DNA from: Cupriavidus necator N-1
Lineage (GTDB): Bacteria > Pseudomonadota > Gammaproteobacteria > Burkholderiales > Burkholderiaceae
Reading direction: 5' to 3'
Length of the DNA: 64,000 nt
NCBI RefSeq assembly: GCF_000219215.1
Contig: NC_015723.1
Coordinates: forward strand, 620,001-684,000
Notes under the pieces: generated by a model
Told to the model about the DNA's origin: nothing
The model's input: the letters and a program-made list of their open reading frames with translations, nothing else
Databases searched by the model: none
Made by a program: the position numbers and the translations under genes
Part shown: one piece after another, positions 1 to 64,000 of the stretch
How the letters are laid out: every line of letters starts with the position of its first letter
Position numbering within the stretch: position 1 is the stretch's first letter

Positions 1-1
1 C

Positions 2-289
2 AACTTCGACGAGCTGCTGGCCGTTGCGCGTGAAGGCGGCCAGGTGCAGACCCCGCGCCGCCTGCATTTCCGCTACCAGTCCGCGCAAGTGGCCGAGCGC
101 TGCGCGCAACTGGCCAACGGCCTGCTGCGCTATGCCGGCGGCAACGGCATCTACCGCAGCAACCCGATGGTGCGCCGTTTCCTCGACCTGCATGCGGCCC
201 GCGCCCACTACGCCAACAACCTGGACCGCTTCGGCCAGAACCTGGGCGGCGTGATGATGGGCCGCGCCAACACTGACTTCTTCATCTGA
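2..289 (+). CDS. C-terminal end of HsaA/TesA2-like flavin-dependent monooxygenase (partial)
   Basis: Only the last 95 residues are present; the gene begins upstream of the window. The tail reads as the C-terminal helical domain of the acyl-CoA-dehydrogenase fold used by two-component flavin monooxygenases (group D), with an arginine/asparagine-rich stretch (IYRSNPMVRRFLDLHAAR) typical of oxygenase components. In steroid degraders this family includes HsaA/TesA2, which hydroxylates the phenolic ring of 3-HSA using reduced flavin. The flavin reductase two genes downstream and the extradiol dioxygenase further on support that role. The assignment rests on the tail plus context, so another group D oxygenase is possible. 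Confidence 0.6.
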   Translation, partial: NFDELLAVAREGGQVQTPRRLHFRYQSAQVAERCAQLANGLLRYAGGNGIYRSNPMVRRFLDLHAARAHYANNLDRFGQNLGGVMMGRANTDFFI

Positions 290-315
290 GCCGCGCGCCG
301 GCACGGAGACCCAAT

Positions 316-2070
316 ATGAGCCAGAGCAGAGCGCGCATGCAGCCCAGCGAGTTTGACGTGGTGGTGGTCGGCTCGGGCGCCGGCGGCATGCTGGCCGCCT
401 GCCGCGCCGCGGACCGCGGACTGTCGGTGGTGGTGCTGGAAAAGAGCAGCCAGTACGGCGGCACCTCGGCGGTGTCCGGCGGCGGCATCTGGATTCCGCT
501 CAACCACCATATCGCGCCGGCAGGCGGGCGCGACGACTACGCCACGGCGCTGGAATACATCCTGGCGTGCGCCGGCGAGCACGGCGATCCGCAGCGCGTG
601 CGCGCCTATCTTGAGCAGGCGCCCCGCATGCTCCAGTACCTGGAGCAGCAGGCCGGCGTGCGCTACTACACGCTGCCGCGCTACGCGGACTACTTCCAGA
701 AGGTTCCGGGTGCGATGCCGGGTTACCGCGCGCTCGACCCGATGCCGTTCGATGGCGCGCAGCTGCGCGAGGAATTCTCGCGGCTGCGGCCGCCGTCGCC
801 AGGCACGCTGGTGGGCGGGCGCGTGGCCGTGACCTCGGCCGAGGCGCATGCGCTGCTGTGCCGCGCGCCCGGCTGGCTGGGCCTGGCGGCGCGCCAGTTT
901 TCCCGCTACTGGCTCGACCTGGGCTGGCGCCGCAAGACCCGGCGCGACCGCCGGCTCACGCTCGGCAACAGCCTGGTCGGTGGCCTGCGGCGGGCCATGA
1001 TGGACCGCGCGATCCCGCTGTGGCTCGATACCGCGCTGCAGGACCTGATCGTCGAGGACGGCACCGTCCGCGGCGTGCGCGCGGTGCAGGACGGGCGCGT
1101 GGTGGAGATCCGCGCGCTGCGCGGCGTGATCCTGGCCGCCGGCGGCTTCGAGCGCAACCAGGCCATGCGCGAACAGTACCTGCCGCAACCGACCCAGGCC
1201 GCCTGGAGCGCGACGCCGCCCAACAACACCGGCGACGGCATCCGCGCCGCCCAGGCCGCCGGCGCCGGCGTGGCGCTGATGTCCCACGTCTGGGGCGCAC
1301 CCACCGTGCATGTGCAGGGCGAGGAAAAGCAGCGCGCGCTCTTTATCGAGCGCGCCATGCCCGGCTGCCTGGTGGTGAACGGGCAGGGCCGGCGCTTCGT
1401 CAACGAGGCCGCGCCGTATTCCGAGTTCGTGCCCGCCATGTACCGCGACCACGAGAAGACCGGCAGCAGCGTGCCGGCGTGGATGGTGTTCGACGCCACC
1501 TTCCGCCACAAATACCCGTGCGGGCCGATCCTGCCCGGCTCGGTCATGCCGGACCGCAGCATTCCGGCAAGCCTGTCCGGCATCCTGGTGCGCGCCGACT
1601 CGCTGGCACAGCTGGCGCAGCGGATCGGTGTCGATGCCGGCGGCCTGGCCGACAGCGTGGCGCGCATGAACCGCTACGCGGCCACCGGCGTGGACGAGGA
1701 GTTCGGCAAGGGCGACAACCTGTTCGATACCTACTACAGCGACCCGGCAGTGCAGCCCAACCCGTGCCTGGCGCCGATCGGCAAGGCGCCGTTCTACGCC
1801 GTGCGGCTCGATGCCGGCGACATCGGCACCAAGGGCGGCCTGGTGACGGACGCCAGCGCGCGCGTGCTGCGCGACGACGGCACCGCCATTGCCGGGCTCT
1901 TCGCCATCGGCAATACCAGTGCCTCGATGATGGGCACCAGCTATCCCGGCGCGGGCTCCACCCTGGGCCCGGCCATGACCTTCGGCTTTATTGCTGCCGA
2001 CGTGCTCTCCCAGAACGCGCGCCAGCCTGCCGCCGCGCCCCATGCTCAAACCGTACAGGAGGCCTTATGA
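316..2070 (+). CDS. kstD: 3-ketosteroid delta1-dehydrogenase-like FAD flavoprotein
   Basis: A 584-residue flavoprotein of the fumarate reductase/KstD family. The dinucleotide-binding motif GSGAGG lies at residues 19-24, an acidic residue (VVVLEKS) ends the second strand, and the C-terminal motif TSYPGAGSTLG matches the region carrying the catalytic Tyr and Gly of KstD enzymes. A tyrosine-rich stretch (YYTLPRYADYF) sits where the first active-site Tyr is expected. KstD inserts the C1-C2 double bond in 3-ketosteroids, which with 9alpha-hydroxylation opens ring B. It lies 26 bp after the monooxygenase tail and overlaps the flavin reductase by 4 bp, so it is translationally coupled. A delta4(5alpha)-dehydrogenase is the main alternative, because a second paralogue follows. 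Confidence 0.8.
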   Translation: MSQSRARMQPSEFDVVVVGSGAGGMLAACRAADRGLSVVVLEKSSQYGGTSAVSGGGIWIPLNHHIAPAGGRDDYATALEYILACAGEHGDPQRVRAYLEQAPRMLQYLEQQAGVRYYTLPRYADYFQKVPGAMPGYRALDPMPFDGAQLREEFSRLRPPSPGTLVGGRVAVTSAEAHALLCRAPGWLGLAARQFSRYWLDLGWRRKTRRDRRLTLGNSLVGGLRRAMMDRAIPLWLDTALQDLIVEDGTVRGVRAVQDGRVVEIRALRGVILAAGGFERNQAMREQYLPQPTQAAWSATPPNNTGDGIRAAQAAGAGVALMSHVWGAPTVHVQGEEKQRALFIERAMPGCLVVNGQGRRFVNEAAPYSEFVPAMYRDHEKTGSSVPAWMVFDATFRHKYPCGPILPGSVMPDRSIPASLSGILVRADSLAQLAQRIGVDAGGLADSVARMNRYAATGVDEEFGKGDNLFDTYYSDPAVQPNPCLAPIGKAPFYAVRLDAGDIGTKGGLVTDASARVLRDDGTAIAGLFAIGNTSASMMGTSYPGAGSTLGPAMTFGFIAADVLSQNARQPAAAPHAQTVQEAL

Positions 2071-2591
2071 GCGCCAACCTCGAACCCAGCACCGCGCTGC
2101 GCGATGACATGCTGATGGCGATGCGCCGCATGGCGCGCTCGGTGGCGGTGATCAGCTGCCGCCATGGCGAGCGCCGCTATTCGATGTCCGTGACCGCGGT
2201 CGATTCGCTGTCCGCGGACCCGCCTTCGCTGCTGATCTGCATCAACCGCAATTCGTCGATCTACCCGCCGCTGGACGCCGGCGCGGACTTCTGCATCAAC
2301 CTGCTGGCAGCCGACCACCGCGATATCGCGGTGGATTGCAGCGGCCGGCTCAAGGGCGAGGAACGCTTCACCAGTGGCGAGTGGGAGGACGACCTGCTTG
2401 GCGTGCCGTGCCTGCGCGACGCGCAGGCGAATCTGGTGTGCCAGCAGGATGGCCGCTTCGACTACGGCACGCACGCAGTCTTCATCGGACGCCTGCGCGA
2501 GGTAAAGCTGGCTGGCGAGGTGTCGCCGCTGGTCTATGTCGACGGTGCCTATACCACGTCCGCGCCGCTTGGCGCACTGTGTTCGGCCTAA
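2067..2591 (+). CDS. Flavin reductase, HsaB/TesA1-like partner of the monooxygenase
   Basis: A 174-residue protein of the flavin reductase-like FMN-binding split-barrel family. It starts at the ATG overlapping the previous stop (ATGA), with ACAGGAGG just upstream. The family signature is visible as SMSVTAVDSLSADPPSLLICI followed by a conserved Asn/Leu segment (DFCINLLAADH) and a C-terminal GAYTTSAPLG. Such proteins supply reduced FMN or FAD to group D monooxygenases, here most likely the HsaA-like protein at the window edge. Nothing in the sequence fixes NADH versus NADPH use. Confidence 0.8.
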   Translation: MSANLEPSTALRDDMLMAMRRMARSVAVISCRHGERRYSMSVTAVDSLSADPPSLLICINRNSSIYPPLDAGADFCINLLAADHRDIAVDCSGRLKGEERFTSGEWEDDLLGVPCLRDAQANLVCQQDGRFDYGTHAVFIGRLREVKLAGEVSPLVYVDGAYTTSAPLGALCSA

Positions 2592-2610
2592 ACCGGGAGC
2601 GCAAGCCAGC

Positions 2611-4317
2611 ATGTACCCTCCGACCGATTCCGCCACGCCGGTCCACGCGCCGCTGCGCCTGGACGATCCGGCCGCACACCCGTGGCAGGCCGCCTGCGAT
2701 GCCGTGGTGGTGGGCTTCGGCGCTGCCGGGGCCTGCGCCGCGCTGGAAGCCGCGCATGGCGGCGCGCGCGTGATCGTTGCGGAACGCTTCGAAGGCGGAG
2801 GCGCCAGCGCCAGGAGCGGCGGGGTGGTCTACGCCGGCGGCGGCACGCCCTACCAGTCCGCCGCGGGCTATGCCGATACACCGCAGGCGATGGCGGACTA
2901 CCTGCGCCAGGAGACGGGCGGGGTCGTCAGCGATGCCACGCTGCAGGCGTTCTGCCAGCGCAGCCGCGAGATGATCGGCTGGCTGGAAGGCCTGGGCGTG
3001 CGCTTTGCCGCCACCGTGCCGCCGCGCAAGACCTCGTATCCGGCGCAGCCCTATTACCTCTACTACTCCGGCAACGAAGCGGTTGCCGCGTATGCGCAGC
3101 ATGCCGCGCCCGCGCCGCGCGGCCACCGCGTGAAAGGCCCCGGCATGTCCGGCCGCATGCTGTATGGCGTGCTGCGCGCCGCCGTGCAGGCCCGGCCGGA
3201 GGTGACGGTGATGCGCCAGACCGCGGCACGGCGGCTGATTCTCGACCAGGACGGCGCGGTCGTCGGCATCGAGCTGTGGCAGCTGCCGCCGGGCCGCCAC
3301 CAGAAGCGCCACGCCCGCCTGGCGCGCCTGGCCGAGCGCCTGCACAACGCAGCGCCTGCGCTGGCCGACCTGCTGCGCGAGCGCGTGCTGCAACTGGAAC
3401 TGCGCCATGCGCGCCCGGTTGCGGTGCGCACCGGCGCGGTGGTGCTGGCCGCCGGGGGCTTTATCTTCAACCGCGCCATGGTGGCGCGCCACGCCGGCAA
3501 GTATCTGCAGACCTGGCGCCTTGGCGCGACCGGCTGCGACGGCAGCGGCATCCGCCTCGGCGAGTCGGCGGGCGCGGCCACGCGGCACCTGGAGCGGGTC
3601 TCGGCATGGCGCTTCATCAATCCGCCGTTCGACTGGGCGCGCGGCTGCGTGGTCGATGCGCAGGGTGCGCGCATCGGCAACGAGGAAACCTACGGCGCCA
3701 CCCTTGGTCACGCCATCTGCGAACGGCACGGCGGGCGGGCCTGGCTGGTCCTGAACCGCGAACTGGCGCGCGCCGCTCTGCGCGAATGCCTGGGCGGCCG
3801 GCTGTGGGCCTTCCAGGCCTTGCCCGCGGCGCTGCTGATGTTGGCGGGGTCTCGGCGCGCCGCCAGCCTCGAGGCGCTTGCCAGCAAACTGGGCATGCCC
3901 GGCGCGGCGCTGCGGGCCACTGTCGATGCCTATAACGCCGCGGCCCGCGGCGAGATCCCCGATCCGGCCGGCAAGTCGGCGCCGATGTGCGCGTCGCTCG
4001 AAACCGGGCCGTGGCTTGCCATCGACATCTCGGCCAACAGCCGCGTCTTTCCGTGTCCTGCCATCACGCTGGGCGGCTTGTCAGTGGAAGAGTCCAGCGG
4101 CCGTGTATTGGCTGCCGCTGGCGGGGCACCCATTCCAGGGCTTTATGCCGTGGGCCGTACTGCCGTCGGCATCGCATCCAACCATTACGTAAGCGGCCTG
4201 TCGCTTGCCGACTGCATCTGGTCGGGGCGCAACGCGGGCCGCCACCTGACACGACAGCCTGCCGGCGACCGGCAGGCACACACCAACGAGGAGACTACCC
4301 ATGAGCCAACGTACTGA
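2611..4317 (+). CDS. KstD-family FAD-dependent ketosteroid dehydrogenase paralogue
   Basis: A 568-residue protein of the same FAD superfamily as the first flavoprotein, with GFGAAGACAALEAA as the FAD-binding motif near residues 36-50 and a C-terminal GLYAVGRTAVGIASNHYVSG segment. It has Asn-His-Tyr where the first paralogue has Ser-Tyr-Pro, so its substrate-binding end differs. A charged, helical insertion rich in Arg and Leu (around residues 230-275) separates two halves of the FAD domain. Proteobacterial steroid degraders carry both delta1- and delta4(5alpha)-dehydrogenases, so this may be the second activity; that is inference. The chosen ATG follows GGGAGCGCAAGCC; the 3' end overlaps the next SDR by 17 bp. 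Confidence 0.7.
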   Translation: MYPPTDSATPVHAPLRLDDPAAHPWQAACDAVVVGFGAAGACAALEAAHGGARVIVAERFEGGGASARSGGVVYAGGGTPYQSAAGYADTPQAMADYLRQETGGVVSDATLQAFCQRSREMIGWLEGLGVRFAATVPPRKTSYPAQPYYLYYSGNEAVAAYAQHAAPAPRGHRVKGPGMSGRMLYGVLRAAVQARPEVTVMRQTAARRLILDQDGAVVGIELWQLPPGRHQKRHARLARLAERLHNAAPALADLLRERVLQLELRHARPVAVRTGAVVLAAGGFIFNRAMVARHAGKYLQTWRLGATGCDGSGIRLGESAGAATRHLERVSAWRFINPPFDWARGCVVDAQGARIGNEETYGATLGHAICERHGGRAWLVLNRELARAALRECLGGRLWAFQALPAALLMLAGSRRAASLEALASKLGMPGAALRATVDAYNAAARGEIPDPAGKSAPMCASLETGPWLAIDISANSRVFPCPAITLGGLSVEESSGRVLAAAGGAPIPGLYAVGRTAVGIASNHYVSGLSLADCIWSGRNAGRHLTRQPAGDRQAHTNEETTHEPTY

Positions 4318-5065
4318 AGGAAAGATCGCCATCATCACCGGGGCCGCCAGCGGCGTCGGCAAGGAAGACGCACTGCTGCTGGCGCGCGAAGGCGCGCGCG
4401 TGGTGCTGACCGACCTCAACGAGGAAGCGGGCCATGCCCTGGCGCGCGAGATCGGCGAGACCGCGCTGTTCGTGCCGCATGACATCGCCAGCGAAGCGGG
4501 CTGGCAGCAGGTGATGGCGCGCACCGAAAAGCAATTCGGCGCGCCCAGCGTGCTGGTCAACAATGCCGCCATCCTGATGCTGGGTTCGGTCGAGGACGCC
4601 ACGCTGGAGCAATGGCAGCGCGTGATGCGCATCAATGCAGACGGCTACTTCCTCGGCTGCAAGTACGGCGTGGCCGCGATGAAGGCGGGCGGCGGCAGCA
4701 TCGTCAATATGTCGTCGGTGGCGGCGCTGGGCGGCATGGGTGCGTTCTGCGCCTACAGCGCCAGCAAGGGCGCGGTGGCCGCGCTGACGCGCGCGGTGGC
4801 GGGACTCTGCAAGCAGAGCGGCTACCGGATCCGCTGCAACTCGATCCACCCGGACGGCATCCTCACGCCGATGACCGCGGCCTTCCTGCCGGGCGGTGCC
4901 ACGGCCCTGCCGGAGGAGGTGGGCGGCGCCGAGCCGATGCAGCGCATGTGCCATCCGCGCGACGTGGCCAACCTGGTGCTGTTCCTGGCCTCCGACGAAT
5001 CGCGCTTTATCAACGGTGCGGAACTGCGCATCGACAATGCGCAGACCATCATGGGCGTGGCCTGA
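4301..5065 (+). CDS. Short-chain dehydrogenase/reductase, hydroxysteroid dehydrogenase-like
   Basis: A 254-residue classical SDR with the cofactor motif TGAASGVG at the N-terminus, NNAAI, an active-site Ser (NMSSVAALGG) and YSASKGA carrying the Tyr-x3-Lys pair. The aspartate in LTDLNEE after the second strand suggests NAD(H). GAGGAGACTACCC precedes the ATG. It overlaps the flavoprotein by 17 bp, so the two are probably co-translated. It is a close paralogue of the SDR at 10732-11490, sharing YRIRCNSIHPDG and the unusual C-terminal SRFINGAELRIDNAQ. Substrate is unknown; a ring hydroxyl of a steroid intermediate is likely from context. Confidence 0.8.
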   Translation: MSQRTEGKIAIITGAASGVGKEDALLLAREGARVVLTDLNEEAGHALAREIGETALFVPHDIASEAGWQQVMARTEKQFGAPSVLVNNAAILMLGSVEDATLEQWQRVMRINADGYFLGCKYGVAAMKAGGGSIVNMSSVAALGGMGAFCAYSASKGAVAALTRAVAGLCKQSGYRIRCNSIHPDGILTPMTAAFLPGGATALPEEVGGAEPMQRMCHPRDVANLVLFLASDESRFINGAELRIDNAQTIMGVA

Positions 5066-5092
5066 CCCCGCCCCGAGCAAGAGAAGGACATC

Positions 5093-6157
5093 ATGGCGCC
5101 AGTGCAATTCCACCGGCTGCAGATCGCCGAAGTCGTCACGGAAACGGACCAGGCGCATTCGCTGGTATTCGCGCTGCCGGACGGCCTGCGCGATGCGTTT
5201 GCCTACCGTCCCGGGCAGTTCCTGACCCTGCGCGTGCCCGTGGACGGCGTGCCGCTGCAGCGCTGCTATTCGCTGTCGAGCACGCCTGAGGTGGACAACG
5301 CCCTGCGCGTGACGATCAAGCGCGTGCAGAGCGGGCGCGTGTCCAACTGGATCTGCGACCATCTGGGCGCGGGCGATACGGTCGAGGTGATGCCGCCCGC
5401 CGGGGTGTTCACCCCGCCTGCGCTGCATGGCGATTTCCTGCTGCTGGCCGGCGGCAGCGGCATCACCCCGGTGCTGTCGATCGCCAAGGCGGCGCTGCGC
5501 CACGGGCGCGGCGCGGTCACGCTGGTCTATGCCAACCGCGACGAACGCTCCATCATCTTCCGCGAGGCGCTTGCCGAACTGGTGCGCAGCCACCCAGGCC
5601 GGATGCGCGTGATCCACTGGCTCGACAGCGTGCAGGGGCCCCCGACGCAGCGCCAGATTGAGGAACTGGTGCGGCCGTGGAGTGTGGCACAGTGCTTTGT
5701 CTGCGGACCCGGCCCGTTCATGGACGGCGCCCAGGCCGCGCTGCAAGCACTGGGCGTGCCGCGCGGGCAGCTGCATGTGGAGCGCTTCGTGTCCTTGCCC
5801 GATGTGCCGGTGGCAAAGGCGCCGGCAAGCGGGCCGCCAGCGCGGGGGACACCCCCGGCGTCCCCCGCGCCCGCGATGCGCGGTGCCGCACTGACCGTGC
5901 AGCTCGACGGCGAGACCCACCATGTCAGCGTGGCGCCGGACGAAACCGTGCTCGACGCGCTGCAGCGCGCCGGCGTGGCCGCGCCCAACTCCTGCCGCGC
6001 CGGGCTGTGCGGCGCCTGCATGTGCCAGGTGACGCAGGGCGACGTGACGCTCGGCGAGAACCATGTGCTCGACCGCGCCGACCTGGAGGCGGGCTGGACC
6101 CTGGCTTGCCAGGCCCGCCCGTCCAGCGGCGAAATCCACCTGAAGTTCCCGGATTGA
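5093..6157 (+). CDS. Ferredoxin-NAD(P)H reductase with C-terminal 2Fe-2S domain (KshB-like)
   Basis: A 354-residue electron-transfer flavoprotein. The order is an FAD-binding barrel with RCYSLSS (about residue 60), an NAD(P)-binding domain with GGSGITPVLSI and FVCGPGPFM, a Pro/Ala-rich linker near residues 240-260, and a plant-type 2Fe-2S domain with Cys ligands in CRAGLCGACMC and a distal LACQ. This is the layout of KshB, the reductase of 3-ketosteroid 9alpha-hydroxylase, whose oxygenase candidate lies at 35261-36361. Phenylacetyl-CoA and other Rieske/diiron systems use the same layout. It is 27 bp after the SDR and 1 bp before the ligase. Confidence 0.75.
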   Translation: MAPVQFHRLQIAEVVTETDQAHSLVFALPDGLRDAFAYRPGQFLTLRVPVDGVPLQRCYSLSSTPEVDNALRVTIKRVQSGRVSNWICDHLGAGDTVEVMPPAGVFTPPALHGDFLLLAGGSGITPVLSIAKAALRHGRGAVTLVYANRDERSIIFREALAELVRSHPGRMRVIHWLDSVQGPPTQRQIEELVRPWSVAQCFVCGPGPFMDGAQAALQALGVPRGQLHVERFVSLPDVPVAKAPASGPPARGTPPASPAPAMRGAALTVQLDGETHHVSVAPDETVLDALQRAGVAAPNSCRAGLCGACMCQVTQGDVTLGENHVLDRADLEAGWTLACQARPSSGEIHLKFPD

Positions 6158-6158
6158 C

Positions 6159-7799
6159 ATGACCCCATCTGACATCATCGACGCCATTGCGGCACCGGCC
6201 GGCCTCGACCTCGACCTCGCCGCCGCCAACGACGACATTGCCGCGACCATTCCCGAGCTGGTGCGGCGCGCGGCCAGGCGCCACGGCGAGCGCATCGCCA
6301 TCCAGGAAGACGGGCTGCGCCTCACCTACGCCGCGCTCGACGCCAGCCGGATACAGGCGGCCAGGGCGCTGATGGCGCTGGGCGTGCAGCCCTGCGACCG
6401 CGTTGCCGTCTGGGCGCCAAACTTCTCCGAATGGATCATCGCTGCGCTGGCCACGCACAGCATAGGCGCGGCGCTGGTGCCGCTCAACACGCGCATGAAG
6501 GGGGCCGAAGCCGGTGCCGTGCTGGCCGACAGCGGCGCGCGCCTGCTGTTCTGCGTCGACGGTTTCCTCGGCGAAAGCTATCCGCAGATGCTGGCGCCGC
6601 ACCGCCCCGCCACGCTGGAACGGCTGGTGATCCTGCGCCCCGGGCAGGGCCGGGCGCCGGGCCCCGACGAGCTGGCATGGGAGGCCTTCCTCGCGCTGGC
6701 GCCACAGGCGGACATGGCGGCGTTCGCCAAGCGCGAGGAAGGCGTGCGCGGCGACACGCTGATGGACATCATGTTCACCTCGGGCACCACCGGGCGCCCC
6801 AAGGGCGTGATGACCGACCACGCGCAGAACCTGCGCGCCGTCGACGGCTGGGCCGCCATCACCGGGGTGCGGCCGGGCGACCGCTACCTGATCGTCAATC
6901 CGTTCTTCCATACCTTCGGCTACAAGGCCGGATGGCTCGCCGCGCTGTCGCGCGGGGCCACGGTGCTGCCCCACCTGGTGTTCGACGCCGAGGCCGTGAT
7001 GACGCGCGTGGAGAACGAACGCATCACGGTGCTGCCCGGGCCGCCGACGCTCTACCAGACCCTGCTCAACGCGCCGCGCCTGCGTGAGTTCGACCTGTCA
7101 TCACTGCGTGTCGCGGTGACCGGCGCCTCGGCGATTGCGCCCGCGCTGATCCAGCGCATGCGCGACGAACTGGGCTTCGACACCATCATCACCGGCTACG
7201 GCCTGACCGAGTCGTGCGGCTTTGCCACGCTGACCCGCGCCGGCGACGACGCCGAAACCGTCGCTGCCACCTCCGGCCGCGCCATGCGGGGCATCGAGAT
7301 CCGCTGCATTGACGGGCAGGGGCAGCCGGTCGCCACCGGCGAGCCGGGCGAGGTGCTGGTGCGGGGCTACAACGTGATGCAGGGCTACTTCGGCCTGCCC
7401 GAAGCCACCGCCGAAGCCATCGACAGCGACGGCTGGCTGCATACCGGCGATGTCGGCACGCTCGATGCGCGCGGCTACCTGCGCATCACCGACCGCATCA
7501 AGGACATGTTTATCGTGGGCGGCTTCAACTGCTACCCGGCGGAGGTGGAGAAGCTGCTGGTGGCGCATCCGGCCGTGGCCCAGGTGGCGGTGGTGGGCAT
7601 GCCGCACGAGCGGCTGGGTGAAGTGGGGCGTGCCTACGTGGTGCTGCGCCACGGCGCGCGCGTGGACGCCGAAACCCTGATCGCCTGGGCGCGCCGGCAC
7701 ATGGCCAACTACAAGGTGCCGCGCGAGGTGCTGTTCGTGACGTCGCTGCCGGTCAGCGCGGCAGGCAAGGTGCTGAAGTACCAGTTGCGCGAAGCCTGA
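6159..7799 (+). CDS. fadD3: HIP-CoA ligase FadD3-like acyl-CoA synthetase
   Basis: A 546-residue adenylate-forming enzyme. Visible motifs are the P-loop FTSGTTGRPKG, the substrate-region sequence INPFFHTFGYKAG in its variant form (VNPFFHTFGYKAG), GYGLTES, WLHTGDVG, the hinge ITDRIKDMFIVGGFNCYP and the catalytic Lys in AAGKVLK. These segments match what I recall of mycobacterial FadD3, which activates the propionate side chain of HIP (3aalpha-H-4alpha-(3'-propanoate)-7abeta-methylhexahydro-1,5-indanedione), the C/D-ring remnant of steroids. The many Ipd genes downstream fit this. It starts 2 bp after the reductase stop and overlaps the next frame's first ATG. Confidence 0.85.
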   Translation: MTPSDIIDAIAAPAGLDLDLAAANDDIAATIPELVRRAARRHGERIAIQEDGLRLTYAALDASRIQAARALMALGVQPCDRVAVWAPNFSEWIIAALATHSIGAALVPLNTRMKGAEAGAVLADSGARLLFCVDGFLGESYPQMLAPHRPATLERLVILRPGQGRAPGPDELAWEAFLALAPQADMAAFAKREEGVRGDTLMDIMFTSGTTGRPKGVMTDHAQNLRAVDGWAAITGVRPGDRYLIVNPFFHTFGYKAGWLAALSRGATVLPHLVFDAEAVMTRVENERITVLPGPPTLYQTLLNAPRLREFDLSSLRVAVTGASAIAPALIQRMRDELGFDTIITGYGLTESCGFATLTRAGDDAETVAATSGRAMRGIEIRCIDGQGQPVATGEPGEVLVRGYNVMQGYFGLPEATAEAIDSDGWLHTGDVGTLDARGYLRITDRIKDMFIVGGFNCYPAEVEKLLVAHPAVAQVAVVGMPHERLGEVGRAYVVLRHGARVDAETLIAWARRHMANYKVPREVLFVTSLPVSAAGKVLKYQLREA

Positions 7800-7816
7800 T
7801 GAACAAGGAACCGATC

Positions 7817-8263
7817 ATGACCGACATTGCTGCCATTGCCGACCGCGTCGCGCGGCTTGAAGCCGCGGAGGCGATCCGCGCGCTCAAGCTACGCTACCTG
7901 CGCGCTTGCGATGACAAGGACCCGGACGCGATGCGTGCCTGCTTCGTGCCGGACAACGCGCATATCCACTATGACCGGATCGGCAGCTTTGCCGGCCGCG
8001 AGGCGCTGGTGCAGTGCTTTGCGGAGCTGGCGTGCCGGCCGACGTTGCGGGAGATGCATTTTGCGGGGCAGGCGGATATCCGTGTGCTGGATGACAACAC
8101 GGCGCAGGGTAGCTGGGATCTGGCCTACCTGGCGCTGGATGATGCCAGTGGTTCGCGTACCTTCCTGACCGGGCGCTATGCGGATGAGTATGTGCGGGTT
8201 GATGGTGCCTGGCTGATCCGGTCGACGGGGTTCACGACGGGGTTGTTGTCGCAGGGAGGGTAG
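7817..8263 (+). CDS. SnoaL/NTF2-fold protein
   Basis: A 148-residue protein of the SnoaL-like, NTF2-fold superfamily: an N-terminal helix pair (EAAEAIRALKLRYLRACDDK), a DPDAMRACFVPD loop, and a C-terminal sheet ending VDGAWLIRSTGF. The fold includes delta5-3-ketosteroid isomerase, dehydratases and cyclases, so an isomerase or hydratase on a steroid intermediate is possible but not shown. The ATG at 7817 is preferred because AAGGAACCG lies just upstream; an ATG at 7799 overlapping the ligase stop would add six residues. It is the last gene of the first operon before a strong hairpin. Confidence 0.7.
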   Translation: MTDIAAIADRVARLEAAEAIRALKLRYLRACDDKDPDAMRACFVPDNAHIHYDRIGSFAGREALVQCFAELACRPTLREMHFAGQADIRVLDDNTAQGSWDLAYLALDDASGSRTFLTGRYADEYVRVDGAWLIRSTGFTTGLLSQGG

Positions 8264-8280
8264 GAGGGCCGCGCTTGTTT

Positions 8281-8312
8281 GCTCCCCTCTCCCGCTTGCG
8301 GGAGAGGGGAGC
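8281..8312. terminator. Perfect 15-bp inverted repeat between convergent genes
   Basis: Two 15-base arms (GCTCCCCTCTCCCGC and its reverse complement) flank a 2-base centre, TT. It lies between the convergent ends of the SnoaL gene (stop at 8263) and the minus-strand SDR (stop at 8361). There is no long T-run on either side, so it may be a bidirectional terminator or mRNA stabiliser rather than a classic rho-independent terminator. Elements of this kind often recur in intergenic regions of related genomes. Confidence 0.55.
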
Positions 8313-8360
8313 GCATGCAAGAGGTGGTGGCAAGTTCCAACGCTCGCGCGCGCCCAATTC

Positions 8361-9227
8361 CTATTCCACAATCGCCGGATGCACCGGTGGCGGCCCGCCC
8401 AGTGCCTGCCGGTACGACGGCGGCTGCACCCCTTCGGCATCGACGATGCCATAGGCCAGCGCCGCCTCGGCGCCGATCAGCACGCGGCCGGATTTGTCCA
8501 TCAACGTGGGATCGCGATACAGCGCATCGATAATGCGGCCCGTGAACTCCGGCGTCTCCGCCACCGGCGCGAAGCCCGCGTACTTGTCCGGATGCTTCTC
8601 CCATACCCGCAGCGTGCGGGCCGTGCGCAGTGGCCCCATCCACAGCGACACCGCCGCGACGCCGCAGGGCCGCAGGTCGACCGCCATGTCGTGCGCGAAC
8701 TTGTCGATGCCCGCTTTTTGCGCCCCATAGGCCGGACCGTGCATATAGCAGTTGGCGCCGAATGACGAGGTGAACACGATCAGCCCGCGGCCCTGCGCGG
8801 CCATGATGGGCGCGGCATGCCAGCTGGCGACGTAGCCTGAGCGCAGGCCCACGTCGAGGATGCCGGCCATCTCCAGCGGCTTCTGCCAGAACGGCCCCGG
8901 CATGATGAGCTCGTCGTGCAGGAAGGTCGCATTGTTGACCAGGATGTCGATCCGACCGGATTCCTCGCGCACACGCCCGAACAGGCGCGCCACCTGCGCA
9001 TCGTCGCGATGGTCGCACGCGACCGCGATGCCGCGCCCGCCCAGCGCATCGATCTCGCGCGCCGTGGCGTGGATGGTGCCGGGCAGCGGCGCGCTGCCTT
9101 CCTGCTCGGTGCGTCCGGTCACGTACACCGTAGCGCCTGCCGCGCCGAGCGCCAGCGCGATGCCCTTGCCGGCACCGCGCGAGCCGCCCGTGATGACGGC
9201 GACGATGGCCTGTTCCGCCTGCTTCAT
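8361..9227 (-). CDS. Short-chain dehydrogenase/reductase (288 aa)
   Basis: A classical SDR with ITGGSRGAGKG as the cofactor motif, an arginine in VTGRTEQ that suggests NADP(H), VNNATF, and a YGAQKAGID segment carrying Tyr-x3-Lys. The region before the Tyr (FTSSFGANCYMHGPAYG) is atypical but retains Ser. The C-terminal third has a proline-rich tail (YRQALGGPPPVHP). The start is set by ACAGGAGACACAC upstream of the ATG. It is transcribed away from the SnoaL gene at 9436, and a copy of the shared TAGTCC motif on its own strand sits about 57 bp upstream. Substrate unknown; steroid context only. Confidence 0.8.
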   Translation of the reverse strand: MKQAEQAIVAVITGGSRGAGKGIALALGAAGATVYVTGRTEQEGSAPLPGTIHATAREIDALGGRGIAVACDHRDDAQVARLFGRVREESGRIDILVNNATFLHDELIMPGPFWQKPLEMAGILDVGLRSGYVASWHAAPIMAAQGRGLIVFTSSFGANCYMHGPAYGAQKAGIDKFAHDMAVDLRPCGVAAVSLWMGPLRTARTLRVWEKHPDKYAGFAPVAETPEFTGRIIDALYRDPTLMDKSGRVLIGAEAALAYGIVDAEGVQPPSYRQALGGPPPVHPAIVE

Positions 9228-9283
9228 GTGTGTCTCCTGTGTCATTGATGTCATCGAAGCTTGGGGCGGGCGCGGCGTCGTTA

Positions 9284-9301
9284 CATCCTTCGTTCGGACT
9301 A
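9284..9301 (-). promoter_or_regulatory. Shared motif copy 1: TAGTCC-N6-AGGATG
   Basis: On the minus strand the sequence reads TAGTCCGAACGAAGGATG. It points toward the SDR starting at 9227, 57 bp away. The same two half-elements with the same 6-base spacing occur at 14804, 15721, 35183 and 38954. It is probably an activator or operator site for the steroid regulon; the binding protein is unknown. Confidence 0.6.
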
Positions 9302-9362
9302 CTCGGTACCCGGTCCGGATACTCCACGCGGACGATGGCCCCCGGCCCGGCAAGACCGACGA

Positions 9363-9382
9363 TAGTCCCCATCCCAACGACT
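9363..9382 (+). promoter_or_regulatory. Weaker copy of the shared motif, TAGTCC-N8-ACGACT
   Basis: TAGTCC is followed after eight rather than six bases by ACGACT, pointing toward the SnoaL gene that starts at 9436. It makes the divergent 9228-9435 spacer carry one copy per direction. The altered spacing lowers confidence. Confidence 0.35.
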
Positions 9383-9435
9383 GCCCGCGCGGCGTATCGC
9401 GGCGCTGGCGGTCACAACAAGGAGTGAGACTGGCC

Positions 9436-9855
9436 ATGTCCGAACTGGAGTGCAAAGAAGCCATCCATGCCCTGACCTGCCGCTATGCGCAGGCGGTGGA
9501 CCGGCGCGATTTCCCGAAACTAGCGGCGCTGTTCACGGCGGACGCATGGCTGAGCGGGCCGGGCTTCCGCATGGACGGACCGCAGGCGATTGCTGACGGC
9601 ATGGCATCGCTCGGGCAGTACAGCGCCACGCAGCATCACGTGCACCAGCAACTGGTCGAAGTCGATGGCGATACCGCGACCGGCGAGACCTATTGCGTGG
9701 CCAACCACCTGTACGAGCAGGACTGCGTGCCGCGCAAGCTGGACTGGGGCATCCGCTACCAGGACCGCTTCGTGCGGCGCGACGGCCAGTGGCGCATTGC
9801 CGCGCGCGAGCTGTTGGTGGACTGGACGCAGGACCTGCCGCTGCGGGGGGCATGA
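9436..9855 (+). CDS. SnoaL/NTF2-fold protein (139 aa)
   Basis: A second small SnoaL-like protein with the typical start (CKEAIHALTCRYAQAVDRRD), a FPKLAALFTADA loop, a His-rich central strand (ATQHHVHQQLVEVDGD) and the closing FVRRDGQWRIAARELLVDW. The central histidines match the bile-acid 7alpha-dehydratase/SnoaL4-type subfamily better than classical ketosteroid isomerase, so a dehydratase role is plausible; this is inference. AAGGAGTGAGACTGGCC precedes the ATG. It overlaps the next SDR by 4 bp (ATGA), so the two are coupled. Confidence 0.7.
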   Translation: MSELECKEAIHALTCRYAQAVDRRDFPKLAALFTADAWLSGPGFRMDGPQAIADGMASLGQYSATQHHVHQQLVEVDGDTATGETYCVANHLYEQDCVPRKLDWGIRYQDRFVRRDGQWRIAARELLVDWTQDLPLRGA

Positions 9856-10706
9856 TGACGACCCGTGTACTGGAAGGCAAGACGGCCCTCGTCACCGGCG
9901 GCGCCGGCGGCATCGGCGCGGCCAGCGCGCTGGCGCTGCTGCGCGACGGCGCGGCGGTGGTCCTCATGGGGCGGCGGCGCGAAGCGCTGGAGGCGGCACG
10001 GCGCAGCCTGCGCGCGCAGGTGGCCGGCGCCACCGTGGCAATCAGCGTCGGCGACGCTTGCCGCGAGGATGACGTGCAGGCCGCGCTGCAGCAGGCCTGG
10101 GAGCTGGAGCGGCGCCTCGACATCGTGGTCGCGACCGTTGGCGGCGGCGGTTTCCGTCCGCTGCTGATGCATGACGCGGCCTCGCTGATGGCGGAGCTGG
10201 AGCTGAACATCGCCAGCGCGTTCCTGGCGGTGCGCCACGCGTCGCCGCTGATGGCACCGCGTGGCGGCGCGATCGTCTGTATCTCGTCGAACGCGGCGCG
10301 CATGACCTGCCGCTGGCTGTCGGCATACTGCGCCGCCAAGGCGGGGCTGGAAGCGTTCGTGCGCGCCGCGGCCGAGGAGCTGGCGGGATGCGGCATCCGC
10401 GTCAATGCGGTGCGGCCGGGGCTCACCCGCTCCGGCGCGACCGGACCGATGTTCGACAACCCGGCCATCCTCGACAAGTTCGTCGCGCAGATGCCGCTGG
10501 GCCGCGCCGGCGAACCGGACGACATTGCCAGCGCGGTGCGCTACCTGGCGGGGCCGGAATCGGGCTGGGTGACCGGACAGAGCATCGCCGTGGACGGCGG
10601 CAGCGAGCTGCGCGGCAATCCCATCCTCGATGAAACCGTGGCGGCGGTGTATGGCGAAGCCGCGCTGCAGGCCGTGCTAGCCGGCAGGATTCCCGAAGCC
10701 GGCTGA
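9852..10706 (+). CDS. Short-chain dehydrogenase/reductase (284 aa)
   Basis: A classical SDR: TGGAGGIGAAS at the N-terminus, MGRRREAL after the second strand (Arg residues favour NADP(H)), ISSNAARM with the active-site Ser region, and YCAAKAG with Tyr-x3-Lys. NAVRPGLTRS and the C-terminal TGQSIAVDGGSE are typical of 3-oxoacyl reductase-like SDRs. Two adjacent ATG codons occur at 9852 and 9855; the first overlaps the previous stop. It sits between the SnoaL gene and another SDR with a 25-bp gap, in one operon. Substrate not assignable. Confidence 0.8.
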   Translation: MMTTRVLEGKTALVTGGAGGIGAASALALLRDGAAVVLMGRRREALEAARRSLRAQVAGATVAISVGDACREDDVQAALQQAWELERRLDIVVATVGGGGFRPLLMHDAASLMAELELNIASAFLAVRHASPLMAPRGGAIVCISSNAARMTCRWLSAYCAAKAGLEAFVRAAAEELAGCGIRVNAVRPGLTRSGATGPMFDNPAILDKFVAQMPLGRAGEPDDIASAVRYLAGPESGWVTGQSIAVDGGSELRGNPILDETVAAVYGEAALQAVLAGRIPEAG

Positions 10707-10731
10707 AGCCGGCAACCCAAGGAGATAAGCA

Positions 10732-11490
10732 ATGAATCAAGTCAGGGACAAGGTTGCGCTGGTCACCGGCGCGGCCAGCGGGGTAGGGCGCGCCGACGCG
10801 CTGCTGCTGGCGGCCGAAGGCGCGCGCGTGGTCATCAGCGATGTCAACCAGGAGGCCGGGCAGGCACTGGCCCGCGAGATCGGGGATGCGGCCATGTTCG
10901 TGCGCCACGACATTGCCAGCGAAGAGGACTGGCGCAAGGCCGTGGCCGCCACACAGGACCGCTTCGGCCGGCTCGACGTGCTGGTCAACAATGCGGCCAT
11001 CTGTCCGCTCGGGTCGATCGAGGAAACCTCGCTCGACAGCTGGCGGCAGGTCATGCGCGTCAATGCCGACGGCTATTTCCTGGGCTGCAGGTTCGGTGTG
11101 CAGGCAATGAAGGGCAACCCCGCCGGGGGCTCCATCGTGGTGATGTCGTCGGTGGCGGCGCTGGGCGGGCTGCCGATGATGTGCGCATACAGCGGCGCCA
11201 AGGGCGCCGTTACCGCGCTGACGCGCAGCGTCGCCGTGCACTGCAAGCAAAGCGGCTACCGGATCCGCTGCAACTCGATCCATCCCGATGGCGTCTGGAC
11301 GCCGATGACGCAGGCGCTGGTGCCGGACCTGGATCCGGCCGCGCTCGGCATCGGCACCGACCCGATGGCACGCATGTGCCAGCCGGAGGATGTGGCCAAC
11401 CTAGTCCTGTTCCTGGCTTCGGACGCGTCGCGCTTTATCAATGGCGCCGAATTGCGCATCGATAACGCGCAGTTGATCTCGGGGCTGTAA
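10732..11490 (+). CDS. SDR paralogue of the 4301-5065 gene, hydroxysteroid dehydrogenase-like
   Basis: A 252-residue classical SDR with TGAASGVGRADALLL, an Asp in ISDVNQE (NAD(H) likely), VNNAAICPLGS, MSSVAALGG and YSGAKGAV carrying Tyr-x3-Lys. It shares long stretches with the SDR at 4301-5065, including YRIRCNSIHPDG and SRFINGAELRIDNAQ, so the pair came from a duplication. The two keep different central loops (LVPDLDPAALGIGTDP here), which border the substrate pocket, so they probably act on different substrates or stereoisomers. AAGGAGATAAGCA precedes the ATG. It is the last gene of this short operon. Confidence 0.85.
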   Translation: MNQVRDKVALVTGAASGVGRADALLLAAEGARVVISDVNQEAGQALAREIGDAAMFVRHDIASEEDWRKAVAATQDRFGRLDVLVNNAAICPLGSIEETSLDSWRQVMRVNADGYFLGCRFGVQAMKGNPAGGSIVVMSSVAALGGLPMMCAYSGAKGAVTALTRSVAVHCKQSGYRIRCNSIHPDGVWTPMTQALVPDLDPAALGIGTDPMARMCQPEDVANLVLFLASDASRFINGAELRIDNAQLISGL

Positions 11491-11495
11491 GAGCC

Positions 11496-11529
11496 GCTGC
11501 GGCGGCCGGCGCAAGCAGGCCGCCGCAGC
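11496..11529. terminator. 12-bp inverted repeat between convergent genes
   Basis: Arms GCTGCGGCGGCC and GGCCGCCGCAGC pair perfectly around a 10-base loop. The hairpin starts 5 bp after the stop of the plus-strand SDR and ends 6 bp before the stop of the minus-strand gene at 11536. No T-run follows, so termination strength is uncertain. Confidence 0.5.
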
Positions 11530-11535
11530 GCCGAG

Positions 11536-12435
11536 CTAGCTGTACTGCGCCACGATCTCGCCGACCGTGCGCAGGATGTCGCGGCGCCGATAGCCGAGCA
11601 GGGCGGTCTCGGCCGCATCCGGCTCGTAGTAGAGGGTGTTGCCCCTGCCGAAGCAGATGGCCGAGTCCGGCAGCAACGGGTGCTCCTGGTCGATGACAGG
11701 CGGCACCGGGCGGCCCGCGTCGCGGAAGAAGGCGCCGAAATAATCCTGGAACGACAGGTTCTCGTCACCTACCAGGTAAGCCTTGCCGTTTTCACCGCGC
11801 AACAGCGCGCCTTCGATCGCTTCCGAGAGCGAAGTGGCCGAGATGAAATTGACGCCGCCGGGCGGCGCGAAATCCGGCATCGGCGCAAAGTTGCCGCGGG
11901 CGTAGTCGGTATAGGCCTTGAACATCGGGACCATCAGGCCCGGCACCGTGCCCACGACGAACGGCGCGTTCACGCTGCTCACGCGGAAGGCATCGGTGGC
12001 CAGCGCGCGCACGCCTTCATCGGCCAGCTTGCGCGAGCGGATATAGGCGTTGTCCTCGGCCAGCTGCGGCTGCGCCTGCGGGTAGAAGCTGCCGACGTAG
12101 ACGGCGACCCGGATCCCGGCAGCGCGCGCCGCGCGCAGGAAACGCGGCACGCCCTCGATGTTGGCGCGTTCCCAGTGTGCGGCTTCGTCGCCGCCAGGCG
12201 GCACGTGGCGCACGTCGTTGCCGGCGGCGAAGACCAGCGCGTCGAAGGCGCCGAGCTGCGCGGCCGGCACGTCGTTGGCGATGTAGTCGCAGCGCAGGAA
12301 GTCCAGCCCGCCCAGCGCCGTGCCAGCCGCGGGGCGGTTGCGCCCCGCGATGGTGACCTCGTGCCCGCGGCTGCGCAGGTGCAGGGCCGCGTGGCCCCCG
12401 ATCATGCCGGTGCCGCCGACGATCAGTATCTTCAT
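11536..12435 (-). CDS. NAD-dependent epimerase/dehydratase-family protein (extended/atypical SDR)
   Basis: A 299-residue protein with the atypical SDR motif VGGTGMIGGHAA at the N-terminus, an Arg in IAGRNRP, and AVYVGSFYPQ followed by YIRSRK, which supplies a Tyr-x3-Lys-like pair. The C-terminal half has NFISATSLSEAIEGAL and a YYEPDAAE segment. Family members include 3beta-hydroxysteroid dehydrogenase/isomerase-like proteins and nucleotide-sugar epimerases; the steroid setting favours the former, but this cannot be settled from motifs. CAAGGAGACAAGC precedes the ATG. It is 43 bp downstream of the SDR at 12479 and likely co-transcribed with it. Confidence 0.7.
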   Translation of the reverse strand: MKILIVGGTGMIGGHAALHLRSRGHEVTIAGRNRPAAGTALGGLDFLRCDYIANDVPAAQLGAFDALVFAAGNDVRHVPPGGDEAAHWERANIEGVPRFLRAARAAGIRVAVYVGSFYPQAQPQLAEDNAYIRSRKLADEGVRALATDAFRVSSVNAPFVVGTVPGLMVPMFKAYTDYARGNFAPMPDFAPPGGVNFISATSLSEAIEGALLRGENGKAYLVGDENLSFQDYFGAFFRDAGRPVPPVIDQEHPLLPDSAICFGRGNTLYYEPDAAETALLGYRRRDILRTVGEIVAQYS

Positions 12436-12478
12436 GCTTGTCTCCTTGGTGGGGTGGTGTGGCCGCGGTGCGCGGCCA

Positions 12479-13309
12479 TCAGAGGTTCATGCCGTTGCCG
12501 CCGATGACCGGCATGTTGGTCCACGCGCCCTTGGGGTCGCGATACCAGCCGGCCGCGGCCAGCGCGCCGCCATTGACATGCAGCGCCGTGCCGGTGATCC
12601 AGGCCGCGCGCGGGCTGGCCAGGAACAGGATGCCGTCGGCAATGTCGCGCGGCGTGCCGAAGCGGCCCAGCGGAATCCAGCGCGGGATATGGTGCTGGTG
12701 TTCCGCCGCGACCATCTGCGACACCGGAACCTGCGGCGTTTCGGTGGTCTCGGGGGCGATCAGGTTGACGCGGATGCCCGCCGGCGCCAGCTCCAGCGCC
12801 AGGCTCTGCGTGAAGCCGGTGATGGCAGCCTTGAAGGCGCCGTAGACGCTGCAGTACGGAATGCCGCGGAAGGCCTCGATCGACGACACCGTGACGATGC
12901 TGCCGGCAGTACTGCGCCGCAGCAGTGGCAGCATGGCGCGCGTGACGGTGAAGACGTGGCCCAGGTTGGCGGCGTAGAGGCTGGCGATCTCGTCGTCGGC
13001 ATAGAGCTCGAACGGCTTGGCGATGCGCAGGAAATCGCCGACGTTGTTGACCAGCACGTCCAGCACTCCGAAACGCTGTTCGACCTGCGCAGCCAGTTCG
13101 CGCACGATGCCGGCATCGGTGGCATCGCCCTGTACCACCAGCATTTCCGTGCCGGGCTTGTTCAGCAACTCCCGGGCCTGCTCGGCGCGCTGTTCGTCGA
13201 TCTCGATCAGCGCCACGCGCGCACCCTGTTCCAGGAAGGCTTGCGCGGCGGCGAGCCCGATGCCGGCGCCGCCGCCGGTGACCAGCACGGTCTTGTCGGT
13301 GAAATCCAT
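12479..13309 (-). CDS. Short-chain dehydrogenase/reductase (276 aa)
   Basis: A classical SDR with TGGGAGIGLAAAQAF, an acidic IEIDEQR after the second strand (NAD(H) likely), VNNVGDFL, VSSIEAFRG and YGAFKAAI carrying Tyr-x3-Lys. The C-terminus (GTALHVNGGALAAAGWYRD) extends beyond the usual end with a MPVIGGNGMNL tail. AAGGAGAACGACTC precedes the ATG. It is divergent from the LuxR-type regulator, sharing a 232-bp promoter region, and is followed by the epimerase-family gene. The exact reaction is unknown; a hydroxysteroid oxidation is likely from context. Confidence 0.8.
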   Translation of the reverse strand: MDFTDKTVLVTGGGAGIGLAAAQAFLEQGARVALIEIDEQRAEQARELLNKPGTEMLVVQGDATDAGIVRELAAQVEQRFGVLDVLVNNVGDFLRIAKPFELYADDEIASLYAANLGHVFTVTRAMLPLLRRSTAGSIVTVSSIEAFRGIPYCSVYGAFKAAITGFTQSLALELAPAGIRVNLIAPETTETPQVPVSQMVAAEHQHHIPRWIPLGRFGTPRDIADGILFLASPRAAWITGTALHVNGGALAAAGWYRDPKGAWTNMPVIGGNGMNL

Positions 13310-13444
13310 CTGAGTCGTTCTCCTTCGGTTGCACTGTGGTGTGCGGCCATTTGATCGGCGGCAGGCGCGATGGGCATCGTCCGATTGCAGGTCAGGGAAA
13401 ACACTTAGATGGCGCGAACCAGGGCAAACAAGAGCGCCGCGTGA

Positions 13445-13473
13445 CGGACATCGGCAGGCAGCCTCCCTATAAT
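13445..13473 (+). promoter_or_regulatory. Sigma70-like promoter of the LuxR-type regulator
   Basis: A perfect -10 hexamer TATAAT lies at 13468-13473. A weak -35 (CGGACA, 4 of 6) sits 17 bp upstream. The predicted start would leave about 60 bases of leader before the ATG at 13542. The TAGTCC motif found at other promoters is absent here, suggesting the regulator is expressed independently of it. Confidence 0.55.
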
Positions 13474-13541
13474 CTGCGCTGCCCAGGTGCCGCAGAGCAC
13501 CGGTCAGTCCACGCATGGGGTGTGGAAACAGGAGACAGACA

Positions 13542-14729
13542 ATGTTGATGGCGACCGTTGAGGCGCAAGGGGTGGCGTCGCCCTGGTTTGCGCAGTCCGG
13601 ACTGAGCCTGCCGCATTTCAGCGCGCTGCTGGCGGCGGTCTATGAAGGGCCGATGGAACCCGTGCCCTGGGGCCGCGCGCTGGAAATGCTGCGCAAGCAA
13701 CTTGGTGCCAGCTATGTGAGCTTCATCCTGCGCTCGCCCGCGAGCGACCGCAGTGGCATCGCGGTGCACGCGTCGCAGCACGGCACTTCGCTGGAGGCCG
13801 AGGCGTCGTACAACACCTACTACTACGCCATCGATCCCTTTATCAACCTGCCTACCGACCGGGCCGTGACGGTCGACGAAGCGATGGGCCCCGGCAACTG
13901 GTGCCGCAGCGAGATCTACCGGCAGTTCCTGCAGCCGCTTGGCGTGCGCTACCTGCTGGGCGCGGACATCCGCACCGAAGACGGGGTCGAGTGCCGGCTG
14001 CGCGTCTGCCGCCAGCACGACGCGCAGGACTTCTCCGAGGTGGACAAGGCGGCCTGCGCCACCATCCTGCCGCACCTGAGGCGCGCGGTCCGGCTGCATT
14101 CCAGGCTGGATGTGGTCGAATCGGAGCGCAGCCTCTATGCGGGCGCGATCGACCGCATGCTGGTGGGCATGGTCATCCTCGACGCAGCCGGCGCAATCCT
14201 GAAGAAAAATGCGGAAGCCGATGAGATCCTGGCGGAGAACGACGGCATCCGCCTCAATGGCGGCAACTTCGAGATCGCCTACGCACAGGAAAGCCGCAAG
14301 TTCCAGTACCTGCTGCGCCGCGCCCAGATGGGGCACCACGGCAGCGCGCCGGCGCTGGCCGAAGCCATGTCGATCACCCGCCCCTCGGGGCGCGGCAAGC
14401 TGGGCGTGCTGATCCGCACCATTCCGCTCAGCGAATGGTCGGAAGACCACCGGCATCGCCCGGCCTGCGCTGTCTTTATCCGCGATCCCGAGCGCAAGTC
14501 GCGCGCCTCGCACGAGGTGGTGCGCAAGCTGTTCGACCTCACGCCCGCCGAGACCGCACTGGCACTGGTGCTTGCCGACGGCATGACGCTTGACGAAGCC
14601 GCCGAGGCGCTGGGCACCAGCAAGAACACGGCGCGCGCCCACCTGCGCGCGATTTTCTCCAAGACCGGGGTCACGCGGCAGGCCACGCTGGTGCGCATGC
14701 TGCTGAGCAGCGTCGTGACGCTCGGCTGA
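13542..14729 (+). CDS. LuxR-type regulator, TeiR/TesR-like
   Basis: A 395-residue regulator with a long N-terminal sensing part (no response-regulator receiver aspartates seen), a PAS-like middle (LVGMVILDAAGAILKKNAEA, about residue 205) and a C-terminal LuxR helix-turn-helix: LTPAETALALVLADGMTLDE then ALGTSKNTARAHLRAIFSKT, residues about 330-390. Its size and layout match TeiR/TesR, the LuxR-type activator of testosterone degradation in Comamonas testosteroni, and it sits inside the locus. The ATG at 13542 is chosen because CAGGAGACAGACA precedes it; an upstream ATG at 13515 lacks a ribosome site. It is the obvious candidate to bind the shared TAGTCC motif, untested. Confidence 0.8.
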   Translation: MLMATVEAQGVASPWFAQSGLSLPHFSALLAAVYEGPMEPVPWGRALEMLRKQLGASYVSFILRSPASDRSGIAVHASQHGTSLEAEASYNTYYYAIDPFINLPTDRAVTVDEAMGPGNWCRSEIYRQFLQPLGVRYLLGADIRTEDGVECRLRVCRQHDAQDFSEVDKAACATILPHLRRAVRLHSRLDVVESERSLYAGAIDRMLVGMVILDAAGAILKKNAEADEILAENDGIRLNGGNFEIAYAQESRKFQYLLRRAQMGHHGSAPALAEAMSITRPSGRGKLGVLIRTIPLSEWSEDHRHRPACAVFIRDPERKSRASHEVVRKLFDLTPAETALALVLADGMTLDEAAEALGTSKNTARAHLRAIFSKTGVTRQATLVRMLLSSVVTLG

Positions 14730-14985
14730 GCGCCATGGCTTGATCCACGCACGCGTGTTCCAGGACGCGCGTAATGCCCTTATGGCCCGATGATCGGTCC
14801 TCCTAGTCCGAATGGAGGATGAGACCCGCCATCCGCGCCCCTAGCATGCATCCGACAAGCGGGCGCGGCACACGGACGGCACCTCAGACGGACGCAGCGG
14901 CGCGTGCTGTCCACGCCCGGTCCTGTTCTGCGCACGCATCAACCTGTCCGGCCCCGGCCGGCACCAGTACCAGGGAGCGTGGAGC
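14730..14985 (+). other. 256-bp intergenic region: leader of the dioxygenase/Ipd operon
   Basis: No gene is supported here. It holds the shared motif at 14804-14821 and a possible -10 (TAGCAT, near 14852) further down. The distance from motif to the EthD start, about 165 bp, is longer than at the other promoters, implying a long 5' leader. Confidence 0.5.
14804..14821 (+). promoter_or_regulatory. Shared motif copy 2: TAGTCC-N6-AGGATG
   Basis: The sequence TAGTCCGAATGGAGGATG points toward the EthD gene at 14986. Half-elements and spacing equal those of copies 1, 3 and 4. Confidence 0.6.
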
Positions 14986-15702
14986 ATGGAAAAAGTCATC
15001 TATATCGTCTGGCGCGAATCTCAGACCGAGCCGGGGGAGTTCGCGCGCCGGCTGCGCACGACGCTTGCGGACAAGCTATTGGCGCTGGGCGCGCGCGGAC
15101 TGCAGGTGAACGTGGCCGATGACGCGGTGTTGCCGGCCGCGGGCCTGCGCCAGGCGAATACCCGCCCGCAGATGGATGGGCTGGTCTCGGTCTGGATGGA
15201 CAGCGCCATCGACTGCCTGCGGCAGCCGTTCGACCAGGCGATCGAGGCCGCCGTGGGCCGCATGGCCGGCTACCTTGTGACGGAGTCCCAGCCCATCCGC
15301 AATACACGTTTCCCGGCCGCGCCGGGCGAACGCACGCCCGGCTTCGCGCAGCTTGCCTTCCTTACCCGGCCGCCCCGGCTTACGCCGCAGGCCTGGCTGG
15401 ACATCTGGCACAACCACCACACGCCGGTGGCGGTCGAGACCCAGGACAACTTCCTCTACGTGCAGAACGTGGTGGTGCGGCCGGTCACCTACGCCGCGCC
15501 GCACTACGACGCCATTGTCGAAGAGGGCTTCCCCGATGCGGCGATGACCGACCCGCAGGCGTTCTTCGACGCGGCCGGCGACGAAGGCAAGTTCCAGCGC
15601 AACCTGCAGGCCATGATGGAAAGCTGCCAGCGCTTCATCGACTTCGACAAGATCGACGTGATTCCCACCAGCCAGTACCTCGTGCGCCCGGCGGCGGCCT
15701 GA
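14986..15702 (+). CDS. EthD-domain protein (238 aa)
   Basis: The C-terminal half carries the EthD signature WLDIWHNHHTPVA (about residues 138-150), and the N-terminal half (IYIVWRESQTEPGEFARRLR) looks like a second, diverged ferredoxin-like dimeric alpha-beta barrel domain, so the protein is probably a tandem two-domain form. EthD proteins are small accessory or degradative proteins in oxygenase systems; catalytic function is usually unclear. It lies directly before the extradiol dioxygenase gene but with its own motif upstream and another motif between the two, so they may be separately initiated. The ATG follows AGGGAGCGTGGAGC. Confidence 0.7.
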   Translation: MEKVIYIVWRESQTEPGEFARRLRTTLADKLLALGARGLQVNVADDAVLPAAGLRQANTRPQMDGLVSVWMDSAIDCLRQPFDQAIEAAVGRMAGYLVTESQPIRNTRFPAAPGERTPGFAQLAFLTRPPRLTPQAWLDIWHNHHTPVAVETQDNFLYVQNVVVRPVTYAAPHYDAIVEEGFPDAAMTDPQAFFDAAGDEGKFQRNLQAMMESCQRFIDFDKIDVIPTSQYLVRPAAA

Positions 15703-15720
15703 CGCCCGCGCCGGACCGGC

Positions 15721-15738
15721 TAGTCCCACTGGACGATG
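15721..15738 (+). promoter_or_regulatory. Shared motif copy 3: TAGTCC-N6-ACGATG
   Basis: The sequence TAGTCCCACTGGACGATG lies 70 bp upstream of the extradiol dioxygenase start and points toward it. Confidence 0.6.
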
Positions 15739-15807
15739 TGCCGGGCCGCAGCGCACGGAAGAATGGTCCCATCAGCCAACAGTGGCAACGAACCTGAGGA
15801 GACCGGC

Positions 15808-16704
15808 ATGTTGGATATCCGTGCGCTAGGCTACATCGTGGTCGAGTCCACCGACCTGGGGCAATGGCGGCACTATGCCGAACAGGTGCTGGGCATGGCC
15901 TGTTCCGGCGCCCCCGGCGGTGCGCTGTACGTGAAGATGGACGAGCGCGACTACCGCTACCTGGTGGTGCCGGGCGCGCGTGACCGCTACCTGGCATCGG
16001 GCTGGGAGCTGGCCGACGAGTCGGCCTACCGCCATGCGCTCGACACGCTGCGCCAGGCCAAGGTGGAGGTCGTGCACGCCAGCGCCGCGGAACTGGCACA
16101 GCGCCGCGTGCAGGCCATGGCCTGGTTTTCCGATCCCTCGGGCAACCGCCATGAGATCTCCTGGGGCATGCGCTCGGACTTCCTGCGCTTTGTCTCGCCG
16201 CTGGGCGTGCCGCGCTTCATCACGGACCCGATGGGGGCGGGCCATGCGGTCCTGCCCGCGCCGGCCTTCGACGAGACCTATGCCTTCCTGTGCGAGGTGA
16301 TGGGTTTCGGCCTGTCCGACATCTTCCGCGTGCGCTTTACCAACGACCCGGCCGAACCGGAAAAGCGCATCCACTTCCTGCATTGCGGCAACGCCCGCCA
16401 CCACAGTCTGGCGATCTTCGAGATGCCGTCGGAATCCGGCTGCATCCACGTGATGGCCGAGGTCCCCGACATGGCCGAGGTGGGCCGCGCGCTGGACCGC
16501 GTGCAGCAGCACGGCGTGACGCTCTCGGCCACGCTGGGCCAGCACTGCAATGACCGCATGACTTCCTTCTACATGAAGACCCCCGGCGGCTTCGACCTCG
16601 AATTCGGCCACGGCGGCCTGGTGGTGGACTGGAGCCACCACGCGGCCTACGAGGCCACGCGCGTCAGCCTGTGGGGACACGACTTCAGCATCGGATACCG
16701 CTAA
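15808..16704 (+). CDS. Extradiol (VOC) dioxygenase, HsaC/TesB-like
   Basis: A 298-residue two-domain vicinal-oxygen-chelate dioxygenase of the BphC type. The expected iron ligands are visible: His146 (MGAGHAVLPAP), His199 (NARHHSLAIFE) and Glu265 (GGFDLEFGHGG), with a Tyr in SFYMKTPGG near the usual active-site Tyr. Length and spacing match 2,3-dihydroxybiphenyl dioxygenase and the steroid enzymes HsaC/TesB, which cleave the catechol ring of 3,4-DHSA at the meta position. CTGAGGAGACCGGC precedes the ATG. It heads the long operon of Ipd genes, 7 bp before ipdA. The meta-cleavage hydrolase (HsaD/TesD) was not found in this window. Confidence 0.82.
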   Translation: MLDIRALGYIVVESTDLGQWRHYAEQVLGMACSGAPGGALYVKMDERDYRYLVVPGARDRYLASGWELADESAYRHALDTLRQAKVEVVHASAAELAQRRVQAMAWFSDPSGNRHEISWGMRSDFLRFVSPLGVPRFITDPMGAGHAVLPAPAFDETYAFLCEVMGFGLSDIFRVRFTNDPAEPEKRIHFLHCGNARHHSLAIFEMPSESGCIHVMAEVPDMAEVGRALDRVQQHGVTLSATLGQHCNDRMTSFYMKTPGGFDLEFGHGGLVVDWSHHAAYEATRVSLWGHDFSIGYR

Positions 16705-16711
16705 ACACACC

Positions 16712-17602
16712 ATGACCAAGACAATCGACAAGACCATGAGCGCGGCCGACGTGGTCGGCCGGCTCGCCGATGGCATGACCATCGGCATCGGCGGCTGGGG
16801 CCCGCGCCGCAAGCCGATGGCGCTGGTGCGCGAGATCCTGCGCTCGCCGCTGAAGGACCTGAGCGTGGTCGCCTACGGCGGCCCCGAGGTGGGCATGCTG
16901 TGCGCGGCCGGCAAGGTGCGCCGGCTGGTGTTCGGCTTCGTCTCGCTCGACGTGATTCCGCTCGAGCCCTACTTCCGCCAGGCGCGCGAGCGCGGCGTGC
17001 TGGAAGTGACGGAGCTGGATGAAGGCATGCTGCAGTTGGGCCTGCGCGCGGCGGCCGCGCGCCTGCCGTTCCTGCCGACGCGCGCCGCGCTGGGCACCGA
17101 CGTGCTGGACATGAACCCCCAGCTGAAGACGGTGCGCTCGCCCTATGCCGACGGCGAAGTGCTGGTGGCGATGCCGGCAATCAAGCTCGATGCCGCGCTG
17201 TTGCACGTGAACGACAGCGATGTGCTCGGCAACACCCGCATCGACGGGCCCGATCCGTTCTTCGATGAATGGTTCGCACGCGCCGCGCACCGCTGCTATG
17301 TGAGCTGCGAAACGCTGCACCCGCGCCTTGAGGATGAAGACCTGGCGCGCGCGCGCAACAACGCCTTCGAGCGCTCGCTGGTAAGCGGCGTGGTGCACGT
17401 GCCCGGCGGCGCCCATCCCACTTCCTGTGCGCCGGCCTACGGCTGGGACCTGCCCGCGCTGAAGGCGTACTGCGCCAGCGCCGAGGCCGAGGACGGCTTC
17501 CGCGCCTACCGCGACGAGGTGGTGGGCGCGAGCGAAGCGGCCTACCTGGAGCGCATCGGCGGCCTTGGCCATGTGCACGACCTGCCGCTGCCGGTACTTT
17601 GA
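16712..17602 (+). CDS. ipdA: IpdA-like subunit of the COCHEA-CoA hydrolase (CoA-transferase family I alpha)
   Basis: A 296-residue protein of the CoA-transferase family I alpha fold: MTIGIGGWGPRRKPMALVRE near the N-terminus (glycine loop), VVAYGGPEVGMLCAAGKVRR, and ALGTDVLDMNP. In mycobacteria and rhodococci IpdA pairs with IpdB as an unusual ring-C hydrolase that opens COCHEA-CoA in HIP catabolism, rather than transferring CoA. The pairing with the beta-type gene 23 bp downstream and the neighbouring ipdC and echA20 support this strongly. An ordinary 3-oxoacid CoA-transferase is the only reasonable alternative and is disfavoured by context. Confidence 0.85.
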   Translation: MTKTIDKTMSAADVVGRLADGMTIGIGGWGPRRKPMALVREILRSPLKDLSVVAYGGPEVGMLCAAGKVRRLVFGFVSLDVIPLEPYFRQARERGVLEVTELDEGMLQLGLRAAAARLPFLPTRAALGTDVLDMNPQLKTVRSPYADGEVLVAMPAIKLDAALLHVNDSDVLGNTRIDGPDPFFDEWFARAAHRCYVSCETLHPRLEDEDLARARNNAFERSLVSGVVHVPGGAHPTSCAPAYGWDLPALKAYCASAEAEDGFRAYRDEVVGASEAAYLERIGGLGHVHDLPLPVL

Positions 17603-17625
17603 ACCCGCCAACCCAAGGAGCGACC

Positions 17626-18426
17626 GTGAGCGCCACTTATGAATTCACCCGCGCCGAGCTGATGATTGCCGCCGCCGCCCGCGAATGGCGCGACGACGGC
17701 GAGGTGCTGGCCACCGGCATCGGCACCGGCCCGCGCATCGCCGCCGGCCTGGCGCGGCTTGCGCACAATCCGGGCCTGCTGCTGACCGACGGCGAGGCCT
17801 ACCTGGTGGAAACGCCGGTGCCGCTGGGCCCGCGCGAGCCGGGCTACAAGGTGCGCGCCAGCGGCTGGATGGGCTACTCGCGCGTGTTCGACTGCCTGTG
17901 GGGCGGGCGGCGCCACGCGCTGGTGATGCCGACGCAGATCGACCGCTTCGGCCAAACCAATATTTCCTGCTTGGGCGGCACGCATGCGCAGCCCAAGACC
18001 CAGCTGCTGGGCGCACGCGGCTTTCCCGGCAACAGCATCCACCACGCCAATTCCTTCTTCGTGCCGGCCCACGGCACGCGCGCGTTCGTCGCCGGTGAAG
18101 TCGACATGGTCTGCAGTGCCGGCTACAACCCGGCCCGCCAGTTGGAGGGCATGCGCAGCTTCGTTGACCTGCGCGTGATCGTCACCGACCTGTGCGTGAT
18201 GGATTTCGGGGGGGCTGACCATGCCATCCGCGTGCGCTCGCTGCACCCGGGCGCGAGCTTTGACCAGGTGCAGGCGGCCACGGGCTTTGCGCTGGCGAAT
18301 ACACCCGGCGAGGCCCTGCCGGAGACGGCGCCGCCGACACCGGAAGAGCTGCGGCTGATCGCCCAGCTTGATCCGCACAACCTGCGCGCGGCAATCGTGC
18401 GCGGCAATCCTTCCGGACGCGTGTGA
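17626..18426 (+). CDS. ipdB: IpdB-like subunit of the COCHEA-CoA hydrolase (CoA-transferase family I beta)
   Basis: A 266-residue beta-type partner: FTRAELMIAAAAREWRDDGE, VLATGIGTGPRIAAGLARL, LLLTDGEAYLVETPVP and PGNSIHHANSFFVPAHG. The normal family I beta catalytic glutamate motif (ENG) is replaced in the region LLLTDGEAYLV, in keeping with IpdB acting as a hydrolase. The GTG at 17626 is chosen because AAGGAG lies five bases before it; a TTG at 17599 would add nine residues without a ribosome site. It lies between ipdA and the crotonase gene (7 bp gap). Confidence 0.85.
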   Translation: MSATYEFTRAELMIAAAAREWRDDGEVLATGIGTGPRIAAGLARLAHNPGLLLTDGEAYLVETPVPLGPREPGYKVRASGWMGYSRVFDCLWGGRRHALVMPTQIDRFGQTNISCLGGTHAQPKTQLLGARGFPGNSIHHANSFFVPAHGTRAFVAGEVDMVCSAGYNPARQLEGMRSFVDLRVIVTDLCVMDFGGADHAIRVRSLHPGASFDQVQAATGFALANTPGEALPETAPPTPEELRLIAQLDPHNLRAAIVRGNPSGRV

Positions 18427-18433
18427 GGCCGAC

Positions 18434-19324
18434 ATGACAACGCCAGCTTTCGAAGCCATCAGTCTTGGCCCCAATGCCGAGGTGCTCTACCAGGTCGCGG
18501 ACGGCATTGCCACCGTGACCATGAACCGGCCGCAGTTCCACAACGCGCAGAACTCCAAGATGACCTACGCGCTGGACGAGGCCTACCGGCGCGCCGCCGC
18601 GGACGACGCGGTCAAGGTGATCGTGCTGCGCGGGGCCGGCAAGCATTTTTCGGCCGGGCACGACATCGGCACGCCGGGACGCGACATCAATGTGTCGTTC
18701 GAGCGTGCCTCGCTCTGGTATGACCATGTCAACAAGCCGGGCGGCGAGTTCCTCTATGCCCGCGAGCAGGAGGTCTACCTGGGCATGTGCCGGCGCTGGC
18801 GCGAACTGCCCAAGCCGACCATCGCCATGGTGCATGGCGCCTGCATTGCCGGCGGGTTGATGCTGGCGTGGGTGTGCGACCTGATCGTGGCGTCGGACGA
18901 TGCCTTCTTTGCCGATCCGGTGGTGCGCATGGGCATTCCCGGCGTGGAATACTTCGCGCATCCCTACGAGCTGCATCCGCGCATCGCCAAGGAGTTCCTG
19001 TTCCTGGGCGAGCGCATGGGCGCCGAACGCGCCGAGCGCATGGGCATGGTCAACCGCGTGGTGCCGCGTGACGCGCTGGAAGACACCGTCTACGGCATGG
19101 CCGCCAAGGTCGCGCAGATGCCGCGGCTGGGCCTGACGCTGACCAAGCAGGCGGTCAACCATGTGGAAGACCTGCAGGGCAAGCGCACCGCGATGGATGC
19201 CGTCTTTGCCTGGCACCACTTCGCCCATGCGCACAATGAACTGGTCAGCGGCGACAAGCTCGGCGGCTATGACGCGCGCGCCATGGCCGCTTCGCAACGC
19301 ACCGGCGGCGAGGACAAGGCATGA
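18434..19324 (+). CDS. Crotonase-family enoyl-CoA hydratase/isomerase (296 aa)
   Basis: A crotonase-fold protein, longer than the usual 260 residues. Motifs are VTMNRPQFHNAQN, the oxyanion loop GAGKHFSAGHDIG, and MVHGACIAGGLMLAWVCDLI. The glutamates typical of hydratases are not clear in the second motif region (DAFFADPVVRMGIPGVEYFA), so isomerase or hydrolase activity is possible. A tail of about 40 residues (FAWHHFAHAHNELVSGDKLG) follows the core. It overlaps ipdC by 4 bp and follows ipdB by 7 bp. It is distinct from the EchA20-like gene at 20423 and its specific step in the pathway is unknown. Confidence 0.75.
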   Translation: MTTPAFEAISLGPNAEVLYQVADGIATVTMNRPQFHNAQNSKMTYALDEAYRRAAADDAVKVIVLRGAGKHFSAGHDIGTPGRDINVSFERASLWYDHVNKPGGEFLYAREQEVYLGMCRRWRELPKPTIAMVHGACIAGGLMLAWVCDLIVASDDAFFADPVVRMGIPGVEYFAHPYELHPRIAKEFLFLGERMGAERAERMGMVNRVVPRDALEDTVYGMAAKVAQMPRLGLTLTKQAVNHVEDLQGKRTAMDAVFAWHHFAHAHNELVSGDKLGGYDARAMAASQRTGGEDKA

Positions 19325-20403
19325 GCACCGCGAGCCTGCACACCGTGCTGTGCGACCTGCTGGGCTGCCGCTACCCCATCGTGCAGACGGCGATGGGCTG
19401 GGTGGCGGATGCGAAGCTGGTGGCGGCCAGCGGCAATGCCGGGGCCTTCGGCTTCCTGGCCGGCGCCACCATTCCGCCCGGCGAAGTCGAGCGCGAGATC
19501 CTGCGCGTGAAGGCGCTCAGCGACCGGCCCTTCGGCATCAACTTCCACATGTTCCAGCCCAACGCGGATGAAGTGATCGAGATGGCGATCCGCCATCGCT
19601 TGCGCGCCGTCAGCTACGGGCGCGGCCCGGACGCGAAGATGATCGGCAAGCTCAAGGCGGCTGGGGTGGTCTGCATGCCGACCGTCGGCGCGGCCAAGCA
19701 TGCGGCCAAGGCCGTGGCACTGGGCGCGGACGTGGTCACCGTGCAGGGCGGCGAGGGCGGCGGCCATACCGGCGGCACGCCGACGACGCTGCTGCTGCCG
19801 CAGGTGCTGGACAGCGTGAGCGTGCCGGTGGTGGCCGCCGGCGGCTTCTTCGACGGCCGCGGACTGGCTGCGGCACTGGCCTACGGCGCGGCCGGCGTGG
19901 CCATGGGCACGCGCTTCCTGATGTCGGCCGAATCGCCGGTGCCGGCGCCAACGCTGGAGCGCTACGTCAAGGTGCGCGACCCGGCCAGCATCCGCGTATC
20001 GCTGGCCATTGACGGCCTGCCGCAGCGAATGATCGACAACGACCTGCTGCTGGCCCTGGAGAAGGCCGGTCCGCTGCGGCGCACCTGGCTGGCGCTGGCG
20101 GCCGCGCGCAAATGGCAGGCGCGTACCGGCATGCGCAGCGCGCAGATGCTGGCCACCGCCTGGCGCGCGATGCGCGAGCAGGACTACAGCGCCGCCCAGA
20201 CCCTGATGGCCGCCAACGCGCCGGTGCTGATCCAGCGCGCCATGGTGGAGGGATGCCCCGATGAAGGCGTGCTGCCCAGCGGCCAGGCAGCCGCGGCGAT
20301 CCGGGCCATCGAATCCTGCGAGCAGATCGTGGCCGGCATGGCCGCGCAGGCGCAGGCGCGCCTTGCGGCGCTGGCTGGCGCCGCACTGGCTGCAGCGGCC
20401 TGA
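19321..20403 (+). CDS. ipdC: IpdC-like flavin enzyme of the nitronate monooxygenase/NPD family
   Basis: A 360-residue FMN-binding TIM-barrel protein: CRYPIVQTAMGWVADAKLVA, INFHMFQPNADEV, VVTVQGGEGGGHTGG (phosphate-binding glycines) and PVVAAGGFFDGRGLAAALAYG then MGTRFLMSAES. It is a member of the 2-nitropropane dioxygenase-like family. In actinobacteria IpdC is a carbon-carbon/enone reductase acting in HIP catabolism between the EchA20 and IpdAB regions. Position directly between ipdAB, a crotonase and echA20 mirrors the actinobacterial kstR2 regulon. It overlaps the upstream gene by 4 bp (ATGA). Confidence 0.8.
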   Translation: MSTASLHTVLCDLLGCRYPIVQTAMGWVADAKLVAASGNAGAFGFLAGATIPPGEVEREILRVKALSDRPFGINFHMFQPNADEVIEMAIRHRLRAVSYGRGPDAKMIGKLKAAGVVCMPTVGAAKHAAKAVALGADVVTVQGGEGGGHTGGTPTTLLLPQVLDSVSVPVVAAGGFFDGRGLAAALAYGAAGVAMGTRFLMSAESPVPAPTLERYVKVRDPASIRVSLAIDGLPQRMIDNDLLLALEKAGPLRRTWLALAAARKWQARTGMRSAQMLATAWRAMREQDYSAAQTLMAANAPVLIQRAMVEGCPDEGVLPSGQAAAAIRAIESCEQIVAGMAAQAQARLAALAGAALAAAA

Positions 20404-20422
20404 CCCACAGACAGAGGAAACC

Positions 20423-21214
20423 ATGCAAACGAACAAAAAGACCGGGCCGTTCCGCATCGACACCGCCGACGGCATCGCCGAACTGGTGATCGACCATGCG
20501 CCCGTCAATGCGCTCGACAGCGCCGGCTGGCATGCGCTGGCCGCCGCGATCGACCAACTCGGCACCGATCCCGCCGTGCGCGTGATCGTGCTGCGCGGCG
20601 AAGGCCGCGGCTTCTGCGCCGGCGTCGACATCAAGGAGCTGGCCGCGCACCCGCAGCGCATCGTCGATGTCAACGCCGGCAACTACGCCACCTTCCGCGC
20701 CGTGCACCGCAATCCCAAGCCGGTCATCGTGGCCGTGCACGGCTTCGTGCTGGGCGGCGGCATCGGCATCTGCGGCGCGGCCGACATCATCGTGGCCGCG
20801 GATTGCGCGCGCTTTGGCGTGCCGGAGATCGACCGCGGTGCCATGGGTGGCGGCGCCCACCTGCAGCGCATGTTCGGCGTGCAGAAGGTCAGGGCGATGT
20901 ACTTCACGGGCGAGATGATCGATGCCGCCGAGGCGTACCGGCTGGGCGCGGTCGAGCGCGTGGTGCCGCGCAGCGAGTTGCGCGACGCCGCCATGACGCT
21001 GGCCCGCCAGATCGCCGCCAAGAGCCCGGCCATGCTGCAGCTGGCCAAGGAAGCGCTCAATGGCGTGGAAGACGGCAACCTGGAGGACAAGTACCGCTGG
21101 GAACAGGGTTTCACGCTGCAGGCCTATATGAGCGCCGATTCCGGCGAGGCGCGTGCCGCCTTCGTCGAAGGCCGCGAAGCCCGCTTTGCGCAGGGGGAGC
21201 GCGATGCAGCTTGA
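20423..21214 (+). CDS. echA20: EchA20-like ring D hydrolase
   Basis: A 263-residue crotonase-fold protein. LVIDHAPVNALDSAGWHAL, EGRGFCAGVDIKEL, GFVLGGGIGICGAADIIVA, FGVPEIDRGAMGGGAHL and YRWEQGFTLQAYM align with what I recall of mycobacterial EchA20. That enzyme hydrolyses ring D of 5-oxo-HIEC-CoA-type intermediates after FadD3. The GVDIKE and EIDRGAMG segments are the most telling. AGAGGAAACC precedes the ATG. It is followed by fadE31 with an 11-bp overlap, so translation is coupled. Confidence 0.85.
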   Translation: MQTNKKTGPFRIDTADGIAELVIDHAPVNALDSAGWHALAAAIDQLGTDPAVRVIVLRGEGRGFCAGVDIKELAAHPQRIVDVNAGNYATFRAVHRNPKPVIVAVHGFVLGGGIGICGAADIIVAADCARFGVPEIDRGAMGGGAHLQRMFGVQKVRAMYFTGEMIDAAEAYRLGAVERVVPRSELRDAAMTLARQIAAKSPAMLQLAKEALNGVEDGNLEDKYRWEQGFTLQAYMSADSGEARAAFVEGREARFAQGERDAA

Positions 21215-22370
21215 ATACACCGACGCCCAGCGCGCCTTCCGCGCCGAGGTGCGCGACTGGATGGCCGCGCACGTGCCGCGCACGCCGCTGGCGAGCTTCG
21301 ATACCGAAGCGGGCTTCGCCCAGCACCGCGCCTGGGAAGCCACGCTCAACCAGGGCCGCTGGAGCATGGTCACGTGGCCGGCCGAACTGGGCGGGCGCGG
21401 CTGCGACCTGATCGAGTGGCTGATCTTCGAGGAAGAGTACTGGCGTGCCGGCGCGCCGATGCGCGTCAACCAGAACGGCATCTTCCTGCTCGGGCCCACG
21501 CTGATGGAATTCGGCACCGAGGCGCAGAAGGCGCGCTTCCTGCCGCGCATGGCCTCGGGCGAGCATGTCTGGGCGCAGGGCTGGTCCGAGCCGAACGCAG
21601 GCTCGGACATGGCCGCGATCCGCTGCAGCGCGATCCGGCAGGGCGATGACTATGTGATCAACGGCCAGAAGATCTGGTCGACGCGGGCGGTGTGGGCGGA
21701 CTGGCTGTTCGGCCTGTTCCGCACCGACCCGGCCTCGACGCGACACCATGGCCTGACCTTCATCCTGATGCCGCTGGACACGCCCGGCATCACCGTGCGC
21801 CCGATCCGCCAGCTCAACGGCCAGACCGGCTTTGCCGAGATCTTCTTCGACGACGTGCGCGTGCCGGTGGAAAACCGCCTGGCCGCCGAAGGCGCCGGCT
21901 GGCAGGTGGCCATGGCCACCGCCGGCTTCGAGCGCGGCCTGATGCTGCGCTCGCCGGCGCGCTTCCAGGAAACCGCACGCGCGCTGGTCAGGCTGTACCA
22001 GGCCAACCGCGAGGCGGCGGACCGCGACCCCTCGCTGCGCGAGGCAGTGCTGCGCGCCTGGATGGACGCCGAGGCCTACACGCTGTCCACCTACGCCACC
22101 GCGAGCCGCCTGGTGCGCGGCGGCCATATCGGCGCGGAGTCGAGCACGAACAAGGTGTTCTGGTCCGAGCTGGACATCCATATGCACGATACCGCGCTGG
22201 CCATCCTGGGGCAGGCGGCAGAGGTCGCGCCCGACGGCCAGCCGCCGGGTTCGCTCGGCCACTGGCTGGACGGCTTCCTGTTCTCGCAGGCCGGCCCGAT
22301 CTATGCCGGCACCAACGAGATCCAGCGCAACATCGTCGCCGAGCGCCTGCTCGGCATGCCGCGCGCATGA
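21204..22370 (+). CDS. fadE31: FadE31-like acyl-CoA dehydrogenase (large subunit)
   Basis: A 388-residue acyl-CoA dehydrogenase: AEGFAQHR near the N-terminus is reminiscent of FadE31 (I recall NAEGFAQHR there), then WAQGWSEPNAGSDMAAIR, INGQKIWSTRA, VRPIRQLNGQTGFAEIFFDD, SLRSPARF-like (MLRSPARF) and GPIYAGTNEIQRNIVAERLL. The position of the usual catalytic Glu in the IYEGT motif is Ala (IYAGT), as in heteromeric steroid dehydrogenases that split catalytic and cofactor residues between two subunits. The next gene encodes the likely partner. GGGGGAGCGCG precedes the ATG. Confidence 0.8.
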   Translation: MQLEYTDAQRAFRAEVRDWMAAHVPRTPLASFDTEAGFAQHRAWEATLNQGRWSMVTWPAELGGRGCDLIEWLIFEEEYWRAGAPMRVNQNGIFLLGPTLMEFGTEAQKARFLPRMASGEHVWAQGWSEPNAGSDMAAIRCSAIRQGDDYVINGQKIWSTRAVWADWLFGLFRTDPASTRHHGLTFILMPLDTPGITVRPIRQLNGQTGFAEIFFDDVRVPVENRLAAEGAGWQVAMATAGFERGLMLRSPARFQETARALVRLYQANREAADRDPSLREAVLRAWMDAEAYTLSTYATASRLVRGGHIGAESSTNKVFWSELDIHMHDTALAILGQAAEVAPDGQPPGSLGHWLDGFLFSQAGPIYAGTNEIQRNIVAERLLGMPRA

Positions 22371-22391
22371 CGGCACCCCGGGGAAAACACC

Positions 22392-23459
22392 ATGGATTTC
22401 GCATTGACCGAAGAACAAGAACAGTTTGCCGAGGCGATCCGGCGCTTCCTGATGACCGAGATGACGCCCGAGCTGACGCGCGAGCTGTGGGCCACCGAGT
22501 CCGGCCGCTCCGACGCGCTGTGGCGCCAGCTTGCCAACCAGGGCCTGACCGCGGTGATGGTGCCGCAGGAGCAGGGCGGACTGGGGCTGGGGGAGGTCGA
22601 ATGGGCGCCGCTGGCGCAGGCCTGCGGCTACTTTGCGCTGCCCGAGCCTTTGCTCGACACTGCGCTGGTGGCGGCGGGGCTGCTGCGTGACGCGCTCGCG
22701 GCGGCGCCGAACGCCTCGGCGCGCGAGCGCTGCGCCACGCTGCTGGAGCGCATCGCCGCCGGCGATGCCCGCGTGGCGGTGGCGCATCCGCAAGAGCGGC
22801 TGGTCGCTGACGCCCATGTGGCCGACGCCATCCTGTGCGCGCACGAAGGTGCCGTGCACCTGCTGCGGCCCGACCAGGCCGTGCTGACGGCGCGCACCGG
22901 GCTCGATCCTTCGCGCCGTCTGTTCGAGCTGGCCTGGACGCCGGCCGCGGATAGCGGGCTGATTTCGTCCGGCAGTGGCCTGTGGGACAGCGCGCTGAAC
23001 CGCGGCGCGCTCGGCGTGGCCGCGCAGCAGCTGGGCCTGACCCAGCGCATGCTGGACCTGGCGATCGACTACAGCGCGCAACGCAAGCAGTTCGGCAAGG
23101 CCATCGGCGCCTACCAGGCGGTCAAGCACCTGCTGGCCGACGTGGCGATCCAGCTTGAATTCGCCCGGCCGGTGCTGCTGCGCGCCGCCGCGGCGCTGGC
23201 GTATGGCCTGCCCGATGCGGGCCTGCATGTCTCGCACGCCCGCGTGGCAGCCGCGCGCTGCGCCTGGAGCGCGGCGCGCCAGGCCATCCAGGTGCATGGC
23301 GCAATGGGCTACACCTGGGAGCTGGACCTGCAGATCTTCACCAAGCGGGCCTGGGCCCTGGCGGGAAGCTGGGGCGACCGTGCCTTCCACAAGGCGCGCA
23401 TTGGCGCGCACATCCTTGACGGCGCGCATGACATCGGCGCTGGCGCCACCTTCGCCTGA
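22392..23459 (+). CDS. fadE32: FadE32-like acyl-CoA dehydrogenase (small subunit)
   Basis: A 355-residue, acyl-CoA dehydrogenase-like protein with a degenerate middle domain: it lacks the long beta-domain motifs of its partner and runs from LWRQLANQGLTAVMVPQEQG to the C-terminal core QRKQFGKAIGAYQAVKHLLA and QVHGAMGYTWELDLQIFTKR. That pattern is typical of the beta subunits (FadE32, FadE33, ChsE-type) in alpha2beta2 heterotetramers, where each active site is built from both chains. It lies 22 bp after fadE31. Which HIP-derived acyl-CoA the pair oxidises cannot be read from the sequence. Confidence 0.75.
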   Translation: MDFALTEEQEQFAEAIRRFLMTEMTPELTRELWATESGRSDALWRQLANQGLTAVMVPQEQGGLGLGEVEWAPLAQACGYFALPEPLLDTALVAAGLLRDALAAAPNASARERCATLLERIAAGDARVAVAHPQERLVADAHVADAILCAHEGAVHLLRPDQAVLTARTGLDPSRRLFELAWTPAADSGLISSGSGLWDSALNRGALGVAAQQLGLTQRMLDLAIDYSAQRKQFGKAIGAYQAVKHLLADVAIQLEFARPVLLRAAAALAYGLPDAGLHVSHARVAAARCAWSAARQAIQVHGAMGYTWELDLQIFTKRAWALAGSWGDRAFHKARIGAHILDGAHDIGAGATFA

Positions 23460-23479
23460 ATCCAAAGAGAGCAAAGACC

Positions 23480-24631
23480 ATGAAAGACGCCTATATCGTT
23501 GATGCCCTGCGCACGCCCACCGGGCGCCGCAAGGGCGGACTGTCGCACATGCACGGCGCCGACCTGGGCGGCTTCGTGCTGGCCGAGCTGGTGCGCCGCA
23601 ACGGCATTCCCGCCGAGGACTATGACGACGTGGTGTTCGGCTGCGTCGACACCATCGGCCCGCTGGCCGGCAATATTGCCCGCAGCGCGTGGCTGGCTGC
23701 CGGCCTGCCGCTGACGGTGCCGGGCGTGACCGTGGACCGGCAGTGCGGCTCCTCGCAGCAGGCCGTGCACTTTGCCGCGCAGGCGGTGATGAGCGGCACG
23801 CAGGACGTGGTCATTGCCGGCGGCGTGCAGACCATGACCCAGATCCCGATCTCGTCGGCCATGCTGGCGGGGCAGGCGCTGGGTTTTGCCGACCCGTTCT
23901 CGGGCAGCAAGGGCTGGCAGGCACGCTTTGGCGATGCGCCGGTGTCGCAATTCCATGCTGCGCAGCGCATTGCCGATCACTGGAAGTTGTCGCGCGAGGC
24001 CATGGAAGTCTACGCGCTGGAAAGCCACCGGCGCGCCGCTGCGGCCATTGAAGGCGGCCGCTTTGCGCGCGAGATCGTGCCGTGCGAAGGCGTGAAGCAT
24101 GACGAGACCCCGCGCCCTGATACCACGCTGGCCAGGATGGCTGCGCTGGAACCGCTGATGCCCGGCAGTTCGCTGACCGCGGCCGTGTCCAGCCAGACCG
24201 CCGATGCCGCCGCCGCGCTGCTGATCGTCTCGGAAGACGCGCTCAAGCGCTACCAGCTCAAACCGCGCGCGCGCATCGCGCATATGAGCGTGCTGGGAGA
24301 TGACCCGCTGTGGATGCTGACCGCGCCGATCCCTGCGACCAAACGCGCACTGGAGCGCAGCGGCCTGCGCCTGGCCGATATCGACGTGGTCGAGATCAAT
24401 GAAGCGTTCGCCTCGGTGGCGATGGCATGGCTGGCCGAGACCGGCTACGCGGCCGAGCGCACCAACCCCAACGGCGGCGCCATCGCACTGGGCCACCCGC
24501 TGGGCGCCACCGGCGCGCGCCTGATGACCACGCTGCTGCATGAGCTGGAACGAACCGGCGGGCGCTACGGCCTGCAGACCATGTGCGAAGGCGGTGGCCT
24601 GGCCAACGTCACCATCATCGAACGCTTGTAA
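23480..24631 (+). CDS. fadA6: FadA6-like thiolase
   Basis: A 383-residue thiolase with the full set of active-site motifs: VDRQCGSSQQAVHF (nucleophilic Cys near residue 92), EINEAFASV, NPNGGAIALGHPLGATGARL and CEGGGLANVTII (second Cys and Gly). Long stretches equal recalled mycobacterial FadA6, including AGGVQTMTQIPISSAM-like and MCEGGG-ANVTIIERL. FadA6 is the thiolase of the HIP branch, cleaving the last steroid-derived acyl-CoAs. AGAGAGCAAAGACC precedes the ATG. It sits between the two acyl-CoA dehydrogenase pairs. Confidence 0.88.
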   Translation: MKDAYIVDALRTPTGRRKGGLSHMHGADLGGFVLAELVRRNGIPAEDYDDVVFGCVDTIGPLAGNIARSAWLAAGLPLTVPGVTVDRQCGSSQQAVHFAAQAVMSGTQDVVIAGGVQTMTQIPISSAMLAGQALGFADPFSGSKGWQARFGDAPVSQFHAAQRIADHWKLSREAMEVYALESHRRAAAAIEGGRFAREIVPCEGVKHDETPRPDTTLARMAALEPLMPGSSLTAAVSSQTADAAAALLIVSEDALKRYQLKPRARIAHMSVLGDDPLWMLTAPIPATKRALERSGLRLADIDVVEINEAFASVAMAWLAETGYAAERTNPNGGAIALGHPLGATGARLMTTLLHELERTGGRYGLQTMCEGGGLANVTIIERL

Positions 24632-24641
24632 GGAGACCGCC

Positions 24642-25517
24642 ATGGGAATCTGCGACGCACGCACCGTCATCATCACCGGCGCCGGCGGCGGGCTGGGCCG
24701 TGCCTATGCGCTGGCCTTCGCCGCCGAGGGCGCCAATGTGGTCGTCAACGACATCCGGCTCGAGGCGGCCGAGGCCGTTTGCGCGGAGATCCGCGCGGCC
24801 GGCGGCAGCGCACTGGCCAGCGCTGACGACATCACGCAACTGGCCATCGCGCAGCGCATCGTCGATGCCGCGGTCGAGGCCTTCGGCGAGGTGCATGTGC
24901 TGGTCAACAACGCCGGCATCTGCCGCGACCGCATGTTTGTCAGCCTGACCGAAGCGGACTGGGACGACGTCATGCGCGTGCACCTGCGCGGCCACTTCTG
25001 CCTGGCCAACCTGCTCGCCAAACGGTGGCGCGATGCCGCCAAGGCCGGCCGCGCCGTCGATGCGCGCATCATCAACACCAGCTCCGGCGCAGGCCTGCAG
25101 GGTTCGGTCGGACAGTCGAACTACGCCGCCGCCAAGGCCGGCATTGCCGCGCTCACGCTGGTGCAGGCCGCCGAGCTGGGCCGCTATGGCATCACCGCCA
25201 ATGCCCTGGCGCCGGCGGCGCGCACCGGCATGACCGAAGACGTGTTCGCCGACATGATGCGGGCGCCGGCCGCCGGCTTTGACTACTATGACCCGGCCAA
25301 CGTCGCGCCGCTGGTGGTGTGGCTGGGCAGCGCCGCGTCCGCGCAGGTCAACGGGCGCATGTTCGAGGCGGCCGGTGGCATGGTCTCGGTGGCCGACGGC
25401 TGGCGCAGCGGACCCAAGACCGACAAGGGATCGCGCTGGCAGCCGGCCGAACTGGGCGCAGCCGTGGCGGAACTGCTGGCGCAGGCGCAGCCGCCCCAGC
25501 CGGTCTACGGCAGCTGA
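24642..25517 (+). CDS. SDR of the multifunctional-enzyme type (291 aa)
   Basis: A classical SDR with TGAGGGLGRAYALAFAAEGA, VNDIRLE, VNNAGICRDRMF, NTSSGAGLQGSVGQSNYAAA carrying Ser, Tyr and Lys, and a C-terminal NGRMFEAAGGMVSVADGW. It resembles the (3R)-hydroxyacyl-CoA dehydrogenase domain of peroxisomal multifunctional enzyme 2 and the steroid-cluster SDRs of actinobacteria. A beta-oxidation-type 3-hydroxyacyl-CoA oxidation is the likely role. TAAGGAGACCGC precedes the ATG, 10 bp after fadA6. A related SDR lies at 56092-57006, in another operon. Confidence 0.8.
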   Translation: MGICDARTVIITGAGGGLGRAYALAFAAEGANVVVNDIRLEAAEAVCAEIRAAGGSALASADDITQLAIAQRIVDAAVEAFGEVHVLVNNAGICRDRMFVSLTEADWDDVMRVHLRGHFCLANLLAKRWRDAAKAGRAVDARIINTSSGAGLQGSVGQSNYAAAKAGIAALTLVQAAELGRYGITANALAPAARTGMTEDVFADMMRAPAAGFDYYDPANVAPLVVWLGSAASAQVNGRMFEAAGGMVSVADGWRSGPKTDKGSRWQPAELGAAVAELLAQAQPPQPVYGS

Positions 25518-25528
25518 GCGCGACGGCC

Positions 25529-26692
25529 ATGGACTTCTCCCTTAGCGTCGAACAGCAGATGGTCCGCGACAGCGCGCGCGACTACCTCGCCGCGCACAGC
25601 GATTCGGAGGCGGTGCGGCGCGTGACCGAGGTAGGCCCGGCGCACGACGAGGCCCTGTGGCAAGCGGTCGCGGGCGAACTCGGCTGGTGCGGCATCGCAC
25701 TGCCCGAAGCCGTGGGCGGCGCCGGCCTGGGCGCGCCCGGGCTGGTGCTGCTGCAGGAACAACTGGGCCAGCGCCTGGCCTGCGTGCCGTTCTGGTCCGC
25801 CGTGTGCGTGGCCGCCCCCTGGCTGCAGGCCAGCCTGGGCCCGCGTGGCAGCGCGCAGTGGCTGGAACGGCTGGCCTGTGGCGAGCTTCGTGCCGCCGCG
25901 GTGCTGCCGGACGATGGCGGCTGGCAGTACGACGGCGCCGCGATTGGCGCGCAGGCAAGCACGGATGGCTTCGTGCTGCGTGGCTGCGCTGCCCAGGTGG
26001 CCGATGCCGTCGGCGCTGACTGGCTGCTGGTGCCGGCCCGACTCGAAGACGGCGTGCCTGCGCTGTTCCTGCTGGAACCGACAGCACTGGCACAGGATGC
26101 GCGATTCATGCTGGCGCCGCTCGATACGCTGGACCGCACGCGGCCGCTGGCCGCGCTGCGGCTGGACGGGCTGCCGGTGCCCGCCAGCGCCTGCCTGGCG
26201 CGCGCGGACGCGGCGGCCTCCGGCCTGGCCCATGCCTGGTGGCACGGCAAGCTGATGCTGGCGGCGGAGCAGCTTGGCGCGGCCCAGCAATGCCTGGACC
26301 TGACCGTGGCCTATGCCTCGGAACGGATCCAGTTCGGCCGCGCCATCGCTTCGTTCCAGGCGGTCAAGCACCGCTGCGCGCAGATGATGGTGCTGGTCGA
26401 GGCAGCGCGCTCGGCAGTGTATGGCGCGGCGCAGGCGTGGGAAATGAGCGATGTGGCCGATGGTACCGGCATCCGCCTCGACATCGCCGCCGCATCCGTG
26501 GCCGCCGACGATGCCCTGCGCTTCTGCGCGCAGGAGGCCATCCAGTTGCATGGCGGTGTCGGCTTCACTTGGGAGTACGACCCCCAGCTCTATTTCAAGC
26601 GCGCGCAGGCCGCCAGCCACTGGCTGGGCGGTGCCGGCGCGGCGCTGGCGTATCTCGCAGCAAATGGCCCGCACGCCTGGAGGACAGCATGA
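25529..26692 (+). CDS. Acyl-CoA dehydrogenase small subunit, probable IpdE2/FadE33 partner
   Basis: A 387-residue acyl-CoA dehydrogenase-like protein with a weak N-terminal half (SLSVEQQMVRDSARDYLA, ALWQAVAGELGWCGIALPE) and a conserved C-terminal core: ASERIQFGRAIASFQAVKHR, then QLHGGVGFTWEYDPQLYFKR. It overlaps the IpdE1-like gene by 4 bp (ATGA), which fits obligate co-assembly: IpdE1-IpdE2 of rhodococci form an alpha2beta2 dehydrogenase acting on the opened ring acyl-CoA. No strong ribosome site precedes the ATG, but the stop of the previous gene is 11 bp away. Confidence 0.75.
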   Translation: MDFSLSVEQQMVRDSARDYLAAHSDSEAVRRVTEVGPAHDEALWQAVAGELGWCGIALPEAVGGAGLGAPGLVLLQEQLGQRLACVPFWSAVCVAAPWLQASLGPRGSAQWLERLACGELRAAAVLPDDGGWQYDGAAIGAQASTDGFVLRGCAAQVADAVGADWLLVPARLEDGVPALFLLEPTALAQDARFMLAPLDTLDRTRPLAALRLDGLPVPASACLARADAAASGLAHAWWHGKLMLAAEQLGAAQQCLDLTVAYASERIQFGRAIASFQAVKHRCAQMMVLVEAARSAVYGAAQAWEMSDVADGTGIRLDIAAASVAADDALRFCAQEAIQLHGGVGFTWEYDPQLYFKRAQAASHWLGGAGAALAYLAANGPHAWRTA

Positions 26693-27891
26693 CAGCGAAT
26701 CACGAGGCGGCATTTCGCGCCGAAGTCGCGCAGTGGATGGCCGCCAACCTGGCCGGCGAGTTCGCCTGCCTGAAGAACCGCGGCGGCCCCGGCGACGAAG
26801 AGGCCTATCCCGAACTGCGCAAGGCATGGGAGCGCCGGCTGGCCGAAGGCGGCTGGACCGGCCTGGGCTGGCCGCGCGCGCATGGCGGGCGCGAGCTGCC
26901 GGTCATGCAGCAGGTGATCTTTCATGAGGAATATGCGCGGGCGGCGGGGCCGGGGCGCATGGGCCATATCGGCGAGGGGCTGATCGGCCCGACCCTGGTC
27001 GCCTTCGGCACCGAGGACCAGAAGGCGCGCCTGCTGCCCGGCATCCTGAATGGCACCGCGTTCTGGTGCCAGGGGTATTCGGAGCCTGGGGCGGGCTCGG
27101 ACCTGGCCAATGTGCGCACGCGGGCGGAGCGCGATGCGGCCAGTGGCGACTGGCTGGTGAGCGGCCAGAAGGTGTGGACCTCGCTCGCGCACGATTCGGA
27201 CTGGATCTTCGTGCTGGCGCGCTGCGAGCCCGGCTCGCGCGGCAGCAAGGGCCTGATCTTCCTGATGCTGCCGCTGGACCAGCCCGGCATCGAGATCCGG
27301 CCGATCCGCCAGATGGGCGGTGGCGCCGAATTCAATGAGGTGTTCTTCGACGGCGCGCGTGCCGCCGCCGCCGATGTGCTGGGCGCGCCCGGCGATGGCT
27401 GGCGCATCGCCATGGCGCTGCTGGGCTTCGAGCGCGGCATCTCCACGCTGGGCCAGCAGATGCAGTTCACGCATGAACTGGAATGGGTGGCGCAGACCGC
27501 GCGCGACAACGGCAGCAGCCGCGACGCGCTGGTGCGCCAGCGCATTGCGCGCGCCTGGGCCGGCCTGCGCGTGATGCGCGCCAATGCGCTGCGCATGCTG
27601 GCAGGCGCGGCGCAGGCAGGCCAGGACGGTGGCACCGCGCTGCAGCGCGAGGCGCTGATCTACAAGTACTACTGGTCAAACTGGCACCGCGACCTGGGCC
27701 AGCTGGCGCTGGACGTGCTGGGCCCGCTGGCCAATGTGCTGGACGCCGGCGACACGCGCCGCACGCGGCTGCAGCAGATGGCGCTGTTCTCGCGCGCCGA
27801 CACCATCTACGCCGGCACCAACGAAATCCAGCTCAACATCATCGCCGAACGCGGCCTCGGCATGCCGCGCGAAGCACGAGGACAGCCATGA
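26689..27891 (+). CDS. ipdE1: IpdE1/FadE30-like acyl-CoA dehydrogenase (large subunit)
   Basis: A 400-residue acyl-CoA dehydrogenase: MAANLAGEFACLKNRGGPGD, GWPRAHGGRELP, WCQGYSEPGAGSDLANVR, VSGQKVWTSLAHDSDW, GFERGISTLGQQMQFTHELE and ADTIYAGTNEIQLNIIAER. These stretches match recalled mycobacterial FadE30 closely. As in other split steroid dehydrogenases, the IYEGT glutamate is Ala. The gene order FadE30-like then IpdF is the same pairing found in the actinobacterial HIP cluster. It overlaps both neighbours by 4 bp, so all three are translationally coupled. Confidence 0.87.
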   Translation: MTANHEAAFRAEVAQWMAANLAGEFACLKNRGGPGDEEAYPELRKAWERRLAEGGWTGLGWPRAHGGRELPVMQQVIFHEEYARAAGPGRMGHIGEGLIGPTLVAFGTEDQKARLLPGILNGTAFWCQGYSEPGAGSDLANVRTRAERDAASGDWLVSGQKVWTSLAHDSDWIFVLARCEPGSRGSKGLIFLMLPLDQPGIEIRPIRQMGGGAEFNEVFFDGARAAAADVLGAPGDGWRIAMALLGFERGISTLGQQMQFTHELEWVAQTARDNGSSRDALVRQRIARAWAGLRVMRANALRMLAGAAQAGQDGGTALQREALIYKYYWSNWHRDLGQLALDVLGPLANVLDAGDTRRTRLQQMALFSRADTIYAGTNEIQLNIIAERGLGMPREARGQP

Positions 27892-28691
27892 CCCTGAACA
27901 CCGAAATCCCCAGCGCCCCAGCCTATGTGCCGGGCCATCAGCTGCTCGCCGGCAAGAGCGTGCTCATCACCGCGGCGGCGGGCGCCGGCATCGGCTTTGC
28001 CGCCGCGCGCCGCTGCGCGGAGGAGGGCTGCCGCGCGCTGATGATCTCCGATGTTCACCAGAAGCGGCTGGACGAAGCGGTCGGGCGCCTGCGCGCGGAA
28101 ACCGGCCTGCAGGCGATCCATGGCCAGCTTTGCGATGTGTCGGATGAAGCGCAGGTGCGCGCACTTGTGGCCGCCGCCGAAGAAGTTTTGGGCGGAACCG
28201 ACGTACTGATCAACAACGCCGGCCTGGGCGGCTCGCGCCGCCTAGTTGATATGGACGATGCCGAGTGGTCGCGCGTGATCGATATTTCCCTCACGGGCAC
28301 CTTCCGCATGACGCGCGCGATGTTGCCGCACATGCAGGCGCGCCGGCGCGGCGCCATCGTCAACAACGCCTCGGTGCTGGGCTGGCGTGCGCAGAAGGAG
28401 CAGTCGCACTACGCCGCGGCCAAGGCCGGGGTGATGGCGCTGACGCGCTGCAGCGCGATGGAGGCCGCCGAATTTGGCGTGCGCATCAATGCGGTGGCGC
28501 CCAGCATCGCGCTGCATGACTTCCTGAAGAAGTCGGCGCCGGCCGACCTGCTGCGCCAGCTCAGCGAGCGCGAAGCCTTCGGGCGCGCGGCCGAGGTGTG
28601 GGAGGTGGCCAATGTGATGGTGTTCCTGGCCAGCGACTATGCCTCGTACATGACGGGCGAGGTGCTGCCGGTGAGCAGCCAGCGGGCTTGA
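27888..28691 (+). CDS. ipdF: IpdF-like SDR, 5-hydroxy-HIP-CoA dehydrogenase
   Basis: A 267-residue SDR with the unusual cofactor motif TAAAGAGIGFAAARRCAEEG instead of TGxxxGxG, then SDVHQKRLDEA, NNAGLGGSRRL, NNASVLGWRAQKEQSHYAAA (active-site Ser, Tyr and Lys) and NAVAPSIALHDFL. The TAAAG variant, the NNASVLGWRAQ block and GEAFGRAAE-like (REAFGRAAEVWEVA) match recalled Rv3559c/IpdF. IpdF oxidises the ring hydroxyl introduced on HIP-CoA. It overlaps ipdE1 by 4 bp. Confidence is high because several long blocks agree. Confidence 0.87.
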   Translation: MTLNTEIPSAPAYVPGHQLLAGKSVLITAAAGAGIGFAAARRCAEEGCRALMISDVHQKRLDEAVGRLRAETGLQAIHGQLCDVSDEAQVRALVAAAEEVLGGTDVLINNAGLGGSRRLVDMDDAEWSRVIDISLTGTFRMTRAMLPHMQARRRGAIVNNASVLGWRAQKEQSHYAAAKAGVMALTRCSAMEAAEFGVRINAVAPSIALHDFLKKSAPADLLRQLSEREAFGRAAEVWEVANVMVFLASDYASYMTGEVLPVSSQRA

Positions 28692-28731
28692 AGGGAAACA
28701 GTTGGGACCGGGAACAACGCAGGAACCAGAC

Positions 28732-29187
28732 ATGCCAAGAATCTTCCGTTCTGCCGAAGACATCCACGCCGCCGTCGGCCAGCGCCTCGGCGAAAGCGCC
28801 TGGACCCAGATCACCCAGGAACAGGTCAACCAGTTCGCCAATGCCACCGGCGACCACCAGTGGCTGCACGTGGACCCTGAGCGCGCCGCGCAGGGCCCAT
28901 ACGGCGCCTGCATCGCGCACGGCTACCTGACGCTGGCGCTGGTCAACCAGTTCCTGCCGGAACTGGTCACGGTCGAAGGCATGAAGTGGGGCGTCAACTA
29001 CGGCTGCGACAAGGTGCGCTTCCCGGCGCCGGTGCGCGTGGGCGCGCGCGTGCGCGGCGTGGGCGAGCTGGTGCGGGCCGAGACCTTGCAGGGCGGCGTG
29101 CAGTCGGTGGTGCGCATGACCGTGGAAATCGAAGGCGGGGACAAGCCGGCCTGCGTGGCCGAGACCATCAGCCGCTATTACTTCTGA
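28732..29187 (+). CDS. MaoC-like (R)-specific enoyl-CoA hydratase
   Basis: A 151-residue single hot-dog domain of the MaoC/R-hydratase type. [20 protein letters not shown] carries the catalytic Asp-x4-His pair, followed by [18 protein letters not shown] and a Tyr-rich [13 protein letters not shown]. Such hydratases hydrate enoyl-CoAs in beta-oxidation of HIP or side-chain acyl-CoAs. The ATG at 28732 follows CAGGAACCAGAC; an in-frame start at 28702 would add ten residues without a good ribosome site. It sits between ipdF and the second thiolase (13 bp gap). Confidence 0.83.
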
Positions 29188-29200
29188 ACAGGAATCCAGA

Positions 29201-30403
29201 ATGAAAGAAGCAGTCATTGTCGCCGTCGCGCGCACACCGATCGGCAAGGCCTTCCGCGGTGCCTTCAACGACACCGAGGCCCCGGTGCTGGGCGGCCACG
29301 TGGTGCGCGCGGTGGTGGAGCGCGCCGGCGTGGATCCGTCCGAGGTGGAAGATGTGCTGATCGGCGCGGCCGCGCAGCAGGGCACCCAGGGCTACAACCT
29401 GGGCCGCCTGTGCGCGGTGGCGGCCGGTCTGCCGGACAGCGTGCCCGGCATGACCATGGACCGCATGTGCGGCTCGGGCCTGATGACGATCGCGGCGGGC
29501 GCCCGCGCGATCCAGTGCAGCGAGGCCGACATCATCGTGGCCGGCGGCGCGGAATCCATCTCGCTGACGCAGACCAAGCACAAGAACAGCTACCGCGCCC
29601 AGTCCGAAGCGGTGCTGGCGCGGCAGCCGGCAGCCTATATGGCAATGATCGAGACCGCCGAGGTGGTGGCACGCCGCTACGGCATCAGCCGCGCCGAGCA
29701 GGATGCCTACGCCTGGCGCAGCCAGCAGCGCACCGCCGAGGCACAGCGGCGCGGTGCCTTCGACGACGAGATCGTGCCGCTGGAAACGCGCCGCGCGCTG
29801 TTCGACAAGGCCGGCACGCTGACCGGCCACGAGACCGTGCGGCTTGCGCACGACGAGTGCAACCGGCCCGATACCACGGCCAGCAGCCTGGAGGCGCTGA
29901 AGCCGGTCTGGAGCGGCGGACAGGCTGTGGCCGCCGGCGAGCACATCACCGCCGGCAATGCTTCGCAACTGTCGGACGGCGCCGCCGCGGTGCTGCTGAT
30001 GAGCGCCGACGAGGCCCGCCGCCGCGGCCTGCGCCCGCTGGGACGCTACCGCGGCATGGCGGTGGCGGGCTGCGCGCCGGACGAGATGGGGATTGGCCCG
30101 GTGTTCGCCGTGCCCAGGCTGCTCGAGCGCCATGACATGACGGTGGCGGATGTGGGCCTGTGGGAGCTGAACGAGGCCTTTGCCTGCCAGGTGCTGTACT
30201 GCCAGCAGAAGCTGGGCATCCCGGATGCGCGGCTGAACGTCAACGGCGGCGCGATCTCGATCGGCCATCCGTTCGGCATGTCGGGTGCGCGCATGACCGC
30301 GCACGCGCTGATTGAAGGCCGGCGCCGCGGCGTGCAGCAGGCGGTGGTGACCATGTGCATCGGCGGCGGCATGGGCGCCGCCGCGCTGTTCGACATCCTG
30401 TAA
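29201..30403 (+). CDS. Acetyl-CoA acetyltransferase-type thiolase
   Basis: A 400-residue thiolase with [20 protein letters not shown] (nucleophilic Cys), [33 protein letters not shown] and [14 protein letters not shown] (second Cys). It belongs to a different branch from FadA6 (SGLMT rather than SSQQA), closer to FadA/PcaF-like degradative thiolases. It may finish beta-oxidation of the C/D-ring acyl-CoAs or of a side chain; the exact substrate is unknown. It is followed by the 71-bp spacer before the transporter genes. Confidence 0.85.
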
Positions 30404-30474
30404 TCACAAGCAGCCCCTGCAGGGACCGGCCCGCAACGAGGCCGCCTGCCATCACTCCAACCGGAGGAGACATC

Positions 30475-31440
30475 ATGAAACGACTGATCGGCGTCGCCAT
30501 GTCGCTGGCCGTGCTGGCCACCGCGGTATGGGCCTTCGCGCCGCGCCCGCTGCCGCCGTTCGCGGCTACGACGCTGCGCCCGGACGGCCTGCAGGTCAAC
30601 GGCATCGCGCGCGCCGGCGAGCGCCTGGTGGCGGTGGGCGAGCGCGGCCAGATCCTGTTCAGCGACGACCAGGGCCGCAACTGGCGCACGGCCGTCGTGG
30701 ATCATCCGCAAGGCGCCGCGCTGACCCAGGTGGTCTTTGCCGACAGCCGCCACGGCATGGCGGTCGGGCACAGCGGCTGGATCCTGCGCACCGAAGACGG
30801 CGGTGCCCACTGGCAGCAGGTGGCCTTCGACGCGCGCTCGTCCGATCCGCTGCTGGGCGCCTGGGCGCAGGCGGGCGGCCCGTGGTTCGCGGTCGGCAGC
30901 TTTGGCCGCTTCCTGGTCTCGCGCGACCAGGGCAGGCACTGGGAGGCGGCCGCAGACAAGGCCATGCAAGACCGCCACCTCAACGGCATTGCCGGCGATG
31001 GGCAGGGACGCCTGATGCTGGTCGGCGAAGCCGGCCTGGTGCTGCGCTCGCCCGACGGCGGCAGCCGCTGGGAGGTGGTGAAGTCCCCCTACGAGGGTTC
31101 GCTGTACGGCGTGCAGCCGCTGCGCGACGGCGCCTGGCTGGCTTTCGGCATGCGCGGCAACGCCTTGCGCAGCGAGGACTTCGGCGCCACCTGGCAGGCC
31201 GCGGACACTGGCCTCAAGACCTCGTTCTTCGGCGGCGTCGAGCTGCCCGATGGCCGCATCGTGCTGGCCGGGCAGGGTGGCACGCTGGTGATGTCCGCCG
31301 ACGGCGGGCGCCAGTTCACCGCCTTGCCCGCCGGCAGCCCGCAGACCCTGGCCGCGCTGGCCCCTGCCGGCAAGGACACGCTGGCGCTGGGCGGCAATGG
31401 CGGCCTTGCCGGCGCCACGCTCGCCGCCAACCCCCGCTGA
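30475..31440 (+). CDS. YCF48-like beta-propeller protein with signal sequence
   Basis: A 321-residue protein with an N-terminal hydrophobic signal or anchor (IGVAMSLAVLATAVWAFAP) and repeated propeller blades of the YCF48/BNR type: GERGQILFSDDQGRNW, GHSGWILRTEDGGAHW, GSFGRFLVSRDQGRHW, GEAGLVLRSPDGGSRW, GMRGNALRSEDFGATW and GQGGTLVMSADGGRQF, so at least six Asp-box-like repeats. Despite its name the family is not restricted to photosynthesis: in proteobacteria it often accompanies an RND transporter and DUF1302/DUF1329 proteins in hydrophobic-compound loci, as here. CCGGAGGAGACATC precedes the ATG. A periplasmic accessory of the RND transporter is inferred. Confidence 0.8.
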   Translation: MKRLIGVAMSLAVLATAVWAFAPRPLPPFAATTLRPDGLQVNGIARAGERLVAVGERGQILFSDDQGRNWRTAVVDHPQGAALTQVVFADSRHGMAVGHSGWILRTEDGGAHWQQVAFDARSSDPLLGAWAQAGGPWFAVGSFGRFLVSRDQGRHWEAAADKAMQDRHLNGIAGDGQGRLMLVGEAGLVLRSPDGGSRWEVVKSPYEGSLYGVQPLRDGAWLAFGMRGNALRSEDFGATWQAADTGLKTSFFGGVELPDGRIVLAGQGGTLVMSADGGRQFTALPAGSPQTLAALAPAGKDTLALGGNGGLAGATLAANPR

Positions 31441-31478
31441 CCCTGCCTGACCCTGGCTAACCGAATGCGAGAACGATC

Positions 31479-33920
31479 ATGACCCGCCCCCATTCCTCCG
31501 GCCGCCTGGGCCGCCTTGTCGATGCCTGTGCCAGCCTGCTGATGCACCGGCGCCGCCTGCTGCTGGTGCTGTGCCTGGCCGTGACCGTGGCGCTGGGCGT
31601 CTCGGCCACGCGGCTGCGGCTCGATCCCGGCTTCAACAAGATGATCCCGCTGCAGCACCGGTACATGCAGGTGTTTACCAAATACGCGAGCACCTTCTCC
31701 GGTGCCAATACGGTGCTGCTGAGCCTGCGCTGGAAGGGCGACGGCGACATCTATAACGCGGCCTTCATGGACAAGCTGCGCCGCGCCACCGATGACGTGT
31801 TCTTCATTCCCGGCGTGGACCGGTCGCGCGTGTTCTCGCTGTTCACGCCCAATGTGCGCTACACCGAGGTGACGGAGGCGGGCTTTCGCGGCGACGTGGT
31901 GGTTCCGGGGCGCTTCTCCGGCACGCCGGCCGAGCTCGATAAGGTGCGCCGCAACGTGGCGCGCTCCGGCCAGATCGGCCGCCTCGTCAGCAACGACCTG
32001 AGGTCCGCGCTGATTCGCGCGGAGCTGCGTGAGACCGATCCGGCCACCGGCAAGACCATCGACTACGGTTCGGTCGCACGCCAGCTGGAGAAGATCCGCG
32101 GGGAATTCAGCGGCACCGACGTCGAGGTCAATATCGTCGGCTTTGCCAAGCTGGTGGGCGATGTGGAAGAGGGCATCGCCGGCGTGATGGGCTTCTTCGC
32201 GCTGGCCTTCGCCGTGACTGCGCTGCTGCTGTGGCTGTACACGCGCTCGCTGCGCATCACGCTGCTGTCGCTGGTGGTGGCGCTGCTGCCCGTGGCCTGG
32301 CTGCTGGGCCTGCTGCCGCTGCTGGGCTACGGCATCGACCCAATGTCGATCCTGGTGCCGTTCCTGATCTTCTCGATCGGGGTCTCGCACGCGGTGCAGA
32401 TGACCAATGCCTGGAAGCAGGAAGTGGTGCAGGGGCATGGTGCGCTGGACAGCGCCAGCGCGGCCTTCCGCAAACTGTTCATCCCCGGCACGGTCGCGCT
32501 GCTGACCAACGCGCTCGGGTTCATGGTCATCATGCGCATCGAGATCGACATCGTGCGCGAGCTTGGCATCACGGCCTGCCTGGGTGTGCTGCTGATGATC
32601 GTGACCAACAAGGTGTTCCTGCCGATCCTGCTGTCGTACACGCGGCTGGAGCCGTCGGCGCTGGCATCGGCGCAGGCCCGGCGCGCGCAGGGAACCGGCG
32701 GGCTGTGGCAGAAGTTCGGCGCGCTGGCGCGCCCGGGACCGGCGCTGGGGGTGTTCGTGGCCGCGCTCGCGCTGCTGGCGGCCGGCGCCATCGATTCACG
32801 CGGCCTGAAGATCGGCGATGTCGGCAGCGGCGCACCGGAACTGCGCGCGGATTCGCGCTACAACCGCGATAGCGCCAGCATCGTGAGCCAGTACAACATC
32901 GGCTCGGATGCACTGACCGTGGTGGTGGAGCCCACCGGCTTCGACGACGGCTGCCTGCACTACCCGGTGATGAGTGCGGTGGAACGCTTCGAGATGCATA
33001 TGCGCGGCGTGTCCGGCGTGCAGTCGGTAGTGAGCGTGTCATCGCTGGCCAAGGTGGTGATCGGCGCCTACAACGAGGGCAACCCGCGCTGGGAGGCGCT
33101 GCCGCGCAGCAGCGAGGGCCTGAGCCAGGGCGCCAAGGCCTTCGACCCGGACAACGGCATGAATACCTCGAACTGCCAGGCCATCCAGGTGCTGATCTAC
33201 ACGGCCAACCATGAGGGCGCCACCATCGCCCACATCATCCGCGAGATCCGCCGCTTCACCGCCGCCGACAAGACCCCCAACGTGGCGTTCCGCCTGGCCG
33301 GGGGCAATATCGGCGTGATGGCGGCCACCAATGAGGCCGTGGAGGAAGCCGAAGTGACCATGCTGCTGTCGATCTTCGGCGCGATCACGCTGCTGTGCCT
33401 GCTGACGTTCCGCTCGTGGCGCGCGGTGCTGTGCATCATCGTGCCGCTGACGCTGGTGTCGGTGCTGTGCAATGCGCTGATGGCGCGGCTTGGCATCGGG
33501 CTGAAGGTGTCGACGCTGCCGGTCATCACACTGGGCGTGGGCGTTGGCGTGGACTACGGCATCTACCTGTATGAGCGCATCCAGCACCAGATCCGCGAGG
33601 AAGGACAGGCCTTGCCGCAGGCCTTTGCCGAGGCCATGCGCCAGCGCGGTTCGGCGGCGCTGTTCACGGCGCTGACGATGTGCATCGGCGTGGGCACCTG
33701 GGCCTTTGCCGCGCTCAAGTTCCAGGCCGACATGGGGATCCTGCTGGCCTTCATGTTCCTGGTGAACCTGTTCGGTGCGGTGTCTTTGCTGCCGGCGCTG
33801 GCTGCGTGGCTGGGGGTGGAGGAAGAAGAGCGTGCACGCGTGGCCGCCGGTGGTGCCGGTGGCGCAGCGCGCGGCGAGACGGTGACGCCGGCGCACGCCT
33901 TGAAATCCGACGTGGTATAG
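31479..33920 (+). CDS. RND/MMPL-family transporter (813 aa)
   Basis: An inner-membrane RND-superfamily protein with the internal duplication of MMPL-type transporters. A first transmembrane helix (about residues 27-46) precedes a periplasmic domain, then a bundle of five helices around residues 230-390 including PMSILVPFLIFSIGVSHAVQ; the second half repeats this (about residues 620-790) with VITLGVGVGVDYGIYLYERI. The buried Asp/Gly motif (GVGVDYG) is the usual proton-relay region. Neighbours (YCF48, DUF1329) and location suggest transport of steroids or hydrophobic intermediates across the envelope; direction is unknown. The gene lies 38 bp after the YCF48 gene. Confidence 0.85.
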   Translation: MTRPHSSGRLGRLVDACASLLMHRRRLLLVLCLAVTVALGVSATRLRLDPGFNKMIPLQHRYMQVFTKYASTFSGANTVLLSLRWKGDGDIYNAAFMDKLRRATDDVFFIPGVDRSRVFSLFTPNVRYTEVTEAGFRGDVVVPGRFSGTPAELDKVRRNVARSGQIGRLVSNDLRSALIRAELRETDPATGKTIDYGSVARQLEKIRGEFSGTDVEVNIVGFAKLVGDVEEGIAGVMGFFALAFAVTALLLWLYTRSLRITLLSLVVALLPVAWLLGLLPLLGYGIDPMSILVPFLIFSIGVSHAVQMTNAWKQEVVQGHGALDSASAAFRKLFIPGTVALLTNALGFMVIMRIEIDIVRELGITACLGVLLMIVTNKVFLPILLSYTRLEPSALASAQARRAQGTGGLWQKFGALARPGPALGVFVAALALLAAGAIDSRGLKIGDVGSGAPELRADSRYNRDSASIVSQYNIGSDALTVVVEPTGFDDGCLHYPVMSAVERFEMHMRGVSGVQSVVSVSSLAKVVIGAYNEGNPRWEALPRSSEGLSQGAKAFDPDNGMNTSNCQAIQVLIYTANHEGATIAHIIREIRRFTAADKTPNVAFRLAGGNIGVMAATNEAVEEAEVTMLLSIFGAITLLCLLTFRSWRAVLCIIVPLTLVSVLCNALMARLGIGLKVSTLPVITLGVGVGVDYGIYLYERIQHQIREEGQALPQAFAEAMRQRGSAALFTALTMCIGVGTWAFAALKFQADMGILLAFMFLVNLFGAVSLLPALAAWLGVEEEERARVAAGGAGGAARGETVTPAHALKSDVV

Positions 33921-33943
33921 GGCCGATGTCCCGGAGAAACAAC

Positions 33944-35185
33944 ATGCACGATAACCAGGCTTCCGCGGCGGCGGCATTCACGCCGGTCCGCATCGGCCCG
34001 CTCACGCTGCGCAACCGCTTGATCAAGGCCGGCGCCAACGAGGGCATGACGCCGCAGGGCCTGCCGACCCAGGCCCTGGTCAGGCACCACCGCGAGCTTG
34101 CCGCGGGCGGCGTGGGCATGACCACGGTAGCGTATGCGGCGGTGGCCGACGACGGCCTGACTTTTTCGCACCAGCTCAGCATGCGCCCGGAGCAGGTTGC
34201 GCCCCTGCGCGTGCTGACCGATGCCGTGCATCGCGAAGGCGCTGCGGCCTGCCTGCAGATCACCCATGCGGGCTCGTTCACCACCATGCGCCACGGCGGC
34301 AGCCGCGCGCCGGGCAGTGCTTCGGCCGGACTCAATGCCTTTGGCATGCTGCATGGCGTGTATTTCCAGCGTGCCATGCGCGAGGCGGACATGGCACGCG
34401 TTGCCGGCCAGTTCGCCGCGGCAGCGCGTCTGGCGCGCGAAGCCGGCTTCGATGCGGTGGAAATCCACATGGGGCACGGCTACCTGCTCAACCAGTTCCT
34501 GTCGCCGCTGAGCAACCGGCGGCGCGATGCGTTCGGCGGCGGCGTGGAGAACCGCACCCGCTTTCCGGCCGCGGTGCTGCGCCAGGTGAAGGACGCGGTC
34601 GGCGCCGAGCTGGCGGTCTGCTGCAAGCTGAGCGTCAGCGACGGCGTGCCGGGCGGCAACGAACCTGCGGATTCCGCCGTGACCGCGCGCCTGCTGGAGG
34701 CGGAAGGCGCCGACCTGCTGACCCTCAGCGGCGGGCGCAACGTGGAGAGCCCGTGGGCGCTGTTCGGCAGCCCCATGCCCACGGCGCAGATGAAGGCCGC
34801 CGCACCGACCGCGGTGGCGCGCTTCGGCATCACCATGCTGGAAAAGCGTACGCCGCGCGCGCTGGCCTTTCGCGAGCTGTATTTCCTGGAAGCGTCGCGC
34901 GTGGTGCGGCGGGCGGTGCGCATGCCGCTGGCCTATATCGGCGGCGTCAAGTCGATCGGCAATGTCGCGCAGCTGATGGAAGAGGGTTTCGACTGCGTCG
35001 CGCTGGCGCGCGCGCTGATCCACGATCCCGCGCTGGTCGCCAACTGGCGCAGCGGCGCGGTGGCGCATTCGGCCTGTGACAGCTGCAATGGCTGCGTGGC
35101 CCGGATCTACGATCCGGCCGGCGTCAGTTGCGTGCACGGCCCGGGCAATGATCCGGCTCTGACCAGGATTGCCGCGCTGCAGTAG
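33944..35185 (+). CDS. Old Yellow Enzyme-family NADH:flavin oxidoreductase (single domain)
   Basis: A 413-residue FMN-binding TIM barrel: IGPLTLRNRLIKAGANEGMT, LQITHAGSFT, FDAVEIHMGHGYLLNQFLSP (His-x-Gly-His substrate region), SNRRRDAFGGGVENRTRF and AYIGGVKSIGNVAQLMEEGF. A cysteine cluster C-D-S-C-N-G-C, with a fourth Cys 12 residues later, resembles the 4Fe-4S site of 2,4-dienoyl-CoA reductases, but the C-terminal FAD/NAD domain of those enzymes is missing. It probably reduces an enone or dienoyl-CoA of a steroid intermediate. The ATG at 33944 follows CCGGAG; its stop codon overlaps copy 4 of the shared motif. Confidence 0.8.
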   Translation: MHDNQASAAAAFTPVRIGPLTLRNRLIKAGANEGMTPQGLPTQALVRHHRELAAGGVGMTTVAYAAVADDGLTFSHQLSMRPEQVAPLRVLTDAVHREGAAACLQITHAGSFTTMRHGGSRAPGSASAGLNAFGMLHGVYFQRAMREADMARVAGQFAAAARLAREAGFDAVEIHMGHGYLLNQFLSPLSNRRRDAFGGGVENRTRFPAAVLRQVKDAVGAELAVCCKLSVSDGVPGGNEPADSAVTARLLEAEGADLLTLSGGRNVESPWALFGSPMPTAQMKAAAPTAVARFGITMLEKRTPRALAFRELYFLEASRVVRRAVRMPLAYIGGVKSIGNVAQLMEEGFDCVALARALIHDPALVANWRSGAVAHSACDSCNGCVARIYDPAGVSCVHGPGNDPALTRIAALQ

Positions 35186-35200
35186 TCCGATGGGACGATG
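35183..35200 (+). promoter_or_regulatory. Shared motif copy 4: TAGTCC-N6-ACGATG
   Basis: The sequence TAGTCCGATGGGACGATG lies 61 bp upstream of kshA and points toward it. Its TAG is also the stop codon of the OYE gene. A possible -10 (TATCTT, 35221-35226) follows 20 bp later. Confidence 0.6.
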
Positions 35201-35260
35201 AGCCGCCGGCCAGACGCTCTTATCTTGAAGGTCCCACGGGAATTCAAGGAGACAGACGCC

Positions 35261-36361
35261 ATGACCGCTGACGGCAACCAGACTGGCTACAAGGCCGGCT
35301 ACAAGATCGAATCACGCCCGCCCGAGGCCCGCTTCGCGCGGGGCTGGCATTGCCTCGGCCTGGCCGATGGCTACCGCGACGGCGTGCCGCACACGCTGAA
35401 TATCTTCGGCCGGCGCCTGGCGGCATTTGCCGACTCGACCGGCGCGATTCGGGTGATCGACGGCTACTGTCCGCACATGGGGGCGGACCTGAGCACCGGC
35501 ACCGTGCAGGGCGACAACCTGGTCTGCCCGTTCCACGGCTGGCAATGGGGCGGCGACGGCGGCTGCAAGTCCATCCCTTACTGCAAGCGCGTGCCGCCCA
35601 AGGCCCGCGTCGGCGCCTGGGAGACCTGCGAGCAGAACCGGCTGCTCTTCATCTGGCACGATCCCGAAGGCCGCCCGGCCCCCCCCGAGGTGGCGATCCC
35701 GCGCATCGAGGCCTGCTTCTCATCGGATTGGTCGGACTGGGCCATCGACGAGATGCTGATCCGCACCAACTGCCGCGAGCTGGTCGACAATATCTCTGAC
35801 ATGGCGCATTTCGGCACGGTCCATGGCGCGCCGGTGGACTACTTTGCCAACCTGTTCGAAGACCACAAGGCCACGCAGCTGATGATCGGACGCAGTGCTC
35901 GGCTCTCCGGCGATGCACAGCTGACGGCGCTGTCCACGTACTTCGGGCCCGCGTACCACATCACCGAGATGAGCGGACAGATGGGCGACCAGCAGATCCA
36001 CTCGATCCTGCTCAACTGCCATGTGCCGATCGACCTCAACAGCTTCGCGCTGCGCTACGGCGTGCTGGTGAAGAAGATCCCGGGGCTGTCCGAGGAACAG
36101 AACCGTGCCATGGCGCAAGCCTATGTGGAGCAGGCCAAACAGGCCTTCTACGAGGACGTGGCGATCTGGGACAGCAAGATCCGCATCGACAACCCGCTGC
36201 TGTGCGAAGGCGACGGGCCCATCTACCAGATGCGTGACTGGTACCAGCAGTTCTACACCGACGTGGAACAGGTGCGGCCGTCCAGCGTGGCACGGCGCAC
36301 GTTCGAGCTGAACCCGGGCGGCATCGAGCCGCCGGCGCTGCGGCATGTGTTCGAGGCCTGA
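35261..36361 (+). CDS. kshA: KshA-like Rieske oxygenase, 3-ketosteroid 9alpha-hydroxylase
   Basis: A 366-residue Rieske non-heme iron oxygenase. The Rieske ligands are Cys70 and His72 (YCPHMGADL) and Cys89 and His92 (CPFHGWQW). The mononuclear iron site is seen as His183 and His188 in NISDMAHFGTVHG, with Asp304 (IWDSKI) as the likely third ligand. Length and spacing match KshA, which hydroxylates C9 of 3-ketosteroids and, with KstD, opens ring B. The reductase candidate is at 5093-6157, so the two components are not adjacent. CAAGGAGACAGACGCC precedes the ATG. Other steroid Rieske oxygenases share this fold. Confidence 0.85.
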   Translation: MTADGNQTGYKAGYKIESRPPEARFARGWHCLGLADGYRDGVPHTLNIFGRRLAAFADSTGAIRVIDGYCPHMGADLSTGTVQGDNLVCPFHGWQWGGDGGCKSIPYCKRVPPKARVGAWETCEQNRLLFIWHDPEGRPAPPEVAIPRIEACFSSDWSDWAIDEMLIRTNCRELVDNISDMAHFGTVHGAPVDYFANLFEDHKATQLMIGRSARLSGDAQLTALSTYFGPAYHITEMSGQMGDQQIHSILLNCHVPIDLNSFALRYGVLVKKIPGLSEEQNRAMAQAYVEQAKQAFYEDVAIWDSKIRIDNPLLCEGDGPIYQMRDWYQQFYTDVEQVRPSSVARRTFELNPGGIEPPALRHVFEA

Positions 36362-36387
36362 TCGACACCGTCATGGAACTCAACCAC

Positions 36388-37179
36388 ATGAAAACCGTAG
36401 TCATTACCGGAGCCGCGTCCGGCATGGGTGCGGCCGTGCGCCAGCGCATGCTCGCGGACGGCTGCCGGGTCATCGGCATCGACCTGCGCGATGCCGACAT
36501 CCTTGCCGACCTGTCCAACCCGCAGGGCCGCGCTGCCGCCATCGACGCTGTACTGTCGCGGTCGGGTGGCCGCATCGATCAGCTGGTCTGCTGCGCCGGC
36601 CTGGGCCCGCATGTCGAACCCGCCACGCTGGTGGCATCGGTCAACTACTTCGGCGTGGTGGCGCTGCTGGATGGCCTGTTCGAGGCGCTGCGCCAGGGCT
36701 CGGATCCGTGCGCCGTGGTGGTGTCGTCCAATTCGGCCACGCTCCAGTCCTGGGAGGGCAGCCCGCTGCGTGATGCCTACCTTGCCGGCGACGAGTCCGG
36801 CGTGCGCGCGATGGTGGCAGCCGCCGCGGCGGCGGAAGCCACCCGGGACCAGGCTGGCTATATTGCCTATGCCAGCTCCAAGCATGCGGTGGCGGCGGCC
36901 GCGCGGCAACGTGCTGCCGCGTGGGGCCAGGCCGGCGTGCGCTTCAACGTGGTCGCGCCGGGCGCGGTGGAAACGCCGCTGCTGCAGGCAGGGCTGAAGG
37001 ACCCGCGCTATGGCGACGCCATCCGCGATTTCCTGCCGCCGTTGGGCCGCCGTGCGCAGCCTGAAGAGGTGGCCGCGCTGATCGTCTTCCTGTGCGGGCC
37101 GCAGGCGGCCTACATCCATGGCAACGTGGTGTTCATCGACGGCGGCCTGGATGCCGCGCAGCGACCGCTGAACTTCTGA
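36388..37179 (+). CDS. hsdA: 3alpha-hydroxysteroid dehydrogenase, HsdA-like
   Basis: A 263-residue SDR matching recalled Comamonas testosteroni 3alpha-HSD/carbonyl reductase. Shared features are the cofactor motif TGAASGMGAAVRQRM, the Asp in IDLRDADILADLS, CCAGLGPHVEP (in place of NNAG), VNYFGVVALLDGL, YIAYASSKHAVAAAARQRAA carrying Tyr-x3-Lys, and APGAVETPLLQAG. Such enzymes interconvert 3alpha-hydroxy and 3-keto steroids, an entry step for bile acids and androsterone. The ATG at 36388 agrees with the family N-terminus; an ATG at 36373 would add five residues. It lies 26 bp after kshA and ends at a strong terminator. Confidence 0.88.
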   Translation: MKTVVITGAASGMGAAVRQRMLADGCRVIGIDLRDADILADLSNPQGRAAAIDAVLSRSGGRIDQLVCCAGLGPHVEPATLVASVNYFGVVALLDGLFEALRQGSDPCAVVVSSNSATLQSWEGSPLRDAYLAGDESGVRAMVAAAAAAEATRDQAGYIAYASSKHAVAAAARQRAAAWGQAGVRFNVVAPGAVETPLLQAGLKDPRYGDAIRDFLPPLGRRAQPEEVAALIVFLCGPQAAYIHGNVVFIDGGLDAAQRPLNF

Positions 37180-37192
37180 TCTCCTGGTCAAT

Positions 37193-37235
37193 GGGGCATC
37201 CGCCGCGGCTCGCGGCGGATGCCCCATTTTTATTT
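37193..37235 (+). terminator. Rho-independent terminator of the plus-strand steroid operon
   Basis: A perfect 15-bp stem (GGGGCATCCGCCGCG, 37193-37207, with 37211-37225) has a 3-base loop and is followed by ATTTTTATTT. It lies 13 bp after the hsdA stop and is the clearest terminator in the window. Confidence 0.92.
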
Positions 37236-37250
37236 GATGGCGTTCCGGAC

Positions 37251-37373
37251 TTACGCGACCACGACATCGTCCTGCATCCGGCGTTCGCGTTCGCCGGGAT
37301 ACAGGGCTTCCTTTTCGAGGTAGAAGCAACCGGCGCAGCCCGGGTTGCAATCGGAGCGGCTGGGCTTTGCCAT
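37251..37373 (-). CDS. Possible 40-residue cysteine-rich small protein
   Basis: A short minus-strand frame encoding a peptide with C-x3-C-x2-C (DCNPGCAGCFYLE) and a charged C-terminal half (PGERERRMQDDVVVA). Its ATG lies 2 bases after the T-run of the DUF1329 terminator, so it would need read-through or a start inside that region; GGGGG of the stem could serve as a ribosome site. GC3 is about 77%, plausible for a real gene here. The spaced cysteines suggest metal or Fe-S binding. I do not recognise a family, and coding status is uncertain. Confidence 0.4.
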   Translation of the reverse strand: MAKPSRSDCNPGCAGCFYLEKEALYPGERERRMQDDVVVA

Positions 37374-37375
37374 GT

Positions 37376-37410
37376 AAAAACCCCCAAAAGTCGTCTCCGA
37401 CTTCTGGGGG
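37376..37410 (-). terminator. Rho-independent terminator of the DUF1329 gene
   Basis: On the minus strand a hairpin (arms 37398-37410 and 37381-37393, loop GAGA, one A-C mismatch) is followed by TTTTTAC. It lies 70 bp after the DUF1329 stop. Confidence 0.85.
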
Positions 37411-37479
37411 CAGTTCAGGGAGGGGAGGGGAGCGCGACCGGGCGCCAAAGGCTGCGCCCGGCCGGATATCACGATCGGA

Positions 37480-38859
37480 TCAGGTACCCGACCCACGCGC
37501 GGCGTCCGGGGAGAAGAACGCCTCGTTGAATTCCGGACTGTTGTTCAGCGTTGCCATCGGGCCTTCGTTGGTCAGGCGGTCCGCCAGGTAGGCACCCGAA
37601 ATCAGGTCATGGTAGAAGACCGTGGTCGGATAGTAGCGGCGTGCATCATAGGTGTACACCGAGGCCTGGAGATTGGTGCGCCACAACTGGCCGCGGCCAT
37701 CGTAGTTGTCGGCCGCCAGGGCTAGCCAGCTGTCTTCGTCGAGATACAGGACGCGCTTCGCATACTGGTGCCGGAAACCGGACTTGAGCGTTGCTTCCAG
37801 TACCCATACCCGATGCGGTTCATAGCGCATGACGTCCGGATTAGCGTGGCCATTCGTGAGCAGCTCCTTGTACTTGACGGAAGTGCTCAGCAGCTTGTAG
37901 TTGTGGTACGGGACGAAGATCTCTTTCTTGCCGACGATCTTCCAGTTGTAGCGTTCGCCCGAGCCGTTGAAGAGCCGGTCGTCGTCCACGGTGCGGAAGC
38001 CGCCGGGGCCCTGGGGCTGGTCAAAGCCGAATTCCGGCGCCTGGCGCACCCGCCGCGTGCCCGGGTTGTAGATCCACGTGCGGTTGGTGTCAGAACCCTC
38101 CTGGTCCCAGACCGCGTAGCCAACGATCACCTGGCCGCGGTCACGCAACGGCAGGTCCGTGGCGGTGCGGAAGAAGGAGCGCTCGTTGATGGCGTTGTGC
38201 GGGTCGAACTTGCCGTTATTGCGCGGCGACAGGATGCTGTATGAGACGCGTCCCCACGCGATCGAGCCGTTCGGATAGACCACGGCCTGGTCGAACTGCG
38301 CCTTCTCGGTGCCGATGGCCGACGAGAAGCGCTGGTTCCACAACAGCTCCATCGCGGTTTTCGGAATCGGGTAGGGAACCTGGGGTCCCGCTTCCTTCAG
38401 GCCGTTGGCATCGCTCGTCATGCTGACGGTGGCGGCGTAGGTGCGGATGTCCTTGTAGACGGCGTCCTCATACCGGAAGTCGCGATGGCTGGGGTAGACC
38501 GGCATCTTGAAGGTGTCGGGGTACTTCTTGAACAGCGCCTTCTGCCCGTCGCTGAGCCGCTCGGCATACTGCGCCATGTTCTGCGCGGTGATGACGAACA
38601 GCGGCTTCTCATCGGCATACGGGTCCGGATAGCGTTCGCCGCGCTGGTATTTGACATGGGCCGGCGTGCCCAGCCACTTGCCGGACCATGCCGGGACCTC
38701 GCCGTCCTTGCTGGCGGCACGCTCGGCGCCCATCGGCGTGAGGGGGCCATCCAGTTGCTTGAGTTCCTCCGGGGTGACCTTCGCCCACGATGCCGCCGCC
38801 AGGGCCATGCTGGTGAGCAGCAGGCCACCGCGTATCAGTTGTCTTGTGCTGGATTTCAT
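37480..38859 (-). CDS. DUF1329 envelope protein with signal peptide
   Basis: A 459-residue exported protein with a clear signal sequence (LIRGGLLLTSMALAAASWA, cleavage near residue 26) and the long beta-rich DUF1329 body; recognisable parts are LDGPLTPMGAERAASKDGEV, YNPGTRRVRQAPEFGFDQP, WKIVGKKEIFVPYHNYKL and YEPHRVWVLEATLKSGFRHQ. The fold is related to lipoprotein carrier LolA/LolB-like proteins. DUF1329 usually accompanies DUF1302 (an outer-membrane protein) and an RND transporter; here the RND and YCF48 genes are on the opposite strand and no DUF1302 gene is visible. The start is fixed by CAAGGAGCGAGACTTCA. Copy 5 of the shared motif is 95 bp upstream on the same strand. A role in hydrophobic substrate handling is inferred. 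Confidence 0.83.
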   Translation of the reverse strand: MKSSTRQLIRGGLLLTSMALAAASWAKVTPEELKQLDGPLTPMGAERAASKDGEVPAWSGKWLGTPAHVKYQRGERYPDPYADEKPLFVITAQNMAQYAERLSDGQKALFKKYPDTFKMPVYPSHRDFRYEDAVYKDIRTYAATVSMTSDANGLKEAGPQVPYPIPKTAMELLWNQRFSSAIGTEKAQFDQAVVYPNGSIAWGRVSYSILSPRNNGKFDPHNAINERSFFRTATDLPLRDRGQVIVGYAVWDQEGSDTNRTWIYNPGTRRVRQAPEFGFDQPQGPGGFRTVDDDRLFNGSGERYNWKIVGKKEIFVPYHNYKLLSTSVKYKELLTNGHANPDVMRYEPHRVWVLEATLKSGFRHQYAKRVLYLDEDSWLALAADNYDGRGQLWRTNLQASVYTYDARRYYPTTVFYHDLISGAYLADRLTNEGPMATLNNSPEFNEAFFSPDAARGSGT

Positions 38860-38899
38860 TGAAGTCTCGCTCCTTGTAAAGAGGAATTGCCGGCGCTGG

Positions 38900-38922
38900 C
38901 TGTGCCTGTGCCTGTGCCTGTG
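38900..38922. repeat. Short tandem repeat, about 3.8 copies of CTGTGC
   Basis: Four nearly perfect hexamers lie in the leader of the DUF1329 gene, about 45-60 bp upstream of its start codon. Such repeats can change length by slippage and alter promoter or leader spacing. Confidence 0.6.
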
Positions 38923-38953
38923 GTGACAGCGTAGTGATGGCGCGGCGGCGGGG

Positions 38954-38971
38954 AATCGTTGGAACGGACTA
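38954..38971 (-). promoter_or_regulatory. Shared motif copy 5: TAGTCC-N6-ACGATT
   Basis: On the minus strand it reads TAGTCCGTTCCAACGATT, pointing toward the DUF1329 gene 95 bp away. The last base differs from the other copies (T for G). Confidence 0.55.
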
Positions 38972-39112
38972 GTGGATTTCCCTAGCCTCCGGCGTGGCGG
39001 AGGGCTGGGTGTGGCGCGGGGGGCCAATCCGGGTGGCGTGCCAGCATCCCGCGAGGATTGCGGGAGCGTACCGGGGCGGTACGGGAAGGGGAGGGGGAGC
39101 GGGAGCTGAAAC

Positions 39113-39146
39113 GGCGCGAGGCCGGGCAAGTGCCCGGCCTCGCGCC
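39113..39146. terminator. Perfect 16-bp inverted repeat after the acyl-CoA dehydrogenase pair
   Basis: Arms at 39113-39128 and 39131-39146 pair perfectly around AG. It lies 29 bp after the stop of the minus-strand gene at 39175. No T-run follows on the minus strand, so it may be a terminator or a 3'-end stabiliser. Confidence 0.55.
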
Positions 39147-39174
39147 AGCGTGCGGCCAGCGGCCGCAGCCAGGG

Positions 39175-40302
39175 TCAGGCTTCCATCACTTCGCCGAAGC
39201 GCTGCAGATGGAAGTCGCTGTCGCCCAGCAACTGGTCCAGCATGGTCAGGCGCTTGAAGTAGTCGCCCACGGACAGCTCATCCGTCATGCCCATGCCGCC
39301 ATGCAGCTGCACGGCCTGCTGGCCGACGAAGCGACCGGCACGGGCCAGCGTCACCTTGGCCGCGGACAGCATGCGGCGGCGCGTGGCGGGATCGGCCTCG
39401 TCCAGCGCCTGGACTGCGACGTAGGCCATCGACAGCGCCAGTTCCTTCTGCACCAGCATGTCGGCCATGCGGTGCTGCAGTGCCTGGAAGCTGGCCAGCG
39501 GCTTGCCGAACTGCTGGCGCGTGCCCAGGTACTCGGCGGTGATCTCGATCAGCTTTTCCATGGCGCCGGCGCCCTCGGCGCACAGCGCGGCAACGCCATG
39601 CTCCAGGCCCACGCCCAGCGCGGCCAGGCCGTCAGCGGGCTCGCCCACCAGCGCGCTGGCCGGCACGGTCACGTCCTGCAGCGACAGGTCGGCGGCGCGC
39701 AGGCCGTCGATGGTGGGATAGGCGGTGACGCCCAGGCCCTTGCTGTCGCGCGGCACCAGGAACAACGCAATCTCATTGCTGCCGGCCACGCGCGCGGTCA
39801 GCAGGTAGGCGTCGGCGGCACCGCCGTGCCAGACCACGCTCTTGATGCCGTTGAGCACGTAGCCGTCGCCGCTGCGCTCGGCGCTGGCGCGGGCCGATTC
39901 CGGGCGGTAGCGGGTGGTCGGCTCCAGGTAGGCCAGCGTGACGATGCGCTCGCCCGAGGCGATCGCGGGCAGCCATTCTTCCTTCTGCGCGGCGCTGCCG
40001 TGGGCGGCCAGGATGGCCGCGGCCATCACGCCGCTGGGCGTGACCGGCTCCAGCACCAGGCCGCGGCCCAGTTCGCGCTGCACCACCAGCTGGCTGGCGG
40101 GGCCTTCGCCGAAGCCGCCGAAGTCGGCCGGCACGGTCAGGCCCAGCACGCCCATTTCAGCGAGCTTGTTCCACATGCCGCGATCCAGGCTCTCGCCTGC
40201 GCGCGCGCTCTTGCGGCGGGCCTCGAACGTGTATTCGGTATCGATGAAGCGACGCAGGCTGTCCGCCAGCATCTGTTGCTCTTCGCTGTAGGTGAAGTCC
40301 AT
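39175..40302 (-). CDS. Acyl-CoA dehydrogenase, PimD-like small subunit
   Basis: A 375-residue acyl-CoA dehydrogenase: SEEQQMLADSLRRFIDTEYT at the N-terminus, MGVLGLTVPADFGG, GTRQQFGKPLASFQALQHRM and QLHGGMGMTDELSVGDYFKR at the C-terminus. It resembles the small subunit of pimeloyl-CoA dehydrogenase (PimD). It follows its larger partner on the minus strand with a 13-bp gap, as in pimC-pimD pairs, so a heteromeric enzyme for a dicarboxylyl-CoA or ring-derived acyl-CoA is likely. No motif of the steroid regulon lies upstream of the pair, so it may be a separate catabolic unit. Confidence 0.8.
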   Translation of the reverse strand: MDFTYSEEQQMLADSLRRFIDTEYTFEARRKSARAGESLDRGMWNKLAEMGVLGLTVPADFGGFGEGPASQLVVQRELGRGLVLEPVTPSGVMAAAILAAHGSAAQKEEWLPAIASGERIVTLAYLEPTTRYRPESARASAERSGDGYVLNGIKSVVWHGGAADAYLLTARVAGSNEIALFLVPRDSKGLGVTAYPTIDGLRAADLSLQDVTVPASALVGEPADGLAALGVGLEHGVAALCAEGAGAMEKLIEITAEYLGTRQQFGKPLASFQALQHRMADMLVQKELALSMAYVAVQALDEADPATRRRMLSAAKVTLARAGRFVGQQAVQLHGGMGMTDELSVGDYFKRLTMLDQLLGDSDFHLQRFGEVMEA

Positions 40303-40315
40303 GTCAGCTATCCCT

Positions 40316-41509
40316 TCAGAAACCCAGGATCATCTTGGAGATGATGTTCTTCTGCACTTCGGTCGCGCCGCCGTAGATCGAGGTCTTGCGCATGTCGTAG
40401 TAGGTGGAGGCGGCAGGGGCGGCCCAGTCAGGGCCCGCCACCGGCTGCGTCGCGCCCGGCTCAAGCCAGTCCGGCGAATACGGCCAGGCGTTGGGGCCGG
40501 CCACTTCCATCATCAGCATGCCCAGGTCCTGCTGCACCTCGGAGCCGCGGATCTTGACGATTGATGCCTCGGGGCCGGGGGTGCCGGCGGCCTGCGTGGC
40601 GACGCGCAGCAGCAGCATTTCCAGCGCCATGATGTCCATCTCGACGCGGGCGATCTTGTCGCGCATGCGCACGTCTTCGATCAGCGGGCGGCCGGCGCCG
40701 TCGGTGGCCTGGCTGGCGTAGTGCTTGAGCAGGCGCAGCTCGCGGTGGCAGTGGCCGATGCCGGCAATGCCGGTGCGCTCATGGCCGAGCAGGTACTTGG
40801 CATAGGTCCAGGCGCGGTTCTCTTCGCCGACCAGGTTCTCGACCGGCACTTCCACGTCTTCGAACCAGGTCTCGTTGACGTCATGGCCGCCGTCGAGCGT
40901 CTTGATCGGGCGCACCGTCACGCCGGGCGACTTCATGTCGATCAGCAGCATCGAGATGCCTTCCTGGGCCTTGGCCTCCGGGTCGGTGCGCACCAGGCAG
41001 AAGATCCAATCGGCAAAGTGGGCCATGGTGGTCCAGGTCTTCTGGCCGTTGACGATGTACTTGTCGCCCTTGCGCACCGCGCGCGTCTTCAATGAGGCCA
41101 GGTCGGAACCCGAGCCCGGCTCGGAGTAGCCCTGGCACCAGAAGTCGTCGATATTGGGGATGCGCGGCAGGAAGCGCTGCTGCATCTCGGGGCTGGCGTA
41201 CTTCATCAGCACCGGCCCGATCATGGTCAGACCGAACGGCAGCATGCGCGGCGCGCCGGCGCGGAAGGTCTCGATCTCGAAGATCAGGCGCTGCAGCGCG
41301 GTCCAGCCGGTGCCGCCCCATTGCCTGGGCCAGGTCGGCGCACCCCAGCCGCGGGCCTGCAGGATGCGGTGCCAGCGGATGTAGTCGTCCTTTTCCACGC
41401 GCTGGTGGTTGAGTACCTTGTTGCGGATGTCTTCCGGCAGGCTGGCCTGCGCGAATGTGCGGACCTCCTCGCGGAAGGCCTGTTCCTCGGCGGTGAAACG
41501 CAAATCCAT
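40316..41509 (-). CDS. Acyl-CoA dehydrogenase, PimC-like large subunit
   Basis: A 397-residue acyl-CoA dehydrogenase: FTAEEQAFREEVRTFAQASL, GAPTWPRQWGGTGWTALQR, WCQGYSEPGSGSDLASLKTR, VNGQKTWTTMAHFADWIF, TLDGGHDVNETWFEDVEVPV and TSIYGGATEVQKNIISKM. The IYEGT glutamate position is Gly. The long acidic loop before the C-terminus (SPDWLEPGATQPVAGPDWAA) is characteristic of the PimC-type large subunit. It is the first gene of a minus-strand pair and is divergent from the acyl-CoA ligase at 41854. Substrate not assignable; a medium-chain dicarboxylyl-CoA is one option. Confidence 0.82.
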   Translation of the reverse strand: MDLRFTAEEQAFREEVRTFAQASLPEDIRNKVLNHQRVEKDDYIRWHRILQARGWGAPTWPRQWGGTGWTALQRLIFEIETFRAGAPRMLPFGLTMIGPVLMKYASPEMQQRFLPRIPNIDDFWCQGYSEPGSGSDLASLKTRAVRKGDKYIVNGQKTWTTMAHFADWIFCLVRTDPEAKAQEGISMLLIDMKSPGVTVRPIKTLDGGHDVNETWFEDVEVPVENLVGEENRAWTYAKYLLGHERTGIAGIGHCHRELRLLKHYASQATDGAGRPLIEDVRMRDKIARVEMDIMALEMLLLRVATQAAGTPGPEASIVKIRGSEVQQDLGMLMMEVAGPNAWPYSPDWLEPGATQPVAGPDWAAPAASTYYDMRKTSIYGGATEVQKNIISKMILGF

Positions 41510-41853
41510 CTGAATGTCCCCTGTGGTACGCGGGCCGCGCGGCGCTTTTGGCTCAGCCTGGTTGTGCAGTGCGTCAAAGCGGCGGCCCTCACTGTGCCGG
41601 CCGATTGTAGGGGCCGGGCGCGATTCCTTGCTTCATCAATGATAAAGCCGTCCTTCGTGGAGGCGGAACCACCTGCGCCGGGTGGTGGCGGGGCGGACGG
41701 CGGCTGGCCAGTGGCGTTGACGAACACGGCCTTAGTGAATTCCAAATGGCTCCGGCACGGGGCTTGCCGCAAACTGATGCAGCCAGTTTCATGTGGCCGG
41801 GTGCATTCCGCCGCATATCCGACTCAGCTTGCATCGAGAGACCCACCAGCACC
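41510..41853. other. 344-bp divergent intergenic region
   Basis: It separates the minus-strand dehydrogenase pair from the plus-strand ligase and must hold both promoters. A -10-like TACAAT on the minus strand (41604-41609) has no good -35. The shared TAGTCC motif is absent. No gene is supported. Confidence 0.5.
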
Positions 41854-43374
41854 ATGTCTTCCTTCCGCCCCGAATATATCCACGACATCCCCCGCTACTG
41901 GGCCGCGCAGACGCCCGACGCGCCGTGCCTGCACGAGAACGGCGCCGTCATCAGCTACGGCGAGCTGTGGCGGCGCATCGAGGCCGCCCGCGACTGGCTG
42001 GCGGCGCAGGGCGTGGGCGAGGGCGACCGCGTGATGGTGGTCGGCGAGAACTGCAACGAGATGGTGGTCACGCTGTTCGCCAGCAGCCTGCTGCACGCCT
42101 GGCCGATCCAGGTCAACGCGCGCCTGTCCGCGCGCGAGATCGACAATATCCGCGATCATGCGCAGCCGGCGCTGGTGCTGTTCACCGGCCATGTGTCCGA
42201 CGTGGCCGCGGCGCACGGCGAGCGGCTGGGCGCACAGGCCACCGGCTGCCCAGTGTTCGACGCTGGCATGCGGGTGGTGCGCGCGGCCACCCCGCCGCAG
42301 CGCGAGCCGGCCGGGCTGGCCCGCAGCGTCGCCACGCTGATTTATACCTCCGGCACCACCGGTGCGCCCAAGGGCGTGATGGTGCCGCATGCGGGCCTGA
42401 CGCAGTTTGCGCGCATCTCCGCCACCTCGCGCGACATGGGCCCGGCCGACGTGGCCTACGGCGCCTTGCCGATGTCGCATATCTTCGGCATTGCCACGGT
42501 GCTGATGGCCACGCTGTATGCCGGCGCCAGCCTGTTCCTGCGCCCTCGCTTCGACGCCAATGAAGTGTTCGAGTCGCTGGCGTCGCCCGGCGTCACCATC
42601 CTGCAGGGCGTGCCGACCATGTTCACGCGCCTCATGGCGGTGGCGCCCACCGTCGGCGCGAAGCCCGGCGCCTATCCGCGCCTGCGCTACCTCTATACCG
42701 GCGGCGCGCCGCTGGACCCCACGCTTAAGCGCGAGGTCGAAACCCTGTTCGGGCAGGCGCTGCACCATGGCTACGGCATCACCGAATACGCCGGCTCGCT
42801 CTTCATCACGCGCATGGAAGCCCCGCGCGCCGACTGCTCGGCCGGCTATATCGTCGAAGGCGTGGAGATCGAGATCACCGATGCCGAAGGCAAGCCGCTG
42901 CCCGCCGGCGAGCGCGGCCAGATCCGCGTGCGCGGCCCGGGCGTGATGCTGGGCTATTACCACAACCCCGAGCAGACCGCCGAGGCGCTGCTGCCCGGCG
43001 GCTGGCTCAACACCGGCGACCTGGGCTACCTGGATGCCGACGGCGCGCTGTTTATCTCCGGCCGCTCCAAGGACCTGATCATCCGCTCCGGCTTCAACGT
43101 CTACCCGATCGAGGTCGAGTCGGTGATCAACGCCTTCCCCGGCGTGCGCCAGTCGGCCGTGGTGGGACGCACCACCGCCGACGGCAACGAGGAAGTGGTG
43201 GCCTTCATTGAAATGCAGGACGGCGCCGAGCTTGACCGCAAGGCGCTGGACACCTACCTGCGCGAGAGCCTGGCCCCGTACAAGCGCCCGGCCGAGGTCC
43301 GCACCGTCGAGGTGATTCCGACCACGGCGAGCGGCAAGCTGCTCAAGCAGCCGCTGCGCGCCTTGCTCGATTAA
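41854..43374 (+). CDS. Class I adenylate-forming acyl-CoA ligase (506 aa)
   Basis: Motifs are TLIYTSGTTGAPKGVMVPH (P-loop), YGALPMSHIFGIATVLM, LHHGYGITEYAGS, WLNTGDLGYLDADGALFISG, the hinge SGRSKDLIIRSGFNVYPIEV and the catalytic Lys in TASGKLLKQPL. It resembles aryl- and cyclohexanecarboxylate-type ligases more than long-chain FadD enzymes. It probably activates the acid that the divergent PimC/PimD-like dehydrogenases oxidise. The ATG at 41854 is preferred because the residues after it (SSFRPEYIHDIPRYWAAQ) begin the family fold; an upstream in-frame start adds 36 unrelated residues. The Bug-type protein follows 57 bp later. Confidence 0.8.
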   Translation: MSSFRPEYIHDIPRYWAAQTPDAPCLHENGAVISYGELWRRIEAARDWLAAQGVGEGDRVMVVGENCNEMVVTLFASSLLHAWPIQVNARLSAREIDNIRDHAQPALVLFTGHVSDVAAAHGERLGAQATGCPVFDAGMRVVRAATPPQREPAGLARSVATLIYTSGTTGAPKGVMVPHAGLTQFARISATSRDMGPADVAYGALPMSHIFGIATVLMATLYAGASLFLRPRFDANEVFESLASPGVTILQGVPTMFTRLMAVAPTVGAKPGAYPRLRYLYTGGAPLDPTLKREVETLFGQALHHGYGITEYAGSLFITRMEAPRADCSAGYIVEGVEIEITDAEGKPLPAGERGQIRVRGPGVMLGYYHNPEQTAEALLPGGWLNTGDLGYLDADGALFISGRSKDLIIRSGFNVYPIEVESVINAFPGVRQSAVVGRTTADGNEEVVAFIEMQDGAELDRKALDTYLRESLAPYKRPAEVRTVEVIPTTASGKLLKQPLRALLD

Positions 43375-43431
43375 GCGCCCGCCGGGCATGCTGGCCCCGG
43401 GCAATATCAGCCATACCTGGAGGAGACAACA

Positions 43432-44403
43432 ATGAAGACATGGACGACACTGGCAGCCCTGACCGCCACGCTGCTGCTGCAGGGCGCGGCGTGGGCCGCC
43501 GACGCCTACCCGTCGCGGCCGGTCAAGCTGCTGGTGGGCTACGCGCCCGGCGGCCCGGTCGACACCGCCGCGCGCATCTATGCCGAGCAGCTCGGGCGCG
43601 CGCTCAAGCAGCCGGTGGTGGTGGACAACCGTGCGGGCGCCAGCGGCGCGATCGCCGCCGACATGACCGCCAAGGCGGCGCCGGACGGCTACACGCTGTA
43701 TTTCGTCGCCAGCCCGACCATGACCATGACCCCGCTGATCCAGCACTCGGTCAACTTTAACCCGGTCAAGGACTTTACCTATATCGGCCTGATCACCGAT
43801 TACACCAACGTGTTGCTGGTGAACAAGGACTTCCCGGCGAAGAACGTGGGCGAGCTGGTCGACTATGCGCGCAAGCACCCTGAGGGGGTCTCGTTCGGCT
43901 CGGCCGGCATTGGGGCATCGAACCATCTGTCCGCGGAACTGCTGGCTCAGATGAACAACGTGAAGATGCTGCACGTGCCGTACAAGGGTAATGCGCCGGC
44001 CATGGCTGACGTGATGAGTGGCAAGGTGACGTTCATGTTCGACATTACCGGGACGGCCATCGGGCATATCAATGGCGGCAAGGTGCGTGCGCTGGCGGTT
44101 ACGTCGAAGACCCGCAACCCGGCGCTGCCGAACGTGCCGACCATGATCGAGTCGGGGCAGAAGGACTATGACCTGACTGGCTGGTATGCGCTGGTGGGGC
44201 CGCAGAAGCTGCCGGCGGATGTTGTGGACAAGCTGGTCAAGGCGCAGAAGGCGGTTGGGGAGGATGCTGCTTTCCGGCAACGTATGACGGCGGGGGGGTA
44301 TGACGTCAATATCAGCACGCCGAAGGCGCTGGGGGATCGGATTCAGCGGGAGCTGGCGCTTTGGGGTGGGGTGGTGAAGGCGGCGAAGATTCAGGCGGAT
44401 TGA
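43432..44403 (+). CDS. Bug-family periplasmic solute-binding protein
   Basis: A 323-residue tripartite tricarboxylate-transporter substrate-binding protein. A signal peptide (LAALTATLLLQGAAWAA, cleavage near residue 23) is followed by the family start YPSRPVKLLVGYAPGGPVD, DNRAGASGAIAADMTAKAAP, and VPYKGNAPAMADVMSGKV. Bug proteins are abundant in Cupriavidus and Bordetella and bind carboxylates. Its place after a CoA ligase suggests it captures the acid that the ligase activates. Membrane partners TctA/TctB are not in the window. The last 300 bases have unusually G-rich wobble use (cgggggggg-like runs), unlike its first part. Confidence 0.85.
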   Translation: MKTWTTLAALTATLLLQGAAWAADAYPSRPVKLLVGYAPGGPVDTAARIYAEQLGRALKQPVVVDNRAGASGAIAADMTAKAAPDGYTLYFVASPTMTMTPLIQHSVNFNPVKDFTYIGLITDYTNVLLVNKDFPAKNVGELVDYARKHPEGVSFGSAGIGASNHLSAELLAQMNNVKMLHVPYKGNAPAMADVMSGKVTFMFDITGTAIGHINGGKVRALAVTSKTRNPALPNVPTMIESGQKDYDLTGWYALVGPQKLPADVVDKLVKAQKAVGEDAAFRQRMTAGGYDVNISTPKALGDRIQRELALWGGVVKAAKIQAD

Positions 44404-44471
44404 GGGGGGAGGGGCTGGATGGGGGTGGGGGTCTTGGCTGGCGTGTGGTTCTTGACTAGCGTGGGCTGTTT

Positions 44472-44520
44472 CGCCGGCGTAGCCGGCGACCTACTTTCTG
44501 TCCGAGCGACAGAAAGTAGG
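44472..44520. repeat. Two adjacent perfect inverted repeats in the 282-bp spacer
   Basis: CGCCGGC-GTA-GCCGGCG (44472-44488) is followed by CCTACTTTCTGTC-CGAGC-GACAGAAAGTAGG (44490-44520), a 13-bp perfect stem. No gene is supported between 44404 and 44612. The pair looks like a dispersed palindromic element that could act as a terminator or mRNA end. Confidence 0.6.
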
Positions 44521-44604
44521 CAAAGAGCGCGTCGCCTGGGGGCGGCTGGCCATAAATTGCACGGTGTTGGTCATATGGCGGCGGTGCTTGCCGTTTTGCG
44601 TGGT

Positions 44605-44612
44605 TGCCCGTT
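44605..44612. repeat. Left 8-bp target site duplication TGCCCGTT
   Basis: The octamer directly abuts the left end of the IS element and recurs directly abutting its right end at 45999-46006, showing that the element inserted here by transposition and has not since rearranged. Confidence 0.85.
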
Positions 44613-45998
44613 GGGCCTGTCAGTTTTTTTGTGTGCAGGGCAGTTAAAGGCTCATCGTCATTTCGACCGGTGAGCCAGTATTATCTCAACGATGTGGATG
44701 GGTGAAGCGCTCCTCGTAGAGGATTGCAAACTGGTTCATGGCAGCCTTCCAGTCATGCGTTGAACTGCCCCACTTCCCGGTGATGTTGCGCAGGGCCAGC
44801 CACAGCAGCTTGGTCGCCGCTTCATCGCTGGGGAAGTGACCCCGCGTCTTGATGATCTTGCGCAGTTGGGCGTTGACGCTCTCGATCGCGTTGGTCGTGT
44901 AGATGATCTTGCGGATCGCCGGCGGGAACGTAAAGAACGGGATCACCTGGTCCCACGCGCGACGCCAGGACGCGGCGATCGGGGTGTACCGCTTGCCCCA
45001 TTCCCCTTGCTCGAAGGCCGCCAGCTCGGCCAGCGCAGCCTCCACGGTGGGCGCGGTGTACACGGGCTTGAGCGCCGCAGCCACGGCCCGGCGCTCCTTC
45101 CAACTGGCGTATTCCAAACTGTTCCGGATCAGATGCACGATGCAGGTCTGCAGCGTGGTGTTCGGGAACACCGCGGCCAGGGCCTGTTCCATGCCCTTAA
45201 GACCATCGGTCACCGCGATCAGTATGTCCTGGGTGCCACGGGTCTTCAGGTCGTTGAACACCTTCATCCAGAACTTGGCACCTTCGGTGGTCTCGATCCA
45301 CAGGCCCAGGATGTCGCGCGTGCCGTCCGGCAGCACGCCCAAGGCCAGGTAGACGGCCTTGTTGCGCACCACGCCGTCCTCACGCATCTTGACCCGCAGC
45401 GCGTCGAAGAACACGACCGGATACATCACCTCAAGCGGGCGGGCCTGCCAGGCAGTGACTTCGTCCATCACTGCATCGGTCACCGAGCTGATGAACTCGG
45501 GCGAGACCTCGGTGCCGTACTGTTCGGCCAGAAACGCCTGGATCTCGCGCACGGTCATGCCACGGGCGTACATGGCGATGATCTTGTCGTCGAACCCGGT
45601 GAAGCGCCGTTCGTGCTTGGGAATCAGGATCGGATCGAAGCTGCCATCGCGGTCGCGCGGGATGTCCACCCTCAGCGGGCCATCCTCGGTCAGGACGGTC
45701 TTGGCGCTCTTGCCGTTGCGCTGGTTGGCCGTGCCGGCCGGGCGCTCCGCGCCCGGCTGGTAGCCCAGGTGATGGCCGAGCTCGGCGCCCAAGGCGCGCT
45801 CGATCAGGGCCTTCTTGAACGCCATCGAGGCGTCCTGAACCGCCTCGGCGGTCATGGGGCCCTTCACGAAATGGGCGATCAGGTCCTCGGGAATGGCCGG
45901 CAGCTCACGGTCTGCGGCTTGGCTGGTTTTCGTCTTGCGTGGCATACATGCTCCTTATCGACATGTTATGCCCTAAACACAAAATTTCTGACAGGTCC
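44613..45998 (-). mobile_element. IS256-family insertion sequence (1386 bp)
   Basis: The element is bounded by imperfect 30-bp terminal inverted repeats (44613-44642 and 45969-45998, 24 of 30 positions matching, beginning GGGCCTGTCAG and GGACCTGTCAG). It is flanked by identical 8-bp direct repeats and contains one intact transposase gene on the minus strand. All structural parts of an active IS256-type element are present. Removing it and one repeat rejoins intergenic sequence, so no gene appears to be broken by the insertion. Confidence 0.92.
44686..45945 (-). CDS. IS256-family transposase
   Basis: A 419-residue mutator-type DDE transposase. Visible catalytic context: first Asp in VVFFDALRVKMRED, second Asp in IAVTDGLKGMEQALAAVFPN, and the Glu in the helix TTNAIESVNAQLRKIIKTRG. 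The C-x2-H segment TLQTCIVHLIRNSLEYASWK between the second Asp and the Glu is typical of IS256 transposases. The start ATG at 45945 is preceded by AAGGAGCAT. Full length, no frameshift. GC and codon use are similar to the host genes, so the element is adapted to high-GC hosts. Confidence 0.95.
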   Translation of the reverse strand: MPRKTKTSQAADRELPAIPEDLIAHFVKGPMTAEAVQDASMAFKKALIERALGAELGHHLGYQPGAERPAGTANQRNGKSAKTVLTEDGPLRVDIPRDRDGSFDPILIPKHERRFTGFDDKIIAMYARGMTVREIQAFLAEQYGTEVSPEFISSVTDAVMDEVTAWQARPLEVMYPVVFFDALRVKMREDGVVRNKAVYLALGVLPDGTRDILGLWIETTEGAKFWMKVFNDLKTRGTQDILIAVTDGLKGMEQALAAVFPNTTLQTCIVHLIRNSLEYASWKERRAVAAALKPVYTAPTVEAALAELAAFEQGEWGKRYTPIAASWRRAWDQVIPFFTFPPAIRKIIYTTNAIESVNAQLRKIIKTRGHFPSDEAATKLLWLALRNITGKWGSSTHDWKAAMNQFAILYEERFTHPHR

Positions 45999-46006
45999 TG
46001 CCCGTT
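45999..46006. repeat. Right 8-bp target site duplication TGCCCGTT
   Basis: This is the second copy of the octamer at 44605-44612, immediately outside the right inverted repeat. The following 229 bp up to 46235 hold no supported gene. Confidence 0.85.
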
Positions 46007-46235
46007 CGACCCAGCTACGCTCCCTGTCTGGTGCCTACGTCCACGGACTATTGGACGAACCCGATTAGGCTATTGGCAACCTGCTAACCAGGTCATCGGT
46101 GGGACGCCTTCGACTGCGCTGCGCGCACTCAGTATCGCAGGTCGGGTGCCCAGGCACGGAATGCGTCGCTGCTGGCCCGCCACCTCAAGTGAGAATGAGC
46201 GGCGGGCCTCCACTTCTACGTTACAGAGGTCAGCA

Positions 46236-46586
46236 ATGCACCAGTCCAGCATCGAACCCGATGCCTTCACCCCACCTCGACTTGATGATTCGCTTTCGCG
46301 GTTCAGTCCCGAAACCCGCCGCGCAGCGCGTGAAGACGCGCTGCCTGTTCCTCGGCAACTCTTGCTATTGAATCTGTTGGATCAGGCCGATGCGGTTGCG
46401 CGAGGCGCGGCCTGCGTGCTGACGTTGGTTACGCACAGCGAATGTGACGCACAGGAAGAGGGAAGCGTAGCCTTGCGGCCGGCTACGTTGGATGCCTTGC
46501 GAGGGCTCTGCCGGGCCTCCCTTGGATTGCTGGCCGACAGGGTAGAAGAAGTCGCGGAGGGAATTGAGGAGGCGATGGTCGGGTAA
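46236..46586 (+). CDS. Hypothetical protein (116 aa)
   Basis: A small acidic protein without signal peptide or membrane segment. The N-terminal third is polar and proline-containing (PDAFTPPRLDDSLSRFSPET), then two leucine/alanine-rich helices (LLLLNLLDQADAVARGAA and LRGLCRASLGLLADRVEEVA). I do not recognise a family with confidence; small Pseudomonas and mobile-element proteins of similar shape exist. GAGGTCAGCA precedes the ATG. It lies between the IS element and the toxin-antitoxin pair in an accessory stretch with lower GC than the flanks. Confidence 0.5.
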   Translation: MHQSSIEPDAFTPPRLDDSLSRFSPETRRAAREDALPVPRQLLLLNLLDQADAVARGAACVLTLVTHSECDAQEEGSVALRPATLDALRGLCRASLGLLADRVEEVAEGIEEAMVG

Positions 46587-46844
46587 CCAATCGCGGCCCA
46601 TGATGTCGGGTCGGCGGAAGCAGTTGGCCAAAGTCCGACCTTTCCAAAGCCAGAGATGACTGCATGCGACGCATATCGCATGCAGTTGGCATTCAATGGG
46701 AATACCGACACCGCAAGAATCCATCCCGCGCCGTGCCGCCGGGCACGAAGCACGCCGAGGACTCGTCCGGGGAACTGACCTCCCGAAGGGACGGAAGGAC
46801 CATCTGTGGCCGTGTCTGCATGGGTTCTGCTGGCCGCAATTTTG

Positions 46845-46860
46845 GTATAAAATTTTATAC
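46845..46860. promoter_or_regulatory. 16-bp palindrome with -10-like core upstream of the toxin-antitoxin pair
   Basis: GTATAAAATTTTATAC is a perfect palindrome ending 10 bp before the toxin ATG. It contains TATAAA, so it can be both promoter core and binding site for the antitoxin, the usual autoregulation in such pairs. Its AT content stands out sharply from the region. Confidence 0.7.
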
Positions 46861-46870
46861 GGATTGTGGG

Positions 46871-47209
46871 ATGGAGAAAGAGATTCGCTGGGTCGGGTCA
46901 GCCTACAACGACCTGCTCGCTTTCCCCGCGGAGGCCCGCCAGCAGGCGGGATTCCAGTTAGGCAAGGTCCAGGCGGGGCTGGAACCAGAAGACTGGAAGC
47001 CCTTTGACGACATAGGTACTGGCACTCGCGAGATTCGCCTGCGTGATGCGGGAGGGGCATTTCGAGTGATGTACGTCGCCAAGTTCGAGGAAGCCGTGTA
47101 CGTCCTGCACTGCTTCCAGAAGAAGACGCAGGCGACGAACCTGAAGGACAAGCGCATCGCCGAGGCTCGCTATCGAGCTATCGCCAACGCGAGGAAAGGC
47201 AAGTCATGA
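46871..47209 (+). CDS. higB: HigB-type (RelE/Gp49-like) toxin
   Basis: A 112-residue protein of the phage-derived Gp49-like/HigB toxin family (RelE superfamily): IRWVGSAYNDLLAFPAEARQ, GTGTREIRLRDAGGAFRVMY and EAVYVLHCFQKKTQATNLKD, then a basic C-terminal helix. The conserved Arg and Phe-x-Lys-Lys residues are those of ribosome-dependent mRNA interferases. Toxin-first order, with the antitoxin overlapping by 4 bp, is the HigBA arrangement. The ATG at 46871 is chosen because the family fold starts there; longer frames upstream are not supported. Confidence 0.85.
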   Translation: MEKEIRWVGSAYNDLLAFPAEARQQAGFQLGKVQAGLEPEDWKPFDDIGTGTREIRLRDAGGAFRVMYVAKFEEAVYVLHCFQKKTQATNLKDKRIAEARYRAIANARKGKS

Positions 47210-47541
47210 AGATCGACACTGAGATCCGCCACGTAACCAAGCCAGGCGCCAATCTGTTCCTGGAACTGGGGTTTTCGCCCGAGGAAGCCAAGCGGCTGCA
47301 GGCGGCGTCGAAAAAGCAGATCAACGACACGAAGCTGCTCAAGGAACAGCTCATGGCCGAACTGGCGGCATGGATTGAGCAACACCACCTGAAACAGGCG
47401 GAGGCCGCCGAGATCCTGAGGGTGTCTCGTCCGCGCGTGTCGGACGTAGTGAACCGAAAGACGGCCAAATTCACCATCGACACGTTGGTTGAAATGTTGA
47501 GCCGCATTGGCAAGCCCGTCCGCTTGGCAATCGGCCGGTAA
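47206..47541 (+). CDS. higA: HigA-type XRE-family antitoxin
   Basis: A 111-residue protein with a helix-turn-helix of the XRE class (LKQAEAAEILRVSRPRVSDV, then KTAKFTIDTLVEMLSRIGK), preceded by an N-terminal acidic/helical extension (LELGFSPEEAKRLQAASKKQ) likely to wrap the toxin. Overlap with the toxin gene is 4 bp (ATGA). It probably binds the palindrome at 46845-46860 and represses the pair. No other partner is needed. The convergent minus-strand operon ends 193 bp downstream. Confidence 0.85.
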   Translation: MKIDTEIRHVTKPGANLFLELGFSPEEAKRLQAASKKQINDTKLLKEQLMAELAAWIEQHHLKQAEAAEILRVSRPRVSDVVNRKTAKFTIDTLVEMLSRIGKPVRLAIGR

Positions 47542-47733
47542 GCCAGGGGCGCGCAGTAGCGGCGCGCCGCAAACCTGGCAAACGTATGCATGAGCCCACT
47601 GATTCATTTAGATGGCAGGCGCTGGCCAGTCTCAGTGAATCAGTGGACTAGACCTCTCTCCGTCACCTCGCCCCTACTGCTAGCAGGAAACAGAAGGAAA
47701 GCAGCCGCCTGCAGCATCCGCGGCCCTTGCCTT

Positions 47734-48600
47734 TTACCCTTCCACCTCCGCCCACCCCTGCATCGCCTGCCCGCCAGCATTATCGCCAGTCCACAGCACC
47801 AGCCGCCCAGCCTGCGCCGGATCGGCTGCGCCGCCGACGATGATGGTGTCCTGGTCGAACAGCGGCGCCAGCCCGCGGAAGCCAAAGCGGCGCACGCGCG
47901 CCTGCGGTTGCTCGCGCGCCACCAGGTCCAGCATCAGCATGGCCTGCATCGGCCCGTGCACCACCAGGCCGGGGTAGCCCTCGACCTCGCGCGTGTACTG
48001 GCGGTCATAGTGGATGCGGTGGCCGTTGAAGGTCAGTGCCGAGTAGCGGAACAGCATCACCGGGTCTGCCTGCAGCGTGCGCTGCCACTGCGCGGTCTGC
48101 TCCAGGCGCGGGCGCGGCGGCTGCGGCTTGGACGGGTCGGGCATGGCGCGGTAGACGATATCGTGGCGCTCGTTGACGGCGGTCTTGCCGTTGACGGTCA
48201 GTTCGTGATCGACGGCGACAAACCACAGTTCACCGGTGCGCCCGGTCTTGTACTGCACGTCCTTGATGGTGGAGGTACGCGTGACGGTATCGCCGATATG
48301 CAGCGGATGGCCGAAGGTCAGTTCGCTGCCGGCCCACATGCGGCGCGGCAGCGGCACCGGCGGCATGAAGCCGCCCAGGGTGGGATGGCCGTCGCGTCCC
48401 AGTTCATGCTGCGGCGCGCGCGGCAGGAAGTAGAGCCAGTGCCACAGCGGCGGCAGCGGGCCGGCGGCAACGGCCTCGGGGTCGAGGTCGAAGGTGGCGG
48501 CGAGGCCGGTCACCGGTTCCGGCGACAGCGTTTCGGTGCGCGATTCGCTGCGGCCGATCCAGCCGCGCAGGCGTTCGAGTTCAGGAGTGGCGTCAGTCAT
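47734..48600 (-). CDS. HTD2/MaoC-type acyl-CoA hydratase, probable itaconyl-CoA or mesaconyl-C4-CoA hydratase
   Basis: A 288-residue double hot-dog protein with an N-terminal FAS1-type dehydratase-like half (PLPPLWHWLYFLPRAPQHEL, GFMPPVPLPRRMWAGSELTF) and a C-terminal MaoC half (MLFRYSALTFNGHRIHYDRQ, LVVHGPMQAMLMLDLVAREQ) holding the His-rich active loop. Members include mesaconyl-C4-CoA hydratase and the itaconyl-CoA hydratase Ich of Pseudomonas. It is the last gene of the five-gene minus-strand operon and its neighbours match the itaconate operon, so an Ich role (itaconyl-CoA to citramalyl-CoA) is inferred. Confidence 0.75.
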   Translation of the reverse strand: MTDATPELERLRGWIGRSESRTETLSPEPVTGLAATFDLDPEAVAAGPLPPLWHWLYFLPRAPQHELGRDGHPTLGGFMPPVPLPRRMWAGSELTFGHPLHIGDTVTRTSTIKDVQYKTGRTGELWFVAVDHELTVNGKTAVNERHDIVYRAMPDPSKPQPPRPRLEQTAQWQRTLQADPVMLFRYSALTFNGHRIHYDRQYTREVEGYPGLVVHGPMQAMLMLDLVAREQPQARVRRFGFRGLAPLFDQDTIIVGGAADPAQAGRLVLWTGDNAGGQAMQGWAEVEG

Positions 48601-48642
48601 GACAGTAGTCCTTGTAATGCGTGAAGGTTGTCGGGCGGCGGG

Positions 48643-49461
48643 TTATTGCGCTAGTGCCAGCAGCCGGCGAGCCTGCTCGATCACGGGCCGGTCCACCATC
48701 TTGCCATCGACCTGCACCGCATGGCTGCCGCTGGCGGTAGCTTCCAGCACGCGGCGGGCCCAGTCGAGCTGCTCGGGGCTGGGCAAGAAGCCTGCGCGTA
48801 CCGCGCCCAGCTGGGCCGGGTGGATGCAGAGCTTGCCGGCAAAGCCGAGTTCGCGCGCATAGGCAACGTCGCTGGCCAGCACGGCTTCATCCTTCAGCGC
48901 GGTGGTCACGCCGTCGACCGGCGGCGGCAGCCCTGCCACGCGTGAGGCCAGCACGATGCGCGCGCGTGCAAAGGCGAGCGCGTCGCGCGTGTGGCTGCAG
49001 CCCAGGTCGACCGCATAGTCGAGCGAGCCGAAGGCAAGACGTGCGACGCCGGTGGCCACGGCGTCGATCTGATGCAGACCGAGCGCGGTTTCGATGATCG
49101 CGACAAGCTCGCCCTGCGGGTTGATCGCATGCAGGGCCTGCGCGATGGTGGCCAGCGCTGCGGCATCTTCTGCCTTGGGCACCAGCAGGCCGGCCAGCGC
49201 GGTGCCCGGCGGCAGCGCGCGCAGCCAGGCCAGGTCGGCGGCAAAGGATTGCGAGGCGCTGTCGTTGATGCGGACAAAGGCGTTGGCCGCGGGCCGTCCG
49301 GCCAGCCAGGCAGCGATGGCTTCGCGCGCGGCGGGCTTGGCGTCCGGATGGACCGCGTCCTCGAGGTCCAGGATCATCACATCGGGGCCGGCGGCCGCGG
49401 CCTTGTCGAAGCGTTCCGGCCGGTCGCCCGGCACGAACAGGTAGGTGACTGCAGTGGACAT
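48643..49461 (-). CDS. CitE-family acyl-CoA lyase, probable citramalyl-CoA lyase
   Basis: A 272-residue HpcH/HpaI-CitE TIM barrel: TYLFVPGDRPERFDKAAAAG, VMILDLEDAVHPDAK (metal and substrate site), IIETALGLHQIDAVATGVAR with the conserved Glu, FGSLDYAVDLG and FAGKLCIHPAQLGAVRAGF. The family includes citrate lyase beta-like, malyl- and citramalyl-CoA lyases. Between a hydratase and a CoA-transferase, citramalyl-CoA lyase (Ccl: citramalyl-CoA to acetyl-CoA and pyruvate) is the best reading. The ATG at 49461 is the fold start and follows AACCAAGAC; the PrpD gene ends 10 bp away. Confidence 0.78.
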   Translation of the reverse strand: MSTAVTYLFVPGDRPERFDKAAAAGPDVMILDLEDAVHPDAKPAAREAIAAWLAGRPAANAFVRINDSASQSFAADLAWLRALPPGTALAGLLVPKAEDAAALATIAQALHAINPQGELVAIIETALGLHQIDAVATGVARLAFGSLDYAVDLGCSHTRDALAFARARIVLASRVAGLPPPVDGVTTALKDEAVLASDVAYARELGFAGKLCIHPAQLGAVRAGFLPSPEQLDWARRVLEATASGSHAVQVDGKMVDRPVIEQARRLLALAQ

Positions 49462-49471
49462 GTCTTGGTTC

Positions 49472-50854
49472 TCAGCCTGCGGCGGGCAGCCAGTCGTTGA
49501 CGTTCGGGGCCTGTTCCAGCGCCCACACGCGCTGGATGATGGCACGCATTTCGGCATCGCTTGCGCCGTGGCGGAACGCGCCCAGCTGCAGCGCTTTCGC
49601 TTCCAGTTCCGGGCGCGACAGGGTGTTGTCGGGATCGCCCTTCGGTACGTCGACGCGCGCCGCCAGCGTGCGGCCGTCGGTGGTCCTGACGGTCACGCGG
49701 CCGATCCACTGGCGCGGGTAGGCGGCGTTGATCTCGGCATCCAGTTCCATGCCGACCTTGCCGCGGAAGGCGGTCACCTTCGGGTCCTGCAGCGCATGCT
49801 GCTCGAACTCGCCCAGGCCCGCATGGCCGTGCACGGCCACCAGCCCCAGCACCGTGCCCATCGAGAACTTGGCCTGGTGGATGGTGGTGGGGTTGACCAC
49901 GGGGCCTAGCACGTCGATGGCGCCCTGGTGCACGTGCGTGGTGACGCTGGCGACCTGGTCGGCGCTGATGCCTTCGCGCTCCATCAGCGCCTTGAGCGCA
50001 TCGGCGGCCGGGTGCGTGTGGCGGCATGAGGCGAAGAACTTGAACGAGGTCTCGGCGGTGGCCCAGCGCGTGCCCAGGCCGTCGGTCAGGCAGGCGGGGT
50101 TGGCATCGCTCGACATGCCGGCAGCCATGCCCTGCGCGCCTTCCAGGATCTGCTTCGCGCCGGTGAAGCCGGCCCGCGCGAGCCACGCCGACTGCAGGCC
50201 ATCGGCCGCGGCCTTGGCGGTATGCAGCTGCTTGGAGTCGGCGGCGTCGCGCAGGAATTCCCACAGGCCCGCGGCCTGCGTGCCGGCCGAGCCCAGTGCC
50301 TGGTTGATGCCTTCTGCATCCAGGCCGTAGAGCTTGGCCACGGCGGCGGCGGCGGCCAGGGTGCCCACCGTGCCGGTGGTGTGGAACACGCGGTAGTGCG
50401 AACGGCCCATGAATTCGCCGATGCGGATCCCGGCCTCATAACCGGCGATCGAAGCCAGCAGCACTTCGGCGCCGGTCTTGCCCTCGGCCTGCGCGGCTGC
50501 CACCACGGCGGGGAACACCACCGCGGCCGGGTGCAGCACCGAGCCGTTGTGCACGTCGTCCTGCTCGACCACGTGCGAGGAGGCGCCGTTGATCAGCGCG
50601 GCAAAGTAGGGCGAGGTGCGGCGGCGGTCCACCAGCACTTCGGCGCCGCCTTGCGCCGGACCCATGGCCGCGGCGAACTCCTGCAGCTTGCGCACGGCGG
50701 GCGCGTCCTTGCCGGCGATGGCCGAGGCGATCCAGTCCAGGAACAGGTCCTTGGTGCGCTCGATCACGGGCGCGGGCACGTCGGCCAGCTTGAGGTCGGC
50801 CAGGAAGTCGCAAAGCTGGCGGGTCGGGTAGGTGGTGTCTGCGGGTTGGCTCAT
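49472..50854 (-). CDS. MmgE/PrpD-family protein
   Basis: A 460-residue protein of the MmgE/PrpD (2-methylcitrate dehydratase/cis-aconitate decarboxylase-like) family: KDLFLDWIASAIAGKDAPAV, LINGASSHVVEQDDVHNGSV, LHPAAVVFPAVVAAAQAEGK, SIAGYEAGIRIGEFMGRSHY and FFASCRHTHPAADALKALME. In Pseudomonas the itaconate operon carries such a gene of undefined role. Possible activities are an isomerase or (de)hydratase on methyl-branched dicarboxylates. It lies between the lyase gene (10 bp) and the CoA-transferase gene (75 bp) on the minus strand. Confidence 0.85.
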   Translation of the reverse strand: MSQPADTTYPTRQLCDFLADLKLADVPAPVIERTKDLFLDWIASAIAGKDAPAVRKLQEFAAAMGPAQGGAEVLVDRRRTSPYFAALINGASSHVVEQDDVHNGSVLHPAAVVFPAVVAAAQAEGKTGAEVLLASIAGYEAGIRIGEFMGRSHYRVFHTTGTVGTLAAAAAVAKLYGLDAEGINQALGSAGTQAAGLWEFLRDAADSKQLHTAKAAADGLQSAWLARAGFTGAKQILEGAQGMAAGMSSDANPACLTDGLGTRWATAETSFKFFASCRHTHPAADALKALMEREGISADQVASVTTHVHQGAIDVLGPVVNPTTIHQAKFSMGTVLGLVAVHGHAGLGEFEQHALQDPKVTAFRGKVGMELDAEINAAYPRQWIGRVTVRTTDGRTLAARVDVPKGDPDNTLSRPELEAKALQLGAFRHGASDAEMRAIIQRVWALEQAPNVNDWLPAAG

Positions 50855-50929
50855 GCCGGCTCCGGAGATTGAGTAGGGGCTTGCGGAAAGGAAAAATGGC
50901 GCCCGGTCTTCCCGGGCGCCGGCATTGGC

Positions 50930-52129
50930 TCAGATGGTCTGCTTGTCCGCCAGCGCGGCGATGTCGCTGTCGGCGTAGCCTAGCTCGGCCAGGATCTGGC
51001 GGCTGTGCGCGCCCAGCGCGGGCACATCGCCCATCACCGGCTCCACGCCCGACAGGTTGGCCGGCGGCAGCAGCGCGCCGATGGTGCCGCCGGGCACCGC
51101 GACTTCGCGCCAGCGGTTGCGGGCGGCCAGTTGCGGGTGGTTCCAGACGGCTTCGATGTCGTTCATCGGCGCGTTGGCGATCTGGGCGGCGTCCAGCAGT
51201 GCCTCCGCCTGCGACACGGTCATCGCGGCAAAGCGATGCTCGATGATCTCGGTCATCGCGGGGCGGTTCTTGACGCGGCCGGAGTTGGTGGCGAAGCGCT
51301 CGTCCTGCAGCAGCTCGGGCTGCTCCAGCACCTTCTCGCAGAAGGCACGCCATTCACGCTCGTTCTGCAGGCCGAAGATCACGCTGCCGCCGTCGCCGGT
51401 GCGGTGCACGCCGTACGGCGCGATGGCCGGGTGCGAGGCGCCGAAGCGCGCCGGCGGCGTGCCGCCGTAGTGGCCGAAGTAGAGCGCATAGCCCATCCAT
51501 TCAGACAGCGCTTCGAGCATGGTGACTTCCACGCGCACGCCCTCACCGGTGCGCCCGCGCTGCAGCAGCGCCGACAGTATGCCGGTGTAGGCGTACATGC
51601 CGGCGGCGATGTCGGCAATCGAGATGCCCGCGCGCGACGGCTCGTCGGGGCCGCCGGTGATGCCGATCAGGCCGGCCGCGGCCTGGATCAGCAGGTCATA
51701 GGCCTTCTTGTCGCGATAGGGTCCGGCATCGCCATAGCCCGAGATATCGCACACGACCAGCTTGCCGTAGCGGGCGTGCAGGGTGTCGAAATCCAGGCCC
51801 ATGCGCGCGGCGGCGCCGGGGGCCAGGTTCTGCACCAGCACGTCGGCGTCGGCCAGCAGCTGGTGCAGGACCTTCTGCGCCTCGTCCTGCTTCAGGTCCA
51901 GCGTCAGGCTTTCCTTGCCGCGGTTGAGCCAGACGAAGTGCGAGGCCTGGCCATGCACGGTCTCGTCATAGCCGCGGGCAAAGTCGCCCGCGCCGGGGCG
52001 CTCGACCTTGATCACGCGCGCGCCCAGGTCGGCCAGCTGGCGCGTGGCGAAGGGCGCGGCCACGGCGTGCTCGAGCGAGACCACGCGGATGCCGTCGAGC
52101 GGGCGGATACCTTTGGGGGAATGGGACAT
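50930..52129 (-). CDS. CaiB/BaiF class III CoA-transferase, probable itaconate CoA-transferase
   Basis: A 399-residue class III CoA-transferase: DGIRVVSLEHAVAAPFATRQ, LADLGARVIKVERPGAGDFA, NRGKESLTLDLKQDEA, and ISIADIAAGMYAYTGILSAL with the catalytic Asp (near residue 170). The gene order places it with the hydratase, lyase and PrpD genes, as in the Pseudomonas itaconate operon whose Ict is of this class. Mesaconate or a related dicarboxylate is the alternative substrate. TTAG overlap is absent; a 9-bp gap separates it from the acyl-CoA dehydrogenase. Confidence 0.78.
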   Translation of the reverse strand: MSHSPKGIRPLDGIRVVSLEHAVAAPFATRQLADLGARVIKVERPGAGDFARGYDETVHGQASHFVWLNRGKESLTLDLKQDEAQKVLHQLLADADVLVQNLAPGAAARMGLDFDTLHARYGKLVVCDISGYGDAGPYRDKKAYDLLIQAAAGLIGITGGPDEPSRAGISIADIAAGMYAYTGILSALLQRGRTGEGVRVEVTMLEALSEWMGYALYFGHYGGTPPARFGASHPAIAPYGVHRTGDGGSVIFGLQNEREWRAFCEKVLEQPELLQDERFATNSGRVKNRPAMTEIIEHRFAAMTVSQAEALLDAAQIANAPMNDIEAVWNHPQLAARNRWREVAVPGGTIGALLPPANLSGVEPVMGDVPALGAHSRQILAELGYADSDIAALADKQTI

Positions 52130-52138
52130 GCAGGGGCC

Positions 52139-53308
52139 TTAGAACGAACGCGGCAGCTCAAGCACATGCTCGGCCACGTAGGACAGGATCAGGTTGGTCG
52201 AGATCGGCGCCACCTGGTACAGGCGTGTCTCGCGGAACTTGCGTTCGATGTCGTACTCGGCGGCAAAGCCGAAGCCGCCGTGCGTCTGCAGGCAGACGTT
52301 GGCCGCTTCCCACGAGGCGTCGGCGGCCAGCAGCTTCGAGATATTGGCTTCCTTGCCGCACGGCTTGCCGGCGTCGAACAATTGCGACGCCTTGTAGCGC
52401 ATCAGGCTGGCGGCCTCGACATTGATGTAGGAGCGCGCGATCGGGAACTGCACGGCCTGGTTCTGGCCGATCGGACGGTCGAACACGATGCGGTCGCGCG
52501 CATAGTTGCTGGCGCGCTCGACAAACCAGTAGCCGTCGCCGATGCACTCGGCGGCGATCAGGATGCGCTCGGCGTTGAGGCCGTCAAGGATGTACTTCAG
52601 GCCCTTGCCTTCCTCGCCGATCAGGTTTTCTGCGGGGACTTCCAGGTTGTCGAAGAACAGCTCGTTGGTCTCGTGGTTGACCATGTTACGGATCGGCTTG
52701 ACTGTCAGGCCCTTGCCGATGGCATCGCGCAGGTCCACCACAAACACCGACAGGCCTTCGGATTTGCGCTTGACCTGATCCAGCGGCGTGGTGCGCGCCA
52801 GCAGCAGCATCAGGTCCGAATGCTGCACGCGCGAAATCCATACCTTCTGGCCATTGACGATGTACTTGTCGCCCTGGCGCACCGCGGTGGTCTTGAGCTT
52901 GGTGGTATCGGTGCCGGTGGTGGGTTCGGTCACGGCCATCGACTGCATGCGCAGCTCGCCCGAGGCGATGCCCGGCAGCCAGCGCTGTTTCTGCGCTTCG
53001 GAGCCGTGGCGCAGCAGGCAGCCCATCACGTACATCTGGCCGTGGCAGGCGCCGGAATTGCCGCCGCTGCGGTTGATTTCTTCCATGATGACCGAGGCCG
53101 CGGTCAACGACAGGCCCGAGCCGCCATAGGCTTCGGGGATCAGCGCCGACAGCCAGCCTGCCTGGGTCAGCGCCTGGACAAAGGTCTCAGGAAAGGCGTT
53201 CTGCTCTTCCACCCGTTGCCAGTACGCCGAATCGAAGCCGGCGCAGAGGTCGCGCACCGCTTCGCGGATTTCGGGGTACAGCTGGTCTGGATCCTGATGT
53301 GCGTGCAT
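52139..53308 (-). CDS. Acyl-CoA dehydrogenase (389 aa)
   Basis: An acyl-CoA dehydrogenase: AGWLSALIPEAYGGSGLSLT, MQSMAVTEPTTGTDTTKLKT, VNGQKVWISRVQHSDLMLLL, NHETNELFFDNLEVPAENLI, FDRPIGQNQAVQFPIARSYI and QTHGGFGFAAEYDIERKF. The C-terminal VAPISTN replaces the usual EGTNEI segment, so it belongs to an atypical group also seen in dicarboxylate operons. It is the first gene of the operon; the Pseudomonas itaconate operon carries a comparable dehydrogenase. An oxidation of methylsuccinyl- or another branched acyl-CoA is possible. No LysR gene is adjacent. Confidence 0.8.
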   Translation of the reverse strand: MHAHQDPDQLYPEIREAVRDLCAGFDSAYWQRVEEQNAFPETFVQALTQAGWLSALIPEAYGGSGLSLTAASVIMEEINRSGGNSGACHGQMYVMGCLLRHGSEAQKQRWLPGIASGELRMQSMAVTEPTTGTDTTKLKTTAVRQGDKYIVNGQKVWISRVQHSDLMLLLARTTPLDQVKRKSEGLSVFVVDLRDAIGKGLTVKPIRNMVNHETNELFFDNLEVPAENLIGEEGKGLKYILDGLNAERILIAAECIGDGYWFVERASNYARDRIVFDRPIGQNQAVQFPIARSYINVEAASLMRYKASQLFDAGKPCGKEANISKLLAADASWEAANVCLQTHGGFGFAAEYDIERKFRETRLYQVAPISTNLILSYVAEHVLELPRSF

Positions 53309-53449
53309 GGGGTAGCCCCGCTCAGATTGAATGGGGCCATTATTCCCGAGCCCCCGGCACGCTGAAATTCGGATTTGCGAAAGAGCGGCTTAGGTGGGCC
53401 GGAAGCGGGGGCGGCGGAAGCTGCATGCGGCGCCGGGCGCCTGTAGATG

Positions 53450-53479
53450 CGCAAGAGGCCGGCGCAGCGGCCTCTTGCG
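53450..53479. terminator. 12-bp inverted repeat downstream of the 24-residue peptide gene
   Basis: Arms CGCAAGAGGCCG (53450-53461) and CGGCCTCTTGCG (53468-53479) pair perfectly around a 6-base loop. The hairpin lies 31-60 bp after the small gene on its strand, so it probably ends that transcript. No T-run follows. Confidence 0.55.
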
Positions 53480-53509
53480 AAGGGATGGCAGGCAGGCCGG
53501 GCCTGGGAA

Positions 53510-53584
53510 TCAGTGCATAAACAGCCAGATCAGGACGAGGATGAAGGCCGGGACGCCAAGCAGCCAGGCGAGTAGATAGGGCAT
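53510..53584 (-). CDS. 24-residue single-helix membrane peptide
   Basis: The whole product is MPYLLAWLLGVPAFILVLIW followed by LFMH: one hydrophobic helix with a central Gly-x-Pro kink, no charged residues until the final His. AGGAG lies seven bases before the ATG, and a hairpin follows the gene, so the unit has start, stop, ribosome site and probable terminator. Peptides of this shape occur in other Burkholderiaceae in my recollection, but I cannot name a family. A membrane-associated regulator of a larger protein is the usual role for such peptides; here it is unassigned. Confidence 0.6.
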   Translation of the reverse strand: MPYLLAWLLGVPAFILVLIWLFMH

Positions 53585-53807
53585 GATGCAACTCCTGTTG
53601 ATGACGGTAATCAGTGATTCCAATATAGGAACGCCGCCATGGCGGCACTGTCGGGGAGCTTCCGCTTGCGGTGTAGGACGCAGCCGCGCGCACCTGGCGG
53701 GCGGCCCGAACGATGTGGCGCCAGCGCCTTGCGGCCCGCCGGCCCGGTTGCCGGCGGGCCATCCCGTGCTACGCTCAGGTCTGCACCAAAGCACCCGGAG
53801 GCGAGCC

Positions 53808-54275
53808 ATGGACGGGGTCTGGTCTGAGATTTTCAGGGTCTTGCGCGCCGAGTTCGCCGATGTGCCGGACGCTGCCGAGGCCACCCGCATCCTGACGCGC
53901 CTGTTCATGGCGATGCTGCTGGGCGGCCTGATCGGCTATCAGCGCGAGGTCTCCGGCAAGGCAGCGGGGCTGCGCACCCATATGCTGGTGGCGCTGGGCT
54001 CGGCGCTGTTCGTGCTGGTGCCGCTGCAGGCCGGGGTGCCGCTGGGCGACATCAGCCGCGTGCTGCAGGGGCTGATTGCCGGCATCGGCTTCCTTGGCGC
54101 CGGCGCGATCCTGAAGCACAGCGACGAAGCCCACATCGAGGGCCTGACCACCGCGGCCAGCATCTGGATGGTCGCGGCCATCGGCGTGGCTGCTGGCCTG
54201 GGGCGCGATACCACTGCGCTGATCGCCACCATCTTCACGCTGGTCATCCTGCAGGTCCTGCATCGCTGGAAATAG
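53808..54275 (+). CDS. MgtC/SapB-like membrane protein
   Basis: A 155-residue inner-membrane protein of the MgtC/SapB family: ILTRLFMAMLLGGLIGYQRE, the conserved GLRTHMLVALGSALFVL, ISRVLQGLIAGIGFLGAGAI and LTTAASIWMVAAIGVAAGLG, giving four or five helices. The family motif GIGFLGAGAI then LTTAA is complete. The extended cytosolic C-terminal domain of MgtC itself is missing, so it is the short SapB form. Roles in magnesium limitation or acid survival are reported for relatives. The ATG follows CCGGAGGCGAGCC; an upstream frame is not supported. Confidence 0.85.
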   Translation: MDGVWSEIFRVLRAEFADVPDAAEATRILTRLFMAMLLGGLIGYQREVSGKAAGLRTHMLVALGSALFVLVPLQAGVPLGDISRVLQGLIAGIGFLGAGAILKHSDEAHIEGLTTAASIWMVAAIGVAAGLGRDTTALIATIFTLVILQVLHRWK

Positions 54276-54470
54276 CGCACCCGCACCCGGCGCATCCGGC
54301 ACCCGTGCCGCCTCGCGTGCGCCGGTCTGTTCGCTTGCCCGCCAATTTGCGCCATTTGCCACGGCAATGCGCGCCAGCGCACGCTGCCCGCGCGCGGCGC
54401 GCCCTATGCTGTGGCACAGGTTGCGCCGCGATCCACAGGCGCAGCCGTGGCAGAGCAGGGGGAGGTAGCG

Positions 54471-54977
54471 ATGAAATCATCGATTCGTGACGACGCGGCG
54501 CTGGCCGCATTCGTGGGGCCGCGCTATGCGTACTACAGCCAGCGCTGGTCCCTGGCCGAGACGCGCGGCGGCATGTCGTGGAACTGGGCGGCGTGCCTGC
54601 TGGGACCGTTCTGGATGGCCTACCGGCGCATGTACTGGCAGGTGGGGGTCTTTGCGCTGATCGTCTGCGCCGAGCCTGTGCTGCACGCGCTGTTCGGGCT
54701 GAAGATGCCGCTGGCAGTCCGGCCGATGCTGTATGCCATGGCGCTGCTGCTGGGCATGTATGGCAACCAGATCTACCGCTGGCATGCCGAGGCGACCATC
54801 CGGCACCTGCGCGAGTACCATTTTTCACCGGAACTGGTGTACGACTCGCTGGCGCGCAGTGGCCGCACCAGCTGGCCCGGTGTGTTCGCCATGGCCCTGC
54901 TGCTGGTGGTGATGGCGGTGTCGCTGAGCCCGCTGGCGGGGCTGGTGGTGCAGGGCAGCGGGCTGGCCTCCGGCTGA
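54471..54977 (+). CDS. DUF2628-like membrane protein
   Basis: A 168-residue protein with a short cytosolic N-terminus (FVGPRYAYYSQRWSLAETRG), the DUF2628 core SWNWAACLLGPFWMAYRRMY (residues about 37-56), two or three central helices (VGVFALIVCAEPVLHALFGL, MLYAMALLLGMYGNQIYRWH) and a C-terminal helix. The function of the family is unknown. AGGGGGAGGTAGCG gives a strong ribosome site before the ATG at 54471. Its stop lies 22 bp from the convergent LysR gene. Confidence 0.75.
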   Translation: MKSSIRDDAALAAFVGPRYAYYSQRWSLAETRGGMSWNWAACLLGPFWMAYRRMYWQVGVFALIVCAEPVLHALFGLKMPLAVRPMLYAMALLLGMYGNQIYRWHAEATIRHLREYHFSPELVYDSLARSGRTSWPGVFAMALLLVVMAVSLSPLAGLVVQGSGLASG

Positions 54978-54998
54978 ACGGCCGACGACTTACCCGTC

Positions 54999-55901
54999 TT
55001 ACACTGGCTCGCGCGCCGCGTCGACCAGATACTGGATCAGCGTTTCGGCAAACTGGGGCAGTTCGCGCCCCGGGCGGCGCACCAGGCGCAGCTCGCGCTT
55101 GGCCCATTCGTCTTCCAGCTGGATAAAGCGCAGCACCTTGCGGCTGGCGTAGCGGCGCGCGCAGCTGTTGGGCACGATGGCGATGCCCGCGCCGGCCTCG
55201 ACCATGCGGCATACGGCATCGAAGCTGCCCACCTGGATGCGCAGGCTGATGCGCTTGCCCATGCCGCCGGCGATGCGGTCCAGGAACGACTGGATCGCGC
55301 TGAACTGGTTCAGGCCGACAAAACGGCAGGTATCGAGCAGGTCGGCGAAATGCAGCCGCTTGAAGGCGGGCAGCGGGTGGTTGACCGGTGCGATCACGAT
55401 CAGTTCGTCGCTGCACAGGTGCATCGCGTCCAGGTCCTGGGTGGCGACTTCACCGGCCACGATGCCCAGGTCGGCGGCGCCGGCGCTGATCGCCGAGACG
55501 ATTTCCTGCGACAGGTGCTCTTCCAGCTCGATGTCCACGTCCGGGTTCTCGCTCAGGAAGCGCGATACGCCGGTGGCCAGGAACGAGTTGGTGGCGGTGG
55601 TGTTGGCCAGCAGCCGCACGCGGCCCTTGACGCCCTTGGCATAGGGCCGCAGGTCGGCGTGCAGGCATTCCAGTTCGCGGAAGACCTCGCGCGCGTGGCG
55701 CAGCAGCGCATCGCCCGCCGGCGTCAGGCGCACGCCCTTGACCTGGCGGATCAGCAATTGTGTCTGGAACGCCTCTTCCAGCTGCTTGATCCGGGTGCTG
55801 GCCGCGGGCAGCGACAGGAAGCTGCGTTCGGCCGCGCGGGTCAGGTTCTCCGTCTCGCCGACGTTCAGGAAGAGGCGGAGGTCGGTCAGGTCGTAATGCA
55901 T
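54999..55901 (-). CDS. LysR-family transcriptional regulator
   Basis: A 300-residue LysR regulator. The N-terminal winged helix-turn-helix is clear (LRLFLNVGETENLTRAAERS, LPAASTRIKQLEEAFQTQLL), followed by a linker and the substrate-binding domain (AISAGAADLGIVAGEVATQD, MVEAGAGIAIVPNSCARRYA). It is divergent from the SDR and CoA-transferase genes at 56092, the usual position of a LysR regulator of its target operon, with a 190-bp shared promoter. Ligand unknown. It may also serve the itaconate-type operon nearby, but that operon is not adjacent. Confidence 0.88.
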   Translation of the reverse strand: MHYDLTDLRLFLNVGETENLTRAAERSFLSLPAASTRIKQLEEAFQTQLLIRQVKGVRLTPAGDALLRHAREVFRELECLHADLRPYAKGVKGRVRLLANTTATNSFLATGVSRFLSENPDVDIELEEHLSQEIVSAISAGAADLGIVAGEVATQDLDAMHLCSDELIVIAPVNHPLPAFKRLHFADLLDTCRFVGLNQFSAIQSFLDRIAGGMGKRISLRIQVGSFDAVCRMVEAGAGIAIVPNSCARRYASRKVLRFIQLEDEWAKRELRLVRRPGRELPQFAETLIQYLVDAAREPV

Positions 55902-56091
55902 GGGCTTCCGTCAGGCCAAAGGCCAGTTTTGTGATTCGTGAATTCCAAAGTCTCGGCCGTCAATTTATCGTATCCACTGCGGCGTGGACATCCGGATTGA
56001 CCGCATCGGCGGGCGATGCCCGCGGCGCAGGGGTGTTTCGCCGGGTTTGCGGTCGGTGACCGCACAAAAAAGTATTCAGAGGAGCAGCGCA

Positions 56092-57006
56092 ATGAGCGGT
56101 TTGATGGCAGGCAAGGTCGCCCTGGTGACGGGCGCAGGTGGTGGAATCGGGCGCGGCATCGCGCTGGAACTGGCCGCCGCCGGCGCCAAGGTGGTGGTGA
56201 ATGACCTCGGCGTGTCGATGACCGGCGAGGGCGGCGACGCTGGCCCCGCGCAGCGCGTGGTGGAGGAAATCCGCGCCGCCGGCGGCGAGGCCGTGGCCAA
56301 TACCGACAGCGTGTCGACCTGGAACGGCGCCAATGCCATCGTGCAATGCGCGCTGGACAACTTCGGCCGCATCGACGCCGTGGTCAACAACGCCGGCAAC
56401 CTGCGCGACCGCATGTTCTTCAAGATGAATGAAGAAGAATGGCGCTCGGTGATCGACGTGCACCTGCACGGCACCTTCTTCGTCAGCCGCGCCGCGGCCA
56501 ACTACTTCAAGGACCAGGAGAGCGGCGCCTACGTGCACATGACCTCCACCTCCGGCCTGATCGGCAACCTGGGCCAGGCCAACTATTCGGCGGCCAAGCT
56601 GGGCATTGCCGCGTTGTCCAAGTCGATCGCGCTGGACATGCAGCGCTTCAACGTGCGCTCGAACTGCATCGCGCCGTTCGCCTGGAGCCGCATGACCAGC
56701 TCGATTCCGGCCGAAACGCCGGAAGAAAAGGCACGCGTGGCCAAGCTGCAGAAGATGGAAGCCGGCAAGATCGCGCCGGTGGCGGTCTACCTTGCCAGCC
56801 CGGCCGCCAGCGAAGTCAACGGCCAGATCTTCGCGGTGCGCGCCAACGAAATCATCCTGATGAGCCAGCCGCGCCCGGTGCGCTCGGTGCATATGAGCGA
56901 TGGCTGGACGCCTGAGACCGTGGGCGAGATCGCCATGCCGGCCATGCGCTCCAGCTTCTTCAAGCTGGAGCGTTCGCCCGACGTGATCAGCTGGGACCCG
57001 ATCTGA
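56092..57006 (+). CDS. SDR of the multifunctional-enzyme type (304 aa)
   Basis: An SDR with TGAGGGIGRGIALELAAAGA, VNDLGVSMTGEGGDAGPAQR (the long loop after the second strand typical of peroxisomal-type 3-hydroxyacyl-CoA dehydrogenases), VNNAGNLRDRMFFKMNEEEW, MTSTSGLIGNLGQANYSAAK carrying Ser, Tyr and Lys, and EVNGQIFAVRANEIILMSQP. It likely oxidises a (3R)-hydroxyacyl-CoA. GAGGAGCAGCGCA precedes the ATG. It overlaps the following CoA-transferase gene by one base, so the two form an operon under the divergent LysR regulator. Confidence 0.85.
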   Translation: MSGLMAGKVALVTGAGGGIGRGIALELAAAGAKVVVNDLGVSMTGEGGDAGPAQRVVEEIRAAGGEAVANTDSVSTWNGANAIVQCALDNFGRIDAVVNNAGNLRDRMFFKMNEEEWRSVIDVHLHGTFFVSRAAANYFKDQESGAYVHMTSTSGLIGNLGQANYSAAKLGIAALSKSIALDMQRFNVRSNCIAPFAWSRMTSSIPAETPEEKARVAKLQKMEAGKIAPVAVYLASPAASEVNGQIFAVRANEIILMSQPRPVRSVHMSDGWTPETVGEIAMPAMRSSFFKLERSPDVISWDPI

Positions 57007-58249
57007 TGGCGGGCAGCCAGGCCCCGACGCACGGCGCGCTTGCCGGCGTGCGGGTGCTGGACCTGTCGCGCATCCTGGCCGGTCCCTGGTGCGCGCAGAA
57101 CCTGGCGGACCTGGGCGCCGAGGTCATCAAGGTGGAGCGGCCCGGCGCGGGCGACGACACCCGTTCGTGGGGGCCGCCCTGGCTGCCCGGCGCGGACGGG
57201 CAGCCGTCGCGCGACGCCACCTACTTTGCCGGTGCCAACCGCGGCAAGCAGTCGGTGACGCTCGATATCGCCAGCCCGCAAGGGCAGGAGATCGCGCGGC
57301 AACTGGCGGCGAAGTCGCAGATCGTGCTGGAGAACTACAAGGTCGGCGACCTGAAGCGTTACGGGCTGGACTATGACAGCCTCAAGGCGATCAACCCGTC
57401 CATCGTCTACTGCTCGATCACGGGCTACGGCCAGACCGGGCCGAGCGCGCACAAGCCCGGCTATGACTTCATCTTCCAGGGCCTGGGCGGCCTGATGAGC
57501 GTCACCGGCGAGCGCGACGACCTGCCCGGCGGCGGGCCGCAGAAGGTGGGCGTGGCGGTGGTCGACATGCTGACCGGCATGTATGCCACCGTGGCCGTGC
57601 TGGCCGCCTTGCGCCATGCCGAACGCACCGGCGAGGCCAGCATATCGACATGGCCCTGCTCGATGCGGTGGTGGCGGTCGGCGCCACGCCGATCATCGCC
57701 CAGCGCGTGACCGGCAAGGCCATGCCGCGCTACGGCAACGCGCACGCCAATATGGTGCCCTACCATGTGTTCGCCACCGCCGACGGCTACATGATCGTCG
57801 CGGCCGGCAACGACGGGCAGTGGCAGGCGTATTGCCGCGGCGTCGAGCGTCCCGACCTGGCCGCCGACGAGCGCTTTGCCACCGGCCCCGGCCGCATCAT
57901 CCATCGCGACACGCTGGTGCCGCTGCTTGAGGCGCATATGCGCACGCGGCCGACGGCGCACTGGGTGCAGGCGCTGGAAGCGCAGGGCATCCCGTGCGGG
58001 CCGATCAACGACTACGGCCAGGTGCTGGAAGACCCGCAGGTGCGGCATCGCGAGCTGCAGGTGGACCTGGTGCGCGACGATGGCAGCCTGTGCCCGACCG
58101 TCAAGAGCCCGCTGCGGCTGTCCGCGACCCCGGTGCAATACGACGCCCCGCCGCCGCGGCTGGGCGAGCATACCGGGCAGGTGCTGGAATCGGTGCTGGG
58201 CCTGTCGGCCGAGCGCATCGCCAGGCTGCGCGAGCAAGGCGTGGTCTGA
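57006..58249 (+). pseudogene. CaiB/BaiF class III CoA-transferase disrupted by a one-base frameshift
   Basis: The gene opens as a normal class III CoA-transferase (GVRVLDLSRILAGPWCAQNL, NRGKQSVTLDIASPQG, VAVVDMLTGMYATVAVLAAL with the catalytic Asp) but frame 1 runs out at 57710 after codon 57636. The missing half continues in another frame from HIDMALLDAVVAVGATPII to the end at 58249. Adding one G in the GG at 57635-57636 restores GEGQHIDMALLD and a 414-residue protein. The protein is therefore split, either in nature or by a sequencing error. It follows the SDR in one operon. Confidence 0.8.
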
Positions 58250-58258
58250 CTGGTGACG

Positions 58259-58286
58259 GGTGCCTGGCAGGCAACTGCCGGGCACC
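58259..58286 (+). terminator. 12-bp hairpin with GCAA tetraloop after the CoA-transferase gene
   Basis: Arms GGTGCCTGGCAG and CTGCCGGGCACC pair with one T-G wobble around a GCAA (GNRA) loop, 9 bp after the stop. No T-run follows. Likely an mRNA end. Confidence 0.5.
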
Positions 58287-58395
58287 GCCTGCTTCCGGGC
58301 GGATCACCAGGCCTCTGCACAAAGTCCCCCCATCGCCTAGGCTGTCTGGGTAGCGGCCCGAACCGTGATTCCCGGGATCCCCACAGGAGACAGCC

Positions 58396-58602
58396 ATGAA
58401 CGAAGAGACCTTCAACCTCAGCATCCGCAAGTTCCTGAAGGTGGTCGGCGTCAGCTCACAGCGCGAGATCGAACAGGCGATAGCCAGGGCCATGGCCGAC
58501 GGTACCATCGCCGGCAATGAGCACTTGCCGGTGTCGGTGACGCTGGAACTGGCGGGTGTCAAGCTCCAGGCGCGCTTTGAGGGTGAAATCCAGCTTGAGT
58601 AA
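58396..58602 (+). CDS. DUF6494-type small protein (68 aa)
   Basis: A 68-residue protein beginning MNEETFNLSIRKFLKVVGVS and ending with a short beta-hairpin (VSVTLELAGVKLQARFEGEI). Its helical start and sheet end match the DUF6494 family of small conserved proteobacterial proteins of unknown function, as far as I recall. ACAGGAGACAGCC is a good ribosome site. It is a lone gene between the CoA-transferase and the secretion operon. Confidence 0.7.
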   Translation: MNEETFNLSIRKFLKVVGVSSQREIEQAIARAMADGTIAGNEHLPVSVTLELAGVKLQARFEGEIQLE

Positions 58603-58907
58603 GGCGGTCATGGCGGTGCTCGTTTTGGTTCTGTTTCTTGCGTGAAACGCCAAAAGGATGACCCCGCCCGGTCCTTTTGTTGCGCCATCTGATCCATCCG
58701 CAGTATGGGCGCGCAGGGCCCCTTCACATATTCTTCCCGGAAACGTCGAACCAATGGGACCGGGGGGACACCATGGCTGGATGCAACGAGCGCATGCCTT
58801 GCGCAGGGGGCGCGGTATGTGCAGGCCGTGCAACGCGACGTGCGCAAGCGTGGGTTGCACGCCACCGCACGGGCCACGGGCCACTCTGAAGCGCGGGGGC
58901 CGTTGCC
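58603..58907 (+). other. 305-bp intergenic region before the type I secretion operon
   Basis: It contains an imperfect hairpin (CAAAAGGA at 58651-58658 with TCCTTTTG at 58672-58679) that may end the upstream transcript, followed by about 230 bp presumably holding the promoter of the secretion genes. No coding frame or clear promoter hexamers are supported. Confidence 0.45.
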
Positions 58908-61103
58908 ATGCATGCCGCCGCCACTACGCCCGCAAGGAACATCGAGGACACCGGCTGGAACCTGCCGGATCCGCCAGGTCGGCACGCGCGCCCCGATGAT
59001 CCGCTGCTGGCGTGCCTGCTCTGGCTGGCCCGGCGCTTCCAGCGGCCAGTCGCGGCCGAAGCCCTGATTGCGGGCCTGCCGCTGGAGGCGGATCGCCTGA
59101 CCGCTGCCTTGTTTCCACGCGCGGCCGCACGCGCCGGCATGTCGGCGCGGCTGGTCAAGCGCCCGCTGGACGACATCCCGGACCTGGTGCTGCCCGCCAT
59201 CCTGCTGCTCGACCAGAGCGAGGCCTGCGTATTGCTGCGCCGTGGCGACGAGGGCATGCTGCTGGTCTCGCAGCCGGAATGGGGCGACGGCGAGCAGCCG
59301 GTCCGCCAGGAAGACTTGCTGGCCCGGTACACCGGCCATGCCATCTTCGCCCGGCCCGCGCACCGCTTCGAGGCGGCGGGCGATGCCGGGCCGGCGTCGC
59401 CGCATGGATGGTTCTGGGGCGTGATGCGCCAGTCGTGGCCGCTCTATGGCGAGGTGCTGGTTGCCTCGCTGCTGCTCAGCCTGTTCGCGCTGGTCATGCC
59501 GCTGTTCACCATGAACGTCTATGACCGCGTGGTGCCGAACCATGCGCTGGAAACGCTGTGGGCGCTGGCCATCGGTGTGGGCCTGGTGCTTGGCTTCGAA
59601 CTGGTGATGCGTACGCTGCGGGGCTATTTTGTCGACGTGGCGGGCCGGCGCATCGATGTCACGGTCTCCGCGACGGTGTTCGAGAAGGTGCTGGGCATCG
59701 AGATGAAGGCGCGGCCGGCGTCGGTGGGCAGCCTGAGCAGCCAGCTGCATGAATTCGAGTCGGTGCGCGAGTTCCTGACCTCGGCCACCATCACGACCCT
59801 GGTCGACCTTCCGTTCGCCGCGGTCTTCATTGCGGCCATGTTCTGGGTCGGTGGCCCGCTGGCCTGGGTGCCGCTGCTGGCGGTGCCGCTGGTGATCGGC
59901 ACCAGCCTGCTGCTGCAGGGGCCGCTGTCGCGCGCGGTACGCGCCAGCAGCGCCTGCGCGGCCCAGCGCCAGGCCGCACTGGTCGAAACCCTGGTGGGGC
60001 TGGAGACCATCAAGACCAGCGGTGCCGAAGGTGCCGCCCAGCGCAAATGGGAGCAGGTGGTCGGGCAGATGGCGCAACTGGGACTGCGGGCGCGGCTGCT
60101 CTCCGCCTGCGTGATCAACCTTTCGCTGTTCGTCCAGCAGGCCGCCACGCTGGTGGTGGTGGTGATCGGTGTCTACCTGATCGCCGACGACCGGCTGACC
60201 ACGGGCGGCCTGATTGCCTGCACCATCCTTGCCGGCCGCGCGCTGGCGCCGCTCTCGCAAGTGGCCGGGCTGACCACCCGCTATCACCAGGCGCGCACTG
60301 CGCTGGCCGGCATTGACCGCATGATGGCGCTGCCCGTCGAGCGCCCGCCCGGCAAGCATTTCCTGCACCGCCCGCCGCTGCGCGGCGAAATCGAGTTCCG
60401 GCAGGTCAGCTTTCGCTATCCGGGCCGCGACATCGCGGCACTGGATGGGGTCTCGTTCCGCATTGGCAGCGGCGAGCGGGTTGGCCTGATCGGCCGCATC
60501 GGCTCAGGCAAGACCACCATCGAGAAGCTGATCCTCGGCCTGTACGCACCGGATGCCGGCACCGTACTGGTCGACGGCGCGGAGGTGCGCCAGCTGGACC
60601 CGGCCGCGTTGCGGCGCGACATCGGCTATGTGCCGCAGGACGTGATGCTGTTCAGCGGGACGCTGCGCGACAACATCGTGATGGGCGCCCCGTACGCCGA
60701 CGACGAAGCCGTGCTGCGCGCGGCGCGCCTGGGCGGCGTGAGCGACTTTGTCGATCGCCTGCCGGACGGCTATGACCTGCGCCTGGGAGAGCGCGGCGAA
60801 GGCCTTTCGGGCGGCCAGCGCCAGGCCATTGCCATTGCCCGTGCCGAGTTGCTGCAGCCGCCGCTGCTGCTGCTCGACGAACCCAGCAGCGCCATGGACA
60901 ACCGTACCGAGGAGCAGTTCAAGGCGCGCCTGGCCTTAGCGCTGGGCGGGCGCACGCTGATCCTGGTCACGCATCGCGGCTCGCTGCTCAGCCTGGTCGA
61001 TCGCCTGATCGTGATGGACCAGGGCCGCATCGTCGCCGATGGCCCCAAGGCCGAAGTCCTGAATGCGCTCGCGGGGAGGAAGCTCCATGTCGCTTCAGCC
61101 TGA
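58908..61103 (+). CDS. Type I secretion ABC transporter with degenerate C39-like domain (LapB-type)
   Basis: A 731-residue fused exporter. Residues 1-150 form a C39-peptidase-like domain without the catalytic Cys/His pair (DPLLACLLWLARRFQRPVAA), the substrate-recognition form found in adhesin exporters. Six transmembrane helices follow (from SLLLSLFALVMPLFTMNVYD, about residue 190). The ATPase has Walker A GRIGSGKTT, signature LSGGQRQAIAIARA and Walker B LLLLDEPSSAMD. It works with the HlyD-type adaptor whose gene overlaps its end by 17 bp and exports the RTX protein encoded downstream. The TolC-like outer-membrane part is not in the window. Confidence 0.88.
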   Translation: MHAAATTPARNIEDTGWNLPDPPGRHARPDDPLLACLLWLARRFQRPVAAEALIAGLPLEADRLTAALFPRAAARAGMSARLVKRPLDDIPDLVLPAILLLDQSEACVLLRRGDEGMLLVSQPEWGDGEQPVRQEDLLARYTGHAIFARPAHRFEAAGDAGPASPHGWFWGVMRQSWPLYGEVLVASLLLSLFALVMPLFTMNVYDRVVPNHALETLWALAIGVGLVLGFELVMRTLRGYFVDVAGRRIDVTVSATVFEKVLGIEMKARPASVGSLSSQLHEFESVREFLTSATITTLVDLPFAAVFIAAMFWVGGPLAWVPLLAVPLVIGTSLLLQGPLSRAVRASSACAAQRQAALVETLVGLETIKTSGAEGAAQRKWEQVVGQMAQLGLRARLLSACVINLSLFVQQAATLVVVVIGVYLIADDRLTTGGLIACTILAGRALAPLSQVAGLTTRYHQARTALAGIDRMMALPVERPPGKHFLHRPPLRGEIEFRQVSFRYPGRDIAALDGVSFRIGSGERVGLIGRIGSGKTTIEKLILGLYAPDAGTVLVDGAEVRQLDPAALRRDIGYVPQDVMLFSGTLRDNIVMGAPYADDEAVLRAARLGGVSDFVDRLPDGYDLRLGERGEGLSGGQRQAIAIARAELLQPPLLLLDEPSSAMDNRTEEQFKARLALALGGRTLILVTHRGSLLSLVDRLIVMDQGRIVADGPKAEVLNALAGRKLHVASA

Positions 61104-62475
61104 TCCGCAACGCATGGGGCCAGTGCGGCGCCTGATCGCCGCGCTGAGGCCGCGTGCCGACGACACCGCCTTCATGTGCGAGCGCGATGCGGCCGCGCTG
61201 GCGCAACCGCGCTATTTCACACACTGGATCCTCTGGTCCGCCCTGGTCTTCGTGCTGGTGGCGCTGGCCTGGGCCGCGCTGGCGCAGGTGGACGAGGTGG
61301 CCGTGGGCGAGGGCAAGGTGATCCCGTCGAGCCAGGTGCAGGTGGTGCAGAACCTCGAAGGCGGGATCATTGCCGAGATCATGGTGCGACCGGGGCAGGT
61401 GGTGAACAAGGACCAGCCGCTGATGCGCATCGACGATACCCGCTTCACGGCTTCCTACCAGGAAGGCCGCACCAGGGACGATGCGCTGGTGGCACGCATT
61501 GCGCGCCTGAGCGCCGAGGCCGACGGCACGGCGTTCGTGGCGAGCGCGCCGGCCGATGCCGAGGGCCGCCGCTTCGTGTCCGAGGAGCGCGCGCTGTTCG
61601 AGTCGCGCAAGCGCGCGTTCGATGCCAATCTCGCCGTGCTGCGCCAGCAGTCAGAGCAACGGCGGCAGGAGCTGACCGAGAAGCGCTCGCGCGAGCAGCA
61701 ACTGCGGCAGAGCCATCGGCTGGTGGCGCAGGAGCTGGCCATGATGCGCCCGATGGTGGCGCAGGGCGTGGTGTCCGAGGTCGACCTGCTGCGGCTTGAG
61801 CGCCAGGCCAATGACCTGAAAGGCGAACTCGAGGCCGCGCGGCTCGCCATGCCGCGCCTGGAGGCCGCCTACCGCGAGAGCCAGCAGAAAGCCGACGAAC
61901 TGGGCACGCATTATCGCGCCGAGGCCATGAAAGAGCTCAACCAGGCCAAGGCCGAACAGGCCGCGCAGAGCGCCACCAACACGGCGCTGCAGGACCGCGT
62001 CGATCGCACCCTGGTGCGCGCCCCGCTTGCCGGCGTCATCAAGCAGATCAAGATCAATACCGTGGGCGGCGTGGTGCAGCCCGGCATGGACCTGCTGGAG
62101 ATCGTCCCGCTGGAAGACACGCTGTTGGTCGAGGCGCGCGTGCGGCCTGCCGACATTGCCTTCCTGCGGCCCGGCCAGCCGGCGGTGGTCAAGCTGTCGG
62201 CCTACGACTTTTCGATCTATGGCGGCTTTGCCGGCACCGTGGAGCATATCAGCGCCGATACGCTGACACCGGAGCGCCCGGGCGAGCGCCCGGAAAGCTA
62301 CTACCTGGTGCGCGTGCGCACGCGCGACAACCGGCCAGGCGGCAGTGCCGTGCAGGTACCCATCCTGCCCGGCATGGTGGCCACGGTCGATGTGCTGACC
62401 GGGCAGAAGACGGTGCTCCATTACCTGCTCAAGCCCATCATCAAGACCAGGGAACTGGCGTTCCGGGAACGATAA
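61087..62475 (+). CDS. HlyD-family type I secretion periplasmic adaptor
   Basis: A 462-residue membrane-fusion protein: one N-terminal transmembrane helix (ILWSALVFVLVALAWAALAQ), the lipoyl-like start VDEVAVGEGKVIPSSQVQVV with NLEGGIIAEIMVRPGQVVNK, a long coiled coil rich in Arg, Glu and Gln (about residues 170-310), and the returning RTLVRAPLAGVIKQI-like block (DRTLVRAPLAGVIKQIKINT). GGGAGGAAGCTCC precedes the ATG at 61087. It links the ABC transporter to an outer-membrane channel. The gene overlaps the ABC gene by 17 bp and is followed by the RTX gene 75 bp later. Confidence 0.9.
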   Translation: MSLQPDPQRMGPVRRLIAALRPRADDTAFMCERDAAALAQPRYFTHWILWSALVFVLVALAWAALAQVDEVAVGEGKVIPSSQVQVVQNLEGGIIAEIMVRPGQVVNKDQPLMRIDDTRFTASYQEGRTRDDALVARIARLSAEADGTAFVASAPADAEGRRFVSEERALFESRKRAFDANLAVLRQQSEQRRQELTEKRSREQQLRQSHRLVAQELAMMRPMVAQGVVSEVDLLRLERQANDLKGELEAARLAMPRLEAAYRESQQKADELGTHYRAEAMKELNQAKAEQAAQSATNTALQDRVDRTLVRAPLAGVIKQIKINTVGGVVQPGMDLLEIVPLEDTLLVEARVRPADIAFLRPGQPAVVKLSAYDFSIYGGFAGTVEHISADTLTPERPGERPESYYLVRVRTRDNRPGGSAVQVPILPGMVATVDVLTGQKTVLHYLLKPIIKTRELAFRER

Positions 62476-62550
62476 GAACGGGGCGGACTGCCCACGACGA
62501 TAACAAGCAAGGCATGGCCGGCAGGCCGGCATTCAGGACGGAGAGTAATC

Positions 62551-64000
62551 ATGGCAACCCTGACAGGTAGCAACGGCAGCGACAGCATCAGCGGCACCAC
62601 GTCCGCCGACACCATCCTGAGCGGCAATGGCAATGACTACGTCAGCGCCGGCGATGGCAACGACTATGTCGATGCCGGCAACGGCGACGATATCGTCGAA
62701 GGCGGCAGCGGCGACGACACGCTGCTGGGCGCCAACGGCAAGGACCGCGTGTTCGGCGGGCTCGGCAATGACAACTTGTCGGGTGGCAACGGCACCGACG
62801 CGGTCTATGGCGGCAGCGGCGATGACGTGATCGGCAGCATCGACGGCTCGTCGGCGCTTTACACCGGCGACAATGGCGGCGATACGCTGTATGGCGACGG
62901 CTACGACAGCTACGCCGACTACCTGCTCGGTGCCGGCCATGAGTCAGCCCGGCCGGGTAACGACCGCATCTATGGCGGCAACGGCGACGACCTGATCTAC
63001 GGAGACAACGGCAACAATGCCGCCCTCGGCGGCGATGACATCATCGCCGGTGGCAACGGCAAGGACACCATCTACGGTGAAGGCGGCAACGACAAGATCT
63101 CCGGCGGGGCAGGCGGCGATACCCTGAGCGGCGGCAGCGGCGCTGACGTCTTTGTCTATAACGCCGTCTCCGACTCCACCGCGGCCGGCATGGATGTGAT
63201 CACCGACTTCCAGCGCGGCGTGGACCACCTCGACTTGCGGCCCGTGCTGGGCGACGCTGGCTTTGAATGGGGTGGCCGCCAGCCCACGGCCCACGGAGCC
63301 TGGTTCCAGCAATCGGGGGGCAATACCTATGTCTACGTGGATGTCGACGGCAATCCCGCCACGGCGGAAATGGTCATCAAGCTCAACGGACTGCACGAAC
63401 TGACCAAGTCGGACTTCGCTGGCTACGACAACCATGCGCCAACGGCAGTGGCCGATACCCACGCGATCGGCGAGAACAACTCTCCGAACCCGATCACCGG
63501 CAATGTGCTGTCGAACGACAGCGACGTCGATGCGGGGAACGTGCTGGCCGTGGCCAATCCCGGCACCTATGCCGGCCAGTACGGCACGCTGACGCTCCAC
63601 GCCGACGGCAGCTACAGCTATGAGCTGGACAACGGCAAAGGCCAGGTGCAGGCATTGCGGCAGGGCCAGCAAGTCCAGGACACGTTCAACTATGAGGTGT
63701 CCGACGGGCAGGCCGGTGCGGCTTCTTCGCTGAGCATCCGGATTACGGGTGCCAACGATGGAGCCACCATCACGGCCTCGGCCAGCGAGGACAAGGCAGT
63801 GACCGAAGCCGGCGGCGCAGGCAATGCTGAAACTGGCGACGCATCTGCCAGCGGCAAGCTGACGGTCACCGATGTCGACACCGGTGAAGCGCACTTCGCC
63901 GCGGTGGCGCCGGAGAGCCTGGCAGGACAGTACGGCACCTTCGCCTTCGACAGCAACACCGGGGCCTGGAGCTATACGCTCGACAACACCAAAGCGGATG
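62551..64000 (+). CDS. RTX/VCBS-repeat adhesin, N-terminal part (runs off the window)
   Basis: An open frame of at least 483 residues. From about residue 14 it has two blocks of glycine- and aspartate-rich RTX nonapeptides (GNGNDYVSA, GDGNDYVDA, GSGDDTLLG; later GNGDDLIYG and EGGNDKISG), about 15 repeats, which bind calcium. Next is a serralysin-type module (GSGADVFVYNAVSDST then DVITDFQRGVDHLDL). From about residue 294 VCBS/cadherin-like repeats begin (NHAPTAVADTHAIGE, GTLTLHADGSYSYELDN). This order is reversed from the usual adhesin, where RTX blocks sit at the C-terminus. GGACGGAGAGTAATC precedes the ATG. The secretion signal should be in the missing C-terminus. Confidence 0.85.
   Translation, partial: MATLTGSNGSDSISGTTSADTILSGNGNDYVSAGDGNDYVDAGNGDDIVEGGSGDDTLLGANGKDRVFGGLGNDNLSGGNGTDAVYGGSGDDVIGSIDGSSALYTGDNGGDTLYGDGYDSYADYLLGAGHESARPGNDRIYGGNGDDLIYGDNGNNAALGGDDIIAGGNGKDTIYGEGGNDKISGGAGGDTLSGGSGADVFVYNAVSDSTAAGMDVITDFQRGVDHLDLRPVLGDAGFEWGGRQPTAHGAWFQQSGGNTYVYVDVDGNPATAEMVIKLNGLHELTKSDFAGYDNHAPTAVADTHAIGENNSPNPITGNVLSNDSDVDAGNVLAVANPGTYAGQYGTLTLHADGSYSYELDNGKGQVQALRQGQQVQDTFNYEVSDGQAGAASSLSIRITGANDGATITASASEDKAVTEAGGAGNAETGDASASGKLTVTDVDTGEAHFAAVAPESLAGQYGTFAFDSNTGAWSYTLDNTKAD

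Follow-up and report, generated by a model that had tools for sequence, protein, structure and literature searches.

The steroid locus of Cupriavidus necator N-1 raises the question of what signal its promoters have in common and which protein might read it. The window, i.e. the whole stretch of DNA analysed here, comprises 64,000 nucleotides of contig NC_015723.1 (positions 620,001 to 684,000). An earlier note on this DNA described five copies of the word pair TAGTCC-N6-A(C/G)GAT(G/T), each upstream of a gene start, and took the motif to be the operator or activator site of a steroid regulon. All five exact copies are present where claimed (9284-9301 and 38954-38971 on the minus strand; 14804-14821, 15721-15738 and 35183-35200 on the plus strand). 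The quoted range of 57 to 165 bp was also borne out, the distance from the end of the motif to the ATG being 57 bp for the SDR gene (ATG at 9227), 165 for the EthD gene (14986), 70 for the extradiol dioxygenase (15808), 61 for kshA (35261) and 95 for the DUF1329 gene (38859). The predicted elements, in window coordinates, are as follows.

9284..9301, minus strand: predicted operator TAGTCCGAACGAAGGATG of the SDR gene (8361-9227, minus); 9 Cupriavidus sequences agree in 17 of its 18 columns
9258..9263, minus strand: predicted -10 CAAGCT of the SDR gene, following the operator after a gap of 20 nt; all 6 columns invariant
9320..9337, plus strand: predicted divergent operator TACTCCACGCGGACGATG of the SnoaL gene (9436-9855, plus); 14 of 18 columns invariant
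9358..9363, plus strand: predicted -10 GACGAT of the SnoaL gene; 5 of 6 columns invariant
13542..14729 (possible start 13515), plus strand: TeiR-like LuxR-type regulator, a candidate for the protein that binds the box; the genome has four such paralogues
14804..14821, plus strand: predicted operator TAGTCCGAATGGAGGATG of the EthD-domain gene (14986-15702, plus); exact copy
14842..14847, plus strand: predicted -10 TAGCAT of the EthD-domain gene
15721..15738, plus strand: predicted operator TAGTCCCACTGGACGATG of the TesB/HsaC-type extradiol dioxygenase (15808-16704, plus); exact copy
15759..15764, plus strand: predicted -10 AAGAAT of the TesB/HsaC-type extradiol dioxygenase
35183..35200, plus strand: predicted operator TAGTCCGATGGGACGATG of kshA (35261-36361, plus); exact copy
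35221..35226, plus strand: predicted -10 TATCTT of kshA
38954..38971, minus strand: predicted operator TAGTCCGTTCCAACGATT of the DUF1329 gene (37480-38859, minus); exact copy
38928..38933, minus strand: predicted -10 TACGCT of the DUF1329 gene

The predicted operator at 15721..15738 probably serves the genes after the extradiol dioxygenase too. At the divergent SDR/SnoaL promoter the earlier note had assigned to the SnoaL gene a weaker copy with 8-base spacing at 9363. This assignment was rejected and replaced by TACTCCACGCGGACGATG at 9320-9337, since in the 9 Cupriavidus sequences the TAGTCC at 9363 is invariant in one column of six, as against the values listed above for TACTCCACGCGGACGATG and its GACGAT.

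Pattern searches of the whole 8.48-Mb genome returned ten exact copies, seven of them inside the 76-kb steroid locus (C1:582782-658971; P = 6e-13 for at least seven of ten in that span, which was chosen after seeing the matches). The copy at C1:582782 is followed by an alpha/beta hydrolase gene, spotted by eye and confirmed by Pfam. The three distal copies (C1:956855, C1:1328257 and C3:1960503) have no -10 element and were judged to be chance occurrences. With up to two mismatches allowed, the window holds 22 matches where 4.9 are expected, a number reached by none of 100 shuffles; matches at 28243 (21.2 bits) and 39929 (one mismatch) fall inside genes and are probably due to chance. Other TAGTCC words do occur, as the earlier note had remarked, but its list was incomplete: the window total is 18 (5.9 expected), and the words at 2895, 11402, 20181, 23617 and 44163 had been missed. 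Rfam gave no match at gathering scores over the whole window.

The inverted repeat and its distance from the -10 element

The motif is a lux-box-like inverted repeat, TAGTCC-N4-GGACGATG. Its broader form is (CA)TMGTCC-N4-GGACGATG, the upstream half being mostly TAGTCC in this genome; positions 11 and 12, which lay outside the motif as first described, are G in 21/28 and 23/28 sites, respectively. The downstream half is poor in the copies at 9284 and 38954, two of the five in the window, and a fully symmetric variant, TAGTCC-N4-GGACTA, is found in Sphingobium.

A -10-like hexamer lies exactly 20 nt downstream of the repeat. The pattern NANNNT at +38 is present in all seven locus copies and in none of the three distal ones, and among the non-redundant sites 40 of 46 carry the hexamer at exactly 20 nt, where about 1.3 are expected (P = 1e-55). 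The same spacing is seen in 16 of the 18 sites which the composite search could not match exactly. Since the hexamer is fixed at 20 nt, the dyad falls at about -42.5 from the predicted start and the downstream half occupies the -35 position. Relative to these predicted start sites, the placement is that of a class II activator site.

Occurrence in other genomes

Among 150 genomes of the family, 16 with kshA and 134 without, the motif together with its -10 element was found in 16/16 of the former and 2/134 of the latter; expressed by regulator, it was present in 15/15 genomes with a close regulator homologue against 3/135 others. At least two matches to the palindromic version occur in 15 of the 16 kshA genomes and in none of the 134 others, and the reversed control gave 0/150. 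With up to one mismatch, the palindrome lies within 1.5 kb of 15/24 close regulator genes and of 2/15 distant LuxR genes, and Markov sequences used as control contain it in 1.6% of cases; the regulator loci are mutually related, so that these counts overstate independence. In the draw from the order, the composite motif matched in 17 genomes outside the family, about equal to the number with control matches. Neither of the two findings that the earlier note named as refuting its proposal was obtained: unrelated genes do not commonly carry the motif with its -10, and orthologous steroid promoters in other genera do have it.

Genome G240 encodes a regulator 97% identical to TeiR of Comamonas testosteroni, and here the site with its -10 precedes a tesB-type gene and both divergent tesA1/tesA2-type genes; one of its eight palindromes lacks the -10. 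The genes tesB and tesA1/tesA2 head clusters reportedly induced by TesR (PMC6895838). Exceptions were also encountered. Genome G123 has kshA and the site, yet no close regulator was found in its 260-contig assembly; a Nevskiaceae locus (L108) with a 51% regulator showed no site in 21 kb; and three genomes of one genus (g11; L166-L168) have no recognisable site within 1.5 kb of kshA.

The candidate regulator and the proposed mechanism

The 13542 gene lies inside the steroid cluster, surrounded by kshA, TesB/HsaC-type, FAD_binding_2 and acyl-CoA genes. Its product is 41% identical to C. testosteroni TeiR over 375 residues (residues 30-404; E 2e-94), ends, like TeiR, in a Pfam GerE domain, and has a recognition helix (NTARAHLR[A/S]IFSKTGV) nearly identical to that of TeiR. 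In a tree which took in the 97% orthologue from G240, the TeiR record itself being left out, that orthologue groups with the 13542 protein, apart from three distant LuxR rows. The predicted structure has a GAF-like, PAS and HTH arrangement. Pfam revealed no kinase domain in this protein or TeiR, and NCBIfam no model at cut-off for the 13542 protein. The 50 matches listed in a structure search with the model are mostly GAF/PAS sensors, all with TM-scores below 0.4, and because of these scores we draw no conclusion as to the ligand.

The genome encodes four paralogues whose recognition helices are almost identical, and in a relative (G145) that lacks a 13542 orthologue the site still precedes the kshA, DUF1329, tesB-type and hsaA-type genes; for these two reasons the 13542 protein is not the sole candidate. 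A LuxR-type binder of the TeiR-like class is very probable, but the naming of this one protein is not supported; that it is the main binder is somewhat less likely than not.

From what is seen in the sequence (the sites, palindrome, fixed spacing, conservation and co-occurrence) we infer binding and activation: the motif very probably serves as operator for TeiR-like proteins of the LuxR type that activate steroid catabolism. The -10 spacing, the co-occurrence and the orthologous promoters favour the activator site that had been proposed for the regulon. A regulator dimer, composed of a GAF-like domain, a PAS domain and the GerE helix-turn-helix, would bind the inverted repeat upon arrival at its N-terminal part of a steroid, a steroid metabolite or some other signal. 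With the downstream half taking the -35 position ahead of a weak -10, the bound dimer would contact RNA polymerase at the predicted start in the manner of class II activators, and would so turn on six or more transcription units of the window as well as others outside it.

That the words arose by chance in GC-rich DNA has a practically negligible probability. Lone composite matches do turn up in unrelated genomes (2/134 of the family without kshA; 17 outside it), but the fixed spacing and co-occurrence contradict this explanation, as do the enrichment and footprint conservation, with P values from 6e-13 (clustering) to 1e-55 (spacing); the earlier view that the pairing is not chance wording is upheld on the same grounds. 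The rigid 20-nt spacing and the filling of the -35 position by the downstream half might instead betray an alternative sigma factor with an unusual -35. This we consider extremely unlikely: the upstream half (about -50 to -45) is also conserved and completes an inverted repeat, as would suit a protein that binds as a dimer; the L151 palindrome is flanked on either side, at 20 nt, by a -10-like hexamer; and NANNNT resembles a sigma-70 -10.

Were the regulator a repressor relieved by steroid, a site over the -35 region could shut out polymerase. Repressor sites tend to vary in position, and the box in the -35 place, the weak -10 hexamers and the fixed spacing fit activation. C. testosteroni reportedly has a LuxR repressor that acts on 3,17beta-HSD (PMC6678751 and PMC8700777), but the nearest studied homologue, TeiR/TesR, is described as a positive regulator in PMC6678751, PMC6895838 and PMC8399759; on balance a repressor is very unlikely. 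There is a small chance that another transcription factor travels with steroid clusters and binds the site, the LuxR proteins being mere neighbours. A second helix-turn-helix gene near a Vibrio locus, and the site in G123 where a close regulator was not detected, speak for it. Against it, the palindrome lies close beside genes of several paralogue types and also directly precedes a LuxR gene (L172); the helix NTAR[AST]HLR is common to the 18 close regulators compared and missing in 15 distant LuxR proteins; and among 40 Pfam-scanned window frames the sole other regulator, encoded at 54999 and thus beyond the steroid part, is of the LysR type.

More broadly, there is about an even chance that a single operator code, TMGTCC-N4-GGACGATG 20 nt before a -10, is the common on-switch by which betaproteobacteria and at least part of the gammaproteobacteria start the aerobic catabolism of steroids, moving between classes with TeiR-like GAF/PAS/LuxR proteins, even on plasmids. 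If so, TeiR would act through direct promoter binding and not a kinase cascade, and the Cupriavidus duplications would allow one regulon to respond to several steroid signals. A readable operator makes the regulon testable, predicting target genes, start sites and regulator across genera; it also allows steroid loci to be found from DNA alone and offers ready parts for steroid biosensors.

Comparison with known systems

TeiR/TesR of C. testosteroni resembles the present system in its full-length homology, C-terminal GerE domain, recognition helix and the same box in G240; C. necator N-1 differs in having four paralogues. In PMC6678751, TeiR is reported as a polar membrane kinase, not a plain DNA-binding activator. 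That report counts against the direct-activator reading, and the operator provides a sharp test of these two pictures of TeiR. The open literature searched contained no description of a TeiR operator; the original TeiR/TesR papers, among them that of 2004 in J. Bacteriol., may contain one.

The actinobacterial KstR/KstR2 are likewise dedicated regulators with pathway-wide control of steroid catabolism (PMC6678751), and KstR homologues are stated in PMC8399759 to be absent from bile-acid-degrading Proteobacteria. KstR and KstR2 are themselves TetR-type repressors, unlike the LuxR-type candidate here, and a Pfam scan of 40 window frames gave no match to a TetR-type regulator. A close architectural parallel is the lux box of class II LuxR-type promoters, an inverted repeat of about 20 bp near -42.5 which fills the -35 position ahead of a sigma-70-like -10. 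The steroid box, judged by its predicted starts and -10 elements, shares these features but differs in its half-site, TMGTCC, in a regulator whose modelled sensor is of the GAF/PAS type and not an acyl-homoserine-lactone domain, and in serving a catabolic regulon.

Copies of the motif and their form

The earlier note described five copies of a word TAGTCC-N6-A(C/G)GAT(G/T), and pattern search together with reading of the sequences placed all of them exactly where it had put them (window 9284, minus strand; 14804; 15721; 35183; 38954, minus strand). This confirms the observation, and closer analysis refines it: the word is real, but its N6 spacer conceals two conserved bases, since G is found at position 11 in 21 and at position 12 in 23 of 28 sites chosen without those bases. 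The full word is TAGTCC-N4-GGACGATG, an inverted repeat. Of the five copies in the window, those at 9284 and 38954 have a poorer downstream half. Among palindromic-search hits the left half is TCGTCC or TCATCC in genus g11, which is Burkholderia- or Paraburkholderia-like as judged by its proteins. Fully symmetric TAGTCC-N4-GGACTA repeats occur on a plasmid of Sphingobium sp. TomTYG65 (L191 20311-22677); close to them lie a gene for a 3-oxosteroid 1-dehydrogenase and one for a TeiR homologue (35%).

The whole 8.48-Mb genome (four contigs) contains ten exact copies, seven of them within C1:582782-658971, the steroid locus, the right part of which falls in the window, C1:620001-684000. A passage in PMC4810484 reports growth on testosterone for C. 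necator ATCC 17699. Twenty-one non-redundant sites from other genomes, relatives' orthologous promoters included, served to train a weight matrix. Run over C1:575001-684000, it returned 12 hits of at least 23 bits (maximum in five shuffles, 16.3), situated 70 to 182 bp upstream of a start.

Genes preceded by a matrix hit of at least 23 bits (numbers refer to contig C1)
Alpha/beta hydrolase, 582853
78-aa frame without Pfam match, 585701
Second SnoaL gene, start 603980
Luciferase-like monooxygenase, 617669
hsaA-type acyl-CoA_dh_2 gene, 619096
SDR gene
SnoaL gene
EthD gene
TesB-type dioxygenase
DUF1302 gene
kshA
DUF1329 gene

A 19.8-bit match upstream of the LuxR paralogue at 615913 also exceeds every shuffle, as does one of 21.2 bits at window 28243, which is intragenic and was set aside. 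Contig C4 has a 25-bit site upstream of SDR and FAD_binding_2 genes (C4:725216) and two weaker sites flanking the fourth LuxR paralogue, upstream of an SDR and a second kshA; from these the predicted regulon seems to extend to another replicon. This second kshA adjoins the paralogue, with an operator-like site, at C4:7655-11236 (L115), and the distant SDR and FAD_binding_2 pair with its operator-like site occupies C4:725216-727735 (L116). To the right of a Mutator-family transposase (window 44686-45945) the window contains no matrix hit, so the steroid locus may end near this gene. An MMPL transporter with a sterol-sensing-domain match (window 31479-33920) lies inside the steroid cluster.

Predicted promoter architecture

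Counting from the first base of the word, each of the seven locus copies is followed at exactly 38 bases by a hexamer whose second base is A and whose sixth is T (CAATAT, AAACAT, CAAGCT, TAGCAT, AAGAAT, TATCTT, TACGCT), while the three distal exact copies have CTGGTC, GGCGTC and CACGCC at the same place instead. NANNNT follows a spacer of exactly 20 nt in 40 of 46 non-redundant sites (other spacers averaging about 1.3), these sites having been picked from 39 fetched stretches plus the window irrespective of the -10, although many stretches were fetched owing to hits of the composite (motif plus -10) and the sample is thus not choice-free. For 18 of the 46 an exact match to the composite was impossible, and the hexamer is present in 16 of them; one of the 18, C1:617532, had already been met with a mismatch. 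Given about 7 nt from hexamer to predicted start, the 18-mer would span about -50 to -33, with its dyad near -42.5. Lux boxes likewise sit near -42.5.

At the divergent SDR/SnoaL promoter a weaker copy at 9363 had been proposed, and this proposal fails: when the window is compared with eight relatives in Cupriavidus, its TAGTCC is invariant in one of six columns. The corresponding values are 14 of 18 for the site at 9320-9337, 5 of 6 for the hexamer at 9358-9363 and 7 of 20 for the spacer.

Distribution across genomes

The composite occurs in 18 of 150 evenly drawn family genomes (reversed control, 2). kshA (E up to 1e-40) is found in 16, all with the composite, against two of the 134 without it (G098 and G006, one hit each). 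Close regulator homologues (E below 1e-100) are present in 15 of the 150, all within the kshA genomes; none was found in the 260-contig assembly of G123, which has kshA and the motif. The palindromic form occurs in 22 of the 150 (control, 0), with at least two hits in 15 of the 16 kshA genomes versus none of the 134 others, and single hits in G123, G093, G016, G075, G068, G088 and G106. G093, which has no kshA match at the 1e-40 cut-off, contains a lone tesB-type promoter word (G093:C3:792698-792741), possibly a remnant or a partial steroid pathway.

In the order draw (300 genomes) 19 have a composite hit; 17 are non-family, about the number with a control hit, and all are single save G240 (two hits). 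A regulator homologue (E up to 1e-60) was found in two non-family genomes of this draw, G240 and G388. G388 has no composite hit, but three palindromic sites lie close to its regulator gene, and a -10 accompanies two of them. In the class draw (274 genomes) such a homologue is confined to the window's genome and G240. No site was found within 1.5 kb of kshA in three genus-g11 genomes (L166-L168), nor in 21 kb of L108 (Nevskiaceae), where a regulator is present; these results, and the case of G123, speak against the proposed link.

The regulator and its relation to TeiR

The genome encodes four paralogues of the TeiR-like LuxR-type subfamily (C1:633515, 615907, 604062 and C4:8674). The earlier note had suggested that the steroid-regulon site may be bound by the one encoded at window 13542-14729 (plus strand), whose closest named relatives are Cupriavidus strains (89-98% identity) and which, in a tree of 39 proteins, clusters only with G045 and G138. 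That suggestion is supported for the subfamily and not for this protein alone. In the stretches read from a relative, G145, its orthologue and EthD are both missing, and sites are kept upstream of DUF1329, kshA, TesB-type, hsaA-type, luciferase-like and alpha/beta-hydrolase genes. Because these six sites persist without it, the likelihood of the 13542 protein as main binder is lowered, to a point where we slightly doubt it, and the C1:615907 and C1:604062 proteins become the more widely kept candidates of the locus. Of 24 close regulator genes, 15 have a palindrome with no more than one mismatch inside 1.5 kb, as do 2 of 15 distant LuxR genes (Fisher P 0.003, the rows not being independent). 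The motif is supported as a probable operator of the TeiR-like subfamily, not of the 13542 protein alone. In G145 the TesB-type gene directly adjoins the SDR gene, without counterparts of window 13542-15702; the LuxR and EthD genes may have come or gone together.

An AlphaFold model of the 13542 protein (pLDDT 78, pTM 0.48) would comprise, by our own reading of its elements, GAF-like (about 23-198), PAS (200-323) and helix-turn-helix (331-403) regions. Structure matches to the model were broad, and TeiR itself gives weak Pfam PAS matches.

Sites accompany such regulators elsewhere. Pandoraea-type G101, with one close regulator, has them upstream of kshA, TesB-type, hsaA-type, ETF, flavin-reductase, alpha/beta-hydrolase, BNR-repeat, AlaDh/PNT, PAPS-reductase-domain and MFS genes. 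Plasmid plas1 of Vibrio alfacsensis (L189; turbot gut) encodes a 38% TeiR-like homologue and has three sites with the -10, one with one mismatch, upstream of acyl-CoA dehydrogenase, ETF and SDR genes; its cluster is steroid-degradation-like. Sulfate-activation genes (PAPS_reduct-domain, CysN/CysC-type) recur within steroid loci, where they perhaps supply PAPS for steroid sulfation.

Sulfate-activation loci
C1:605452-608389, own genome (L113), weak operator-like site, no -10
L128 13248-14400, Pandoraea-type, strong operator-like site upstream
L189 32995-35400, Vibrio plasmid, no operator-like site found upstream

A search with the regulator of G240 found, at 97% identity, a Comamonas testosteroni record that bears the name TeiR. 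This genome has a box 88 bp upstream of its tesB-type gene and boxes upstream of both genes of a divergent pair, hsaA-type and flavin-reductase, which we take to be tesA2-type and tesA1-type, respectively. Further sites lie upstream of DUF1329, thiolase and SDR genes, and one with a single mismatch lies upstream of a KshA_C oxygenase gene; in 11 stretches read, the -10 stands at 20 nt in seven of eight exact palindromes ending in ATG. A 58% homologue of the window MMPL transporter is also present. Part of PMC6895838 reports that induction of the tesB-tesR, tesA1-tesG and tesA2-ORF18 clusters needs TesR. No TeiR binding site was met in the open papers searched; the original TeiR/TesR papers may describe one. 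The window protein shares 41% identity over its length with C. testosteroni TeiR, the recognition helices being NTARAHLRAIFSKTGV and NTARAHLRSIFSKTGV, respectively; the predicted operator and regulon would be new, and the regulator is of a known kind.
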